From the NCBI RefSeq assembly GCF_014647195.1, contig NZ_BMOS01000002.1:1-64000 (forward strand): a stretch of DNA of 64,000 nucleotides. Direction: 5' to 3'. The stretch's first letter is position 1. Every line of letters starts with the position of its first letter. A program made the position numbers and the translations under genes. This document shows positions 1 through 64,000 of the stretch, one piece after another. Under the pieces are notes generated by a model. The model did not search any database and was not told where the DNA came from. It saw only the letters and a list, made by a program, of their open reading frames with translations. This DNA is from Oceanobacillus indicireducens. Its GTDB lineage: Bacteria; Bacillota; Bacilli; Bacillales; Amphibacillaceae.

Positions 1-88
1 TTCTTCACTTCCTCCGAGGATATAATGATGAGATTAATAATGTAGATTCCAAGCATATTATATCAATATCGCCCACGATAAACAATCG

Positions 89-186
89 TAGGACAGAGGG
101 TCAGGCAACTGCGCCAGTTGGTGAGCGGGACATCGGGGTCAGAGCAAGTGTCCCAGTTGGGACATTAGGGTCAGTGTACCTGTCCC
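89..186. repeat. GGGACA/TGTCCC dispersed repeat, cluster 1
   Basis: Two clear 28-bp units occupy 127-154 and 159-186. Each begins GGGACA, carries GGGTCAG in the middle and ends TGTCCC. A degenerate third unit lies just upstream, near 90-121. The unit ends are inverted repeats of each other, so each unit can form a small hairpin. Confidence 0.85.
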
Positions 187-544
187 ATTTTTTCACAATT
201 CGTTCCATTCCATTTCAAATAGAGGGCAATGATTTCAGGGAGGATTTCTATTTATTAGTTAAAATTCAGATTATTGGGGATTCAAACGGGAGGCAGTTCC
301 AATTTTATATGATGGTAGTGCATTCGGGAAGATGGAGTTGTCAGAGCACTTTCTAGCGGCTGAATGTTATTGCAGGGCGGAGAGCGGGTGGATCAGTCCT
401 TTTATAGCGAACGAACACGGCAAATGGAAGATAGAATGGCCTTCACTGTAAATGGTAGTTGTTCTAAGGCACAAGGTTTCCTTCACGACGAATTATCTCT
501 TCTAGAAACATAGGAGCCCGCCCTTCCTCTATAAAATCTAACCT

Positions 545-645
545 GGGACAATGCCTCTGACCCCTCTGTCCCACCAAACTGGAACAATGCCTCCGACCCC
601 AATGTCCCACCAAGCTGGGACAAGTGCTCTGACCCCGATGTCCCG
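545..645. repeat. GGGACA/TGTCCC dispersed repeat, cluster 2
   Basis: Three units in the orientation GGGACA-x-GCTCTGACCCC-x-TGTCCC, one with a base change at its left end. The last base is one nucleotide from the stop codon of the minus-strand gene ending at 647, so the cluster forms the immediate 3' flank of that gene. Confidence 0.9.
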
Positions 646-646
646 A

Positions 647-1366
647 TTAAATAGTGATTGTTTTGGGGTGGGCGATTGTTTGGTATTTCTCCAGTTCGGT
701 TGTGGATATGAGGATTTCTGGATAGTTTTGCATGAATTTCATTTCTTCAATCGTTTGGACGGTACCGACAATCGGCTGGATGCCCATTCGTTTAAGAACA
801 GCGAGATCGAGCTGTTGAACCGTTTGAAAATCGAACTTAAGCATATAATAAGATGCCATGAGTTCTTTCAGTAAGAAGAAATCATGAATTCCTGGATTTT
901 CCCTAAGTAAGCCGAGTTTGATCTGCTTCGATAATATGCGCAGTCTAGCGAGTGAATGATGATTTTCCGAAATAATGAAAACATCTTCCATTGCTTGGTG
1001 CTGGCGGATGATATCATACACATTCTCCTCCAGACCGTAATAGAAACCGCTCTGTTTAATTTCGATGGCAGTTTTTATTTTGCCTTTTGTTAAATGGATG
1101 ACTTCTGCGAGGGTGGGAATTCGTTCGTCATGATTGATCGGGAAAGCAAGCAATTCCGCATAGGTGAATTGATTGATTTCACCACGACCGCTCGTTACAC
1201 GGTCGATGGTCGTATCACGCATGACGACGGGGATACCATCTTTCGTCAGATGCACCTCAAATTTTGTATGGGTAAAGTTCAAATCGATTGCTGCCTGAAA
1301 AGAAGACAATGTATTCTCGGGAAATTTTATTGGATAACCGCGCTCCGCAACAGCCTGTATTTTCAT
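647..1366 (-). CDS. glycerophosphodiester phosphodiesterase-like protein, probably catalytically impaired
   Basis: A 239-residue single-domain protein of the GDPD (GlpQ/UgpQ) TIM-barrel family. Recognisable motifs are PENTLSSFQAAI (residues 17-28), TKDGIPVV (41-48) and a later EIK. Active members use a His in an HRG motif, a Glu-x-Asp pair and an HD pair for metal binding and catalysis. Here these read ERG, E-V-H and RD, so three of the usual key residues are replaced while the fold motifs persist. Start ATG follows a GAGAGGAG ribosome-binding site. No signal peptide is seen. The family hydrolyses glycerophosphodiesters from phospholipid or teichoic acid turnover; this copy may bind rather than cleave. 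The family call is secure, the loss of activity is inference. Confidence 0.85.
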   Translation of the reverse strand: MKIQAVAERGYPIKFPENTLSSFQAAIDLNFTHTKFEVHLTKDGIPVVMRDTTIDRVTSGRGEINQFTYAELLAFPINHDERIPTLAEVIHLTKGKIKTAIEIKQSGFYYGLEENVYDIIRQHQAMEDVFIISENHHSLARLRILSKQIKLGLLRENPGIHDFFLLKELMASYYMLKFDFQTVQQLDLAVLKRMGIQPIVGTVQTIEEMKFMQNYPEILISTTELEKYQTIAHPKTITI

Positions 1367-1466
1367 TAAATTCTCCTCTCGATTGGGCTACATATCGATT
1401 CTATGCATCATTACTTTTGATTATACCCAGGGAATGTTAATTTTGGATGAATTGGAGAATAAATGT

Positions 1467-1495
1467 TTGTAAATGGAGAAGAAAAACGGTATAAA
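1467..1495 (+). promoter_or_regulatory. sigma-A-type promoter for the 1530 gene
   Basis: TTGTAA at 1467-1472 and TATAAA at 1490-1495 are separated by 17 bp and lie about 35 bp upstream of the small membrane protein gene. Close to the vegetative consensus; not tested. Confidence 0.55.
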
Positions 1496-1529
1496 ATAAA
1501 AGGAGATTCTAGTAGAGGAGGAAGTGACG

Positions 1530-1808
1530 GTGTGGGATAGTAAAGTTACTTCATGGAAAAGTTATATTTTCCTGATTGCGAGCATCGTAACAAGTTTGTC
1601 CATGATCTTGCTTGGTCCGGTTGCGCAATCTACGAGTGAAACGGTGACAGATATCATCGCAGTTTTTATTATTGTTGGACTAATCGTGTCTATTGTGATG
1701 AGCATTGTTACGTTTGTCTCGAAGCGGGAAAAGAAATTGATTCCTAGTATAGCGCTCATTATCACGTTACTTAATATTGGTGTAATTATATATCTTGCGT
1801 GGTCTTAG
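1530..1808 (+). CDS. small membrane protein, three predicted transmembrane segments
   Basis: About 92 residues and strongly hydrophobic, with membrane segments near residues 10-30, 39-61 and 70-90 and a basic loop (SKREKK) between the second and third. I do not recognise a family. The GTG at 1530 is preferred because GAGGAGG lies about 8 bases upstream; an in-frame GTG at 1524 sits too close to that site. It is one of the few plus-strand genes and ends in a shared bidirectional terminator. No function is proposed. Confidence 0.7.
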   Translation: MWDSKVTSWKSYIFLIASIVTSLSMILLGPVAQSTSETVTDIIAVFIIVGLIVSIVMSIVTFVSKREKKLIPSIALIITLLNIGVIIYLAWS

Positions 1809-1827
1809 GTGAATTTTGCATAAAGAA

Positions 1828-1868
1828 AGAGTGTATGTAGCCACACTAGGCTACATACACTCTTTTTT
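1828..1868. terminator. bidirectional intrinsic terminator
   Basis: A nearly perfect 14-bp stem, AGAGTGTATGTAGCC pairing with GGCTACATACACTCT, followed by six T on the plus strand and preceded by an A-rich stretch. It lies between convergent genes (plus-strand 1808 end, minus-strand 1867 end) and can serve both. Confidence 0.85.
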
Positions 1869-3801
1869 AATCGAAAACGAGTCGCATGAGTTCAGTTGTG
1901 ATTTTCCCGGTGTCATAGCGTTCATAGATGTGTTGATACTCTGATAGCTGCCCACTCTTTTCCAGGTTTTTAATTTTTTCCACCGCCTCATCAACGCTTG
2001 AGACGATGAATTCATGTGGATAGATAAGATCTGCCCCTTCCCAATTGAACACAATCGGCGTTGCTCCGCTTGCCATTCCTTCCATTGGTGCAAGGTGAAA
2101 TGCCTCGAGATCACTCGTGGAAAGAATGACTCCAATGTTTGTCAGCCATTCCGGGATATCGGAGCCAAATTGGGAAAAGACGACATTTTCTTTCCATGGT
2201 GCATTATTAATTTTTTCAAATACCCCTTCGAAATAGGTGATTTCCTTTTTCCTATCCTGCAGCCACGGAAAGTCTTGTGGCATTTTCCCTTTAATGTGGA
2301 GCTCGTAACGTTCGTCCTCTTGCCATAGTTTCTCAAAAATTTCGACTGCGCGGTCAATTCGCTTTAACTTCGGAATAATTCCAATGATTCCGAGATGAAA
2401 TTTGGCATGCTCCTTCTTCGGGTGTTGGAACGCTCTTGTATCAACCATATTTGGGATTAACTTCAGCTTTTTGCGCGGTATCCGGTGAACTCGGTGGAAT
2501 TCCTCGAGCATTTGCGGGCTGATCGTGATGACGCTCTTAACCTTTTTAAAGTCCACCTTTTTCAAAAACTTCGTCTGCAATTCCTGACGATGAACACGAA
2601 TGAACAGCTTCTGACCTTGCTTTACATAATTTTGATAGAAAGCTGAGTTGCCGAGTCCCCACTCACAGAATATAATATCTGCTTTTTGCAATAGCTTCAG
2701 GCTTTTTTCTTTATTATGCTTTGTATGCCCCTTCCAGTTATCAAGCAATACTTTTTTCCCGGTCCGCGCACAACGCTCGATGAACGGGTAAAGAAATTTG
2801 AAATCATGACCGGCAAATAAAATTGTTTCTTGTTTGGCGTTAAATGATCTTAGTGCATCAAGCAATTGCTGTTCGTTTTTTTCGTAATCAAATTCCCTCG
2901 CTAAGACATAGCATTTTTTCGCTGCTGTGTAGTACATCTCCTCGTTCGCGAGTAGTTCTGGAAGGAGAGTTATTAAATCATCTGGTTGTTGGATGAATAA
3001 TGGGTAATCCCTTCCAAGCAGATCGCTGAATTGCTCATTTTCCGGCAAGATAACCGGCTTTCCTGCTTTTGCATAGTGGAGGTAGGAACGGAAATCCGCT
3101 TCCAATACTACTGCAATATCAGTTTCTGTGTCTAAACTATAATAATCCGTTTCATTGTCCTTGTAACGCCAATCGAAGCTCGGAGTTTCACGTTTGATTG
3201 TTTCCATGATTTCCGTGAGCGTGTCGTCCGCTTCTGTAATTGAATTCGGGTAAACCTCTGTAATTCCGCGTCTGTTGACGATGACAGGAATCTGGGCTGA
3301 GACTTTCTCCTTCCACGGTGGAAGGTAGATTATTTTTTCCTGTAATGATTCGATGCGTCTTATATTTTCCTTTTGTTGCATCGAATCAGTAAGGATGAAC
3401 GGATAAGCTTTCAGGCTGTCTTGCACCAGATTCGATTCGACTGGCAGAAATGGGATGACTCTTGCTGCCGGTAGTTTCGTAAGCTTATCCAATTCCTCAA
3501 GTGGTCCCATCCAAATTAGCGTATCGAATTTTTCGGTGATTTTTAAGTAAGTGATCGCTTTTTCATTCGTGTTGATGGCGGCTGATTTTTCTTCCATAAG
3601 TTTTTCCACTGCAAATAGTTTAACTTCTTGATTTTTAGAAATCGATGCCTTGATCACGTCATAGAGCTCGGTTGTTTCGGTCAGAACGTTGATTTTTATT
3701 CTTGTATCATTGGAAGTTATTTGCAAAAGTGAAAGAAATGCATCGTGATGGCCTGTATGCATGCTTTCAGCGATATAGATTAGAATATTTAATCGTTTCA
3801 C
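1867..3801 (-). CDS. glycosyltransferase, C-terminal GT4-type domain
   Basis: A 644-residue protein. The C-terminal half resembles GT-B fold GT4 glycosyltransferases: ITISPQMLEEFHRV and the 'LIPNMVDT' segment near residue 450, then an E-x7-E nucleotide-sugar motif (EAFHLAPME) near residue 588. The N-terminal ~330 residues look like a second degenerate GT-B half with no motif I can name. It overlaps the upstream gene by 4 bp (ATGA), so the two are translationally coupled. No signal peptide or membrane segment is seen, so a cytoplasmic role is likely. Being near TagO- and cell-wall genes suggests surface polysaccharide, teichoic acid or glycoprotein decoration; the acceptor and sugar are unknown. 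Confidence 0.75.
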   Translation of the reverse strand: MKRLNILIYIAESMHTGHHDAFLSLLQITSNDTRIKINVLTETTELYDVIKASISKNQEVKLFAVEKLMEEKSAAINTNEKAITYLKITEKFDTLIWMGPLEELDKLTKLPAARVIPFLPVESNLVQDSLKAYPFILTDSMQQKENIRRIESLQEKIIYLPPWKEKVSAQIPVIVNRRGITEVYPNSITEADDTLTEIMETIKRETPSFDWRYKDNETDYYSLDTETDIAVVLEADFRSYLHYAKAGKPVILPENEQFSDLLGRDYPLFIQQPDDLITLLPELLANEEMYYTAAKKCYVLAREFDYEKNEQQLLDALRSFNAKQETILFAGHDFKFLYPFIERCARTGKKVLLDNWKGHTKHNKEKSLKLLQKADIIFCEWGLGNSAFYQNYVKQGQKLFIRVHRQELQTKFLKKVDFKKVKSVITISPQMLEEFHRVHRIPRKKLKLIPNMVDTRAFQHPKKEHAKFHLGIIGIIPKLKRIDRAVEIFEKLWQEDERYELHIKGKMPQDFPWLQDRKKEITYFEGVFEKINNAPWKENVVFSQFGSDIPEWLTNIGVILSTSDLEAFHLAPMEGMASGATPIVFNWEGADLIYPHEFIVSSVDEAVEKIKNLEKSGQLSEYQHIYERYDTGKITTELMRLVFD

Positions 3802-5588
3802 ATAACCTTCTCCTTTGGAATGAAAGCTTCCATCAAGCTGACGAGCGAATGATGATTATATTTTGTCGTTAAAAAGAATCTGGCAATAACAGGTTTGTTA
3901 TTCGTAATGGAACGGTCAACAAAAGAAGTCATTCGGAAATAATACATCGTGTTGATGCAGTCTTCGATGTAAAAAGCGTCGTATTCCCTACTGCTGTCCA
4001 CAACTCCAACGTACGTGCTTTTCGTCAGCTGGTCAAGCGCATAATTCTTAGCTGCAAAACTAGCGATATAAACCTGGATATTGTCCCGGGCAAGGAGAGC
4101 GTTCATTGCTTGCTCGAAGCAAGGGTACGGTGTAATGAATACGATCCAGTTAACACGACTCGCTGTCTGTTTTTCAATTGTGCGGATGACATTTTGGTAC
4201 TCTTGTTCCGTACGTATTGAGAAAACAATTGTAGCGGACGGCAGCCTTGTCGCATGTTCAATATGGAGACTTTTCGTAATAAAATGCATGAAATCACGAT
4301 AGTTATGCTTCCAATAAATCGTGCGGCTAATCGACCGGTAATCGTCCGCAGCTTGATCCGGATTGTTTTGATAGGCTTGGATCACTTGCTCGAGCTCTGA
4401 TTCTGTTTCATAGATTCGGACTAAACTCTGGTAAATACTACCGTCCAAGGCAAGTTTTTCACAGATTACGAGATGTCCTTCTGCAAGCAGCTCCTCGATT
4501 TGTTTTTCCGTATTATTTGCAGCTTGGATGGTTTCAATGGTGATTGGCTGCTTGTTCGGTGGCTTTTGCTGTATTCGTTGCGCTTCTGTTTCCGTTTTGG
4601 ATTCTGCGTTTGCTTCTGCTGTAGTCTCGCTTAGCACCGTTACTGAGGGATGTTTTTTAAAAACATCGATGGACGGTACACCGGTTGTGTACGGGATGAG
4701 ATATACTGGTGTTTCTCCGGGTGCTTGTTTGTACATGTTAAAGACTACGGGATCGTGAGTCAGTACGAACTTGAAATCAGCAAGCCGCGTCAGTAGTTTG
4801 TCGCATGGTGCCTCAGTTTGTTTGTGCCAAAGAATCATCGGGATATCAGACGTCTGGCACCAAAGTATAAGCCTGCCGATTGGCGATGTCCGGTCTTGTA
4901 TGTCGCCCCATTTAGCTTCATGCAGTTCGCCTGCTTCCATTAAAAGAAAATCAGGGACAGCTTTTGCGAGTGTTTTTCCCCAATTATGTGCGTACAAGCG
5001 GGTTACTTGAGTAACAGCATTTAGGCTTGTTACAGCACTTTGCGGCAGGGCGCCTGCGAATTTCAAATTATTCAAGTGACGAATAGAAGTCTTCTCTGTT
5101 CGCTCTACCGGTAAAAATGGTGACGTGAAAAGATTGTGTATCTCCATTTCTCCTTCCCCATTGATACGTATGGCTAAACGGGCAGCCTTTGTTGACGGGC
5201 TTGGAATAATTTGATGTAATTGATTTAACTGAATCGTATGTTTCTTCGTCTGCTGATTTTCTTCATCGTATTCAATTAGGTAGATCTGATAGTTGAGCGA
5301 GTTTGTCGTATGACCTTCGATGAAGATTGAGTTTTGGGAATGAAGGATGATTTTATTATGACGTTCTCCCAGCCTGGAATAACTGGAACTTGATTCCCAA
5401 AAGTTTACATATGCACTTTCTGTTGTTTTTGATTGTAGATGTATTGTATGATTTTCAATAGAAAGATTGATGAGTGACGGTTGATGGAACCAATTTTTAC
5501 TGTCAAATAACTTGGTCGGAAGAAAATCGATGTGTATCGACTCTGGTTTCTTCAGTTTGTTTTTAATCTTTTCGATAAACAGCATCAT
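3798..5588 (-). CDS. hypothetical protein coupled to the glycosyltransferase gene
   Basis: A 596-residue protein with an N-terminal beta-rich region (residues ~1-160). A middle region with short glycosyltransferase-like stretches (such as LYAHNWGKTLAKAVPDFLLMEAGE) follows, then a low-complexity Thr/Glu/Ala linker near residues 322-350. A C-terminal region resembles a small alpha/beta Rossmann-type or GT-A-like fold (ATIVFSIRTEQEYQNVI). I cannot assign a family with confidence. Its stop overlaps the start of the following glycosyltransferase gene, so the pair probably forms an operon acting on the same surface polymer. No signal peptide or transmembrane helix is visible. Confidence 0.6.
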   Translation of the reverse strand: MMLFIEKIKNKLKKPESIHIDFLPTKLFDSKNWFHQPSLINLSIENHTIHLQSKTTESAYVNFWESSSSYSRLGERHNKIILHSQNSIFIEGHTTNSLNYQIYLIEYDEENQQTKKHTIQLNQLHQIIPSPSTKAARLAIRINGEGEMEIHNLFTSPFLPVERTEKTSIRHLNNLKFAGALPQSAVTSLNAVTQVTRLYAHNWGKTLAKAVPDFLLMEAGELHEAKWGDIQDRTSPIGRLILWCQTSDIPMILWHKQTEAPCDKLLTRLADFKFVLTHDPVVFNMYKQAPGETPVYLIPYTTGVPSIDVFKKHPSVTVLSETTAEANAESKTETEAQRIQQKPPNKQPITIETIQAANNTEKQIEELLAEGHLVICEKLALDGSIYQSLVRIYETESELEQVIQAYQNNPDQAADDYRSISRTIYWKHNYRDFMHFITKSLHIEHATRLPSATIVFSIRTEQEYQNVIRTIEKQTASRVNWIVFITPYPCFEQAMNALLARDNIQVYIASFAAKNYALDQLTKSTYVGVVDSSREYDAFYIEDCINTMYYFRMTSFVDRSITNNKPVIARFFLTTKYNHHSLVSLMEAFIPKEKVM

Positions 5589-5692
5589 AGCAATCCCTCA
5601 CCTTATATATTGACTTAAATTATATCACGAAATGTGATTTAAATATATTTAATGAGAGGGAAAAGATAGGTATTTTTGAGGTTTTCACGAAT

Positions 5693-5745
5693 TGAAAAGA
5701 GATGATTCAGAATGCTACTGGATCATCTCTTTTTATTTCGGGGTC
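5693..5745. terminator. intrinsic terminator hairpin
   Basis: AAAGAGATGAT...ATCATCTCTTTTT forms an ~14-bp stem with A- and T-rich flanks on either side. It lies ~110 bp beyond the stop codon of the minus-strand nucleotidase gene and most likely terminates that gene. Confidence 0.75.
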
Positions 5746-5852
5746 CATTTTTATTACTTCATAAGTTCGATGGTGATTTTTTCTATGAGCGTGATTTCTC
5801 CCCTTCTTCTAGGGCATTTTTCATTACCATCAGTTTTTTTCCGTTTTTCCAT

Positions 5853-8462
5853 TTATTCTTGTTCCGACACTACGGTAATTCTTCCTTCCTTTTCAGTTGG
5901 AATGTTATCACTGCCAAGGCGTACGAGTTGGTCTCTGAAATTTTCCCAATCCGATTGTCCAAGGTCCGTTACACGGCCTTCCGCATAGGCCTCTTCAAAA
6001 ACAGTGAACCCGTCTCCGCCTTTTGCAGTGAATGCATTTGTAGCAATCGTGTAGGTTTCTTTATCTTCCACTTCCAGGAAACTGCCATCTGCTGTTTCAT
6101 ACTTGAGAGATATGACGCGGCTTCCAGCTGGCTCAGATGCGTCAAATTCAACTTTACCACCGGCGACATGCAGGAACCCGCCATTCTCGCTTGGGTAGTT
6201 ACCTACACTTATTTCAAAGGCCTCCTTCAATTCAGCACCTGTTACATCCATGACTGCCAGTGTGTTACCAAATGGAAGAACTGCGATGACTTCCCCTACT
6301 GTAACTGGACCGGCATCGATTGGCGCTCGAATTCCGCCACCATTTTGCAATGCCATTATTACATTTTCATCATAAACCTTTGCAGCTTGCAGCATGCCAT
6401 CGGTAATAACGTTTCCAAGAATCGTTTCGTTTTTACGTACACTTTCACCTGTTTCACTGCCTTTGTCCCCAGTTCGTGGGTTTGTTAGCGGTTCTTCTAA
6501 AGTTACACCAATTTCTTCCTGAGCAACTTCTTCTACTTGCTCTTTATATTTTTCAAGCAAGAGCGCTGCTTCCGGATCTTCTTCTTGTTCGCTGACTGGG
6601 ATTAATTTACCTGTTTGTGTAACGACTACCCCATTTTCGTCAAATTCAACGTCAAGCAATCCAAGATTCGCATTGCCGTTCCCTGTCTGTACGATAATGG
6701 TGGGGTCTTTCGCTGCCCCAGATTCATCTGTATCCACGATGACTGGTTCCTCTAGTACGGTGTGGCTATGCCCACCAACGATGACATCGACGCCGTCAAT
6801 CTGCTTTGCTAATTCTAAATCATTGTCCACTGCAGGGTTATCATCGAAACCGATATGAGTAATCGCAACAATTTTATTGACACCTTGATCTTCAAATGCT
6901 TGTACCGCTTTTTCCGCCTCTTCCAGATAATCTTCAAATTCGATATCTACTGGACTTGAAATACCGACTGTATCGACAGTTGTCAAGCCGAAGATTCCAA
7001 CTTGTTCTCCTTCAACCTCTTTAATGATTCCATTGTAAATTTTCCCGTTGGCTGGATCAGAGGACAGGAGATCACTAAAAAGACCAGTGAATTTCTCATC
7101 CTTACTGAAATCGACATTACTGCTGACAAATGGGAACATCGCACCTTTTACAAAGTCAACAAGCGCTTGGTGACCTTCTGGTGATGAGCCAAGATCGAAC
7201 TCATGGTTTCCGAATGTCATCGCATCATACTCCATATAATTCATGAATTCCAAGTCTGCTTGTCCAAGAAATTCATTAAAGTACAATGTACCTGTGAAAA
7301 CATCTCCTGCATCAAGGAGTAATGCTTCGGGATTTTCGGCCCGCACATTATTTACAGCAGTTGCCCGTTTTGCGACTTCATCTAGATTAGCATGGGTGTC
7401 GTTCGTATGCATGATCGTTAAGTTGAAATTCTCTTCTTCTGGTTTCACGTATCCTTGCAATTGTTCGTAGATAGATGAGTTGACTGCACTTTGCCCACCG
7501 AAGATAGAAACTTCTTCTGGTTCGTTTTCTTCCAAATAAGTTGCAAGGGATGCTGGTAGCCGGTCATGAACCAGTGTTAATGCTGCGCCTTCTTTCGCTG
7601 TAAGCACTCCACCAGTGAGAGCATCGGCATAATCTTTACCAGATGCAACATAGACATTTTCTGGGTTTACATTAAATGCTTCAAGTAAGGCAATGTTTAT
7701 TTCATAACGGTCTTTTCCTCGAATTCTCTCTGGTCTTGGAAGCTCGTTTGCAACATCTTTAGATATAACATTTTCTCCACCAATGATAATTGTTTCGTTA
7801 ACACCAAGTTTTTCCAACTCTACATTTGTTGCTTCAGGTAGACGGTCTGAAAGGCTTAGGAGAACTGGGATTCCTTCTTGCGCTGCAATACCAGCAATCG
7901 ACAATGCATCCGCAAAAGACTGGCCGCTTGCGACTACTGCCTTTTCCGCTTTACCGTCAGTCAGTTCTGCTGCAATTTGAGCTGCGGTTTCATATCTTGT
8001 ATCTCCAGCAATCCGGGTAACGTTGTATCCAGCTTTTTCGATTACCTCAGCCGCTTCGTCGCTTACTGCTGTTTTTCCTCCGAGAATATGTACTTCAGAG
8101 GCTCCTAAGCGCTCTAATTCTTCTAAAGTGTCATTTAGAAAAGAATCATTCGGTGTTAATAGAATCGGTGCATCCCAAGCATAAGCAAGTGGCACACCTG
8201 CAAGTGCATCAGCAAATTCCAAACCGTTTGCGATAATCACTTTTTCAGCTGAACCATCTGCCCAGCCTGCTTGGCTAATTTCAATGGAGGTGCGGTAACG
8301 ATCAGCTCCGTAAATTCGTTCGATAATTTCTGCCTTATATTGGGCCTCGGCTCGGGGTTGCTCGGGTTGGATTGGGTCTGCGAGCACATTGAGTGACATT
8401 GTTCCCGAAGCAACGATTGCTGCTGCGGATAATCCTGCTACCATTTTTCTTTTAAAAGACAT
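5853..8462 (-). CDS. cell-wall-binding (CWB2) repeat protein fused to a 5'-nucleotidase
   Basis: An 869-residue secreted protein. Residues 1-28 form a signal peptide (SFKRKMVAGLSAAAIVASG). Three CWB2 repeats follow (about 47-335), each with a GxDRYxT-type opening and an IxGGxxAVS or IIGG close. CWB2 modules anchor proteins non-covalently to the wall by binding anionic polymer. The rest is a two-domain 5'-nucleotidase/UDP-sugar hydrolase: a metallophosphatase part with TNDTHAN, DAGDVFTG, GNHEFD and GGHSHT metal-ligand motifs (about 348-600), then a substrate-specificity domain with NGGGIR and AxGGDGF (about 650-850). It should release phosphate from extracellular nucleotides while attached to the wall. 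RBS GGAGGAG precedes the ATG. Confidence 0.92.
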   Translation of the reverse strand: MSFKRKMVAGLSAAAIVASGTMSLNVLADPIQPEQPRAEAQYKAEIIERIYGADRYRTSIEISQAGWADGSAEKVIIANGLEFADALAGVPLAYAWDAPILLTPNDSFLNDTLEELERLGASEVHILGGKTAVSDEAAEVIEKAGYNVTRIAGDTRYETAAQIAAELTDGKAEKAVVASGQSFADALSIAGIAAQEGIPVLLSLSDRLPEATNVELEKLGVNETIIIGGENVISKDVANELPRPERIRGKDRYEINIALLEAFNVNPENVYVASGKDYADALTGGVLTAKEGAALTLVHDRLPASLATYLEENEPEEVSIFGGQSAVNSSIYEQLQGYVKPEEENFNLTIMHTNDTHANLDEVAKRATAVNNVRAENPEALLLDAGDVFTGTLYFNEFLGQADLEFMNYMEYDAMTFGNHEFDLGSSPEGHQALVDFVKGAMFPFVSSNVDFSKDEKFTGLFSDLLSSDPANGKIYNGIIKEVEGEQVGIFGLTTVDTVGISSPVDIEFEDYLEEAEKAVQAFEDQGVNKIVAITHIGFDDNPAVDNDLELAKQIDGVDVIVGGHSHTVLEEPVIVDTDESGAAKDPTIIVQTGNGNANLGLLDVEFDENGVVVTQTGKLIPVSEQEEDPEAALLLEKYKEQVEEVAQEEIGVTLEEPLTNPRTGDKGSETGESVRKNETILGNVITDGMLQAAKVYDENVIMALQNGGGIRAPIDAGPVTVGEVIAVLPFGNTLAVMDVTGAELKEAFEISVGNYPSENGGFLHVAGGKVEFDASEPAGSRVISLKYETADGSFLEVEDKETYTIATNAFTAKGGDGFTVFEEAYAEGRVTDLGQSDWENFRDQLVRLGSDNIPTEKEGRITVVSEQE

Positions 8463-8550
8463 TATGCATTCTCCTCCTCAACTTTTTAACTCTACTATTA
8501 CTATACGAAACGAGTGTTACATTTGATGGAAGGTTTTGTTAAAAACATTT

Positions 8551-8578
8551 AATATAATGCTATTATTATAGATTACAA
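8551..8578 (-). promoter_or_regulatory. candidate sigma-A promoter for the nucleotidase gene
   Basis: On the minus strand TTGTAA (8573-8578) and TATATT (8551-8556) are 16 bp apart and ~90 bp upstream of the start codon. Weak support from sequence alone. Confidence 0.4.
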
Positions 8579-8583
8579 AGTAA

Positions 8584-8628
8584 AAAAAGAGGCTTTATGA
8601 ATTTATCCATAAGGGTCTCCCTTTTTGT
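8584..8628. terminator. weak terminator-like hairpin after the CWB2 remnant
   Basis: An imperfect stem (AGGCTTTATG with CCATAAGGGTCT) flanked by A7 on the left and T5 on the right. It lies directly 3' of the broken CWB2 gene on the minus strand and also upstream of the intact nucleotidase gene. Confidence 0.5.
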
Positions 8629-8637
8629 ATTGGAGTT

Positions 8638-8974
8638 TTATTTTATTATTTTGTTTAGATTTTTGACGATTAAATCACTGACTGCACCTGTTCCACCGAT
8701 AATGGAGATTTCCTCGTGTTTATTTTTCTTGATGTAGTTGGGAACCACATCTGGCACACGGTGGGGCACGACGACAATCGCACTGTCGTTATTCGCTGTA
8801 AGAACTGCTCCTGATCGTGCATCAGCAAAGCCTGTTCCTGTTGCACCATAGAGATGTTTATTATTTACATTGAAGTGATCTGCATGGGAGATATTCGTTT
8901 TATAACGGTCGGTACCGTCGCTGCTAAAATAATTGCAATGAATGCTATTTGTTGTTTTCTTTTTGCAAGCTTAA
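8638..8974 (-). pseudogene. broken CWB2-repeat surface protein
   Basis: One minus-strand frame encodes a single CWB2 repeat: DRYKTNISHADHFNV, then GATGTGFADARSGAVLTAN, then a closing IIGGTGAVSD before the stop at 8638. A second frame upstream encodes a signal peptide-like stretch, LAKRKQQIAFIAIILAATV, just after a good GGAGGAAG site (~8974-8982). The two frames do not join, and no ATG, GTG or TTG is found at the expected start. The most economical reading is a gene that lost its start and suffered a frameshift or internal deletion joining signal peptide to last repeat. Its neighbour, the intact CWB2-nucleotidase, is a plausible relative. Confidence 0.75.
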
Positions 8975-9111
8975 CTTCCTCCTTTTTTGTTGGAATATCA
9001 CTCCGTTACGATTCCTTTAGCTCATATTATATATATGCAAGTAATTGGAACTATTAATTGGCAGGACTATTACATCGCGCGGCGAGTTTTTAACTATCAT
9101 TTTTTTCTATT

Positions 9112-9144
9112 TAAAAAGGACAATTGAACATGTCAATTGTCCTG
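9112..9144. terminator. tagO terminator overlapping the stop codon
   Basis: On the minus strand AGGACAATTGA and TCAATTGTCCT form an 11-bp perfect stem with a five-base loop followed by TTTTTAAA. The left arm includes the tagO stop codon at 9133, so the hairpin begins inside the gene. Confidence 0.85.
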
Positions 9145-10254
9145 ATAACCTTGCTTATCATTCTTTTTATTCGTTTTTACTTTTGGCTTTTTATATTTCC
9201 AGCGAATTTTCCTTAAACGGTCAACTACTGGACGCTTTCCTCCCATAACAATCCCTGCAAGTTCGGCAAAGATATGCAAGAAAAAAAATACGAAGACGCT
9301 GATAAGGAGAGCAAATTTTAGACTAGCTTCCGAAAACAAAATCGCAAGGCCGCCAAATACAGCGCTGAACAAATAGATGATTATTACAGTTTTCCGGTGA
9401 CTGTAGCCGGCATTGATTAGCTGATAATGGATGTGCTTGTTATCGGCTGCCATGATGCTTTCCTTATTATAGGCACGGCGGATGATGGCGACGAGTGTGT
9501 CGAATATTGGTATAGCAAGTACGATGATTGGTACGATGAAACTAAAGAATGCGATGTTTTTAAATAGACCAAGCATCGAGACGACGGCAATCATAAAACC
9601 GAGAAAATTTGAGCCTGTGTCCCCCATATATATTTTCGCCGGGTAAAAGTTATGATAAAGGAATCCGAGGTTCGCACCGATCAGTACGATAGCAAGATAA
9701 GCTGCCATCACCTGAGCATCCGTGACAGCCATAATAAAGATACTGATTAAGGCAATCGTCGTTACACCGGTTGCGAGCCCGTCCAGTCCGTCAATGAGGT
9801 TAATGGCGTTCGTAATCCCAACAATCCAGAGGACGGTGATGAGAACGCTGAAAAAGCCAAGATCGATCATTCCGATACCGGGGATTGTAACCCGCTCGAT
9901 AATAAGACCGGATGAGACGATAAAAGATGCGGCGATGAGTTGGCCGGTTAATTTTGCTACTGGTTTAATGCTGAAACGGTCGTCTAGTGCGCCAGTTATA
10001 ATGATAGTGAGAGCTCCGGCGAATATTTCCGGCAGGTGCTCATGCTGAGGCTGTAAATATACCATACCAAGCAGTGCACCTAAAAATATGGCAATGCCCC
10101 CTAATCTGGGTTTGACTTCTTTATGGATTTTACGATAGTTCGGAAAGTCCACAGCTCCGACCTTCACGGCAAACTTCTTTACCGCGTAAGTAAGCAGGAA
10201 GCTCGAAAAAAGTGCTATCGTAAAAGCAATAGCTAGATCGACAAAGTTAAACAT
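9133..10254 (-). CDS. tagO: undecaprenyl-phosphate GlcNAc-1-phosphate transferase (TagO/WecA type)
   Basis: A 373-residue polytopic membrane protein of the MraY/WecA family. It transfers a sugar-1-phosphate from UDP-GlcNAc to undecaprenyl phosphate, the first step of wall teichoic acid linkage-unit synthesis. Visible motifs are PRLGGIAIFLGAL near residue 49, the Mg-binding DD in GALDDRFSIKP, NAINLIDGLDGLATG, MGDTGSNFLGF and the cytoplasmic NKHIHYQLINAGYSHRKT loop. About ten transmembrane segments are expected and seen. Start ATG has TAGGAGAA upstream. No tag synthesis genes adjoin it, so which polymer it primes cannot be told from the window. Confidence 0.92.
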   Translation of the reverse strand: MFNFVDLAIAFTIALFSSFLLTYAVKKFAVKVGAVDFPNYRKIHKEVKPRLGGIAIFLGALLGMVYLQPQHEHLPEIFAGALTIIITGALDDRFSIKPVAKLTGQLIAASFIVSSGLIIERVTIPGIGMIDLGFFSVLITVLWIVGITNAINLIDGLDGLATGVTTIALISIFIMAVTDAQVMAAYLAIVLIGANLGFLYHNFYPAKIYMGDTGSNFLGFMIAVVSMLGLFKNIAFFSFIVPIIVLAIPIFDTLVAIIRRAYNKESIMAADNKHIHYQLINAGYSHRKTVIIIYLFSAVFGGLAILFSEASLKFALLISVFVFFFLHIFAELAGIVMGGKRPVVDRLRKIRWKYKKPKVKTNKKNDKQGYQDN

Positions 10255-10305
10255 AATATTCTCCTAATTAACATATTCAACAAACAATTTACACGTATCG
10301 ATTAA

Positions 10306-10335
10306 ATTATAACGAAAGAAAGGTTGATTGGGCAA
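10306..10335 (-). promoter_or_regulatory. candidate tagO promoter
   Basis: On the minus strand TTGCCC (10330-10335) and a perfect TATAAT (10306-10311) are separated by 18 bp, about 50 bp upstream of the start codon. Confidence 0.5.
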
Positions 10336-10354
10336 ATTTAACCGTGAGGATACC

Positions 10355-10419
10355 GGGACATGGGGACGGAGGCGTTGTCCCGATTTGGAGCGGGACATGG
10401 GGTCAGAGCTCTTGTCCCG
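10355..10419. repeat. GGGACA/TGTCCC dispersed repeat, cluster 3
   Basis: Two direct units in the GGGACA-x-GGGGTCAGAGC-x-TGTCCC orientation, the first reading GGGGACGGAGGC in its centre. They lie between the divergent tagO and c-subunit-like genes, about 110 bp from either. Confidence 0.9.
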
Positions 10420-10532
10420 GTATATCACCCAGTTCAATTGAATTTTGAATAATTTGGGGACTATTATTGGGGCAATCGCTTTGTTAGAATAAGGATGGGA
10501 GACAACGATACATAAGAATAGGGGGGATTTCT

Positions 10533-10937
10533 ATGGGACTGTATATTTTTGTAATAGCAGCCGCTATTGCAGTATTTGGTATTTTAATGATGTATAAGAA
10601 AAATGTAGAACGACTCAAGGAAAATCCGAGTCAAGTTGCTGAAGTACATAAAAATTTCTTCATTAGTACGGCACTCATTGAAGCATTACCGATTGTTTTA
10701 CTTATCCTAGGATTCGTCAATGTCGAACCGGTCCCGGTCGATCAGATTTATCTACCTGTTATTATTGTTATTATGTTAATTGCGTTCTCGGTCTTCTTTG
10801 TCTTCTTGCAACGAGCTGTAGGTACTGATGAGGACAGCAAGCAGGTTGTAACTAGCTTTTCGATGATTGCGATCATGATGTCGAATGCCATTCCTATTAT
10901 TGCGCTTGTGTTTTTATTTTTGTCGGTGCAAGGATAA
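10533..10937 (+). CDS. membrane protein resembling two fused ATP-synthase c-subunit hairpins
   Basis: A 134-residue protein with four transmembrane segments (about 1-18, 46-65, 71-92 and 109-131). The first half has the layout of a c subunit: helix, polar loop with a basic/acidic mix, then STALIEALPIVLLILGF, which closely matches the ion-carrying helix of AtpE ([17 protein letters not shown] in this same window). The second half repeats the pattern, but SNAIPIIALVFLFL has Asn where the ion-binding Glu would be. The layout is reminiscent of duplicated V-type K subunits, which also keep one acid per two hairpins. It stands alone, with its own RBS (GGGGGG) and terminator. Function unknown; homology to AtpE is my reading of the sequence. 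Confidence 0.75.
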   Translation: MGLYIFVIAAAIAVFGILMMYKKNVERLKENPSQVAEVHKNFFISTALIEALPIVLLILGFVNVEPVPVDQIYLPVIIVIMLIAFSVFFVFLQRAVGTDEDSKQVVTSFSMIAIMMSNAIPIIALVFLFLSVQG

Positions 10938-10963
10938 TGTGTGGAATAGATAGCTACATAAGG

Positions 10964-10992
10964 AGACACTCGTTCCGATGAGTGTCTTTTTT
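10964..10992 (+). terminator. intrinsic terminator
   Basis: GACACTC and GAGTGTC form the stem, with T6 following, 27 bp after the stop codon of the c-subunit-like gene. Confidence 0.85.
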
Positions 10993-11001
10993 GTTCTGTG
11001 C

Positions 11002-11142
11002 GGGACAGATGCCCTGCCCCCAGTGTCCCACTGAAGTTTGGGACAACAGCACTGACCCCAAAAAGGCATCTCCCCTGGGACAGTGCCTCTGACCCCAATG
11101 TCCCGCTCAAACTGGGACAGTTGCCCTGACCCTGTGTCCCGG
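11002..11142. repeat. GGGACA/TGTCCC dispersed repeat, cluster 4
   Basis: Four units in the GCTCTGACCCC orientation; the second has lost its right end. The cluster fills most of the gap between the terminator at 10992 and the ThrE gene start. Confidence 0.9.
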
Positions 11143-11188
11143 TGTATGATTTGGGTAGGTGTTTTTTTTGAGGGGGTTGGTTTGGTGG

Positions 11189-11938
11189 TTGGTTTGGGTT
11201 GATCGGGATAGTATTGTGAAGGTTTGTATGATAGCTGGGAAGATTATGTTGATGAGCGGGGCGGAGACGCATCGGGTGGAGGATACGATGAATCGGATGG
11301 CGCATGCCTTTGGCGTCGAGAGTGCGCAGAGTCATGCTACACCTACTGGGATTAATTTCTCAGCTGGGATGACCGAAGTGAATAACTTTGTGCGGATTTT
11401 AAAGCGCCCGACTGATTTGCATAAAATAGCCGAAGTGAATAGTATTTCCCGGAAAATCATCGCCGGGGAATTAAGCCCGGAAAAGGCATACCGCAAACTG
11501 CTAAAAATTGAAGCGGCCCCTCCTGTTTATACGGTTTGGCTGCAGATTATAATTGCTGCGCTCGTGAGCGGCTGTTTTGTCATAATGTTTCAGGGGACCT
11601 GGACTGATTTCCTTCCAGCCTGTATTGCCGGTGGGCTTGGCTTTGCGGTAATGGCTGGGATGGACCGTCTTCTTGAAATCCGTTATTTGGCGGAGTTCTT
11701 CGGTGCTTTCGTCATTGGAATCAGTTCTTATCTGTTGATTCATTATGGATTTGCTTTGGAACTCGATAAAGTGATTATTGGAGCAGTGATGCCGCTCGTT
11801 CCTGGGCTCCATATTACGAATGCCATTCGCGATATGGTAGCGGGACATCTGCTTTCTGGAATATCTAAAGGTGTCGAAGCGACATTGACCGCGTTCTCGA
11901 TCGGTGCTGGTGTGTCGCTGCTATTCGCTTTTGTCTAG
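11189..11938 (+). CDS. threonine/serine exporter, ThrE N-terminal (YjjP-like) subunit
   Basis: About 250 residues of the ThrE/YjjP family. It begins with the conserved cytoplasmic segment AGKIMLMSGAETHRVEDTM, followed by five hydrophobic segments in the C-terminal half (from about residue 120). The start is uncertain: the frame is open from a GTG at 11159, the AGGGGG site at 11171-11176 best supports TTG at 11189, and the first ATG is at 11228. In this family the transport function is split between this larger half and the YjjB-like half encoded 12 bp downstream. Export of Thr/Ser or related amino acids at the membrane is expected from the family, not shown here. Confidence 0.85.
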   Translation: MVWVDRDSIVKVCMIAGKIMLMSGAETHRVEDTMNRMAHAFGVESAQSHATPTGINFSAGMTEVNNFVRILKRPTDLHKIAEVNSISRKIIAGELSPEKAYRKLLKIEAAPPVYTVWLQIIIAALVSGCFVIMFQGTWTDFLPACIAGGLGFAVMAGMDRLLEIRYLAEFFGAFVIGISSYLLIHYGFALELDKVIIGAVMPLVPGLHITNAIRDMVAGHLLSGISKGVEATLTAFSIGAGVSLLFAFV

Positions 11939-11950
11939 GAGGGGGTTCTT

Positions 11951-12388
11951 TTGACGATACTTGCACAACTTATTACAAGCTTCATTGCATCAAGCGGATT
12001 CGGAATTTTATTCAGCGCCCCGAAAAGAGCCCTCATTCAATGCGGATTCGTTGGGATGTCCGGCTGGATGCTTTATTATTTTCTGACACCAGCGGTTATG
12101 AATAATGTTCCAGCGACGATTTTTGCAGCGATGCTTGTATCGGTGCTCAGTTATTTCTGTGCCCGCCTGTTTAAAGTGCCGATTATCATTTTCAATATTT
12201 CCGGAATCATCCCGCTCGTGCCAGGTGGGCTTGCATATAATGCGATGCGTCATTTTGTCGAAAATGATTATACGACAGCAATTGAGCTATCGGTTGAGGT
12301 TGCATTGCTTGCTGGTGGAATTGCGATTGGATTAATGTTTTCAGAGGTCATCCGGCAAGTTGTCGTGAAACTGTCGGTTCATAAATAA
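11951..12388 (+). CDS. threonine/serine exporter, ThrE C-terminal (YjjB-like) subunit
   Basis: 145 residues with four or five transmembrane segments; the motif IIPLVPGGLAYNAMRHFV near residue 85 echoes VMPLVPGLHITNAIRDMV in the upstream partner. The TTG start at 11951 follows AGGAGGGGG by a few bases and lies 12 bp after the upstream stop, so the two are co-translated. Together they correspond to one full ThrE protein split in two. Confidence 0.88.
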   Translation: MTILAQLITSFIASSGFGILFSAPKRALIQCGFVGMSGWMLYYFLTPAVMNNVPATIFAAMLVSVLSYFCARLFKVPIIIFNISGIIPLVPGGLAYNAMRHFVENDYTTAIELSVEVALLAGGIAIGLMFSEVIRQVVVKLSVHK

Positions 12389-12500
12389 GATAAATAACTT
12401 CAGCTTGAAACAGTACACACTTCTGAATATTTTTTCTTTTAAACAATTCACTGACTTTCAGTTCGTATCTATTGCTAAATTTCTAAACTCCATTACAATA

Positions 12501-12650
12501 AAATAAAACTTCATTCTGCGGGGTTTACTTTTTAACCTAACGGAATGTTTAATAAAATAATCGAGCCGTTACTGGAAGGGCGGATCTCCCACTTTAAAGT
12601 TTGAAGTAGGAGTCTTACAGCCAGTTACACTGCGATAATTTTTATTCCAA
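12501..12650 (+). repeat. two-hairpin element E4, directly upstream of zwf
   Basis: Begins AAATAAAACTTCATTC, forms a first hairpin (CATTC...GGGGTT with AACC...GAATG), then a second bracketed by GTTACTGGA and CCAGTTACACTGCGATAA. It aligns along most of its length with the element at 31040-31195 and, in its first hairpin, with those at 41677, 49532 and 53394. It ends about 20 bp before the zwf start and reads in the same direction. Confidence 0.7.
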
Positions 12651-12668
12651 TAAAGTGAGGGAAGTTTG

Positions 12669-14144
12669 ATGAGTGAACAAATAAAGCCAAAAGTTTTAAT
12701 TACAATATTTGGAGCAACAGGTGACTTAGCTAAACGTAAGCTATACCCTTCCATATACCGCCTTTTGCGGAATAATACGATTAGTAAAGATTTTGCCGTA
12801 ATTGGACTTGCACGTAGAGGATGGTCCAATGAGGTGTTCCGCGATAATGTAAAGGAATCGGTTGAACAAGCATTTGGTGAGTGCGAGGAGTTGGATGATT
12901 TCGCGTCACATTTCCACTATCAATCCTTTGATGTGACGGATAAGACAGCTTACGACCGCATGAAAGAATTAGTGGAACAGCTTGAATCACAATACGACAC
13001 AGAAGGAAATCGGTTATTCTATTTGGCTATGGCGCCGGAATTTTTCGGACAGATTGCAAATAGCCTGCAGGAATACGGCTTGAAAGAAACGCCGGGCTGG
13101 ACACGCTTGATTATTGAAAAGCCGTTCGGTCATGATTTGGATTCGGCAAAAGAGTTGAATAACCAAATTCGGGCAGCGTTTGATGAGGAGCAAATCTATC
13201 GGATTGACCATTATCTTGGAAAACAGATGGTACAAAACATTGAAGTTATCCGGTTTGCGAATGGAATTTTTGAACACTTGTGGAACAACCGATTTATTTC
13301 CAATATCCAAATTACGTCGAGTGAAACGCTCGGGGTGGAGGACAGGTCGCGCTATTACGATGATTCAGGGGCGATCCGGGATATGGTGCAGAACCATATG
13401 CTGCAAATGGTTGCGCTGCTTGCGATGGAACCGCCGATCAGTCTGACAACGGATGAAGTTCGTTCGGAGAAAATTAAAGTAATGCGTGCGCTTCGGGAAC
13501 TTGACTTAGATCAGGTTCATGAGTATTATGTCCGCGGGCAGTATGGACACGGTGTTGTAAATGATAAAGAGGTCGCCGGTTATCGAAAAGAATCGGAGGA
13601 TCTCATCTTTTCCAATACAGAGACGTTCGTGGCTGGGAAAATTTTAATCGATAATTACCGCTGGGCTGGGGTTCCGTTCTATATTCGAACTGGAAAGCGA
13701 ATGCCAGAAAAGCGGACGAAGATTGTCATTGAATTTAAAGATATACCGATGAACCTGTATTTTAAGAGCGAGCGGGAACATCATCCGAACTTGCTTGTCA
13801 TTAATATTCAGCCGGATGAAGGAATCGCCCTTTATCTGAATGCGAAAAAATCTGGTTCTGAGGCACTTGCGGAGCCGATTGAGCTTAGTTATAAACAAGG
13901 CGCGATGCCAGCAATAAACACGCCAGAAGCGTATGAAAAACTTCTATATGATTGCATGATTGGTGACGCGACAAACTTTACACATTGGGATGAAGTTGCG
14001 TTGTCCTGGCAATACATCGACCCGATCTTAAAAGTTTGGGAAGATGAACAGCCGAACTTCCCGAACTATGAATCCGGCTCGATGGGACCGAAAAAATCAG
14101 ACGAACTCCTCAACCAAGACGGCAACCACTGGTGGGAAGTTTAG
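12669..14144 (+). CDS. zwf: glucose-6-phosphate 1-dehydrogenase
   Basis: About 491 residues, usual for the family. It oxidises glucose-6-phosphate to 6-phosphogluconolactone with NADP+ at the entry of the oxidative pentose phosphate pathway. N-terminal Rossmann motif FGATGDLAKRKLYPS, substrate-binding EKPFGHDL and the signature RIDHYLGKQMVQN near residue 178 are all intact. ATG at 12669 is preferred to the TTG one codon upstream because GTGAGGGA is 6 bases before it. It is monocistronic; no gnd or pgl adjoins it. A hairpin element lies immediately upstream (12501-12650). Confidence 0.97.
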   Translation: MSEQIKPKVLITIFGATGDLAKRKLYPSIYRLLRNNTISKDFAVIGLARRGWSNEVFRDNVKESVEQAFGECEELDDFASHFHYQSFDVTDKTAYDRMKELVEQLESQYDTEGNRLFYLAMAPEFFGQIANSLQEYGLKETPGWTRLIIEKPFGHDLDSAKELNNQIRAAFDEEQIYRIDHYLGKQMVQNIEVIRFANGIFEHLWNNRFISNIQITSSETLGVEDRSRYYDDSGAIRDMVQNHMLQMVALLAMEPPISLTTDEVRSEKIKVMRALRELDLDQVHEYYVRGQYGHGVVNDKEVAGYRKESEDLIFSNTETFVAGKILIDNYRWAGVPFYIRTGKRMPEKRTKIVIEFKDIPMNLYFKSEREHHPNLLVINIQPDEGIALYLNAKKSGSEALAEPIELSYKQGAMPAINTPEAYEKLLYDCMIGDATNFTHWDEVALSWQYIDPILKVWEDEQPNFPNYESGSMGPKKSDELLNQDGNHWWEV

Positions 14145-14146
14145 CT

Positions 14147-14265
14147 GGGACACGGGGTCAGAGACCTTGTCCCAGATTTAGCGGGACACGGGGTTGGAGC
14201 GGGACGCGGGGTCAGAGCTCCTGTCCCAGATTTAGCGAGACGCGGGGTCAGAGCTTTTGTCCCGG
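14147..14265. repeat. GGGACA/TGTCCC dispersed repeat, cluster 5
   Basis: Three to four units in the GGGGTCAGAGC orientation, some fused or with a changed end (GAGACG, GGGACG). The first base is two nucleotides past the zwf stop codon. Confidence 0.9.
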
Positions 14266-14273
14266 AACTACAA

Positions 14274-14317
14274 AAATGGGTCATTCAAGAAATCATCTTG
14301 AATGACCCATTTTTTTA
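14274..14317 (+). terminator. zwf intrinsic terminator
   Basis: AAAATGGGTCATTCAAG and CTTGAATGACCCATTTT form a 17-bp perfect stem followed by more T. The repeat cluster sits between the zwf stop and this terminator, so it is transcribed with zwf. Confidence 0.88.
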
Positions 14318-14352
14318 TTATATATGCGGTGACGATGGGACTCTTATTAAGT

Positions 14353-14426
14353 GGGACAATTACACTGACCCCAATGTCCCGCCATCTGCGTTCTATCTGG
14401 GACAGTTGCTCTGACCCCATGTCCCG
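14353..14426. repeat. GGGACA/TGTCCC dispersed repeat, cluster 6
   Basis: Two direct units in the GCTCTGACCCC orientation with a 17-bp spacer, ending just before the 3' end of the lipoprotein gene. Confidence 0.88.
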
Positions 14427-14435
14427 CCGCGCTCA

Positions 14436-14705
14436 TTATCTCTGGCGGGTGTCGTCTCTGTCGAGTTCTTTTTCTCTTTCTGTGTCGTCTCTTTCGATTA
14501 TGTCTTCGTTGTCGTTGTTGTCGCCATTATTACCATTGGTTCCGTCGTCGATGTTACCTTGGTTGTCATCATTTTGGTCACGTGGTGTTTCGTCAATTGG
14601 TTCGTTATCATTATTGTCATTGTTGTCGTTATTTGTCGCACACCCTGTGATCAATGTAAGTGCTAATGCAAGTGAACCAATACGGAGAAGCCATTTATTC
14701 ATCAT
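14436..14705 (-). CDS. small Asn/Asp-rich lipoprotein
   Basis: About 89 residues. A signal peptide with positive start and hydrophobic core ends in a lipobox, LITG-C (Cys near residue 22), so the mature protein should be lipid-anchored on the outer face of the membrane. The rest is low complexity: repeated NDNND/NDNDE followed by an acidic and basic tail (EREKELDRDDTR). AAGGAGG precedes the two adjacent ATG codons. I recognise no functional domain. Confidence 0.75.
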   Translation of the reverse strand: MMNKWLLRIGSLALALTLITGCATNNDNNDNNDNEPIDETPRDQNDDNQGNIDDGTNGNNGDNNDNEDIIERDDTEREKELDRDDTRQR

Positions 14706-14818
14706 CTGTGTATGCCTCCTTTTCCTTAAAGTAGTTGCTCGAATTTAGCATAACCACTTTACCCGAAAGTCATACATTATACACATAAAAGACGATATCG
14801 CTCCTCCTAACACACTCC

Positions 14819-15238
14819 CTACTGAATCGCAAATGTAATCTCCGCTTCACAAGCTAGCTCACCATCAACGGTTGCCCGGCCTTTCCCTTTCCCGATCGGC
14901 CCTTTCATCCGTGTAATTTCCACTTCAAGTCGCAGTTGGTCTCCTGGTTTTACTTGACGTTTAAAACGACATTTATCCAGTCCTGCGAGGAAGCCGATTT
15001 TCCCTTTATTCTCTTCCTTATTCAGCACTGCAATTGCACCAACTTGGGCCATTGCCTCAACAATCAGCACGCCTGGCATGACCGGATATTCGGGAAAATG
15101 TCCTTGGAAAAACGGTTCATTGATTGTTACATTTTTAATGCCTACCACGCGTTTCGCTTCGTCCATCTCTACAATTTTATCGACTAATAAAAATGGATAA
15201 CGGTGCGGGATAATTGCTTTAATTTCTTCCGTATTCAT
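14819..15238 (-). CDS. fabZ: 3-hydroxyacyl-[acyl-carrier-protein] dehydratase FabZ
   Basis: 139 residues, typical length. It dehydrates 3-hydroxyacyl-ACP in fatty acid elongation in the cytoplasm. Family landmarks are [13 protein letters not shown] at the start, the catalytic His in [16 protein letters not shown] with the downstream Glu in EAMAQVGA, and [12 protein letters not shown]. Gene position beside flhP/flhO/mbl is the B. subtilis arrangement. Start ATG has GAGGAGAT upstream. Confidence 0.96.
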
Positions 15239-15420
15239 GTTTTAATCTCCTCTTTTCACCATGATAAAGCAGGGATATTTAAAATGATGCTTCCATATCC
15301 TTTTGCTTGCTAGTTTTGATTATATCAAGTTTGCATGTTTGACTCCAATCGAAAACGGAAAAAGAAAGGCAAGTGCATTTCTCAAAAATCAACCTTAGAA
15401 GTAGTTAGGAGGAAAACAAA

Positions 15421-15567
15421 ATGCTCTGGTCAATTATTGTTCTATTGCTCGTATTATGGCTATTAGGCTTTTCATTTGATGTTGGCGGCGGTCTTGTCCA
15501 CATACTTTTAGTTATCGCCTTAATCGTGCTTATTTTCCGTTTAATAACTGGAGGACGGGTCGATTAA
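15421..15567 (+). CDS. small two-helix membrane protein, lmo0937 family-like
   Basis: A 48-residue protein starting MLWSIIVLLLVLWLLGF, a central Gly-rich turn (DVGGGLVH), a second hydrophobic helix and a short polar tail (TGGRVD). This is the size and pattern of the lmo0937-type small membrane proteins common in Firmicutes. A strong TTAGGAGG site lies 8 bases upstream and a terminator follows at 15614. Function unknown. Confidence 0.8.
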   Translation: MLWSIIVLLLVLWLLGFSFDVGGGLVHILLVIALIVLIFRLITGGRVD

Positions 15568-15613
15568 CTTTTAATTAAAAATTGCAGCCTAACGAAAGCT
15601 AATACACTCACAA

Positions 15614-15644
15614 AAAGGACATAGGATTTCCACCTATGTCCTTT
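15614..15644 (+). terminator. intrinsic terminator
   Basis: AAAGGACATAGG and CCTATGTCCTTT form a 12-bp stem with a 7-base loop, 45 bp past the small membrane protein gene. Confidence 0.8.
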
Positions 15645-15701
15645 ATCATTTACCACAATATAACTTGTACGTGTGGCTCTTATACGAGAAGAAGTGCCAC
15701 T

Positions 15702-16064
15702 TTATTCTTTTGTAACGATGTCGATGATATGTTGCCAGGTTTCCACCTTAAGTGCGTCTGTCGGGGTTCCGTCGCCAATGATTCCGTAACCGATCATAAG
15801 CCCTGCTACAAGGGCAAATACGGCGAGAATCGCAACAATAATAATGCGCAGCCAAATCGGGAAAATCCGTACTCTCGATTGCTTGTCCCGCTGTTCACTT
15901 CGCCTTTGCTGCTCTTTTGTTTCAGGACTTTTTGCCTTCGATTGTTTTTTCTCGGCGGCAAGTTCCGCTTTTTTTGCACGTTTATTTAGCTTTTTATCCT
16001 CTGCTTCGCTGGATTTTTCTTGTTTCTTTCCTATTCCAGCTAGTCTTAATTGCTTTGTTGACAT
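15702..16064 (-). CDS. EpuA/'RNA polymerase subunit beta-like' membrane protein
   Basis: 120 residues. The first ~65 are highly charged (Lys/Glu/Ala, likely helical); then comes the conserved C-terminal part: PIWLRIIIVAILAVFALVAG membrane helix, IGYGIIGDGTP and TWQHIIDIV. This C-terminal pattern defines the EpuA-type family often mislabelled as an RNA polymerase beta subunit. It is a single-pass membrane protein with an extracellular tail. It follows flhP with a 18-bp gap. Confidence 0.8.
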   Translation of the reverse strand: MSTKQLRLAGIGKKQEKSSEAEDKKLNKRAKKAELAAEKKQSKAKSPETKEQQRRSEQRDKQSRVRIFPIWLRIIIVAILAVFALVAGLMIGYGIIGDGTPTDALKVETWQHIIDIVTKE

Positions 16065-16082
16065 CGTTTGTTCTCCTTAATC

Positions 16083-16922
16083 TTAACTTCTCAGTTGATT
16101 GATGAGTCCCATCATCTGATCGGTCGTTGAAATCGTCCGGGAATTAAACTGGTAGGCACGCTGAGCCACCATTAATTCTGACATCTGAGTTGCCAAATCA
16201 ACATTCGCCTGCTCCAACATCCCACTTTCAACTAATAAATTGGTAACTCCGATTTGCTCCACAACTTCATCCATCACATAGCCCAACTCACCAGCATCAG
16301 GCAGACGGAAAAGATTGCCACCAGCTGCTTCCAGTAAATGTGGCCGCGTAATTTCGACAATGCCAATTGCACCAACTACCTGCAGCTCACCATTCCGTTC
16401 AACGACGATTTGCCCATTATCGCGAACCTCGATTCCCTCGAAGCCACTTGCAATTATAATTCGCTCACCATTTTGCCCAAGGACGGGTTCGCCATCGCCA
16501 TTTGTCAGCATCACTGCATCCGCCCCTGCACTCGTCGGCTGTAAATAAAAACTTCCATCGCGTGTGTAATTCGTCTCGAGTGCTCCCGGTTCCCCCGTTT
16601 GAATCTGGAAAAAATGCCTTTCATTGCGAAGGGCAAGATCGAGTGCCCGGTTTGTCGTCTGTAGAGATCCGATAGAAAAATCATTATTAATTGCTCCAAG
16701 CTTTGCTCCAGACCCAACACGAATTCCTTCTGGCGTTAGTCGATTCACCGCATTTTCCGGGGTGTTTAGATTATTGATTTGCTGGGTTAAAAGGGAGGAA
16801 AATTCCGAGTTTCGTGTTTTATAGCCGGGTGTTTGGCTGTTCGCCATATTATGTCCAATCAAGTCTAATTTCTGTTGCAGCTGATTCATCGTCACAGCTG
16901 CCTGAATCATCGTCCGCGACAT
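16083..16922 (-). CDS. flhP: flagellar hook-basal body protein FlhP
   Basis: 279 residues of the FlgG/FlgF rod-hook family. N-terminal heptad region with TMNQLQQKLDLIGHNMANSQ TPGYKT and C-terminal region with MSELMVAQRAYQFNSRTIST (both ends pair as helices in the assembled rod). It is exported by the flagellar apparatus rather than by Sec, and no signal peptide is seen. Together with FlhO it forms the B. subtilis flhO-flhP pair downstream of mbl. Confidence 0.93.
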   Translation of the reverse strand: MSRTMIQAAVTMNQLQQKLDLIGHNMANSQTPGYKTRNSEFSSLLTQQINNLNTPENAVNRLTPEGIRVGSGAKLGAINNDFSIGSLQTTNRALDLALRNERHFFQIQTGEPGALETNYTRDGSFYLQPTSAGADAVMLTNGDGEPVLGQNGERIIIASGFEGIEVRDNGQIVVERNGELQVVGAIGIVEITRPHLLEAAGGNLFRLPDAGELGYVMDEVVEQIGVTNLLVESGMLEQANVDLATQMSELMVAQRAYQFNSRTISTTDQMMGLINQLRS

Positions 16923-16948
16923 CTAAAAACCTCCAATCTAAATCCTGT

Positions 16949-17752
16949 TTAACCGAGGCGGCCGATATCTGACACTGCTTTTCCTAAACTTTCATCATAA
17001 GCCCGTAACACGCGCTGATTCAGTTCAAACATCCGGTAAGCATTCAACTGGTCTGTCATCGTCGCCTGCGCGTCCACATTCGACTGCTCTAGAAAGCCTT
17101 GCAAAACAGTAAATTCAGCATCAGCCGGTACCGCAATTGATTCGCCGTCGTACAGGTTATCGCCTTCTTTTGTTAGTTCATTCACATCGTTTACGTAGGC
17201 TAGTCCTAGCGGAATCGTTTCCGTATCGGTCTGAAGCATTCCCGTATCCGTCACGGTAAAATCTCTGCCACCTGTCTCAATCGGTGTACCAGCGTTATTT
17301 AACACGTAATAGCCCTGATTCGTCACAAGAAAGCTGTTCCCGTCAATGGTGAAATTTCCGTTGCGAGTGAGGCGTTCTTCCCCTGCTTCATTTTGTACAC
17401 GGAAAAAGATGCCACCTGTCTCGTCCGGTACTGCATCTTGCGTTATAGCAAGATCTGTTCCGATATTCGTCTCGCGGATGCCGCCCTGCGCAAAATTAGG
17501 TACGAATTCCTGGACATAGACTCCGGTATTAAGCGAACCGATTGTCTCACTTATTGGGAGATGCACGTTCCGATTCACCGGTAACTGTTTCTTCCCTTGG
17601 GCTTGAATCAGCATTTCAGGAAATGACCGGATTGTTGCTTGATCCGCCTTGTATCCTGGTGTATTTATATTTGCCAGATTATTCCCTAATGCTTCCTGAT
17701 GACGCTGCTGGGTCATCATGCCACTTGCAGCAGTGTAGAATCCTCGTAACAC
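16949..17752 (-). CDS. flhO: flagellar hook-basal body protein FlhO
   Basis: 267 residues, paralogous to the next gene. Begins MLRGFYTAASGMMTQQRHQE, followed by NNLANINTPGYKAD, and ends with the family C-terminal helix (ATMTDQLNAYRMFELNQRVL). It is expected in the flagellar rod. The spacing to flhP is 26 bp, so they are co-transcribed. Confidence 0.93.
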   Translation of the reverse strand: MLRGFYTAASGMMTQQRHQEALGNNLANINTPGYKADQATIRSFPEMLIQAQGKKQLPVNRNVHLPISETIGSLNTGVYVQEFVPNFAQGGIRETNIGTDLAITQDAVPDETGGIFFRVQNEAGEERLTRNGNFTIDGNSFLVTNQGYYVLNNAGTPIETGGRDFTVTDTGMLQTDTETIPLGLAYVNDVNELTKEGDNLYDGESIAVPADAEFTVLQGFLEQSNVDAQATMTDQLNAYRMFELNQRVLRAYDESLGKAVSDIGRLG

Positions 17753-18117
17753 GCGATTTCCTCCTTTTTAGCGTTCAGGATATTTTGAAAAATTATTGAA
17801 TTACTAATAAAAATCTGTGGATTATGAACTGAAAGTTGCTAGCAATAACCTTTTCCGTACTGCACCTAGCACAAACAAGATGAATTCTCTTCTTAAGTAA
17901 GCTTCTTGCGACTTTGCAACGAATGTTTCTCTACCGTGAAAAAACTACCTCGGAAGAACCGCTTCCCGTCCTGGGAGACACAGTTTCTACGTTGCGTTGC
18001 CGCGACTACTGCTATGTGCTGGTACAAACGCTCTTCGGTGGGACAAGTAAAAGCAGTCCCAAGCCCGCGAAACGATTCGCCCAACTTACTGTAAGGGTCG
18101 CTTAGCACCTTTCAATC
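17753..18117. other. gene-free spacer between mbl and flhO, GC-rich structured block
   Basis: A 365-bp gap. The stretch from about 17860 to 18112 is richer in G+C than its flanks and contains several short palindromes, with CCTAGCAC near its left end and CTTAGCACC at its right end. It looks like a degenerate palindromic repeat of the sort seen elsewhere in this window, but I cannot align it with another copy. No gene is supported. Confidence 0.4.
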
Positions 18118-19119
18118 TTATCCAATCTTTTTACCTTCGATCTTATCAATGTTTTCAAGCATGATTCCGGTTCCTTTAGCAACACAGCTCATTGGCTCTT
18201 CCGCCACAAATACAGGCACCTTCAGCTCTTCAGCAAGCAATTGGTCCATACCGTGGATGAGCGCCCCTCCGCCAGTGAGAATGACACCACGGTCGATGAT
18301 GTCAGCAGATAGTTCCGGTGGAGTCTGCTCAAGAACCATTTTCGCAGCTTGTACAATTACATAAACATATTCACGAAGCGCTTCTTCAATCTCCTTGGAG
18401 TTTACCGTTATTGTTTGCGGAAGGCCACTCACCATGTCTCGACCACGAATCTCAAGGGATTCATCGCGTGAACCTTCAAAAACGGTTGCGACATTGATTT
18501 TAATTTCTTCGGCAGTCCGTTCACCGATTAGGAGCTTATATTTTTTCTTAATATACTGTAGAATTTCTGCATCAAAATTATCCCCTGCCATTTTAATGGA
18601 CTCAGAGGTTACAATGCCACCCATAGAAAGAACGGCTACATCTGTCGTTCCTCCACCGATATCGACAACCATGTTTCCACTCGGCTGGTAAATTTCCATC
18701 CCAGCACCGATTGCTGCGACCTTGGGCTCTTCTTCCAGATACACTTTCTTTCCGCCTGACTTTTCCGCCGCTTCTTTAATCGCTTTCTGCTCGACTTTGG
18801 TAATGTTCGTCGGGCAGCAAATGAGCATGCGCGGTTTTGTAAACAGGCCTTTAACATTGATTTTATTAATAAAATGCTTTAACATCGCTTCAGTCACATC
18901 AAAATCAGCAATTACCCCATCTTTCAACGGGCGGATTGCTTCTATATTTCCAGGTGTCCGACCAACCATGCGACGGGCTTCTTCTCCGACTTCCAGTACT
19001 CTTCCAGTATTTCGGTCCATCGCTACTACAGCTGGTTCATTCAACACAATTCCTTTTCCTTTTACATGAATCAAAACGTTGGCGGTTCCAAGGTCTATTC
19101 CAATATCTCTAGAAAACAT
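18118..19119 (-). CDS. mbl: rod-shape determining protein Mbl (MreB family actin homologue)
   Basis: 333 residues. Actin-fold phosphate motifs IGIDLGTANVLIHVKGKG and VVDIGGGTTDVAV, and the adenosine-site GGGALIHGMD, are intact. MreB-type filaments guide the lateral wall synthesis machinery at the membrane. Its position between spoIIID and flhO identifies it as Mbl rather than MreB or MreBH. TGGGAGGACC ribosome-binding site precedes ATG. Confidence 0.95.
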   Translation of the reverse strand: MFSRDIGIDLGTANVLIHVKGKGIVLNEPAVVAMDRNTGRVLEVGEEARRMVGRTPGNIEAIRPLKDGVIADFDVTEAMLKHFINKINVKGLFTKPRMLICCPTNITKVEQKAIKEAAEKSGGKKVYLEEEPKVAAIGAGMEIYQPSGNMVVDIGGGTTDVAVLSMGGIVTSESIKMAGDNFDAEILQYIKKKYKLLIGERTAEEIKINVATVFEGSRDESLEIRGRDMVSGLPQTITVNSKEIEEALREYVYVIVQAAKMVLEQTPPELSADIIDRGVILTGGGALIHGMDQLLAEELKVPVFVAEEPMSCVAKGTGIMLENIDKIEGKKIG

Positions 19120-19296
19120 TCTATCTAGGTCCTCCCAAATTAACTTGTCTTACATCGTGATTTAGACACAATGCTACTATTAACATATTTTATCACAGTT
19201 TGTCACATTTAACTTCTTTTATTGATAATTATTTTATGAAATTTTTGTTGTGCTTGACGGCAGATAGGGATGCGGGTTCATTCTGGGAAGTTCTGT

Positions 19297-19335
19297 AAAA
19301 AAATGGGCTACTAATCCCGGGAGGCGACTAGTAGC
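19297..19335 (-). terminator. spoIIID terminator
   Basis: On the minus strand GCTACTAGTC and ATTAGTAGC pair, followed by CCATTTTTTTAC. It separates spoIIID from mbl. Confidence 0.75.
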
Positions 19336-19344
19336 TTGGGGGTA

Positions 19345-19623
19345 TTAATTCCGGGAGGGGTTTACCTTCAGGCGGCCTTCATTTTTATATTTCTGTCTCG
19401 TTGCTTCCCCGCCACGCAGGTGTCTGATTGCTTTATGATATTCCAGCACTTCTTTCACCTGTCCGGCAAGTTCGGGATTGATCTCAGGTAAACGTTCAGT
19501 TAAATCTTTATGGACAGTACTTTTGGAGACCCCGAATTCTTTGGCAATTTTCCGGACTGTCTTTCTCGTTTCAATCACATGCTGTCCAATACGGATTGCT
19601 CTTTCTTTGATGTAATCATGCAC
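19345..19623 (-). CDS. spoIIID: stage III sporulation transcription factor SpoIIID
   Basis: 92 residues with a helix-turn-helix (TVRKIAKEFGVSKSTVHKDL, near residues 22-41) and a basic C-terminal tail. In B. subtilis SpoIIID is the mother-cell regulator that acts with sigma-E genes before sigma-K. GGAGGCGAACGGTGTGC places a strong SD before the start; an in-frame GTG start a codon or two earlier is possible but ATG fits the family. A candidate leader ORF lies just upstream. Confidence 0.95.
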   Translation of the reverse strand: MHDYIKERAIRIGQHVIETRKTVRKIAKEFGVSKSTVHKDLTERLPEINPELAGQVKEVLEYHKAIRHLRGGEATRQKYKNEGRLKVNPSRN

Positions 19624-19686
19624 ACCGTTCGCCTCCTAAGTTGATCGTTCTGAGGTGTCATCTCTTATCTCTTCAACCGGGGCTCA

Positions 19687-19809
19687 TTATTTAATGCTGT
19701 CAACTGAACCGAAAAGTGAGTCTATGTAATTTGCATCATTGCGGGAACGGAAAAAGTCACTACTATGCTCCTTCACCTCAGCACTAAAATCTTGGTTGGT
19801 TTGTAACAT
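19687..19809 (-). CDS. candidate Usd-like leader ORF upstream of spoIIID
   Basis: A 40-codon ORF starting ATG near 19809 (MLQTNQDFSAEVKEHSS...) and ending 63 bp before spoIIID. In B. subtilis a 36-codon gene, usd, lies just upstream of spoIIID and its translation is needed for spoIIID translation. Position, length and hydrophilic composition fit, but no good SD is seen before this ATG and I cannot compare sequences. Treat as a hypothesis. Confidence 0.4.
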   Translation of the reverse strand: MLQTNQDFSAEVKEHSSDFFRSRNDANYIDSLFGSVDSIK

Positions 19810-19848
19810 TTTATTACAAGCACCAACCGAATATGAATAAATCTTTTT

Positions 19849-19875
19849 GGGACTAGGGGTCAGAGCATTTGTCCC
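19849..19875. repeat. GGGACA/TGTCCC dispersed repeat, single copy 7
   Basis: One isolated unit, GGGACT-x-GGGGTCAGAGC-x-TGTCCC, between the spoIIQ terminator and the leader ORF of spoIIID. Confidence 0.85.
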
Positions 19876-19882
19876 ACCACGC

Positions 19883-19915
19883 AAAAACACCTTGGCCTGA
19901 AATGCCAAGGTGTTT
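19883..19915 (-). terminator. spoIIQ terminator
   Basis: On the minus strand AAACACCTTGGC and GCCAAGGTGTTTTTG form an 11-bp stem with a T-tract. Confidence 0.85.
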
Positions 19916-19925
19916 GCTTGTGTGT

Positions 19926-20846
19926 TTATTCTTCTGTGTCGTCTTCCGTTTCTTCTGGTTGTTCATCTTCAACTTCCAAGTCAGCGTCGGATTCATCTAG
20001 TTCAGCATCAGCGTCTTCATCCTGTTCATCCGCTTCTTCTGGCTGCTCGACTGCATCCGTTTCTTCTGTTGGTTCTGTTTCTTCCGCTTCTTCTGTTACA
20101 CCTTCTGATTCGTCCGCATCCTCCGCTACATCCTCAGTTGATTCAGCTGAGTCCATGAGTTCAGCAATGTTTGCAAGCGGTTGGTTCAGCAATGCTTCCG
20201 GGTTCACAGGTGTATCACCTTTTCGGACTTCGAAGTGAACATGGTTGCCATGCTCTGTTCCGAATTTATTTTTCCCGGCTGTACCAATTGCTTCTCCTTG
20301 TTTTACATTTGCATCTGCTTCAACCTTCACATCGCCAAGACTCGCATAATAGGTTTTCACATCGTCACCATGATCGATTACGACAACATTCCCTAAAAGC
20401 GGGTCCTCTTTCACTTCAGCGACTGTACCACTTAACGCAGCGACTACTTCAAAGCCTTCCCCATCTTCTGTTGTAATATCAATACCTGTGCTTTGATAAT
20501 AACGATTGTTGTAATGGATTAGGGCATTTACCTTCTCTGATTCGTCTGCGTTATAGTCAAAAAATTTCGTTACAATCTGCGCTTCTTCAGTGTTTTCGAT
20601 CGGTAATTGTACGACTTCTTGTTGTTCCATGACAGGCTCTGCTTCCTCTTCATTTAGAACCGGGGAATACTCTTCGGACTGTTCCCGCTCCTCGACAATT
20701 TCCTGATCGTCTCCATTATTTTGGTACCAGACAACTGCTGAGATTAATAGAGCTGCTAGAACCAAATAAAGACTAGGGAAGAACCACTTTTTACGGAAAA
20801 TGCGTGTCCAACTTTTTTTTGGACCGAATTTGTTTTCCTCATTCAT
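19926..20846 (-). CDS. spoIIQ: stage II sporulation protein Q
   Basis: About 306 residues. A short cytoplasmic start, one membrane helix (FFPSLYLVLAALLISAVVW) and a forespore-side LytM/M23 domain. As in B. subtilis SpoIIQ, the first zinc ligand is lost (STGIDI instead of HxGID) while HVHFEVR remains, so it is a structural partner of SpoIIIAH rather than a peptidase. The C-terminal ~80 residues are an unusually long Glu/Asp/Thr-rich tail. The start ATG at 20846 is chosen because GAGGTG is 6 bases upstream and the sigma-F promoter would otherwise overlap the coding region. Confidence 0.9.
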   Translation of the reverse strand: MNEENKFGPKKSWTRIFRKKWFFPSLYLVLAALLISAVVWYQNNGDDQEIVEEREQSEEYSPVLNEEEAEPVMEQQEVVQLPIENTEEAQIVTKFFDYNADESEKVNALIHYNNRYYQSTGIDITTEDGEGFEVVAALSGTVAEVKEDPLLGNVVVIDHGDDVKTYYASLGDVKVEADANVKQGEAIGTAGKNKFGTEHGNHVHFEVRKGDTPVNPEALLNQPLANIAELMDSAESTEDVAEDADESEGVTEEAEETEPTEETDAVEQPEEADEQDEDADAELDESDADLEVEDEQPEETEDDTEE

Positions 20847-20864
20847 CTTCATCACCTCAACAAC

Positions 20865-20894
20865 CATTCTGTTCAGAAAATAGAAAATCTATAC
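20865..20894 (-). promoter_or_regulatory. candidate sigma-F promoter of spoIIQ
   Basis: On the minus strand GTATA (20890-20894), 15 bp spacer, then GAACAGAATG (20865-20874). This fits the forespore sigma-F pattern GywTA-N15-GgnrAnAnTw with three mismatches. B. subtilis spoIIQ is sigma-F dependent. Confidence 0.5.
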
Positions 20895-20986
20895 ATCTGC
20901 AAGGAAATATTTTTCATAAACATGTATTATTTTGGTTGTTAAGGGGAAATTAAGCTGTTACTTGCCAATATTATCAGTAATCAAGG

Positions 20987-21017
20987 AAAAACCCCCGTCT
21001 ATTTCGAGACGAGGGTC
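20987..21017 (-). terminator. spoIID terminator overlapping its stop codon
   Basis: On the minus strand CCCTCGTCT and AGACGGGGG pair, followed by TTTTTCC; the left arm is the last codons of spoIID. Confidence 0.8.
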
Positions 21018-22150
21018 GGAGCTGCTTCATCAAGCGTACTTATATCTATTCCCTGATAGTAATGCTTCACGATATCTTCATAGTTCTTTCCTTCCTTCGC
21101 CATACTATCCGCACCGTACTGACTCATGCCGATGCCGTGACCATTTCCTTTCGTCGTGAAAATATAATGATCATTTGCTTGTTTAACGGAGAAATCCGTG
21201 GAACGGAGCTCAAGCTTATCGCGGATTTCCCTTCCTGTGAATGTGTTTTCATCCATTGTAAATTGACTGACGCGGCCACTGTCTGAGCGGGCAATCGTAA
21301 TATGATCAGCCGCATCACTGGATAACGTAATACCAAGACGCTCTTCCAGTTCGGCTTTCGTAAATGTTTCCTGATTAACGAGCTTCGGGTTTTCTAAATC
21401 CCATGGGCTTGGCACGCTCCGTAGATAGGGCAGCTCTTTTTCCCAATAGTCCTCCGAGTTTTCCGTATAGCCATTACTCATCGAAAAGTAGGCAGGCATG
21501 ATCGGAGCATCTTCATACGTTAAAATTTCTCCACGCGTCGATTCCACCGCAGCTTTGATTTTTTTAATATTGTCTTCATAGGCACTGCCCCATAGCTGCT
21601 TTAATTCGTCATTGTTCTTATATACCTGATCTTGCACGGTATCTGTAATATCGTAGGAATCCTCATCATTTGTGAGGAGATGGTTAACTGTATACGTCCG
21701 AGCTGCAATGGCTTGAGCCTTCAGTGCCTCCATTTCGAAGGTTACAGGCATTTCCGCAGCAACGACACCGACAATATAATTCTCCAGAGAAACATCTTCA
21801 ACGACATCTGCTTTCGTTCGCATGACCGCGACGGATATGGCTTCCTGTTGTTGTTCATTCATAATTGTAAAATCATCCGCCGGCTCTGTTGCTTTATTAT
21901 TTTTGTTCTGTGGCAGCACGATCAGGCTCGGAATGGCAATAATAAGGATAAACAGGGAAGCAACCAGCAGGATGAGCGGCAGCCGGTAAGAGAGCTGGTG
22001 ATGTTGGAAATAAGCAGAACCCTTACGTTTAATGAAAGGGGGTGGCTTTCGTTTCATTGTTTTAAACTTCGGCTTGCTGGATACTGATTTCAATTGTGTC
22101 TTTTTCTTGAGTAGTTTCTGGATATGGGCGTTTTTCTTCGGACTTTTCAC
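20999..22150 (-). CDS. spoIID: stage II sporulation protein D
   Basis: 383 residues. Very basic N-terminus, one membrane helix (LPLILLVASLFILIIAIPS, near residues 57-75) and an extracellular lytic transglycosylase domain with VVAAEMPVTFEMEALKAQAI and SNGYTENSEDYW and KGNGHGIGMSQYGAD motifs. With SpoIIP and SpoIIM it degrades peptidoglycan during engulfment. The GTG start follows GAGGAGGG. The N-terminal cytoplasmic Lys-rich extension of ~50 residues is longer than I expect for the family. Confidence 0.93.
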   Translation of the reverse strand: MKSPKKNAHIQKLLKKKTQLKSVSSKPKFKTMKRKPPPFIKRKGSAYFQHHQLSYRLPLILLVASLFILIIAIPSLIVLPQNKNNKATEPADDFTIMNEQQQEAISVAVMRTKADVVEDVSLENYIVGVVAAEMPVTFEMEALKAQAIAARTYTVNHLLTNDEDSYDITDTVQDQVYKNNDELKQLWGSAYEDNIKKIKAAVESTRGEILTYEDAPIMPAYFSMSNGYTENSEDYWEKELPYLRSVPSPWDLENPKLVNQETFTKAELEERLGITLSSDAADHITIARSDSGRVSQFTMDENTFTGREIRDKLELRSTDFSVKQANDHYIFTTKGNGHGIGMSQYGADSMAKEGKNYEDIVKHYYQGIDISTLDEAAPTLVSK

Positions 22151-22315
22151 AAATTCCCTCCTCGTCGCTGATTTGCCGTGAAGAGGAGTTTCACTTCCCC
22201 TTATGCACAGCCTAGTATTGCAATCTACTATTATATTTATACGAAAAAGTTAGAAATAGACCTGTGAATTGCAGTTTATAGGAAAAAATATAACGGTTTA
22301 AAGGCTATAAATACA

Positions 22316-22356
22316 AATAACCCCTACCAGAATTGTTTTTTCTGAAATAGGGGTGT
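22316..22356 (-). terminator. murA terminator
   Basis: On the minus strand CCCCTATTTCAGAA and TTCTGGTAGGGG form a 12-bp stem followed by TTATTTG. Confidence 0.75.
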
Positions 22357-22400
22357 TTAATTTTGTATCCAGGCGTCCGAACTGCCCGACGGTTTATTTT

Positions 22401-23735
22401 TTATAATAACTTTGCAATTGCTTCTCCGCTTAATTCGTTTGTTTCTGTAATTGTTTCAATCACATTGTCGAACTCATCAACACGGACAATGTCAGCACCT
22501 AATGCAGCAAGCTTTCCAACAATATTCACATAGCCGCGGTCAAGATGCTTTAATTGAGTGACGCGGGTATGTCCTTCTGCTACAAGACCAGCCAAAATAA
22601 GCGCAGCAGCAGCGCGTAGATCGGTTGCTGCAACTTCAGCACCTTGCAGGTCATTTAGCCCTTCTACGATCACACTGCGACCTTCAATTTTGATTTTAGC
22701 GTTCATTCTTCTGAACTCTTCTACATGCATGAAGCGATTTTCAAAAACCGTCTCGGTGAGGACACTTGTGCCATTTGCTTTCAGCATCAAAGCCATCATC
22801 TGGGATTGCATATCGGTAGGGAATCCGGGATATGGAAGTGTTTTGACATCGGTTGATGTAAAGGTTTCCGGTCCGATCACACGGAGTCCTGTGCCTTCTT
22901 CTTCAATCGATACACCCATTTCTTCCATCTTGGAAATAACGGAACGGAGATGTTCGCTTTCCACATTTTCCACTAAAACATTTCCACCTGTAATTGCAGC
23001 TGCAGCCATGAAGGTTCCTGCTTCAATCCGGTCAGGAATAATCGTATGCGTTGTGCCGTAAAGCTTTTCCACTCCGTAAATACGGATGGTTTCTGTACCT
23101 GCTCCAACGATATCAGCACCCATTTTATTCAAATAATTGGCTAAATCAACTATTTCAGGTTCTTTCGCAGCATTTTCAATAATCGTCGTTCCTTCTGCAA
23201 GGGATGCTGCCATCATGATGTTCTCGGTTGCGCCAACACTTGGCATGTCGAGATAAATTTTTGCACCTTGAAGACGACCATCCACTCGTGCTTCAACGAA
23301 CCCATTGCCGACATGAATGTCTGCTCCCATAGCTTCGAAGCCTTTCAGATGAAGGTCGATGGGACGGGATCCGATGGCACATCCACCCGGCATTGCGACG
23401 TTGGCATGGCCGTAGCGGGCAAGTAATGGTCCCAGAACAAGCACAGATGCGCGCATTTTTCGTACATATTCAAATGGGGCTTCTGTAAGTAATTCCTTGG
23501 AAGCATCAATTTCCACGGTATTCGTATTTGCATTAAATTCTACATCGGCATTTAGATTTCTCAGTACTTCATTAATTGTATAGACATCAGCTAAAACAGG
23601 TACGTCTGTTATGACACTCTTGCCTTCGCTGGCAATTAAACTCGCAGCCAAAACTGGCAATACGGCATTTTTGGCACCCTCTACTTTTACTGTGCCGCGT
23701 AGTTGCTGTCCACCTCTTACGATGATTTTTTCCAT
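22401..23735 (-). CDS. murAA: UDP-N-acetylglucosamine 1-carboxyvinyltransferase (MurAA)
   Basis: 444 residues. It adds enolpyruvate from PEP to UDP-GlcNAc, the first committed step of peptidoglycan synthesis. The catalytic Cys lies in [20 protein letters not shown] (near residue 116), the EPSP-synthase-type fold motifs [12 protein letters not shown] and [13 protein letters not shown] are intact. Adjacent to ywmB and spoIID as in B. subtilis, where this copy is the main enzyme. It is one of two MurA genes in the window (see 51301-52587). Confidence 0.95.
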
Positions 23736-23771
23736 ATTTATAAATCTCCTTCAAATCCTTATTTCTAGATA

Positions 23772-24488
23772 TTAGTATTCAGTAATTAGGATAGGTGTTC
23801 CTATCGTGTAGACAAGCTCTCCTGATTCCTTCTCGGCTGTGGCAATTTGCACGTTATAAGGTATACCTTCCAGAATGAATTTGTCATTCCATAGTGGTGT
23901 ATACCCGTAAATCAACTTTTTAAGCTTGGACATTTCGTATGAATCATACTGTTCTTCTATATGTACCAGCTGTAGCGATTCTGTCAAATTCTCCATAATC
24001 GCCCTATTCCCTATTGTATCATCTTCTATCACTTCAATACAAGTAAATGATTTGACATTTGTGTGGAAAAGTTTATTCAGAAGATTTTTACGTGTCTCGT
24101 CATATTCCTGCTGGACTGATTCGTTCCATGAGTCTCCTTTTAGGACGGCAATTAGTTCTACTTGCCCTGGATTTTCCTTCGCTATAATCATTCGTTTTTG
24201 GGTTGTAATTAATGCCGGTTTATCGGCACTAACAAAGTTAAATATTATACTATTTTCATCTTCTGTTCTAGATACGAAATAACTATTTTTTTTATCATTC
24301 ACAATTTGTTCAAAGTCAGTTGTGTGGATTGTTTCTTTCAGGGTTACTTCCCAGCCTGTTAGTGGTAATTGGTTCGTAGTTGTAATTTCTGTCAGCGTGT
24401 GTAGTGGGTCTATTTCTGTATGTGCAGGAGTTGATCCTGTCAGCGTTATAAAGGTTGCGATTAGAAAAGATATAATGAACTGTTGCAT
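23772..24488 (-). CDS. ywmB: YwmB family protein
   Basis: 238 residues with a probable signal peptide (QFIISFLIATFITLTGSTPA). Assigned by size, secretion signal and position directly upstream of murAA (gap 36 bp), which is the ywmB position in B. subtilis. The family is structurally of the TATA-box-binding-protein-like fold, function unknown. GAGAGGGGT lies 8 bases before ATG. Confidence 0.8.
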   Translation of the reverse strand: MQQFIISFLIATFITLTGSTPAHTEIDPLHTLTEITTTNQLPLTGWEVTLKETIHTTDFEQIVNDKKNSYFVSRTEDENSIIFNFVSADKPALITTQKRMIIAKENPGQVELIAVLKGDSWNESVQQEYDETRKNLLNKLFHTNVKSFTCIEVIEDDTIGNRAIMENLTESLQLVHIEEQYDSYEMSKLKKLIYGYTPLWNDKFILEGIPYNVQIATAEKESGELVYTIGTPILITEY

Positions 24489-24602
24489 AGTCGTTACCCC
24501 TCTCCATTTGGTTATTTCCAGTATGGACAGGAGGCAGAAATTTATTCATAGATTGGTAGAATGAGAGATTGACTAAGATTCTGAAGTAAAGAGTGGAGAA
24601 AT

Positions 24603-24841
24603 AAATCCGAACAAGTTATAAATGGAGCATTAAAGCTTGAAAATACTTCACTTTAGCCGTGGGCGACTGGCGAGCCGCAACGAACAGTGCATTCTGTCGC
24701 TTCTCACCTAGGCTTCCCATCTAAATCCCGATGAATAAGAAGCTCTCGTGCCGGTGCTGGTCACAGGACGTGACTGTACTTGCCGGACCAATGAAGTCTA
24801 GCGTATATTCCCGGAGCTAAAAGAAAAATTTGTTCGGATTT
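24603..24841. repeat. spacer bracketed by a 12-bp inverted repeat
   Basis: AAATCCGAACAA at 24603-24614 and its reverse complement TTGTTCGGATTT at 24830-24841 enclose a ~215-bp, G+C-richer, palindrome-containing block (from about 24655). It lies in the 412-bp gap between ywzB and ywmB, where no gene is seen. The same 12-mer stem forms the icmF terminator at 58580. Confidence 0.65.
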
Positions 24842-24900
24842 AATCCATATTAGTATATATGCTCCGCCCCTTCATTGAATAACCTTTCCATTCGTTAACG

Positions 24901-25131
24901 TTAAAACAGATAGATCAGATCCTGTGACCATTGTAAGATGTCGAGGACGAATCTGCTGACTCCTGTTCCAATCATGATGGCAAGGAAGAGTAGGAAAATC
25001 CTGCCATCTTGTGGATGGTCTTTTCGAATAATCGGATCAAAATTCAACTTGAGCATGACTCTCCATGTGAGCCAAATGAAAAATATATGCGAAATCATTC
25101 CAATTAGCGCAAACTGTCCAATTGAAAACAT
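24901..25131 (-). CDS. ywzB: DUF1146 membrane protein YwzB
   Basis: About 76 residues with two transmembrane segments (near 5-25 and 48-66) and a conserved polar loop (KLNFDPIIRKDHPQDGR). Placed just downstream of the atp operon as in B. subtilis. The internal ATG is chosen as start because GGGAGG is 7 bases upstream of it. Confidence 0.85.
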   Translation of the reverse strand: MFSIGQFALIGMISHIFFIWLTWRVMLKLNFDPIIRKDHPQDGRIFLLFLAIMIGTGVSRFVLDILQWSQDLIYLF

Positions 25132-25193
25132 AAAACGACCTCCCATAAGGAATATTATTGTCGATATTTCCCGGGAAATGATTTCCGGAAACC

Positions 25194-25256
25194 GGGACAG
25201 GGGGTCAGAGCGATTGTCCCACTTTTAGTGGGACAGATGCTCTGACCCCCTGTCCC
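25194..25256. repeat. GGGACA/TGTCCC dispersed repeat, cluster 8 (inverted pair)
   Basis: Two units in opposite orientation around a 9-bp spacer, so GGGGGTCAGAGC pairs with GCTCTGACCCCC. The whole forms a ~27-bp-stem hairpin with small internal mismatches. It follows the atp operon terminator and precedes ywzB. Confidence 0.92.
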
Positions 25257-25260
25257 AATG

Positions 25261-25302
25261 AAAAAAATCTCTTATAACCTGTGGTGTCATAAGAGATTTT
25301 GT
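25261..25302 (-). terminator. atp operon terminator
   Basis: On the minus strand AAATCTCTTATGAC and GTTATAAGAGATTTTTTT pair with a 7-base loop and a T-tract, a few bases past the atpC stop. Confidence 0.88.
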
Positions 25303-25305
25303 TTT

Positions 25306-25716
<411 letters not shown>

Positions 25717-25773
25717 CTAATATTGGTAAGAAGCAAGTAGAAATTCCTCATCTCTACTCACTTCTTCCATTTT

Positions 25774-27216
<1,443 letters not shown>

Positions 27217-27225
27217 TTAAAATAA

Positions 27226-27415
27226 TAATGCAGTGGATAACTTGATTTTCCAGCGACAGCCACGTCCGGCTCCAGCGCCCAGCAACTAGCAAACTTCACA
27301 CTTCTCCAATCGATAAGTCAACATCGGCTCTCTACGTTCGCCGTGTTTCCTTTATCTCATTCTGAAGTGCTCCAGTTTGTACGTTGCTAAACGGGCGCTT
27401 GCGCCTTTGTTCCAA
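27226..27415. repeat. palindromic repeat F1, inserted between atpG and atpD
   Basis: Shares GTGGATAACT, AGCCACGTCCGGCTC and AGCGC-x-CAG-x-AACT with the block at 47229-47400, and ends with the palindrome GGGCGCTTGCGCC. No coding potential. Its presence makes the atpG-atpD gap unusually long for this operon. Confidence 0.7.
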
Positions 27416-27419
27416 TCTG

Positions 27420-28286
<867 letters not shown>

Positions 28287-28313
28287 TCACCACCCTTTCG
28301 CAGTGATATGGGA

Positions 28314-28343
28314 GAGGACCGGTATAAAAGAACACCGGACCTC
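28314..28343. other. hairpin between atpA and atpG
   Basis: GAGGACCGGT pairs with ACCGGACCTC (10 bp). On the operon (minus) strand there is no T-run after it, so it looks like an mRNA stability or processing hairpin rather than a terminator. On the plus strand it is followed by TTTTTT, so it could end antisense transcripts. Confidence 0.6.
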
Positions 28344-28361
28344 GGGTTTTTTAATTAATTT

Positions 28362-29879
<1,518 letters not shown>

Positions 29880-29891
29880 TCACCCCTATCA

Positions 29892-30437
29892 TCATTTGTT
29901 TGCTACTGCAATTTTCCGCTCAATCCGGCGCAATTTCCCACTGACTGAACCGTCATAAATCGTGTTCCCGACGCGAATTTTAATGCCGCCAACAAGAGAC
30001 GGATCAATGACATTCTCAAATTCGAGGGTCGTTTTACCGATTCGTTTGGCAAAAGATATCTTCAAATTATGTTTCTCATCAGCGGTCAGTTCGCGAACAG
30101 AATAAACAGTTGCAACTTCAATTCCTTTTGCGTCGTTCACCCGTTTAATGAACGTTTCAACAATGGATGGAATAAGCATTGTACGATGGCGTTGTACAAG
30201 GAGTTTTACTGTATTAACGACATCTGTATGTAAGCCTTTGAAGCTTTTTGTTACAAGCTGTTCTTTTTGTTCCCCATTCACTCTTGGATGCAATAGGAAT
30301 GCGTTTAAATCTTCATTTGTTTGAAAGACGTCACGGACGACTTTTAAATCATCCACAAATTGGTCCAGTGTGGATTTTTCTAAAGCTAGTTGAAAAAGAG
30401 CATCTGCATAACGCTTGGCTACTACGACTTCACTCAT
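29892..30437 (-). CDS. atpH: ATP synthase F1 delta subunit
   Basis: 181 residues. Connects F1 to the peripheral stalk. Starts MSEVVVAKRYADALFQLALE; ends with the family's beta-strand pattern ENVIDPSLVGGIKIRVGNTI. Overlaps the atpF stop by 4 bp, so translation is coupled. Confidence 0.97.
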   Translation of the reverse strand: MSEVVVAKRYADALFQLALEKSTLDQFVDDLKVVRDVFQTNEDLNAFLLHPRVNGEQKEQLVTKSFKGLHTDVVNTVKLLVQRHRTMLIPSIVETFIKRVNDAKGIEVATVYSVRELTADEKHNLKISFAKRIGKTTLEFENVIDPSLVGGIKIRVGNTIYDGSVSGKLRRIERKIAVANK

Positions 30438-30961
30438 CGCTCTTCTCCTACCTCTTTAATGTAGTCATTAATGAATTCCGCTTGGTCTTGTTCATTGATT
30501 TCTTTCTCAATTACTTTACTTGCCACTAACACAGATAGGGAAGCAACTTGTGCTTGAAGCGCTTGGATTGCCTGTTCTTTTTCATTTTGGATATCCGCTT
30601 GCGCCTGTTCTTTGATACGTTCAGCTTCCGCGCGTGCAGATTCAATGATGTCCTGCTCTTGTCTTACACCGGCAGTTTTTGCATCTTCAATAATTTTCTG
30701 TGCTTCCTGTCTTACGTTGTTAAGCTGGTCGGCTGCGTCTTTTGCGGCCTTTTCAGCTTCCGCGCGGCTTTTTTCTGCTGCATCGATTTCATTAGCAACA
30801 TAGTTTTCCCGCTTTTCCATCATGTTCATGACTGGTCCCCACGCGAACTTTTTCAGTAATGCAAGTAGAATTAGGAAGAAGATTAATTGAACAAGCATAT
30901 CGCCCACTCGTAATCCTCCTACAGCTGCACCTACAGACATAAAGTCAATGTATGAATGCAC
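30434..30961 (-). CDS. atpF: ATP synthase Fo b subunit
   Basis: About 175 residues: one N-terminal membrane helix (LVQLIFFLILLALLKKFAW) then a long charged coiled coil forming the peripheral stalk. The GTG at 30961 is preferred because AAAGGAG is 8 bases upstream; an in-frame start 18 bp earlier would sit on that site. Separated from atpE by 295 bp. Confidence 0.95.
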   Translation of the reverse strand: MHSYIDFMSVGAAVGGLRVGDMLVQLIFFLILLALLKKFAWGPVMNMMEKRENYVANEIDAAEKSRAEAEKAAKDAADQLNNVRQEAQKIIEDAKTAGVRQEQDIIESARAEAERIKEQAQADIQNEKEQAIQALQAQVASLSVLVASKVIEKEINEQDQAEFINDYIKEVGEER

Positions 30962-31039
30962 TGCTTTCACTCCTTTCACGGATCTTTCGGAAACGGCTTC
31001 CCGCTTCCATTTATACTACAATCAAGTGATTTTTCATTT

Positions 31040-31195
31040 CATAAAGTAAAACTTAATTTTAGGGGTGTTCTTTTCATCCCTAAAAATGTTAGTAAAACCA
31101 ATCGGCCGTTACTGGACGCGAGGATATCCCACTTAGAACTTCCATTTTTCGTCCATTCTTGATATAGGTCCTGCCTCCAGTTACACCGCAATAAA
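31040..31195 (+). repeat. two-hairpin element E5, between atpE and atpF, antisense
   Basis: Begins CATAAAGTAAAACTTAATTT. First hairpin pairs ATTTTAGGG with CCCTAAAAAT, second is bracketed by GTTACTGGA and CCAGTTACACCGCAATAA. Reads on the plus strand, opposite to the atp genes. Aligns with E4 upstream of zwf. Confidence 0.75.
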
Positions 31196-31198
31196 GGA

Positions 31199-31234
31199 AT
31201 GGCGAAGATTCCACAAATCGATCCTCGCCATTTT
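31199..31234 (-). terminator. hairpin just after atpE
   Basis: On the minus strand AAAATGGCGAGGAT and ATCTTCGCCATT form a strong stem followed by CCTTTATT, a weak T-tract. It is placed 22 bp after the atpE stop. A partial terminator or 3' stabiliser here would raise the ratio of c-subunit message to the rest. Confidence 0.6.
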
Positions 31235-31256
31235 CAACTTATTTAAGAACGTGTTC

Positions 31257-31487
<231 letters not shown>

Positions 31488-31513
31488 TTATCTTAAAGCT
31501 ATTGTTTTTTTAT

Positions 31514-32311
<798 letters not shown>

Positions 32312-32405
32312 CTACAATAACAGTCAAATTGCGGTTGTGTGGATATGTTAGATACCCACCTTAAAACCTACATATTACAGCTGCAGGTAGTATGTAGTGC
32401 AGAAT

Positions 32406-32789
32406 TCATCTTGACTTTTTGTTGATTACAAAGCGAAACATTCCATCAAGACCGAGTATGATGTAAGAAAGCATCAAACCAATTACTACAGCAATAATAT
32501 GAAAGTTTTCCTCAAAGCGAATTGCGATAAGCACACCTAATACTGCTGCCGCCATTCTAGAGAACGTTCCCAAACCTCCACGTGCCTCACCTGATTCTGC
32601 TACTCTATCACCAAGCTGCTTTGTCTTGTGCTGGAGCAGCCATAGGTTGTAGAAACTGATTGCTCCACCTAACAGGAGTCCATTAAGGATCCTTGTATAA
32701 GGAAGAAACCCGACTCCGAGCACTATAAGTGCCAGTAAATAGAGCATCCATTTACGTTGGCGCGTTATCATACTTTCAAATTCGTTCAT
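32406..32789 (-). CDS. atpI: ATP synthase protein I
   Basis: 127 residues, four membrane segments, the first gene of the atp operon. AtpI-type proteins help assemble the c ring or carry Mg2+. No strong motifs; identification rests on length, hydropathy and position before atpB. Confidence 0.88.
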   Translation of the reverse strand: MNEFESMITRQRKWMLYLLALIVLGVGFLPYTRILNGLLLGGAISFYNLWLLQHKTKQLGDRVAESGEARGGLGTFSRMAAAVLGVLIAIRFEENFHIIAVVIGLMLSYIILGLDGMFRFVINKKSR

Positions 32790-33261
32790 TTGTATTCTAC
32801 GCTCCTACTGTGAAACATTCGCAGGCAGGTAATGAACTTCCCACTTGCGAGGCGCAGTTCTTCTACCCGATAGCAGAAGGTGATGTACCTCCAGTTGCCA
32901 GAAACTTGCAAGAATCAGCGACCTATACTTATGTACTTATGAGTCTTGCTAAAAACCTCCAACAGAATCGTTTACTCTATTTGTATGTTTTTTAACAAAG
33001 TTAGACGAATTTTCGAATAAATAACGAATAATTATCGAAAAATGTCCATACTCACACTAAGATAGTGTACCTTACTGGAACGGTCATTGTCAATTAGAAT
33101 CCATAGATAAATGACATTCATTTCGTAACACTTTTATCCATCAATTCATCACAGGTTAAACCTACCATACCACTTCTGATCCACTACTATTATAAAGGAA
33201 ATCAAGCACCATAAATATGACGTTTTTGTGAACGGTTTTTCAAACATCCCGTATGTTCGGT
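32790..33261. other. atp operon upstream region with a palindromic block
   Basis: No gene. 32817-32930 is a G+C-rich palindromic block (CTTCCCACTTGC, CAGAAGGTGATGTACC) partly like the 3' halves of the E elements. The A+T-rich part beyond (32980-33230) probably holds the atp promoter; a candidate TTGTTA/TAAACG pair on the minus strand with 18-bp spacing is weak. Confidence 0.4.
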
Positions 33262-33350
33262 GGGACATTGGGGTCGGAGGCGTTGTCCCATTGAGGGTGG
33301 GACGTTGGGGTCAGAGCCGTTGTCCCATTGAGGTATTGCCTCCGACCCCA
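33262..33350. repeat. GGGACA/TGTCCC dispersed repeat, cluster 9
   Basis: Two direct units (GGGGTCGGAGGC and GGGGTCAGAGCC centres) and a third partial unit in the opposite orientation (GCCTCCGACCCC), ending 10 bp from the protease stop codon. Confidence 0.88.
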
Positions 33351-33360
33351 AGCCCTGCTT

Positions 33361-35505
33361 TTATTCAATGTGGAGAGGGATTTCTGTTGTTTCTATTCTT
33401 TCATCTTTGTTGATAGCGGTGATGATACCGAGATAGTTGCCTGGCGTTAATTTGTAACTAGGGATTTCTCCTTCGTTCATTCCGACAGTCGGTTCTTCCA
33501 ATTCCAGTAAGTTTCCACGATAGGTTAAGGTGTCGGGATCATATAAATCAATCGACACAAGCTGCAATTCCTCTGTCGAATACAGACTATAGCTGTAAAC
33601 ATCTTCTCTAAATGGTTTCAGACTGAATTCGATCCCTGCGATTTTCGGCTGGTCGGCCGATTGGTTCACGAAAAGATATGGTAAGTGATATGTCTTATTT
33701 TTCGTTTGTTCCTTTAATGTCAGGAAACCTTCGTGGACCCCTTCTTCCAGTTCCGCGCTTGTAATGTTCAGTTTGATTCTTATTTCTTCTGTCTCGTGCG
33801 GCGCGACTTCAAATGATAAGGGAAGCTCCCATTCGATGCCTCGTTCACTCTTTGGAATGTCAAAGGAAAAGGATTGGGTATCAGATGAGCGATTTTCGAG
33901 TTGTACGGTAAACTCCTCTGCTTCATGCCGTTCTGTAATTTTCCCCGCTTCAAGTGTTCCGTCTTTTATAATCGTCGGAGTTTCGATTGCTTGTTCCGGT
34001 TGGATAAGGCCATGTCCTTGAATCGATGGTGCGTGAAAATCACCATTCTCTGTCTGTAGCGGTACTGCTGTTGTTTCTAATGCATGATAAATCGTATCCA
34101 CACCCCAGTCCGGGTGGGCTTCTTTTAGTAAAGCAACGGCACCTGCGACATATGGAGCTGCCATACTTGTTCCGCTCAAATGCTCATATCCACCGGGAAC
34201 GGTACTGTTGATCATTGCTCCAGGTGCCGTTACATTCGGTTTGATCTGCCAATTGACAGTGACAGGCCCGCGGGAACTGAAGGCTGCAATTGTTGTATCG
34301 AGGGATTCATAAACGGTATCGAGATACGTTCCATTCTGTTCAATAAGCCACTTCCCGTCCTCTTTTGTAATTCCAGCAACTGGGATTTCCACTGTCGCAT
34401 CTTCTTCATTTTCGATGCCTCCATGGAGTTCTCCAGGTTCGTTATTATAAATTAAAACAGCTGCCGCACCTTTTTCCTGTGCTTGTAGTGCAAGGTCTCG
34501 GAAGGTTACTTCCCCTCGCTCGAACAGGGCAATTTTCCCGGTAAGATTCGTGCTGTCTTCATCTGCATTTACAATTTTATAATCCTTCGTGAGCTCCCAG
34601 GCCGGTGCTCCCTGCATTGCGGCAAGGGAAATTTTTTTATTATCCTGCGCGTGGTAAAGATATGGCACCTCGGTAGGTGCTTGAACTGCCCCTACGGCTA
34701 AAGCATTTTTTGCAGTAGCTGGACTTCCGACCGTCCAAGGCTCAGGTCCGCTATTTCCATTGGCAATAACGACGGGAATACCGAGCTCAACCGCTTTATC
34801 AACCGCTATACTCGTCGGATAGTCGGGACCATTGACTTCATTACCGAGGGAAAGATTGATGACATCCATTTTATCTTTTACCGCTTGTTCAAGGGCCGCA
34901 AGCACATGGACTGTCGAGCCAAAACCACCCGGTCCCAGCGCACGATAAGCGTAGAGTGAGGCTTCAGGAGCAATTCCTTGCAACTCTCCATTCGCCGCTA
35001 TTATCCCCGCAACATGAGTGCCATGGCTCGTCGGCATCCCTTCTTCCGGCATTGTTTCCATCGGGTCTTCATCAAGATCAAAAACATCGTACCCGCCAGC
35101 AAAGTTACTTTTTAAATCGGGGTGGGTGTAGTCAATCCCAGTATCGATTACTCCGACCTTGATATTTTTCCCAGTATAGGTTTGCCTGGCGTCTCGCGGC
35201 TCGGTTTTCGGTTGTCCCGATGAATGTATCGGATCGGCTTTGTACGTCTGGACGTCATGGATGCCAGTTATGAATTCTGCTGTGTGCAGCCGTTCGAGTT
35301 GTTCTGGCTTTCCTTGTAAGGCGATACCATTGAATAAAGTCGAATAAGTTGCGACGACTTCAATAAATGGATGATAATTTTTGATATAGTCCGCATGCGC
35401 TTCCACGTCCCCCTCCACTTCGATAATGACCGTCTCCACTTCCTCCGCATGAACGGCGGGAAAATAAATGAAGCTCGCGATCAGAAAAAAAATAAATCCT
35501 CTCAT
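33361..35505 (-). CDS. vpr: subtilisin-like serine protease, Vpr type
   Basis: 714 residues from the ATG at 35505. Signal peptide (MRGFIFFLIASFIYFPAVHA), I9-type propeptide, then an S8 catalytic domain with Asp in VGVIDTGIDYTHPDL, His in SHGTHVAGIIAANG and Ser in SGTSMAAPYVAGAVALL. A PA-type insertion (about 370-460: FRDLALQAQEKGAAAVLIYN) is inside the catalytic domain, as in Vpr. A C-terminal beta-rich region follows. The frame is open ~80 codons further upstream, but that part is translated from the 52-bp tandem repeat; AAAGGAG lies 8 bases before 35505. Secreted protease, likely for extracellular protein use. Confidence 0.9.
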   Translation of the reverse strand: MRGFIFFLIASFIYFPAVHAEEVETVIIEVEGDVEAHADYIKNYHPFIEVVATYSTLFNGIALQGKPEQLERLHTAEFITGIHDVQTYKADPIHSSGQPKTEPRDARQTYTGKNIKVGVIDTGIDYTHPDLKSNFAGGYDVFDLDEDPMETMPEEGMPTSHGTHVAGIIAANGELQGIAPEASLYAYRALGPGGFGSTVHVLAALEQAVKDKMDVINLSLGNEVNGPDYPTSIAVDKAVELGIPVVIANGNSGPEPWTVGSPATAKNALAVGAVQAPTEVPYLYHAQDNKKISLAAMQGAPAWELTKDYKIVNADEDSTNLTGKIALFERGEVTFRDLALQAQEKGAAAVLIYNNEPGELHGGIENEEDATVEIPVAGITKEDGKWLIEQNGTYLDTVYESLDTTIAAFSSRGPVTVNWQIKPNVTAPGAMINSTVPGGYEHLSGTSMAAPYVAGAVALLKEAHPDWGVDTIYHALETTAVPLQTENGDFHAPSIQGHGLIQPEQAIETPTIIKDGTLEAGKITERHEAEEFTVQLENRSSDTQSFSFDIPKSERGIEWELPLSFEVAPHETEEIRIKLNITSAELEEGVHEGFLTLKEQTKNKTYHLPYLFVNQSADQPKIAGIEFSLKPFREDVYSYSLYSTEELQLVSIDLYDPDTLTYRGNLLELEEPTVGMNEGEIPSYKLTPGNYLGIITAINKDERIETTEIPLHIE

Positions 35506-35589
35506 GTTGGCCGCTCCTTTTGTCATGATAGGGTTAGTTTTTAATAAAAGTGTAAATATATGTATGTTTTTTTGTGAGTAGGGGGAGGT

Positions 35590-35872
35590 AGAGTTCAGGG
35601 AAGAATTGCAACGTCTTATCATGCGAGAGAACGCAGGGATGCTCCGGTTCGAGGAATTACAGCTCGCCTCATCACATGAAGGTACGAGAAAAACTCGAGT
35701 TCGAGCGATTACTAGCCCTCTTATCACACAAGGAAACGACATATAACCGGATTCGAATGATTACAGGCCCTCTTATCACACAAGGAAACGACAAATAAAC
35801 GGATTCGAATGATTACAGGCCCTCTCATCACACAAGGAAACGACAAACAACCAGATTCGGATGATTACAGGA
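35590..35872. repeat. 52-bp tandem repeat array A
   Basis: About five tandem units of ~52 bp. The last three are nearly identical (CCTCTTATCACACAAGGAAA then GGATTCGAATGATTACAGG); earlier ones are degenerate. It lies between the protease start and the upp terminator. Related in motif and period to the arrays at 46250-46555 and 58100-58545. Confidence 0.8.
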
Positions 35873-35885
35873 ATAAACAGCCAAA

Positions 35886-35929
35886 GAAAAAAAGTATGCA
35901 TTCCCTCCAACAAAGAGACTGCATACTTC
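35886..35929 (-). terminator. upp terminator
   Basis: On the minus strand AAGTATGCA and TGCATACTT form the stem, followed by TTTTTTCTT. Confidence 0.8.
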
Positions 35930-35933
35930 CTAT

Positions 35934-36563
35934 TTATTTTGTACCGAATAAACGGTCACCAGCGTCACCAAGACCTGGTATTATATAGCCGTTCTCATCT
36001 AAACCATCATCGATTGCACCTAGATAAATATCAACATCCGGATGGTCTTCTTTGATGACGTCCACACCTTCTGGAGCTGCAACTAAGCACATGAGTTTGA
36101 TATTTTTTGCGCCGCGTTTTTTTAGTGAGTGGATGGCGTCGTTTGCTGAACCACCTGTTGCAAGCATCGGGTCGATTACGATCAGTTCTCGATCTGAGAT
36201 ATCAGATGGAAGCTTAATGTAATATTCGACTGGCTTAAGCGTTTTTGGATCACGATATAGTCCGACGTGTCCAACTTTTGCAGCTGGGATTAATTTGCGT
36301 ACCCCTTCAACCATTCCAAGTCCGGCACGAAGGATTGGAATAAGGCCGATTTTTTTCCCAACGAGTTCTTTTGTTTTCGCAACTGTTACAGGGGTTTCTG
36401 TTTCCACGTCCATTAAAGGAAGATCTCTTGTGATTTCGAATGCCATTAACATGGCCACTTCATCAACTAGTTCACGGAATTCTTTGGTGCCTGTGTTTTT
36501 ATCACGAATTTTCGTTAATTTATGTTGAATTAACGGATGATCTAATACGAATACTCTACTCAA
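35934..36563 (-). CDS. upp: uracil phosphoribosyltransferase
   Basis: 209 residues. It makes UMP from uracil and PRPP. PRPP-binding motif [15 protein letters not shown], and the C-terminal [14 protein letters not shown] are characteristic. It follows glyA as in B. subtilis. Confidence 0.97.
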
Positions 36564-36699
36564 TTGCAGATCACTCCTTTAAAATTTTCATATCCCTAAA
36601 AGTATACGGAAAAACGACAAGATATTCAAGTAGGATTATATATTTTTGAAAAATGTTGAACTACGTTTTTAGTGGTGACAACTCTCAGCTAATTACACG

Positions 36700-36731
36700 A
36701 AAAAAAGAGGCTGGGATAAAATCCAACCTCG
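36700..36731 (-). terminator. glyA terminator
   Basis: On the minus strand GAGGTTGGAT and ATCCCAGCCTC pair, followed by TTTTTTTCG. Confidence 0.85.
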
Positions 36732-36739
36732 ATTATTCA

Positions 36740-37993
36740 TTATTTCGCGTATAATGGAAAACGTGCGTTCAAATTGAGGACGCGTTGTTTTAATTCTTCA
36801 AGAACGCCTTTGTTTTCGTGATTCTTAAGTGCAGTAACCATAATCTCTGCGACTTCTTTGATTTCTTCTTCTTTAAAGCCGCGAGTCGTGACAGCTGCTG
36901 TGCCGATTCGGACACCGCTTGTGATGAACGGACCTTCTGTATCGAATGGAATCGTGTTTTTATTCGTTGTAATTAATACACTGTCGAGCACTTCTTCTGC
37001 ATCCTTACCAGTAAGTCCAAGTGGCTTCACGTCAAGCAGTAAGAGATGGTTATCTGTACCACCGGAAACGATGCGGATGCCTGCTTTCGATAATTCTTCT
37101 GCAAAGACTGCAGCGTTTTTAACAACTTGCTTTGCATATGCTTTAAAGTCATCAGATAGTGCTTCTTTGAATGCAGTAGCTTTTGCAGCGATAACGTGCA
37201 TTAGTGGACCGCCTTGCATCCCAGGGAATACAGAACTGTCGATTTTCTTCGCGAATTCTTGTTCGCAGAGGATGACACCACCACGTGGGCCGCGTAACGT
37301 TTTATGAGTTGTCGTCGTTACAAAATGAGCATGCGGTACTGGGTTTGGATGAACACCTGCTGCAACAAGGCCGGCAATATGAGCCATATCGACCATCAAG
37401 TAAGCATCGACTGCATCCGCAATTTCACGGAATTTCTTAAAATCAATCGTCCGGGAATAAGCACTTGCACCAGCTACAATCAGCTTCGGTTTTACTTCTT
37501 TTGCTTTTGCTAAAACAGCATCATAATCGAGCTGTTCATTTTTTTCGTCTACCCCATACTCTTCAAAGTTATACAGTTTACCGCTGAAGTTAACGGGACT
37601 TCCGTGGGTAAGGTGCCCACCATGGTTTAAGTTCATTCCAAGTACAGTGTCCCCCGGCTGTAAAATAGCTGAATAAACAGCCATGTTCGCTTGGGCTCCA
37701 GAGTGTGGCTGGACGTTCGCATGATCCGCACCAAAAAGCTGTTTCACACGGTTACGCGCCAGATCTTCCGCCACGTCAACGTATGCACAACCACCATAGT
37801 AACGTTTTCCCGGGTAACCTTCCGCATATTTATTCGTCAAGACAGATCCCATCGCTTCCATCACCGCTTCTGATACGAAGTTCTCGGAAGCAATCAGTTC
37901 GATGTTGTCTTGTTGACGTTTCTTTTCATTCTCAATTGCTTGATATAATTCCGGATCCGTTTGCTCTAATCCAGTTTGCTTCACTTGTTCCAT
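36740..37993 (-). CDS. glyA: serine hydroxymethyltransferase
   Basis: 417 residues, PLP enzyme making glycine and 5,10-methylene-THF from serine. PLP lysine in [14 protein letters not shown]; also YYGGCAYVD and [10 protein letters not shown]. Cytoplasmic. Confidence 0.98.
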
Positions 37994-38051
37994 TGTAGAG
38001 TCCCCCCTGTAAAGTTGTTAAATATGATGAAAAGGACATATATCCTTCTAT

Positions 38052-38618
38052 TTAATTGCTGCGAGTATCTTGGTAAACGGCTCGTTCGCCGCCAATTAAT
38101 TTCGGTCTCGTCCGAGCGAGGCCGATCCGGGCTTCCCCGATATATTTCTTGCTGAAACGCAAAGGGACTACAACCGGTTTTAAATGCATCGCAATCATCG
38201 TTTCTCCAATATCCAACCCGGCGTGAGCTTTTGCCCCGAGTGATTCAACGACGACCGGTTTTTCCATATGCTTGTAAGCGAAAGATGCCATCGATCCGCC
38301 AGCTTCCGGAACAGGAATGACTGTTACCTCATCAAGGCCGAAAGTTTTTGCCGCGCTTTGTTCGACAACGAGGGCACGGTTCAAATGTTCACAGCACTGG
38401 AAAGCAAGCTGGATATTAGCTTCTTGCTTTAAACGGTTCAGTTCTCTGAAAATATGGGCGGCAATATCCTCTGTACCTGCTGTACCGATTTTCTTCCCTG
38501 CCACTTCGCTTGTGGAACAACCGATTACGAAAAGTTCATCTTCGCGTAAATAATCAGTCGCAAGCCATTCATCGACGATTTTCTCCAAATCCACTTTTAC
38601 TTGTTCGATTAACGTCAC
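38052..38618 (-). CDS. ywlG: UPF0340 protein YwlG
   Basis: About 188 residues of the TIGR01440/UPF0340 family; motifs GCSTSEVAGKKIGTAGTEDI and AHAGLDIGETMIAMHLKPV are conserved. Starts GTG at 38618 with GGAGGG 7 bases upstream. Lies between rpiB and glyA as in B. subtilis. Function unknown. Confidence 0.9.
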   Translation of the reverse strand: MTLIEQVKVDLEKIVDEWLATDYLREDELFVIGCSTSEVAGKKIGTAGTEDIAAHIFRELNRLKQEANIQLAFQCCEHLNRALVVEQSAAKTFGLDEVTVIPVPEAGGSMASFAYKHMEKPVVVESLGAKAHAGLDIGETMIAMHLKPVVVPLRFSKKYIGEARIGLARTRPKLIGGERAVYQDTRSN

Positions 38619-38684
38619 TTGGCTTCCCTCCATTAAACATTAAACATTTTTTTCAGAAAAATAACCATGCCTCTACTATACTAC

Positions 38685-39125
38685 TTATTTGTCTTCATAG
38701 GAATGGATTTTTTCAATTCTTTTTGCATGACGGTCTCCTTGGAACTCGGTTTCAAGCCAAACTTTGGCAATTTCTCTTCCTAACGATGGTCCGATAACGC
38801 GCTCCCCCATCGCAAGGACATTGGAGTTGTTATGCTCTCTCGTTGCCCGGGCACTGAATACGTCATGCACTAAAGCACAGCGGATTCCTTTTACTTTATT
38901 CGCAGCAATCGACATGCCAATTCCTGTTCCACAGATGAAAATTCCCCGGTCAAACTCTCCGTTTGCAATCCGTTCTGCTGCTGGGAGGGCGTAGTCTGGA
39001 TAATCGACAGAAGTTGCACAACTCGCTCCAGCATCTTCGTATTCAATTCCCATTTCATCCATTAAATCTGCCACTTCATTCCTTAATGTTAAGCCTGCAT
39101 GGTCGCCTGTTATTAAAACTTTCAT
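38685..39125 (-). CDS. rpiB: ribose 5-phosphate isomerase B
   Basis: 146 residues of the LacAB/RpiB family, interconverting ribose-5-P and ribulose-5-P. Contains VLITGDHAGLTLRNEV, the Cys in ICGTGIGMSIAANKVKGI and the ALVHDVFSARATREHNNSN region. Part of the ywlF position in B. subtilis. Confidence 0.93.
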   Translation of the reverse strand: MKVLITGDHAGLTLRNEVADLMDEMGIEYEDAGASCATSVDYPDYALPAAERIANGEFDRGIFICGTGIGMSIAANKVKGIRCALVHDVFSARATREHNNSNVLAMGERVIGPSLGREIAKVWLETEFQGDRHAKRIEKIHSYEDK

Positions 39126-39145
39126 GTTGTTTCTTCCTTTCCTTT

Positions 39146-40435
39146 TTAAAGTTGGAATTGCTGTATTTGTTTTTTCAATTGATTCGCATGTTCTTCAATT
39201 TCTGTTGCGAGGCGGTCCACATCTTCAATGCTAGCCACCTGTTCTTGAATTGCCGCGTTCACTTCCTCCGCACCAGCTGAAGTTTCTTCCGCAATTGCTG
39301 CAACTTCCTGGGATTCACGGCTCGTATCTTGAATAGACTGTAATTGCTTATCAACAAGCCCGGAGATTGCTTCGATTTCGGATGCTACTTCCATGACAGA
39401 ATTGGACATTTCTGCAAACGTCTCATTCGACTGTTTTCCATTCTTTGCTTCATTATTTGCAAAAACGACATTTTGATTAATATTTTCGACAACATTTTTC
39501 ACGTCATCTTGAATGGAACCGATAAGCCGAGATATTTGCTGAACAGCCCCGGCACTTTGGTCAGCGAGTTTCCGAATTTCTTCTGCGACAACCGCAAATC
39601 CCTGCCCGTGCTCCCCCGCCCTTGCTGCTTCAATAGAGGCATTTAACGCAAGGAGATTCGTCTGTTCGGCGATTTCTCCAACCATCGAGATAATGGATTC
39701 CACTTGAATCGCATTTTGTTTTAAATTATTAACACTAGTTAACGACACTTGTTGTTCTTTTGCTATCTGGTCAATGCCTTGAACAAGATTATTCACGACT
39801 TCCTTCGTCGCATTCAATGTATCAAGCATTTGATCGGATTTACCCTTTGACTCCCCTGCCCGGTCTTGAACCTTCAAGGCAAGATCGGACGCAATTTCGA
39901 CAGATTCTGCTGTATTTTGAATTGCTACAGAGGAATCTTCGGCCCCATTAGAGATTTCCCCAATCGATGTACCGATCATTCGAGAATGAGTATGGGCAGT
40001 TGTTGATGCTTCTTTCATTTGTACAACCGCTTGATTCGTCTTGTCAAAGTTTTCATCAATATTTTGCACGATACTATTTAAATTCGTCAGCATGGTGTTG
40101 AATGAGAGGGCCAGACCACGTATTTCGTCATTCGATTTCGGGATTTCTACAGTCTGGTTCAGGTTTCCTTCCGCTGCAATCGTTGCAACTTTTTCCAGTT
40201 TTTCAATCGATTTGGTGATAAAGCTCGCGAAGAAGAAGGCTAGGATGCCCGACCACGTGATTCCAAGAATAAAGGTAATGATTGTGAACCATTCGAGACT
40301 GAACGGTATGTAATCCTGGAAAAAGTCATATAGGAAAAAAATAAAAACAAATGATGTACTATATGTAATAATTGCTAATGAAACGGTGAATAAAACAAGC
40401 TTCTTACGGATACTGAATGAATATTTTCTCTCCAT
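39146..40435 (-). CDS. methyl-accepting chemotaxis protein without a large sensory domain
   Basis: 429 residues. Two membrane helices (about 10-36 and 46-72) with only about ten residues outside between them, so there is no extracellular ligand domain. A HAMP domain ([18 protein letters not shown]) is followed by a long coiled-coil signalling domain with the hairpin tip [19 protein letters not shown] and [19 protein letters not shown]. It probably senses through the membrane, the HAMP region or a partner protein. Inserted between ywlE and rpiB, which are adjacent in B. subtilis. Confidence 0.92.
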
Positions 40436-40441
40436 TTACTA

Positions 40442-40891
40442 TTATTTCCCCTTTGCCGATTCTATTTTTTCAATTAGGCGGTCGATTTGCTCTTCTAATT
40501 CTGCACGAATGGAACGGTATACGTGCAAGTCACCACCGTATGGATCGGAAATATCATACTCGTGACTTTCTTCATCTGTGTACTCTTTCAGTGTGTAAAT
40601 TTTAGCTTCATAATCTGGATATTCCATCATAAGCAGCTGCTTATGTTGACTCGTCATTGTAAGGACAAGCTCTGCCCACTGGAGCAATTCTTCAGTGGCT
40701 GGTTGGGAACGATGATCCAGCGTAATATTACACTCCTCCAGTGCTTTATAAGTATTGCCACTCGCAGGGACTCCATCTACAGCAAAAACTCCTGCCGATT
40801 GGACCGCGGCCTGTGGATATCGATCACGTAAAATCGCTTCCGCCATCGGACTGCGGCATGTATTCCCCGTACAAACAAATAAAATATTCAT
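40442..40891 (-). CDS. ywlE: protein-arginine-phosphatase YwlE
   Basis: 149 residues of the low-molecular-weight phosphatase family. The P-loop is CTGNTCRSPMAEA with Thr after the Cys, the version linked to phosphoarginine specificity in B. subtilis YwlE; general acid Asp is in DISDPYGGD near residue 118. It reverses McsB arginine phosphorylation. Confidence 0.93.
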   Translation of the reverse strand: MNILFVCTGNTCRSPMAEAILRDRYPQAAVQSAGVFAVDGVPASGNTYKALEECNITLDHRSQPATEELLQWAELVLTMTSQHKQLLMMEYPDYEAKIYTLKEYTDEESHEYDISDPYGGDLHVYRSIRAELEEQIDRLIEKIESAKGK

Positions 40892-40972
40892 CTCTTTTAC
40901 CCCCCAAGCAAAATAACACTGACTATCTACCTACAAATATACCACACTCTAGCACCCACGGACAGAAAAATC

Positions 40973-41035
40973 GGGACAAGGGGGTCAGAGCATTTGTCCC
41001 ATTTCGCGGGACAAATGCTCTGACCCCCCTGTCCC
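40973..41035. repeat. GGGACA/TGTCCC dispersed repeat, cluster 10 (inverted pair)
   Basis: Two units in opposite orientation (GGGGGTCAGAGCATTTG and CAAATGCTCTGACCCCC), perfect to 17 bp either side of an 10-bp loop region, so they form one long hairpin. Lies between mntP and ywlE. Confidence 0.93.
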
Positions 41036-41037
41036 TT

Positions 41038-41589
41038 TCAAGCGAGCAGGATGTATAGGCCGAATCCGAAGAGGATGCTTCCGCCCAGGAGTTCACTGTA
41101 TCTTCCCAGAAATCCTTGGACGCGGCGCCCGATTAATAAGGAGATACAAGATAGCAAGGCACTGGATGCACCGAATAATATAAGGGCAAGTGCAATATGG
41201 ACCCCTGTAATCCCAAGACCAAAACCGACTGTGAAACTATCCATGCTGACGGTAAAGCTAAGAATAATCAGACCAATTCCAGCTGGCTGGATGATAAGTT
41301 TTTTCTCTTCGGTAAAAGCATTGAAAAACATTTGGGAACCGATGAAAACAAGTAAAGCTCCGCCGATCAGCTGGGCATAACTTTCAAATGGTCCTGCTAC
41401 CATTATCCCCATAAGAATTCCTATTAACGGCATGATAATATGAAATGCCCCAATGATTAAACTTATCCACAGAATGCGTTTTAATCGGATCTGCTGCATA
41501 CCGAGCCCCAGACACACCGAAAAAGCGTCCAGCGCAAGAGCCTGGGCCATAAAAATGAGTGCGACAAGTTCGCCAGTTGAAATGCCCAA
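41038..41589 (-). CDS. mntP: putative manganese efflux pump MntP
   Basis: About 183 residues, six transmembrane helices in two repeats of three. Each repeat has an acidic metal-site motif: ALALDAFSVCLGLG and SFTVSMDSFTVGFGLG. TTG at 41589 is likely the start because AAGGGGGG is close upstream. It is the ywlD position in B. subtilis. Exports Mn2+ in the family. Confidence 0.9.
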   Translation of the reverse strand: MGISTGELVALIFMAQALALDAFSVCLGLGMQQIRLKRILWISLIIGAFHIIMPLIGILMGIMVAGPFESYAQLIGGALLVFIGSQMFFNAFTEEKKLIIQPAGIGLIILSFTVSMDSFTVGFGLGITGVHIALALILFGASSALLSCISLLIGRRVQGFLGRYSELLGGSILFGFGLYILLA

Positions 41590-41676
41590 CAAAAATCCCC
41601 CCTTGGACATGCTTATACACTATATGCATGTCCAAGAAGGGATATGTGGAAAATTAATAAAGACGAAAACTGCACC

Positions 41677-41836
41677 CATAAAGTGAAACTTCATTCAGTG
41701 GGGAATTCTTTACCTCCCCACTGAATGTTAGTTGAACAGAATCAGGAATTTACGGACTGTATACCCCCCACGTTGCCTCTTTGGTTTTCCCTCTAGTCAA
41801 GAAGGTGGGGGTACTACAGACCGTTAATACGTGATA
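41677..41836 (+). repeat. two-hairpin element E1
   Basis: Starts CATAAAGTGAAACTTCATTC. Hairpin 1 pairs CATTCAGTGGGGA with TCCCCACTGAATG (13 bp perfect). A conserved linker, GTTAGTTGAACAGAATCAGG, follows. Hairpin 2 pairs GTATACCCCC with GGGGGTACTAC and ends GACCGTTAATACGTGATA. Reads plus, opposite to mntP and ywlC. Aligns end-to-end with E2 (49532). Confidence 0.85.
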
Positions 41837-41848
41837 AAGTGAAACTCA

Positions 41849-42862
41849 CTAAGGGATATAATCCGTCTTCGCTTTTTTCAAACGATTCATGATTGCTTGT
41901 CCGATTCCCGATTCGGGAAAAACTTCAGAAATGATTATATCCACATCCGTTCTTTTAACCTTCCGTAAGTTATCATACAGCTTGTTTGCAACATCTTCTA
42001 AGCTGGAGCCGAGGCTAAGTTTCAAATCCGCTTCGACAAGCTCGAGAATCGCATCCCGCGCAAGGAGAGCAACCTTTCTCCCTTTCTCGGTTTCCTCAGC
42101 AATTACGTTTTGGATTTTCTCCGCATCTCCATCCACAAGCCACAGGGGAACATCCGGTGAATAATGTTTATATTTCATCCCCGGGGAGGCAGGTTTATCC
42201 ACAGTTTCATTCACGGGCTCGGCAACAGGAACAATTTGTTCAATTTGTTCTTTCGTAATGCCACCCGGGCGAAGAATCACAACATCGTGTTCCCTACAGG
42301 ATATGACAGTAGACTCCACACCGACCCCAGTCGGCCCACCATCTACAATCCCCGATATCTTCCCGTTTAAGTCCTCATCCACATGGTCTGCGGTCGTCGG
42401 ACTTGGCTTACCCGATAGATTGGCACTCGGGGCAGCGACCGGGAAATTACATGCTTGAAGCAGCTCCAAGGCAACCGGATGATCAGGGATACGCACACCG
42501 ATTGTGGATAGTCCGGCAGTTACATTCTCTGCACAAGCCCCATTACTTTCGAGCACGTATGTTAATGGACCTGGAGAAAAAGCAGCAATTAAGTCATCCA
42601 CATATTCGGGGAGGTTATCCACAAGTTGTTGCAATTGTTCAACATTTGCGACATGAGCAATAAGCGGATTATCTTGAGGTCTTCCCTTCGCCTCAAATAT
42701 CTTCGCGACGGCTGACTTGTTCGTTGCATCAGCTCCAAGACCATACACCGTCTCAGTCGGAAAAGCAACGGTCTCTCCAGCCTTTAGGAGAGCAGCTGCC
42801 TCGCTAATGAATTGTTTATTTATCGTCGTTCCTCGTTGTATGTTCCATCGTTTCGTTTCCAT
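41849..42862 (-). CDS. ywlC: threonylcarbamoyl-AMP synthase (Sua5/YwlC)
   Basis: 337 residues, the long Sua5 type: an N-terminal YrdC domain (KAGETVAFPTETVYGLGADA, SAPSANLSGKPSPTTADHV) plus a C-terminal Sua5 domain from about 205. It forms threonylcarbamoyl-AMP for the t6A tRNA modification. Its upstream gap carries a DnaA-box cluster. Confidence 0.95.
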   Translation of the reverse strand: METKRWNIQRGTTINKQFISEAAALLKAGETVAFPTETVYGLGADATNKSAVAKIFEAKGRPQDNPLIAHVANVEQLQQLVDNLPEYVDDLIAAFSPGPLTYVLESNGACAENVTAGLSTIGVRIPDHPVALELLQACNFPVAAPSANLSGKPSPTTADHVDEDLNGKISGIVDGGPTGVGVESTVISCREHDVVILRPGGITKEQIEQIVPVAEPVNETVDKPASPGMKYKHYSPDVPLWLVDGDAEKIQNVIAEETEKGRKVALLARDAILELVEADLKLSLGSSLEDVANKLYDNLRKVKRTDVDIIISEVFPESGIGQAIMNRLKKAKTDYIP

Positions 42863-42948
42863 TCATTAAATCCTCGTTTCTCTTTCGTTAACCTTCGCTA
42901 CTATGTTACCAGTTTAGTTGATATTTTTATATTGTGCAATCCACTGAT

Positions 42949-43072
42949 TTATCCACAAAAAATCCTGCGGCAATTTATCCACAGGACTTCATTCAAAATA
43001 AGTGGGCATATAAACATTTTTGAAATTTATAAGTAAATTATCAACAAGTTATTCACAGGAAAATGTGGAAAA
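42949..43072. promoter_or_regulatory. DnaA-box cluster between ywlB and ywlC
   Basis: Five DnaA boxes in 124 bp: TTATCCACA at 42949 and 42975, TTATCAACA at 43038, TTATTCACA at 43049, and TTTTCCACA (minus strand) at 43064-43072. Further perfect TTATCCACA boxes lie at 42195, 42615 and 44172. B. subtilis has an oriC-proximal DnaA-box cluster at ywlC that titrates DnaA, so this is likely its counterpart. Confidence 0.82.
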
Positions 43073-43084
43073 TAAAATAGCTGT

Positions 43085-43486
43085 TTATGAAACGTGATAA
43101 CTCCACCAACACCCTGATGTTACTGACTTCTCGGGGATATTTTGTTTATTTTTTTCCTGTTGGAAGTCAAGCGACTCAAGCAAGATATCCACAACCGGTT
43201 GGTGACTGTGGACATATACAATTTTTGCCTCTTGTTTACGGGCAATCTGCAGTATCGTTTCCAGCAAGACAGGTAACTTCGCGGCATGTGACTGGGTAAT
43301 ATAGAGCTGCTTCAACCAATATCCACCAGAATCCAGTTCATCAAGAATAAAACTCGCTTCAATTCGCCCTCCAATTTCTACTACAAATCCCTTATCAAAG
43401 AGTAACGGTTTATCGATACGGTCATTCCTCGTCAAGAAATCATCCAGCTGCTCATAGGTCGCGTGTTTTACGGGCATTACTTTCAT
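43085..43486 (-). CDS. YwlB-like acetyltransferase-fold protein
   Basis: 133 residues with a GNAT-like pattern of strands (IEASFILDELDSGGYWLKQL) but no clear acetyl-CoA loop. Its place between spoIIR and ywlC is that of ywlB, annotated as a putative N-acetyltransferase. GAGGTGAAT lies just before ATG. Substrate unknown. Confidence 0.7.
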   Translation of the reverse strand: MKVMPVKHATYEQLDDFLTRNDRIDKPLLFDKGFVVEIGGRIEASFILDELDSGGYWLKQLYITQSHAAKLPVLLETILQIARKQEAKIVYVHSHQPVVDILLESLDFQQEKNKQNIPEKSVTSGCWWSYHVS

Positions 43487-43549
43487 TTCGATTCACCTCT
43501 ACTAGATTTGATTGTTCCCTTTCTGACATGTTATGCAAATCGAAGAAAA

Positions 43550-44146
43550 CTATGACCAACCAAGCCATTCAAAAAGGAAAAATTTAACCTCGGTTTCCTC
43601 TTCTTCCTCTAGTTCTTGGTCTAACTCGCCATCTTTCGCTTCTACCGTTGTTCCGAATGAGAAATCAAGAAAGCAAAGGGGCGGGAATAACACACACCAC
43701 CAGTTGGAGCCATCACCTTCACCAAGTGTAATTAAAATCGCTTCATACTCACCTGCCGGGTACAGATAGTCCCCATACAACTTCATTGGAAACGTAATAT
43801 TCTTGCCGTAATCTACTGTGTATTCCCTATTTTCATCCGACTCTTGCAAAACTTCTCCGACAAGCTCGTCAATTTCAGGCAGACGCTCCTGAATGAGTTC
43901 GCGTGCTTCCTCAATATCTGTAATATCCGCCACCCATCTGCTTACTACTTTATTAACTTCATCTCTTACCTCATGCTTGATTTGCTGATCCTTTTCCTCA
44001 TCACTATTTGCTAAAATCCGCAGGCGAATCGCTTCGTCAGGAATGACTTGATAATCTAAGTTTTCTGCCTGTTCATCGGGAGTCCATCCCGCAAGACTTG
44101 TCCACATAAAAGTTATTATAAAAATAAAGAATACTAGTTTTTTCAT
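43550..44146 (-). CDS. spoIIR: stage II sporulation protein R
   Basis: About 198 residues with an N-terminal signal sequence (KKLVFFIFIITFMWTSLAGW). Motifs RLRILANSDEEKDQQIKHEVRDEV and PAGEYEAILITLGEGDGSNWWCVLFPPLCF are conserved. Secreted from the forespore, it triggers SpoIIGA to process pro-sigma-E. The ATG at 44146 is chosen because AAAGGAG is 8 bases upstream. Confidence 0.93.
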   Translation of the reverse strand: MKKLVFFIFIITFMWTSLAGWTPDEQAENLDYQVIPDEAIRLRILANSDEEKDQQIKHEVRDEVNKVVSRWVADITDIEEARELIQERLPEIDELVGEVLQESDENREYTVDYGKNITFPMKLYGDYLYPAGEYEAILITLGEGDGSNWWCVLFPPLCFLDFSFGTTVEAKDGELDQELEEEEETEVKFFLFEWLGWS

Positions 44147-44178
44147 TTTCGGTACTCCTTTTTCAACTGAATTATCCA

Positions 44179-44208
44179 CAGTATGACCAGAGAAACGAAA
44201 ATTTAAAC
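44179..44208 (-). promoter_or_regulatory. candidate sigma-F promoter of spoIIR
   Basis: On the minus strand GTTTA (44204-44208), a 15-bp spacer and GGTCATACTG (44179-44188), close to the sigma-F pattern GywTA-N15-GgnrAnAnTw. B. subtilis spoIIR is a classic sigma-F gene. Confidence 0.65.
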
Positions 44209-44234
44209 TAGTATTCTAGTAAAAAGTTATTTAC

Positions 44235-45092
44235 TTATCCGATTTTTGCGAGAATGATACGATCTTTTCCGTTGATATCTTGAATGATTTCCACATTGCT
44301 GTCAGGGAAGCTTTCCTCTACAAGTCGTTTTACAGCTTCTCCTTGCATATGCCCGATTTCAAATGCAATCAAGCCGTTTCGGTTGATAAGCTTTGTTGCA
44401 TGTTTCATGATTTTTTTATAAGCAGCAAGCCCATCGTCTGCCGCAAAAAGTGCCAGATCGGGATCGAAGTTTTTCACCGTGTCATGAAGTTCTGTCCGTT
44501 CCGCTTCAGCAATATAAGGCGGATTTGAAACGAGGATATCCACAGGTAGTTGTCTTTCTGTGAGTGGTTGTAAAAAATCACCTTCAAAAAAAGTAACCTC
44601 AGCTCCAAGCCTCGCTGCATTCGCCCGCGCAACGTGGAGTGCTGCCTGGGAAATATCGGTTGCGAAAACGTCTGCTTCAGGGAGTTCCAAGGCCAGTGTA
44701 ATCGCAATAATTCCACTACCTGTACCTACATCAACAATTCTCACCTTTTGATTTCCCCTAAAGTTTACAGCCGCAATCGTATGCTGCACGAGTTCTTCCG
44801 TTTCCGGACGGGGAATGAGAACTGATTCATTCACCTGAAAACGCCGCCCGTAAAATTCCTCATATCCGGTAAGATGCTGTAATGGGATACCCGTGTTTAC
44901 ATGCTTTTCCAGATCCGTTTGAAAAGCATGATATACTTCTTCCGGAATCGTCTCGCGCATATTTAGGAAAAACGCTGATCGCGAGAGGCCGAGATGATGT
45001 TGGAGGAGTAACTCGGCAAAACGAGGTTCACGATTATTTTCTTCTAAAAAAAGAGAAGCCCGTTTCAGGACTTCATATTGTTTTATCGTCAT
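44235..45092 (-). CDS. prmC: release factor glutamine methyltransferase
   Basis: About 285 residues. Methylates the GGQ glutamine of release factors, encoded just upstream. SAM-binding IVDVGTGSGIIAITLALELP and the substrate NPPY motif (VSNPPYIAEAERTEL) are present. The ATG at 45092 overlaps the prfA stop region; a TTG 12 bp further upstream is less likely. Confidence 0.95.
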   Translation of the reverse strand: MTIKQYEVLKRASLFLEENNREPRFAELLLQHHLGLSRSAFFLNMRETIPEEVYHAFQTDLEKHVNTGIPLQHLTGYEEFYGRRFQVNESVLIPRPETEELVQHTIAAVNFRGNQKVRIVDVGTGSGIIAITLALELPEADVFATDISQAALHVARANAARLGAEVTFFEGDFLQPLTERQLPVDILVSNPPYIAEAERTELHDTVKNFDPDLALFAADDGLAAYKKIMKHATKLINRNGLIAFEIGHMQGEAVKRLVEESFPDSNVEIIQDINGKDRIILAKIG

Positions 45093-45093
45093 T

Positions 45094-46164
45094 TTATTCA
45101 CCAATTTGCTCTAATTTCGCTGTCTGTTCTTCTAAAACTAGGGCTTCAATGAATTCATCTAGTTTCCCGTCAAGAATTTGATCGAGCTTTTGGATCGTAA
45201 GGCCGATACGATGATCCGTTACACGGTTTTGCGGGAAATTATATGTGCGGATACGTTCGGAACGGTCACCTGTACCAACCGCAGACTTACGCGTTTCATC
45301 ATATTCTGCCTGAGCTTCCTGCTGGTATTTATCATAAATTCTTGCGCGCAGGACTTTCATTGCTTTTTCTTTATTCTTAATTTGTGATTTTTCATCCTGG
45401 ATGGAGACAACAATTCCCGTTGGTTCATGGGTCAAACGAACTGCTGACATCGTCGTGTTTACACTTTGTCCGCCAGGTCCGCTTGAGGCAAAGGTATCAA
45501 CACGTATATCTTTTTCATGGATATCTATTTCCACTTCTTCTGCTTCCGGAAGTACTGCAACGGTTGCGGTCGATGTATGGATACGTCCGCCAGATTCTGT
45601 TTCTGGTACACGCTGCACACGGTGGGCACCGTTTTCGTACTTCAAGCGGGAATATACATCTTTTCCATTAATCATGAAGATAATCTCTTTATAGCCGCCG
45701 ACACCTGTCGTGTTTGCTTCCATCACATCTGTTTTCCAGCCCTTTTCTTCGGCATAACGGGAATACATCCGGTATAAATCACCAGCAAAGAGCGCTGCTT
45801 CGTCTCCTCCTGCCGCACCGCGGATTTCCACAATAACGTTTTTACCATCGTTTGGGTCTTTTGGCAACAGAAGGACTTTCATATTTTCTTCTAATGTCTC
45901 GAGTTGTTCCTCTAGTTCACTGATTTCCATTTTTACCATTTCTTCCATATCACCGTCGAGTTCATCCTCGAGCATTTCTTTCGCATCGGAAAGCTCGCTC
46001 GATACAACTTTATATTTGCGGTATGCTTGAACGACATCTTCCAAATCAGATTGTTCTTTTCCGTACTCGCGTAATTTATTCGGATCACTCGACACTTCCG
46101 GGTCACTTAATAATTCATTCAATTTATTATAACGATCTTCCAACGCTTGTAAGCGATCTAACAT
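45094..46164 (-). CDS. prfA: peptide chain release factor 1
   Basis: 356 residues from the ATG at 46164 ([15 protein letters not shown]), with GAGGTG upstream. Has the GGQ tip ([20 protein letters not shown]) and [20 protein letters not shown]. Recognises UAA/UAG. Followed at once by prmC. Confidence 0.97.
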
Positions 46165-46249
46165 CACGAACACCTCTTTTTGAATTAACACTCTAATTAT
46201 AGTATAGCCGCTACAGTTGGTCAAAATTTTTTTAAATGCATGGGATGGT

Positions 46250-46555
46250 AAACACCGGGGGTAAGTCGTTGATTGAGTTATACTGCTTATAAACGACGGG
46301 AAGTTGAATCATCTCGTTTTTCCAGCGATTATAAGCTGGAGTAAATGGGTGGCATTCTTGTTTGAGAGGTTAGAGCACTTGTAATCAATCGAAGTAGTGA
46401 GCGGCACGTTTTTTCGAACGATTAAAGCCCATAATAAGCCGAAGACGTCAGTTGCCCGCCGGTTCGAGCGGTTAGAGCACCTAAATCAATCGAAGTAATG
46501 CTCTACCGACTCGTTTGAAAGTTTAAAACCTCTCTACTAAACTCAATCGATTAAA
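46250..46555. repeat. 52-bp tandem repeat array B
   Basis: About five degenerate ~50-53-bp units sharing TTCGA-x-CG-x-TTA-x-AGC and ATCAATCGAAGTA, between prfA and tdk. Same motif and period as array A. No gene is present in the 337-bp gap. Confidence 0.7.
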
Positions 46556-46561
46556 AATGCT

Positions 46562-47185
46562 CTATTTTGTGCTGTTTGTTAACTTGTTAACGAAACCTAT
46601 TCTACTAGGTTTGTTCGGTACTTCGTGATGGTGTCTGCATCTTGGTTCATAAGATTCGGAGGCACCGACGAGAATGACCGGATCATCGTAGGATGCTGGT
46701 TTTCCGTTGATTAATCGTTGCGTGCGCGTTGCAGGTGATCCGCAAATCGGGCAAATTGCATTAAGTTTCGTCACGTATTCACTCATCGCCATTAATCTTG
46801 GCATCGGCCCGAATGGTTCACCGCGGAAATCGGTGTCGAGTCCGGCAGCAATGACAAGGATGCCGCGATTGGCGAGTTCATCTATAACCTCAATGATTGA
46901 TTCATCAAAAAATTGCACTTCATCGACGCCGACAACTTCAACCGTTTCGTCGACGTACTTGAATATATCTTCTGCATGTTTGATCGGGCGAGCCATAATT
47001 GTCGTTCCGTTATGAGATACGACGGACTCGTCGTCATACCGGTTGTCGATTACCGGCTTAAACACGCGAATCTGCATATTTGCATAGCTGGCGCGGCGAA
47101 TCCGGCGAATAAGCTCTTCTGATTTTCCTGAAAACATGCTGCCGCAAATTACTTCGATCCAGCCACTTTGCTTCATCATATACAT
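46562..47185 (-). CDS. tdk: thymidine kinase
   Basis: About 207 residues. P-loop [25 protein letters not shown] and zinc ribbon [13 protein letters not shown]...CRHHHEVP. Start ATG at 47185 has AGAGGT 8 bases upstream. Salvages thymidine. Confidence 0.95.
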
Positions 47186-47228
47186 GTGCGTTGACCTCTT
47201 TTCTTGTTGCATAGCAAACAATAAAATA

Positions 47229-47400
47229 AAAATGCTGTGGATAACTAGTTGCTAGTACTAGCCACGTCCGGCTCTAGCGCTCAGTAACTCGGAATGCTTC
47301 AATTTGTACACTGCTGCGACTACTGGACGCGCTAGTACAGGCGCCCGCGTAACGAATCGCGTACTTAGCCTATATGGGCACTTCCACCTTTATTTCGTTA
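47229..47400. repeat. palindromic repeat F2
   Basis: Shares GTGGATAACTAG, AGCCACGTCCGGCTC and AGCGC-x-CAG-x-AACT, and TTCAATTTGTAC, with the block at 27226-27415. Located just upstream of tdk. Contains a TTATCCACA DnaA-type nonamer at 47236-47244 on the minus strand. Confidence 0.7.
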
Positions 47401-47507
47401 ACAGATTGCTTATACAAGTGTATACCAATTTGCAGTGTATTTTAACCCTGTTCGAGAAAAATATTAAAAATAATTTTGAGTGTAACAGGATGATATGTAA
47501 ACAAACA

Positions 47508-47551
47508 AAAGACAGGCAAATTGGCTTTCGACATTTTGCCTGTCTTTTTTA
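47508..47551 (-). terminator. rpmE2 terminator
   Basis: AAAAGACAGGCAAA and TTTGCCTGTCTTTT form a 14-bp perfect stem with T-tracts on both strands. Confidence 0.8.
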
Positions 47552-47561
47552 GTTATTCAAT

Positions 47562-47795
47562 CTAGGTTCAAGGGCTAGCGACTCGAGACATAAGCCGTAA
47601 CCTTCCGAGCGTCAAAAGCGGACGCTCTACAGCTTCCGGCTTATGCTTTTCGTCGCTGGGCGAGCCCTTTCACCCTTTTATTCAGCTTCGGCTCCTTGAA
47701 GCTGCCGTCATAAACAAGGGACACGAATAGCGGGAAGTGCACCCGCTTTTCGGTCCCTTGCTAGCGTTCAGCTTCTGAGCAGTCGCCTCACCTTT
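47562..47795. repeat. double palindrome between rpmE2 and tdk
   Basis: Two imperfect palindromes in tandem. The first pairs GGGCTAGCGACTCG and ATAAGCCG with CGGCTTAT and GTCGCTGGGCGAGCCC across a GAGCGTC/GACGCTC inner stem (47570-47668). The second pairs GGGACACGAATAGCGGG with CCCGCTTTTCGGTCCC (~47718-47760). Typical of Bacillaceae intergenic palindromic repeats. Confidence 0.75.
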
Positions 47796-48041
47796 TTATT
47801 TCATATTATATTTCTTCTTGAATCGGTCTACTCGTCCGCCTACGCGATCGGCTTTTTGTTTGCCTGTGTAGAACGGGTGGGAGTCTGAGCTGATTTCAAC
47901 TTTGATTAGTGGGTACGTGTTGCCGTCTTCCCATTCAATCGTTTCGTTAGACTCTTTTGTAGAGCCGCTTAAGAATTTGAAATCTGAGCTTGTATCAAGA
48001 AAAACTACTTTACGGTATTCTGGATGAATATCCTTTTTCAT
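47796..48041 (-). CDS. rpmE2: 50S ribosomal protein L31 type B
   Basis: 81 residues, starting [19 protein letters not shown]. The zinc-binding CxxC of type A L31 is absent, as expected for the zinc-free C-minus (type B) form that replaces the zinc form when zinc is scarce. In B. subtilis the gene at this position (between rho and tdk) is the zinc-type rpmE, so the type B form occupies the main locus here. Confidence 0.93.
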
Positions 48042-48138
48042 TTCATTCCACTCCTTTTTGCCCTGAATCCTGCGGAGACAGAGTTATTGTAAGAGCCGTC
48101 ATAAGTGATAAAAAACTTATCAAAACTCACATAAAAGA

Positions 48139-48167
48139 ATTATACCAGCATCAGTTTAAGTTTGCAA
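48139..48167 (-). promoter_or_regulatory. rpmE2 promoter
   Basis: On the minus strand TTGCAA (48162-48167), 17-bp spacer and a perfect TATAAT (48139-48144). The mRNA would have a ~90-nt 5' leader. No Zur-type TCGTAAT-N-ATTACGA operator is visible nearby. Confidence 0.7.
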
Positions 48168-48205
48168 TCATTTTTTATACCAAAAAGTAATACCTAAAGC
48201 ATGAT

Positions 48206-49495
48206 TTATTTGTCTGTGCGCTTGATGCCTTTGCGTTTCATTTCTTCTTCCATCTCAAATAGAAATTCTTCGTTTGATTTTGTGCTCTTGAGTTTTTTCA
48301 GGAAACGTTCCAGGAAGTCATTGGAATCTTGCATTGTTCTGCGAAGTGTCCACATTTTATCCAAGTGATCTTTGTCGACGAGTAATTCTTCTTTCCGTGT
48401 ACCGGAACGCAGAATATCGATCGCTGGGAAAATACGGCGGTTCGCGAGATTACGATCAAGATGAAGCTCCATATTCCCTGTTCCTTTAAATTCTTCATAA
48501 ATAACGTCATCCATACGAGAGCCAGTATCAACTAAAGCGGTTGCTAAAATAGTGAAACTGCCACCTTCTTCAATATTACGCGCCGCTCCAAAAAAGCGTT
48601 TCGGACGGTGGAATGCTGCTGGGTCGATCCCTCCGGATAACGTCCGTCCACTTGGCGGAATAACAAGGTTATAAGCCCGAGCTAGTCGTGTAATACTATC
48701 CATCAACACAATTACATCGCGCTTATGCTCAACAAGACGCATCGCACGCTCTAAAACAAGCTCAGAGACGCGGATATGACTTTCCGGTACTTCATCGAAT
48801 GTTGAACTTACGACATCGACATCTGGTGCGACAGATCGTTCAATATCGGTAACTTCTTCTGGACGCTCGTCCACTAAAAGGATAATCAATTTTGCTTCAG
48901 GATGGTTCTTGGAAATGCTGTTTGCGATTTCTTTGATAAGCATTGTTTTTCCAGCTTTTGGTGGGGCAACGATTAACCCACGTTGGCCGTACCCAACCGG
49001 TGTCATCAAATCTATGATTCTTGTTGATAATTTATCAGATTCTGATTCCAGTTTCATAAACCGGTCCGGATAAAGGGCGGTCAGTGCTGGGAAATGAACT
49101 CGGTCTTTTGAAGAGTCCGGGTCTTCACTGTTTACAGCATCTACATGGAGCAGGCCGTAGTAACGTTCATTTTCTTTAGGTGGTCGCACTTTTCCAGAAA
49201 TTTTATCTCCATTACGGAGATCGAATCTACGAATTTGGGAAGCTGAGATATAGATATCTTCTGCGCTCGGTGAATAGTTGATGGGGCGCAGGAAACCGAA
49301 TCCTTCCGACGGGATGATTTCGAGAACTCCATCCATGAACAGGAAGCCGTCTTTCTCTGCTTGGCTCTTTAAAATAGCAAAGATAAGTTCCTTTTTCGTT
49401 AATTTCGCATAGTAGGAAATTTTGTACTCTTTTGCTAATGCATATAATTCTTTTAGTGTTAATGTTTCCAATTGGGAAATTGTTAATTCCGCCAT
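48206..49495 (-). CDS. rho: transcription termination factor Rho
   Basis: About 429 residues from ATG 49495 ([20 protein letters not shown]). RNA-binding cold-shock domain ([20 protein letters not shown]), P-loop [17 protein letters not shown] and the Walker [26 protein letters not shown] lies upstream of ATG. A two-hairpin element lies in its 5' region. Confidence 0.96.
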
Positions 49496-49531
49496 AAATA
49501 TATCACGCCTATTCTTTTGTCTTTGGTTTGC

Positions 49532-49692
49532 TATCACGTATTAACGGTCTGTAATACCCCCTACCTCTAAACATGAGGGAAAACCCAATATGTGAAGGCT
49601 GGGGGATAAAAAGTCCGTAAATCCCTGATTCTGTTTAACTAACATTCATTGAGAGGATAAGGATACCCCTAGTGAATGCGTTTCACTTTATG
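49532..49692 (-). repeat. two-hairpin element E2, upstream of rho
   Basis: Read on the minus strand it begins CATAAAGTGAAACGCATTCA, has the weak first hairpin (CATTCACTAGGGG/CTCTCAATGAATG), the conserved linker AATGTTAGTTAAACAGAATC, a second hairpin with TATCCCCC/GTAGGGGTATTAC and ends GACCGTTAATACGTGATA. It stops 36 bp before the rho start codon, in the same direction as rho. Confidence 0.85.
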
Positions 49693-49918
49693 TCCATTTC
49701 TATGGTTGAATGGTGTTCCTGGAAGAAATGAAGAGAAATTGGAAGTAAGATTGGAAGTGTGCGATTGGCTAGCTTTCATTCTTTTATTGATAGAATAACC
49801 AAATAACACGTGTTCTAAACATATCTTATATTACACGTTTACTCTGGATTATTCAACATCTTCTCGTCCATTTAACGTAATATTTTGCTGAAAATTTTCT
49901 TATTGGAGGAAATCAGGA
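49693..49918. other. spacer between glpX and rho
   Basis: A+T-rich, no gene. It probably holds the rho promoter, which I cannot place with confidence. Element E2 precedes it on the rho side. Confidence 0.35.
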
Positions 49919-49961
49919 GGAAAGAGGTTGCGACATCCACTTAAAGTCTCAACCTCTTCCT
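49919..49961 (-). terminator. glpX terminator
   Basis: On the minus strand GAAGAGGTTGAG and CGCAACCTCTTTCC pair across a ~17-base loop. The T-tract is short. Confidence 0.6.
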
Positions 49962-49971
49962 TATTCTTAGT

Positions 49972-50946
49972 CTATTCGGCTTCATTCATTACTAAGTTTG
50001 GTTTTTTGATTAGACTATGTTCGCCTTGGATAAAGCGGACGGTGCCGCTTTTAGCGCGCATGACGACACTTTCAGTTGTTGCTTTGGACCCTTTGAACTG
50101 TACACCTTTCAGCAATTCTCCGTCGGTTACGCCGGTTGCTGCGAAGATGGCGTCGTCTCCTTTACAGAAGTCTTCCATTTTAAATACTTTATTGATATCT
50201 TCTATTCCCATTGCTTTACAACGAGCAAGTTCTTCATCATTTTTCGGCAGTAGTTTTCCTTGGATTTCCCCGCCAAGACATTTTAATGCTGCAGCTGCGA
50301 GCACACCCTCAGGTGCACCACCGCTGCCGAGTAAAATATCAACACCTGTCCAATCAAAAGCAGTATTGATCGCGCCTGCTACGTCACCATCTGCAATCAC
50401 TTTAATCCGGGCACCTGCTTCACGGATTTCTTGAATCAGTTGGGCATGACGCGGGCGATCGAGTACGGTGACAAGCACGTCTTCAATTTTTTTATTTTTT
50501 GCCTCGGCTACACTGCGGAGGTTATCGATGACGGGTGCGTTAATATCTACTTTTCCAACTGCCGCCGGACCAACTGCAATTTTATCCATATACATATCCG
50601 GAGCGTGGAGCAACGTATCTTTATCCGCAATTGCAACAACTGATAGGGCGTTCCAGGATCCGTGGGCGACAAGGGATGTACCTTCCAGCGGATCAACTGC
50701 GACATCCACCTTAGGACCTTCTCCAGTACCAAGTTCTTCACCAATATAAAGCATTGGCGCCTCGTCCATTTCCCCTTCTCCGATTACGACTACCCCTTCC
50801 ATCGGAATTGTATCAAATACATCCCGCATCGCTGAGGTCGCGGCATCATCTGCATCGTTCTTCTCGCCTCTCCCCATCCAGCGGGCGGATGATAAAGCTG
50901 CTGCTTCCGTTACTCGAACTAACTCCATTGATAAACTTCTTTCCAT
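49972..50946 (-). CDS. glpX: class II fructose-1,6-bisphosphatase
   Basis: About 324 residues from ATG 50946 ([20 protein letters not shown]). Metal-binding motifs [16 protein letters not shown] and [12 protein letters not shown] identify the GlpX family, which dephosphorylates fructose-1,6-bisphosphate in gluconeogenesis. GGGGAGAGG lies 7 bases upstream of ATG. Confidence 0.95.
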
Positions 50947-51300
50947 CTGTTGTCCTCTCCCCTTCAAGAAGTTGTTCAAAAAGTCCGGTGAAAAGGACAT
51001 TTCGTGAAAAAGGACGTTCTGCTAAAACCCGTCCACGTCTGTAGACAACGTAGAACTCTCCACACACGCGAGAAACTCGTTGGTTTTATTTTCCGCTTCT
51101 CATGTACCAATCCGACGTACATTTCGGTGCCGGATTCCTCGCACCTCGAAATTAGACGTTCAGAATGTACTAGTATCGGTGTTACGGCGTATTTAACCAA
51201 CCCTGGTCCTTTCCATCCTCTTTTTGAACCCTCTTCAATAAAATATCCTCATCCCAAAAGGAAATTTTATTGTATGAACCTACAGAACAGGCATCAAAAG
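50947..51300. other. gene-free spacer with a structured block
   Basis: A 354-bp gap between murAB and glpX. 51000-51200 is G+C-rich with nested inverted repeats (CGTACATT with AATGTAC, ATTTCGGTGC with GCACCTCGAAAT), again a palindromic-repeat pattern. No gene supported. Confidence 0.5.
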
Positions 51301-52587
51301 TTACGAATTCTGCAATTGGATAATTTCTTCTTCTGTCATTTCTTCACGCCAAATACTGGCACCAAGAGCGGAAAGTTTCTCTGTGATCTGCTCATAGCCT
51401 CTATCGATATGATCTATACCAGTTATCTCTGTGATTCCATTGGCCATAAGACCGGCAACAATGAGGGAAGCGCCTGCTCTTAAATCAGATGCTTTCACCT
51501 TCGCCCCTTCCAACTTAACTGGCCCGGAGACGATGACTGAACCGCCTTCTACCTTGATTTCAGCATTCATACGCCTTAATTCATCAATATGCTTTAAGCG
51601 GGCGGAATAAATTGTGTCTGTAATGACCCCGGTATCTTTAGCTTTTGTCAACAATGATGTAAACGGTTGCTGGAGGTCGGTTGGAAATCCAGGATATACT
51701 AACGTTTTGATATCGACACTATGCAATTTTTTACCCGGTTTAATAAGAAGTTGCTCATCGCTCTCTTCAATGGTGACACCCATTTCCCGAAGCTTGGCGA
51801 TAAGGGATTCGATATGCTGAGGGATGACATTGTCAATTACGACTTCCTCCCCTTGAGCTGCTGCTGCAATCACGTATGTACCAGCTTCAATCCGGTCAGG
51901 GATAATCGTATGTGTGCACCCCTTTAGGCTCGGAACCCCTTCAATTCGGATTACATCGGTTCCTACTCCTTTAATTTTTGCTCCCATATTACTCAAGAGG
52001 GTTGCTACATCAATGATTTCCGGTTCTTTTGCCGCGTTTTCAATTACGGTTTTCCCTTTTGCCCTTACCGCTGCAAGCATAATATTAATCGTTGCACCGA
52101 CACTGACGACGTCCAGATAAATCCTTGCACCGCGCAATTCTTCGGCACGAAGGTAAATGGCTCCCTGTTCATTCGTGACGGTTGCCCCCAGTGCTTCAAA
52201 ACCTTTAATATGCTGATCAATCGGTCTTGGTCCAAGATAACATCCACCAGGTAAGCCGATGACGGCCTTTTTAAACTTGCCGAGCATTGCTCCCATGAAA
52301 TAATAAGAGGCACGGAGTTTTTTCACTTTCCCGTTTGGAAGTGGCATAGCTACCATGTTTTCGGGGTTGATTGTAATGTCGTTCCCGTTTCGTGATGTTG
52401 TTCCACCGATTTCTTCTAAGAGGTCACTTAAAGTGTGTACGTCGGATATGTTTGGCAAGCCTTCGATCGTTACTTCCGAATCGGCTAAAATCGATGCTGG
52501 AAGTAAGGCCACTGCACTGTTTTTTGCACCACTTACTCTTATTTTTCCATTAAGCGGATGTCCACCTTCAATTAATATTTTCTGCAT
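51301..52587 (-). CDS. murAB: UDP-N-acetylglucosamine 1-carboxyvinyltransferase 2 (MurAB)
   Basis: 428 residues, second MurA. The catalytic Cys is in [20 protein letters not shown] near residue 117, [14 protein letters not shown] at the start. Low-GC Gram-positives often carry two MurA; position between transaldolase and glpX/rho matches the second copy (murAB/murZ). Confidence 0.95.
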
Positions 52588-52618
52588 ATCTTGATTCGCT
52601 CCTAAATGAGGCTATTTG

Positions 52619-52682
52619 AAATCTGTTCTTGAGGCCGGTACTTGTTGTCTCGGCCTCAAGTCACTCCGAATGAACAGATTCC
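52619..52682. other. long hairpin between transaldolase and murAB
   Basis: Outer stem AAATCTGTTC/GAACAGATT and inner stem TTGAGGCCG/CGGCCTCAAG. No T-run follows it on the gene strand. It may act as a stability hairpin or weak terminator of the transaldolase gene. Confidence 0.55.
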
Positions 52683-52719
52683 CATTCTTTTTATCTTTCC
52701 TGTGTTCTTCGATTTTATA

Positions 52720-53367
52720 CTATTTGTTTGCGTTGTTCCAGTCGGCTAGGAAGCGTTCGATACCTTGGTCTGTGAGTGGGTGTTTCACAAGCTGCTCAAG
52801 AACGTTGTAAGGGATCGTTGAAATATGTGCTCCGTTTAAAGCTGCTTCTGTTACGTGCAGCGGGTGGCGGATGGATGCTGCGATGATTTCTGTTTTGACT
52901 TCATGACGGTCAAAGATTTCCGCAATTGTCGCAATTAATTCCATTCCGTTATGACCGATATCGTCAAGACGTCCTAAAAACGGTGATACGTACGTTGCAC
53001 CTGCCCGAGCTGCAAGTAGCGCCTGATTCGCATTGAAGATCAGGGTAACGTTAGTTTTAATATTTAGGTCGCTGAATGCTTTTACAGCTTTTAAACCTTC
53101 TAGAGTCATTGGCACTTTAACCGTAATGTTCGGTGCAATTGCCGCCAACTCCTTACCTTCTTCAATCATGCCTTCTGCGTCTTCAGCGATTACTTCTGCA
53201 CTGACAGAGCCAGATGTTACTTCTGTTGTAATTTCACGAAGCCTGTCATGGAAAGATACGCCTTCCTTCGCTACAAGGGATGGGTTGGTTGTTACACCAG
53301 CCAGTACCCCTAGGGCATTTGCCGCTTTGATTTCTTCTATATTCGCTGTATCAATAAAAAATTTCAT
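52720..53367 (-). CDS. tal: transaldolase, small TalC/FSA type
   Basis: About 215 residues from ATG 53367 ([20 protein letters not shown]). The Schiff-base lysine lies in [15 protein letters not shown] near residue 83. Transaldolase of the non-oxidative pentose phosphate pathway. Matches ywjH next to fbaA in B. subtilis. Confidence 0.94.
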
Positions 53368-53393
53368 CGTAATCCCTCCATGTGAAGATTTTT

Positions 53394-53492
53394 TATCACG
53401 TATTAACGGTCGATACGTAAATCCCTGATTCTGTTCAACTAACATTCAATGGAGGGGTAAGGGTACCTCCACTGAATGAGTTTCACTTTATG
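53394..53492 (-). repeat. two-hairpin element E3, upstream of transaldolase (second hairpin deleted)
   Basis: On the minus strand it begins CATAAAGTGAAACTCATTCA; the TAA in this sequence is the fbaA stop codon. Hairpin 1 pairs CATTCAGTGGAGG with CCTCCATTGAATG (13 bp with one G-U). The linker GTTAGTTGAACAGAATCAGG follows, then the end GACCGTTAATACGTGATA, with hairpin 2 missing. It stops 26 bp before the transaldolase start. Confidence 0.85.
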
Positions 53493-54342
53493 CTTGTTGA
53501 GAAGAACCAAATTCACGCATTTTCTCTTTAACTGTTGCTTTAATTGCTTCTGTACCTGGTCCTAAATATTTACGTGGATCATATAGATCTGGTTTTTCGT
53601 TAAGAACTTTACGCACTGCTTCTGCCTGTGCCATTTGGTTCTCCGTATTTACGTTAATTTTTGCAGTTCCAAGTGAAATCGCTCTTTGGATATCTTTCAG
53701 TGGAATCCCTGTTCCACCGTGAAGCACAAGTGGGATTTGTACGAGGTTCAGGATTTCTTCCATTTCTTTAAAGCCAAGGTTAGGTTCTCCTTGATATGGT
53801 CCGTGAACAGAACCTAATGCTGGTGCAAGACAGTCAACATTTGTTTCGTCAACGAGCTTTTTACATTCATCTTTGTCAGCATACATGATTCCGCCAATGA
53901 CTCCGTCTTCTTCCCCACCTACTGTACCTACTTCCGCTTCAACGGATACTCCGTGGATATGAGCGAGTTCGACTACTTTTTTCGTTGTTGCGATATTTTC
54001 TTCAATTGGTGAGTGTGATGCGTCAATCATAACGGACGTAAAGCCAGCATGAATTGCTTCTGCACATAACTCAAAGCTTGTACCATGGTCTAAGTGAATC
54101 GCAACAGGTACGGTTGTTCCGTATGATTCCATTAACGATTTCACCATTGCTACAACTACTTTCAGACCGCCCATATATTTACCGGCACCTGCGGAAACTC
54201 CTAGAATAACCGGAGATTGCTCCTCTTCTGCAGCTTGTAGGATTGCTTGAGCATATTCTAAATTATTAATATTGAACTGACCAACGGCATACCCGTTTTC
54301 TTTCGCTTTTTCGAGCATGTCTTTCATTGATACTAATGACAT
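53488..54342 (-). CDS. fbaA: class II fructose-1,6-bisphosphate aldolase
   Basis: About 284 residues from ATG 54342 ([20 protein letters not shown]). Zinc ligands in [12 protein letters not shown], and [14 protein letters not shown], with PALGSVHG. Glycolysis and gluconeogenesis. Its stop codon lies inside element E3. Confidence 0.97.
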
Positions 54343-54603
54343 GGTAATTCCTCCTTTGATGTATGAAAAGCAACTGCCCAATTCGAATTCGTCCTTCTAA
54401 CGACATCTTTCGTCTTTAGAGCAAAAAATCCGCATCGGCATTTATACTATAAGAATACCAACTCCTAATCATTGGTGCAACTGATTCTCATACTTGTCTC
54501 TTAGATGTAATATCCCCCTATTTCCCCCAAGAAGCCGATTGTAGCGCTGTTACAGGCGATTGACGTCCTTTTGGTTGTGAAAAATGTAACAAAATTTTCG
54601 AGT
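54343..54603. other. spacer between spo0F and fbaA
   Basis: No gene. A+T-rich with no clear repeat. It should hold the fbaA promoter and the spo0F 3' end. Confidence 0.4.
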
Positions 54604-54978
54604 TTACTCCATTAATACATCACCGATCGCATCTTCCACGATAACCGGAATGTCTTCAATATTGAACGGTTTTGCCAAAATTTTCTTCACCTGCGGAAAA
54701 TCTTGCAGTTCCATTTCAATTTTTTCCACGAGTCCACTCATCACAATTGTTGGGACCGATTGCTCCATTTCTCTTATTCTCTCCAGAACTCCAATCCCGT
54801 CGACCAATGGTAACTTGTAGTCCAACATTACTAAATCAAATTGCTTCTCCCCAAGCAAGTCAATAGCTTCCTTCCCATCAGATGCCGTCGTGATCTCATA
54901 GCCGGCGTTCATTAAGATGTCAGTAAGCAGTAGGCGTATCCCTGGTTGGTCATCTACAATCAATAACTCCTTTGTCAT
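54604..54978 (-). CDS. spo0F: sporulation phosphorelay response regulator Spo0F
   Basis: 124 residues, a stand-alone receiver. Acidic pocket IVDDQPG, phosphorylated Asp in VMLDYKLPLVDG (residue 54), Thr in IVMSG (Ser here is seen at the switch) and Lys in ILAKPFN. It passes phosphate from sporulation kinases to Spo0B. Only receiver, no output domain, next to pyrG/fbaA as in B. subtilis. Confidence 0.96.
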   Translation of the reverse strand: MTKELLIVDDQPGIRLLLTDILMNAGYEITTASDGKEAIDLLGEKQFDLVMLDYKLPLVDGIGVLERIREMEQSVPTIVMSGLVEKIEMELQDFPQVKKILAKPFNIEDIPVIVEDAIGDVLME

Positions 54979-55014
54979 TATTTTTTGCCCCCTTTTTCAT
55001 TCTCCCCATTTCTT

Positions 55015-55041
55015 AAGTTCGCTAAAAAAAGAAAATATCCT
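55015..55041 (-). promoter_or_regulatory. candidate sigma-H promoter of spo0F
   Basis: On the minus strand AGGATATT (55034-55041) and GCGAAC (55017-55022) have the spacing of a sigma-H promoter (AGGA...GAAT), with one mismatch at the -10. B. subtilis spo0F has a sigma-H promoter. Confidence 0.45.
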
Positions 55042-55131
55042 GCTTTTTTAATGAATTATGCAAATTGTTTACAGGGAAATATTGGATAAAGACATATTTT
55101 TAAGGTCCTAAGTCAATTTTCGCAAATGTTG

Positions 55132-55581
55132 ATTGCTTTCATTCAGCGTAAGTGTCGGCAACTTTCTTCTGGAGGTTCGCAGTCCAGACACCTCTCGCTT
55201 TCCGCGGGCGGCTGGTGAGCCTCCTCGTGGGCAAGCCCACTGCGGGGTCTCACCAAGCCTACCCTCCCGCAGGAGTCTCGAGGTGTCTGGACTGCTCCGA
55301 GGAAAGGCTAAATTTGGAGCACTATTTTTCAATTTAGGAATAGAATGCTGATCTGAAGAGAATAGTTTCCATTTATAATAATTGCTCCTATCAGTTCAAT
55401 TGCCCGGCGGACGGTGACTCCTACGGGAATAGCACGAGTCCAGACCTGAGCAGGAAGCGGTTTTCTTCCGAGGAGGCTGAGGCCGTGCCTTAGGATGCGC
55501 ATCCGTCCGCCGGGCAACTGAACGGTAATTAGAACGCCAATAAAATGAATGCGCAAAATACTTACGCTGAATGAAAGCAAT
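55132..55581. repeat. 450-bp composite palindrome between spo0F and pyrG
   Basis: A perfect 22-bp outer inverted repeat (ATTGCTTTCATTCAGCGTAA... and its complement) lies at 55132-55153 and 55560-55581. Inside are two more palindromes: 55183-55300 (GCAGTCCAGACACCTC with GAGGTGTCTGGACTGC), the common Bacillaceae CTTTCCGCGGGC/CCCGCAGGAGTCTCG type, and 55394-55530 (CAGTTCAATTGCCCGGCGGA with TCCGCCGGGCAACTGAACGG). No gene. Confidence 0.85.
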
Positions 55582-55592
55582 AAGCAAGGGTC

Positions 55593-57247
<1,655 letters not shown>

Positions 57248-57310
57248 CTAAGATTCTATTTATATGTTGCCCGAAGACAAACATTTATAACTTATTTGGC
57301 AGCACCCTCT

Positions 57311-57410
57311 AAAATAATAAAAGCGCCTTCCCATTTTTTTCTGGGAAAACGCCTGTTTGTCGATTAAGGAGCCCAAATAAAATTCTACTTATCCTATGAA
57401 AAAAAGTCAA
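57311..57410 (-). promoter_or_regulatory. pyrG promoter and GGGCTC-start attenuator
   Basis: On the minus strand TTGACT (57405-57410), 17-bp spacer, TAGAAT (57382-57387), then GGGCTCC starting at 57374, seven bases past the -10. ~20 bp later an intrinsic terminator forms (GGCGTTTTCCCAG with TGGGAAGGCGC, 57323-57354) with a T-rich tail at 57311-57322. In B. subtilis low CTP lets polymerase stutter at GGGC, adding G residues that pair with the U/C side of this terminator. The UUUUCCC arm here could pair with such poly-G. Confidence 0.88.
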
Positions 57411-57427
57411 GTGGGCTTCCTCATTTT

Positions 57428-57925
57428 TTATTCTTCTTCCTCGTCGTCAAGGTCGATTTCTACATCGAGTTCTTCCTCGTCTTCTTCGTCTAGATCTTCG
57501 TCAAAGTCTTCATCGAATTCATCAATTCCCACTATCTCTCCGTCCTCGTCAACCTCTTCTTCGCCAAGCTCAACAAGGTCTCCTTCGTATTCCAGTTCTT
57601 CCTCTTCATCAAATTCGTCTGCTTTTTTCTTTTTCCGTTTCTTAGGTGTTTGTGTGATTTGTTCGTCTGCTTGGTCGATTGGGTACCATTCTTTTAGGCC
57701 CCATATGTTTGAGCCTAGTGTTATAAAGCGACCGTCAACGTTGAGCTCTGTGTAGAATTGAGCAATTTGATTTTCTTTTGCTTGTTTGGTTAGTCCTTTT
57801 AGTTCTGTAATTTGGTTATAGAGTTCCTGGAAATCTAATGCTTTTTTTGTGTCTTTTAAAATGAGACTGGCTAGGCCGAGCATGGATTTTCCTTTTAATT
57901 CTTCGCGGCTGTATTGATCTAACAC
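57428..57925 (-). CDS. rpoE: RNA polymerase delta subunit
   Basis: 165 residues. Structured N-terminal HARE-HTH domain (LIL KDTKKALDFQELYNQI; NIWGLKEWYPID) then a long acidic tail, almost only Glu and Asp, about 60 residues. Delta increases polymerase recycling. The GTG start has AAAGGAG nine bases upstream. Directly upstream of pyrG as in B. subtilis. Confidence 0.95.
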   Translation of the reverse strand: MLDQYSREELKGKSMLGLASLILKDTKKALDFQELYNQITELKGLTKQAKENQIAQFYTELNVDGRFITLGSNIWGLKEWYPIDQADEQITQTPKKRKKKKADEFDEEEELEYEGDLVELGEEEVDEDGEIVGIDEFDEDFDEDLDEEDEEELDVEIDLDDEEEE

Positions 57926-58097
57926 AAATACGCACTCCTTTTACTGTATATTAATAAATGATTGATTACATTTCTATATTACTAAGATAAACATACCTTT
58001 CATTATATACAAGTATGTAGTGTTTATGCTAGGGTTTTTGGCTAAAAAGTTAAGTTTTCAGTGGGATATTTCATATTGACTTCCTTTTTCCAAGGAT

Positions 58098-58545
58098 AAG
58101 ACGTTGCATAAGGAAAAAAACATCTTTTATTTTCTCTTTTAGACAGATGTAGCGCGGCATTGAGAAAACAAATAACGGTTCTTTTCCCTTTTGGAAGGGA
58201 ACTGCGTAATAATGGGAAGAGAAATACCGTTTATTTTCCCATTTGAACGGCGGGTGCATAGTATTGGGAAAAGAATTGCTGTTTATTTTCCCATTTGAAC
58301 GGCGGGTGCATAGTATTGGGAAAAGAATTGCTGGTTATTTTCCCATTTGAACGGCGGGTGCATAGTATTGGGAAAAGAAACGACGGTTATTCGCCCATTC
58401 GGACAAAGTGACCCTATGATTTGGAAAAGAAACACCGGTTATTTGCCCATTCGAACAAAGTGACCGCAGGATTGGGAAAAGAAACACCGGTTATTTGCCT
58501 ATTCGGACAAAGTGAGCGCACGATTGAGAAAAGAAACACCATCCC
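58098..58545. repeat. 52-bp tandem repeat array C
   Basis: About eight and a half units of exactly 52 bp (consensus opening GGGAAAAGAA, middle TTTTCCCATT and GAACGG or GACAAAG, ending ATAGTATT or a variant). The centre three are nearly identical, the outer ones diverge. It fills most of the 734-bp gap between icmF and rpoE. Confidence 0.88.
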
Positions 58546-58579
58546 GAGCAGTAAAATACATAACTACCCTATACACGAA

Positions 58580-58619
58580 AAATCCGAACAAACCGCTCTC
58601 CCTCGATTTGTTCGGATTT
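58580..58619 (-). terminator. icmF terminator
   Basis: AAATCCGAACAA (58580-58591) and TTGTTCGGATTT (58608-58619) form a perfect 12-bp stem; on the minus strand followed by TTTTTCG. Confidence 0.85.
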
Positions 58620-58659
58620 ACAATCTTAATTATAAACGTTATGCTCTACCCCAAAAAAA

Positions 58660-61600
58660 TCACATATTCCTTCGATACTGCCCGCCGACTTCATATAAAG
58701 CAGTTGTGATTTGGCCGAGGCTCGCAACTTTGACGGTTTCGAGGAGTTCGGCGAAGATGTTGCCTCCTTGGACTGCGACTTGTTTGAGACGACTTAGAGC
58801 TGCTTCTGTTTCGTCTGCATGCTGCTTTTGGAATTTGCGCAGCTCTGTAATTTGATGCTGTTTCTCTTCCTGGGAGGCACGGGCAAGTTCCATGGAATCA
58901 ATCTCCTCATCACTTGGCGGGTTCGGGTTTACATACGTGTTCACCCCGATAATCGGAAGTTCACCGGAATGTTTCTTGCTTTCATAGTAAAGTGATTCTT
59001 CCTGGATTTTCCCTCGCTGGTATTGCCGCTCCATTGCTCCGAGCACACCTCCACGGTCATTCATCCGCTCAAATTCTTGGAGCACCGCTTCTTCGACAAG
59101 ATCTGTCAATTCCTCAACGATAAAAGAACCTTGGGTAGAGTTTTCATTTTTCGTCAGTCCGAATTCTTTATTGATGATCATTTGAATCGCCATCGCTCGG
59201 CGCACGGATTCTTCTGTCGGTGTCGTGATTGCCTCGTCATATGCATTCGTGTGTAAGGAATTTGTATTATCTTGGATTGCTAGAAGTGCTTGCAGTGTTG
59301 TACGGATATCGTTAAAGTCAATCTCTTGGGCGTGTAGGGAACGTCCAGAAGTCTGGACATGGTATTTAAGTTTTTGACTCCGCTCATTTGCTCCGTATTT
59401 TTCCCTTAAAACGATCGACCAAATCCTGCGGGCAACCCGGCCGATTACCGTATATTCCGGATCCAGGCCATTCGAAAAGAAGAAGGACAGGTTTTGTGCG
59501 AATTTATTCACGTCCATGCCCCGGCTTAAATAATATTCCACATAGGTGAACCCATTTGCGAGTGTGAAGGCGAGCTGGGTAATTGGATTTGCACCAGCCT
59601 CCGCAATATGGTAGCCCGAGATGGAGACAGAATAATAGTTGCGCACATTTTTTTCAATAAAATATTCCTGGATATCCCCCATCATGCGCAGGGCGAATTC
59701 TGTTGAGAAGATACATGTGTTTTGCCCTTGATCTTCTTTTAAAATATCGGCTTGAACGGTTCCGCGAATGGTGGAAACCGTTTTATTTTTAATAGCTTCA
59801 TATTCCTCATCTGTCGGTTTCCGGCCATGTTCTTCTGTAAATTTATCGATTTGTTGATCGATTGCTGTATTGAAATACATCGCTAAAATAATCGGGGCCG
59901 GTCCGTTAATTGTCATTGAGACGGAGGTGAGCGGGTTCGTCAAATCAAAGCCTGCATACAATTTTTTCATATCTTCGAGGGTACATATATTGACGCCACT
60001 TTCCCCGACTTTTCCGTAAATATCCGGGCGCTCTGCCGGGTCTTCACCGTATAGAGTAACAGAGTCAAAGGCGGTCGAAAGCCGTTTTGCCTCGGAATCT
60101 TTTGATAAATAATGGAATCTCCGGTTCGTCCGCTCTGGCGTCCCTTCTCCAGCGAATTGACGGGTTGGATCTTCCCCTTCCCGCTTGAACGGGAATACTC
60201 CTGCTGTGAATGGGAATCTGCCCGGAACGTTTTCTTTCATAAGCCAGCGGAGGCGTTCACCCCAGTCTTGGAATTTCGGGAAGGCGACTTTCGGGATCTT
60301 CAGGCCAGACAAGGATTCTGTTGTGATTTCCGTAACGATATCCTTATCGCGGACTTTAAAGGTCATCGTGTCTTGACTATATTTTTCCTGCGTATCATCC
60401 CATGATTCAAGCAACTCAAGCGAATGATTGCTCAGCTGTTTTTTATATTGGGTTATCGTTTGTTCTAGTAATTCTTTCGCTTCAGGGTCCTCGATGATTT
60501 CCAAGGTTCCTTGCAGCTGATACAGTTTTCGCGCTATCTCGCTTTGGTTTTCCGTTTGTTTATTATAATCGCGGACGATACTAGCAATTTCCCGTAAATA
60601 ATGGCGGCGATCTCCGGAGATGATTTGATTTTGCTTCTCGGAAAGGACATGCCTTTCAAAATCAACCTCCTCCTCCCATCCGTAGCGCTCGTTCAGCGTA
60701 TCGATAATGGAAGCGAATAGAGAATTCGTCCCTGTATCATTGAATTGGCTCGCAATTGTTCCGAATACTGGATATTTAGTTTTATCTTGACCGAAAAGCA
60801 TGCGGCTCCGCTCATATTGTTTACGCACTTGATTCAACGCATCTTCTGAACCCCGTTGTTCGAACTTGTTAATGACGATAAAATCTGCGTAATCAATCAT
60901 ATCAATCTTCTCAAGCTGAGTGGGAGCACCGAATTCAGCGGTCATGACGTACATGGAAAGATCCGTGACATCGGTAATCGCAGCATTTCCCTGACCAATC
61001 CCGCTCGTTTCCACAATAACAAAGTCAAAACCAGTTGCCCTGACCACATCAAGGACATCATTAATTGCCGTAGAAAGTTCGTCCCGCGATTCCCTCGTTG
61101 CAAGTGAGCGCATATAGACGCGATCATGAAAAATAGCATTCATACGAATCCTATCACCGAGTAATGCTCCGCCAGTTTTCCGTTTCGTCGGGTCGATGGA
61201 GATGACGGCAATCTTTTTATCGGGAACTTCATTAAGGAAGCGGCGTATGAGTTCATCCGTAAGCGAACTTTTCCCCGCTCCACCTGTACCCGTAATCCCA
61301 AGCACGGGAATCGCTTGATCTGCTTTACTGCGAAATTCTTCGAGAAGCTGTTGTTTCTCCTTGGAATCGCTCGGCGTGTTTTCCATATACGTAATGAACT
61401 TCGCCATGGCGTCCCGCTCACTCTTGTATAAACGCTCTTTCTCCTTTTCAATCTGAAGCGGCGTTGGAAAGTCGCTCGCTTCCATCATTCGGTTAATCAT
61501 ACCTTGAAGACCGTATTTACGACCATCCTCAGGGGAAAATATCCAGTCAACCCCATAATTATGAAGTTCTTTAATTTCCCTCGGGATAATCGTTCCACCT

Positions 61601-61902
61601 CCACCACCGAAAACTTTAATATGGTCGGCATCGTTTTCTTTTAATAGATCGATAATATATTTAAAATATTCGACGTGTCCGCCTTGATAAGAAGAGACGG
61701 CAATCGCTTGAGCATCTTCCTGAATCGCAGCGTAGACGACTTCTTCCACGGAACGGTTATGACCGAGGTGGATAACTTCTGCCCCAGTTGCTTGCAGGAT
61801 TCGGCGCATTATATTGACCGAGGCATCGTGGCCATCAAATAGGCTTGATGCCGTGACAAAACGAATCGGATTTTTCGGTTTGTAAACTTCTACTTGTTGC
61901 AT
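58660..61902 (-). CDS. icmF: fused isobutyryl-CoA mutase IcmF
   Basis: About 1080 residues. N-terminal B12-binding domain with DGHDAS and [10 protein letters not shown] (residues ~15-135), a MeaB-like G-protein domain with P-loop [17 protein letters not shown] and [15 protein letters not shown] (~200-400), and a large C-terminal mutase domain with [35 protein letters not shown]. It interconverts isobutyryl-CoA and n-butyryl-CoA with adenosylcobalamin. ATG at 61902 follows GGGGAGGAG. Downstream of the TetR gene, 25 bp gap. Confidence 0.96.
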
Positions 61903-61927
61903 GATGTTTCTCCTCCCCTTTGGATCA

Positions 61928-62548
61928 TCATTTTTTATGCAAGAGGCCATGGAGGTTCAGCTTAATTTGGATATCGATGTATTCTTCTATCGTGAACTTC
62001 TGTTGCAGAATCCACCGACGAAAGCCCCACATATGGCCTTGAACAAAGATATTATTCGCTGCTATGCTTACTTCCTCTTCATTTAATGCATCCGGGTAGC
62101 AAGAAAGGATAAGCTTCTCAAGCATAGCGACCATATCTTTCTCCTTTTGCAGCACATATTTCCTCGTCTCCTTATTTAAGCCTTTTATTTCTTGATAGAG
62201 AACGAGAATTTCTTCCTGCATGTCATCCATAAGCTCATAATAAAACTTGAAAACTGCCTTCAAATTTTCCTCTGAAGGGTTTTCCAGCTGCAGCTCTGTT
62301 TCAAAATGATCGCGCACGCCATCATAAATGTAATCGCAAACAAGAAAAAGGACATCTTCCTTCTTTCTAATATATTCATAAAGTGTACCGATACTGAAGC
62401 CAGATTCTTTAGCGATTTCCCTCGTTGTCGTCCGGTGGAAGCCCTTCTCTTTAAAAAGCCGAATCGCGCCTTGAATCATCTGATCGCGGCGTTTTTTGAT
62501 CAGGTCTTCGTCTTTTACGGAGGAGATAATTCGACTCTTATCCATCAT
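61928..62548 (-). CDS. TetR/AcrR family transcriptional regulator
   Basis: 206 residues. N-terminal DNA-binding HTH ([20 protein letters not shown], near residues 42-60), then an effector-binding helical domain. Its start overlaps the meaB stop, and icmF follows, so it is embedded in the acyl-CoA operon and probably senses an acyl-CoA or fatty acid. Similar regulators (FadR/PsrA-type in Bacillus) control beta-oxidation; the exact effector is unknown. Confidence 0.88.
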
Positions 62549-63485
62549 CTGTAAAGCCTCCTTCCTTCTTCCATCTTGCGTACCAGTCTATCGCGAGTTT
62601 GTAAGGATCCGCATCTGCCTTGATTGGCTCAAGGTGTCTCTTTGATTCGATAAATTGTTTCACCTCTCGCCAAATTTCTTCGCGGATGAGTTCATAGACT
62701 TCAAGTTCTTGCTGCATCTTACGTTTTCTTTTTCCTTCGTGGGTCTTGTAGAGATATTCATGATGGTCTTTGATTTTTCCCCACAGTTTATCGATTCCTT
62801 TATTTTCCGTCGTGATCGTCTTGATAATCGGGGTTTCCCGTTCTTCGGTTGCGGTGATCATGACAAGTTCTTTCAGTAATGCTTTCAATTTACCGAAGCC
62901 TGGGAGGTCTGCTTTGTTCACGACGAAAAGATCAGCGATTTCCATAATGCCTGCTTTAAAAATCTGGAGCACATCCCCACTGTTCGGGGTAAGGACGACG
63001 GCTGTTGTGTCGACGATTTTCATGATGTCGAGCTCGGACTGGCCGACACCGACTGTTTCGACTAAAATCACATCAAACCCGTAGGCATCACATATGCGCA
63101 CCGCATCCTTCGTCGCACGGGCAAGACCGCCGAGACTGCCGCGCGTCGCCATACTGCGGATGAATACGCCGTCATCAAGGAAATGTTCATTCATCCGGAC
63201 CCGGTCGCCGAGGAGTGCGCCGCCACTAAATGGACTTGTTGGATCAACCGCGATAACAGCGCACGTTTTCCCCTCACTCCGGATCTGGGTGACAAGCCGG
63301 TTTACAAGTGAGCTCTTACCTGCGCCAGGTGAGCCAGTCAGCCCTACATATACAGCGTGTTTCCGCTCGCTGAACACCGCACTTAACAACTCCAGCTTTT
63401 CCGGATGATCATTCTCCACCATCGTAATCGCCCGAGCAAGCGCACGTATATCCTTTTGTTTCAACCGTTCAACTAACGTCTGCAT
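62538..63485 (-). CDS. meaB: MeaB/ArgK-type GTPase chaperone
   Basis: 315 residues from ATG 63485 (MQTLVERLKQKDIRALARAI). P-loop [45 protein letters not shown] and VNKADLPG identify the family that protects and reloads B12-dependent mutases. The frame is open ~50 codons upstream, but that part is translated repeat sequence; GGAAGGG is 4 bases before 63485. The last bases overlap the TetR gene. It neighbours an IcmF that already has its own G-domain. Confidence 0.93.
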   Translation of the reverse strand: MQTLVERLKQKDIRALARAITMVENDHPEKLELLSAVFSERKHAVYVGLTGSPGAGKSSLVNRLVTQIRSEGKTCAVIAVDPTSPFSGGALLGDRVRMNEHFLDDGVFIRSMATRGSLGGLARATKDAVRICDAYGFDVILVETVGVGQSELDIMKIVDTTAVVLTPNSGDVLQIFKAGIMEIADLFVVNKADLPGFGKLKALLKELVMITATEERETPIIKTITTENKGIDKLWGKIKDHHEYLYKTHEGKRKRKMQQELEVYELIREEIWREVKQFIESKRHLEPIKADADPYKLAIDWYARWKKEGGFTDDG

Positions 63486-63504
63486 GATGCCCTTCCTTTC
63501 CACC

Positions 63505-63755
63505 GGGACACTAGGGTCAGAGCTGTTGTCCCAGTTTGCTGGGACAACAGCTCTGACCCTAGTGTCCCACTTCTTACTGGGACAGGTGCTCTGACTCCAC
63601 TGTCCCGCTTCACACTGGGACAGGCGCTCTGACCCCACTGTCCCGCTTCATACTGTGACAGGCGCTCTGACCCCGTGTCCCACTTCTTACTGGGACAAGT
63701 GCTCTGACCCCGTGTCCCAACCCGACTGGGACAGGTGCTCTGACCCCAGTGTCCC
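63505..63755. repeat. GGGACA/TGTCCC dispersed repeat, cluster 11 (largest)
   Basis: Seven units in 251 bp. The first two form an inverted pair (GGGTCAGAGCTGTTGTCCC and GGGACAACAGCTCTGACCC), the following five are direct repeats in GCTCTGACCCC orientation with 9-11-bp spacers. The cluster occupies the whole gap between the acyl-CoA dehydrogenase stop and meaB. Confidence 0.93.
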
Positions 63756-63758
63756 AGG

Positions 63759-64000
63759 TTATTTTGTGATGGTGCGACCGATGACGAGGCGTTGGACTTC
63801 TTGGGTGCCTTCGTAGATTTGGGTGATTTTCGCGTCACGCATATAGCGTTCGACCGGATAATCTTTCGTATAGCCGTAACCGCCGAAGATTTGGACTGCT
63901 TCTACAGTAATCCGCATGGCTGCGTCTCCTGCGAATAGTTTGGACATGGCGGATTCTTTTCCGTATGGTTTTCCGTTACTCTCAAGCCATGCTGCCTGGT
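63759..64000 (-). CDS. acyl-CoA dehydrogenase, C-terminal part (extends beyond the window)
   Basis: Only the last ~80 residues are in the window. [22 protein letters not shown] and [20 protein letters not shown] are the classic acyl-CoA dehydrogenase C-terminus. It is the first gene seen of the acyl-CoA cluster and lies 3' to meaB only by a repeat-filled gap. The frame continues open to the window edge. Confidence 0.93.

Follow-up and report, generated by a model that had tools for sequence, protein, structure and literature searches.

The window, as we call the whole 64,000-nucleotide stretch of Oceanobacillus indicireducens contig C2 that was analysed, carries a short repeat in the gaps between its genes (Table 1). 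The commonest unit form is GGGACA-N3-GCTCTGACCCC-N1-3-TGTCCC. Allowing at most one mismatch, the core GCTCTGACCCC is found 23 times, against a mean of 0.42 in shuffled sequence, where none of 100 shuffles reaches 23. With the ends included there are 30 units in the window; under a stricter frame the count is 29, grouped into 11 blocks of at most seven units. These counts agree with a first-pass annotation made from the sequence alone, which described about 30 copies at 11 intergenic loci in arrays of up to seven. The four neighbouring genes that it named are also borne out by matches to models for GDPD, glucose-6-phosphate dehydrogenase, Mntp and acyl-CoA dehydrogenase. The core that it called conserved does vary, with CCTCTGACCCC, CCTCCGACCCC and GCACTGACCCC among the units, and its spacer range of 8-17 bp has to be replaced by 4 to 18 bp, plus two spacers of 27 and 47 bp.

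Table 1. Repeat blocks in the window, with position and strand.
Block	Position	Strand
Two repeat units	127..186	-
Three repeat units; last 2 bp from GDPD stop codon (gene 647-1366, minus)	545..644	+
Two repeat units, divergent genes either side	10355..10418	-
Three repeat units and a degenerate one at 11040	11002..11140	+
Three repeat units; first 2 bp past glucose-6-phosphate dehydrogenase stop codon	14147..14263	-
Two repeat units	14353..14425	+
One repeat unit	19849..19875	-
Inverted minus/plus pair, 49 bp downstream of ATP synthase epsilon gene	25194..25256	.
Two repeat units, 34 bp downstream of subtilase gene	33262..33326	-
Inverted pair, 2 bp from mntP stop codon	40973..41035	.
Seven-unit array (one minus, six plus), 3 bp from acyl-CoA dehydrogenase stop codon	63505..63755	.

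Over 260 kb of C2, window included, we find 83 units, and none in the reversed sequence. The whole genome holds 157 exact copies (reversed pattern, 0), so the repeats are numerous by the genome-wide count that had been proposed as a test. As claimed, they lie outside genes: a simple custom gene caller assigns 78% of the 260 kb to coding sequence, and none of the 83 units falls within a predicted gene for most of its length. Stop codons are favored. Seventeen of 35 stop sides lie within 6 bp of a unit, compared with a mean of 7.5 and a maximum of 14 in 5000 random placements, and the corresponding count for start sides is 0 of 29. The expected preference for 3' ends is thereby recovered, though "often near a stop codon" does not describe every case, as several blocks and many units lie away from one. 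A preference for convergent gaps, counted per gap, is not significant (8/32, P 0.07). Neighbouring units are arranged minus/plus in 18 cases, plus/minus in 2, plus/plus in 16 and minus/minus in 8, revealing the presence of inverted pairs. A search for known RNA families returned a single Rfam match, an L31 leader unrelated to the repeats.

The first-pass annotation had likened the repeats to REP/BIME families moved by a REP-associated transposase encoded outside the window, and a search for a Y1/RAYT gene flanked by the repeat locates such a gene on the same contig, 166 kb past the window (C2:230316-231074). One repeat lies 303 bp upstream, in minus orientation, and another 21 bp downstream, where the nearest repeats form a minus/plus pair. 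The gene encodes a 253-residue HUH/Y1 tyrosine transposase that matches PF01797 (E 6.9e-17) and conserves both the HUH motif and the tyrosine. The match to NCBIfam REP_Tyr_transpos reaches 66.4 bits, below the family cut-off of 80, and PHROGs yields no match at E 0.01. Single-sequence search identifies no solved relative; a profile search finds the E. coli REP transposase 4ER8 (E 0.00044), which is also the best match for the fold predicted for a relative with 56% identity (E 1.8e-8). Helices are predicted at the C-terminus, and HTH matches are weak (best E 0.021 for the protein of the window's genome; HTH_23 in 6 of 48 relatives, with E up to 0.01). The second of the two Y1 genes in the genome is a short IS200-type gene, and the repeat core is absent from the 12 kb around it.

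The association between repeat and transposase extends to other genomes. Once five duplicates are removed, 69 loci, including that of the window's genome, show 47% identity or more. At 52 of them the core lies no farther than 600 bp from the transposase gene, and at none does the reversed pattern; below 47% identity the core is found at 1 of 35 loci. One of the 17 loci lacking the core within 600 bp, in genome G043, has units of another length. Where repeats flank the gene on both sides, they stand in minus/plus order in 23 of 31 loci, which is also the order of the commonest dispersed pair. In G040, the 100 places listed include 18 close minus/plus neighbours, and 15 of these are 61-63 bp apart from start to start, as expected if the two halves of the inverted pair move together. 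The number of copies goes with the transposase: at least 10 are present in 15 of the 23 genomes whose transposase is close, compared with 0 of 95 others (Fisher P 1.4e-13, a value that ignores relatedness among the 118 genomes, the window's genome included). "Close" here means E below 1e-70, a cut-off chosen after the table was seen; counting the broken G017 gene as close gives 15/24 versus 0/94. The other eight genomes of the close group hold 0-5 copies, and three of the four low-copy genomes examined possess variant flanking repeats outside the counting pattern, so the split in part reflects the pattern itself. At the upper end, exact-pattern copies number 183 in one genome. Units that neighbour a given transposase are more like one another than like units at other loci (P 0.0005, 31 loci). 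Transposase distances and repeat distances correlate weakly (Mantel rho 0.16, P 0.053, 40 loci), so co-divergence of the two is weak.

The copies also crowd around the transposase gene, in 13 of the 14 genomes tested. For the window's genome, 50 of 150 copies more than 2 kb from the gene lie on its contig, where 10.3 are expected, and contig enrichment is likewise observed in G018, G026, G043, G058, G066, G095, G106, G038 and G059. In G033, G053 and G040, the proportions of random centres with as many neighbours at 50 kb are 0.024, 0.008 and 0.009 (combined 0.0002), with P rising to 0.03-0.08 at some other widths. The exception is G067, which has 21 copies, yet none of 20 on the transposase contig beyond 2 kb. 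Mismatches rise with distance from the transposase (rho 0.26, P 0.018), but the units are non-independent, and we do not take this as evidence that older copies lie farther away.

Judged from sequence comparison, the repeats are very probably short, gene-less mobile elements of REP/TIR type that arose from the terminal inverted repeats flanking a Y1 (HUH) tyrosine transposase gene and are copied by the enzyme it encodes. The transposase would fold and cut single-stranded copies of the repeat or inverted pair, and the copies would insert mostly nearby. Survivors would be those between genes, above all just past stop codons, where harm is least; the 3' placement would then arise through selection. 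We give about even chances to an extension of this model, that short-range spread surrounds each transposase gene with its own copies, in a cloud measuring from tens of kb to some two hundred kb, which would record the past places of the gene and its copying reach, the inverted pairs being the element minus its gene.

Compatible with this model, and adding to it, is the possibility that some of the copies spread by the transposase and now found at stop codons double as host terminators or 3' ends of mRNA. The stop-codon placement and the loss of CTGACCCC from 16 of the 83 units speak for such a role, but harm avoidance accounts for the same placement and many units lie elsewhere; we regard it as possible rather than probable. 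It is unlikely that crowding reflects an insertion-tolerant region instead of a property of the enzyme. At 17 kb from the transposase lies a gene (C2:247456-248910) with a counterpart near the G043 transposase (74% identity), so that the two genomes may share this location, and three adjacent genes (C2:243203-245218) match locus L120 at 41-49%. However, only five predicted genes of C2:214-248 kb gave matches among 67 transposase loci, in a comparison that covered 3.4-20 kb per locus and hence the near neighbourhood only. These neighbourhoods therefore mostly differ, and the copies crowd in 13 of 14 genomes regardless.

Gaps in relatives bear on a third alternative. Four syntenic gaps that hold 12 units here, including that of the seven-unit array, contain no exact copy in the sister contig of G001, and at the mntP site the 19 syntenic gaps identified within the genus likewise lack any exact copy. 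The orthologous-gap comparison suggested in the first-pass annotation is informative to that extent, but the sister-genome gaps are too diverged to display a clean empty site. For the mntP pair a highly stable hairpin is predicted (-34.3 kcal/mol, z -11.7), and in the sister genome a terminator-like hairpin and T run, read by eye, occupy the place where the pair stands here. Despite this hairpin and the excess of units abutting stop codons, host regulatory sites (transcription terminators or host-protein binding sites) spread by selection with no transposase are a highly improbable explanation, as high copy number tracks the transposase, 19 mntP gaps do without the pair and the copies crowd around one gene.

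The transposase-linked repeats have known counterparts. In TIRtrons, a Y1 transposase (TIRYT) gene lies between terminal inverted repeats, many with the motif GGGGWSAS, and in some genomes further copies are scattered singly grouped as dimers or as clusters (Di Nocera et al. 2013, PMC3733652). The system described here shares the Y1/HUH tyrosine transposase, the flanking inverted repeats and the motif, which is present in 67 of 83 units, always as GGGGTCAG; GGGGACAG is seen by inspection in many relatives' repeats. It differs in copy number and host, since the families in that paper are termed moderately abundant and its main text contains neither Firmicutes nor Clostridi and mentions Bacill solely in connection with B. 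cereus bcr1, though the hosts in its Figure 9 may include Bacillota. The protein, long and with an extended C-terminus, may also belong with TnpA-Y1 subclass 2.1, which comprises long Y1 proteins with a C-terminal helix-turn-helix extension that probably equal TIRYT proteins according to their authors (Quentin et al. 2018, PMC6006769). That article reports that automatic and manual searches found no REP-like sequences nearby, unlike the majority of loci here; a GT[AG]G foot may have been a requirement of the automatic search. REPtrons with their REPs and BIMEs/REPINs (E. coli, Pseudomonas) are similar in having one repeat-flanked transposase gene, intergenic copies, inverted pairs and the 4ER8 fold, but the protein here is longer and the GTAG/GTGG foot is found directly at the 5' end of none of the 83 units (within 8 nt in 3). 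The REP/BIME assignment of the first-pass annotation survives in its transposase link and inverted pairs, and not in the classical foot; by their motif the repeats fit the TIRtron/TIRYT kind, not classical GTAG REPs.

Crowding too has a precedent. In four proteobacteria, REPs build up close to the rayt gene, over up to two hundred kb, and strains with the gene have more REPs (Nunvar et al. 2010, PMC2817692); the present case covers Bacillota and repeats of another type. For P. fluorescens SBW25, PMC3116915 reports that next-neighbour distances above 200 bp fit random. We found no earlier description of the present repeats in Bacillota in the open-access papers searched. The kind of element is known, and Bacillus-like bacteria here provide a clear example. 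It joins TIRtron and REPtron work and links large dispersed families in Bacillota to a transposase group that had been reported without REP-like sequences nearby. Recurrence of crowding in most genomes tested offers a way to measure jump distance; if the clouds are real, they would constitute a natural assay of local single-strand transposition in Bacillota, and Bacillus-like hosts would be a convenient place for testing REP transposase function.

Single units, as opposed to the mntP pair, show weak predicted folding, and covariation within this genome gives no sign of a single-unit hairpin except one marginal pair (P 0.049). Between species, a transposase lies no more than 1.5 kb from 171 units, 85 of which have plain ends. 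In the GGGNNN/NNNCCC stem of these 171 units, some of which are shifted readings of one unit, one side only is changed in 55 and both ends in 31, 17 of which are complementary, lending mild sequence-level support to a single-unit hairpin.

The first-pass annotation had claimed about 30 copies of the GGGACA...TGTCCC element at 11 intergenic loci, and our count agrees, with 29 to 30 units in 11 intergenic blocks of the window. The main form there is GGGACA-N3-GCTCTGACCCC-N1-3-TGTCCC, and its core is matched with at most one mismatch 23 times versus 0.42 expected. A pattern spanning the two ends and containing TGACCCC has 157 exact copies in the 3.87-Mb draft genome (89 contigs); its reversal has none. 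With up to four substitutions allowed, 83 units are found on 260 kb of C2, the contig that has the window at its positions 1-64000 and also holds the transposase gene, and none on the reversed sequence of that stretch. The inner motif is TGACCC in this genome, Paraliobacillus salinarum (G043) and part of genome G053, and TGTCCC in most listed relatives. P. salinarum also carries variants, mostly on its contig C12, with a near-perfect hairpin (e.g. GGGACATTGGGGTCTGACCCCAATGTCCC, 13-bp stem).

The genome has two Y1 genes. The one on contig C47 encodes a short IS200-type protein, with no repeat core in the surrounding 12 kb; the other is the C2 transposase. The AlphaFold model of a 56% identical P. 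salinarum relative (mean pLDDT 89, pTM 0.70) identifies E. coli REP transposase 4ER8 as the best structural match, followed by IS200/IS605 transposases. Comparison of 109 related-gene loci, minus five duplicates, gave 69 at 47% identity or above and 35 below. A core lies within 600 bp of the gene at 52/69 and 1/35 of these, respectively, and the reversed control at none in either group. Among the 69 loci, the nearest upstream unit is minus in 33 and plus in 6, and the nearest downstream unit is plus in 34 and minus in 10; 23 of the 31 loci with units on both sides show minus/plus order.

Positions of the transposase gene and of arrays with a 52-bp period
Feature	Position	Remarks
Y1 transposase	C2:230316-231074	253 aa; repeats on both sides, catalytic residues conserved
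Arrays, in window	C2:35700-35871; 58159-58540	
Arrays, C2 beyond window	70700-70913; 81053-81224; 126081-126272; 253884-254025	
Arrays, sister genome G001, contig C127	at 2165, 8110, 41452, 46937	4/5 arrays there

Neighbouring units less than 60 bp apart are minus/plus in 18 cases, plus/plus in 16, minus/minus in 8 and plus/minus in 2. Because the order around the gene recurs in the commonest dispersed pair, we infer that this pair is a gene-less version of the transposase element. Minus/plus spacers measure 3-10 bp, and arms within one pair are more alike than arms from different pairs (core P 0.01, tail P 0.0006). For the mntP pair the computed fold is a 29-bp stem at -34.3 kcal/mol (z -11.7); for single units it is weak. 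In genome G040, start-to-start distances are 61-63 bp in 15/18 close minus/plus neighbours (among 100 listed of 118 places). Nineteen stretches, picked from the listed places as close minus/plus neighbours and similar ones, were fetched; 16 are simple pairs, with spacers of 34-35 bp in 14, 45 in one and 9 in one.

Across 118 genomes, the window's own included, at least 10 copies of GGGACAN{5,9}TGWCCCN{1,4}TGTCCC occur in 15/23 genomes with a close transposase and in 0/95 without (top count 4); the cut-off (E below 1e-70) was picked after the table was seen, and the P values take no account of relatedness. Four of the eight low-copy exceptions were examined. Three (G012, G007, G096) have variant inverted repeats missed by the pattern, and these lie on either side of close transposase relatives (loci L079, L085 and L086); the G012 variant has altered ends, GGGACG...CGTCCC. 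No flanking variants were seen in the fourth, G079.

Copies also crowd around the gene, in 13 of 14 genomes (from the 15 with at least 10 copies, G056 being left out for its incomplete copy list). C2, 6.8% of its genome, holds 57/157 copies, and 50/150 lying more than 2 kb from the gene (expected 10.3). Binomial P values exaggerate the effect, since the units of a pair do not count as independent.

Copies on the transposase contig more than 2 kb from the gene
Genome	Copies	Expected
G018	9/36	0.45
G026 (genus-mate)	13/18	1.2
G043	30/54	5.3
G058	9/35	1.6
G066	55/63	9.9
G095	24/26	2.8
G106	10/46	0.96
G067	0/20	0.9
G038	3/14	0.35
G059	2/15	0.18

For G033, G053 and G040, the shares of randomly placed centres having no fewer repeat loci nearby than the gene are 0.077, 0.012 and 0.029 at 25 kb (combined 0.002), 0.024, 0.008 and 0.009 at 50 kb (0.0002), and 0.014, 0.030 and 0.029 at 100 kb (0.0009), with G033 as one contig, G040 represented by 100 listed of 118 places, and rounded genome sizes. 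REPs are described as accumulating near rayt genes in four proteobacteria (Nunvar 2010, PMC2817692); for P. fluorescens SBW25, spacing above 200 bp is given as not different from random (Bertels and Rainey 2011, PMC3116915).

Genes on C2 were predicted with a simple purpose-made caller, which placed the transposase start too far downstream. None of the 83 units on the 260 kb (78% coding) lies mostly within a predicted gene. Called genes flank 78 on both sides, with 45 units in tandem, 22 in convergent and 11 in divergent gaps (36134, 7601 and 11559 intergenic bases, respectively); the convergent excess is not significant when counted by gap (8/32, P 0.07). At 17/35 stop sides the block edge is 6 bp or less from the stop codon, against 7.5 on average and 14 at most in 5000 random runs; at 0/29 start sides is an edge that close to the start codon.

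Among 28 genus genomes, the window's own included, the adjoining gene is found beside mntP in 20. No exact copy occurs in the mntP gap of the 19 syntenic relatives, or within 1.5 kb either side of mntP in sequence fetched from 27 relatives. The sister genome has a terminator-like hairpin, judged by eye, at the site of the present pair. A 47.6-kb contig of G001, largely syntenic with C2:36.7-83.6 kb, has no exact copy, versus 12 units at 4 gaps here; divergence is too high for clean empty sites.

The TIRtron motif GGGGWSAS (Di Nocera 2013, PMC3733652) is present in 67/83 units, as GGGGTCAG. The transposase resembles TnpA-Y1 subclass 2.1 in length and predicted C-terminal helices, but its HTH matches are weak; REP-like sequences were not found near subclass 2.1, according to the 2018 survey (Quentin 2018, PMC6006769). 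We file the system under TIRtrons, with a REPtron-like working and no GTAG foot on the units.

Of 16 tandem arrays in the 260-kb stretch of C2, six repeat every 52 bp precisely (or 104/156) with units that differ in sequence from array to array, and all six sit between predicted genes. At 49616-49692 and 53416-53492 of the window, 3800 bases apart, are 77-base copies, 86% identical and in register, with no visible likeness to the GGGACA repeat. Window positions 48051-48083 match the L31-Firmicutes ribosomal protein leader RNA.
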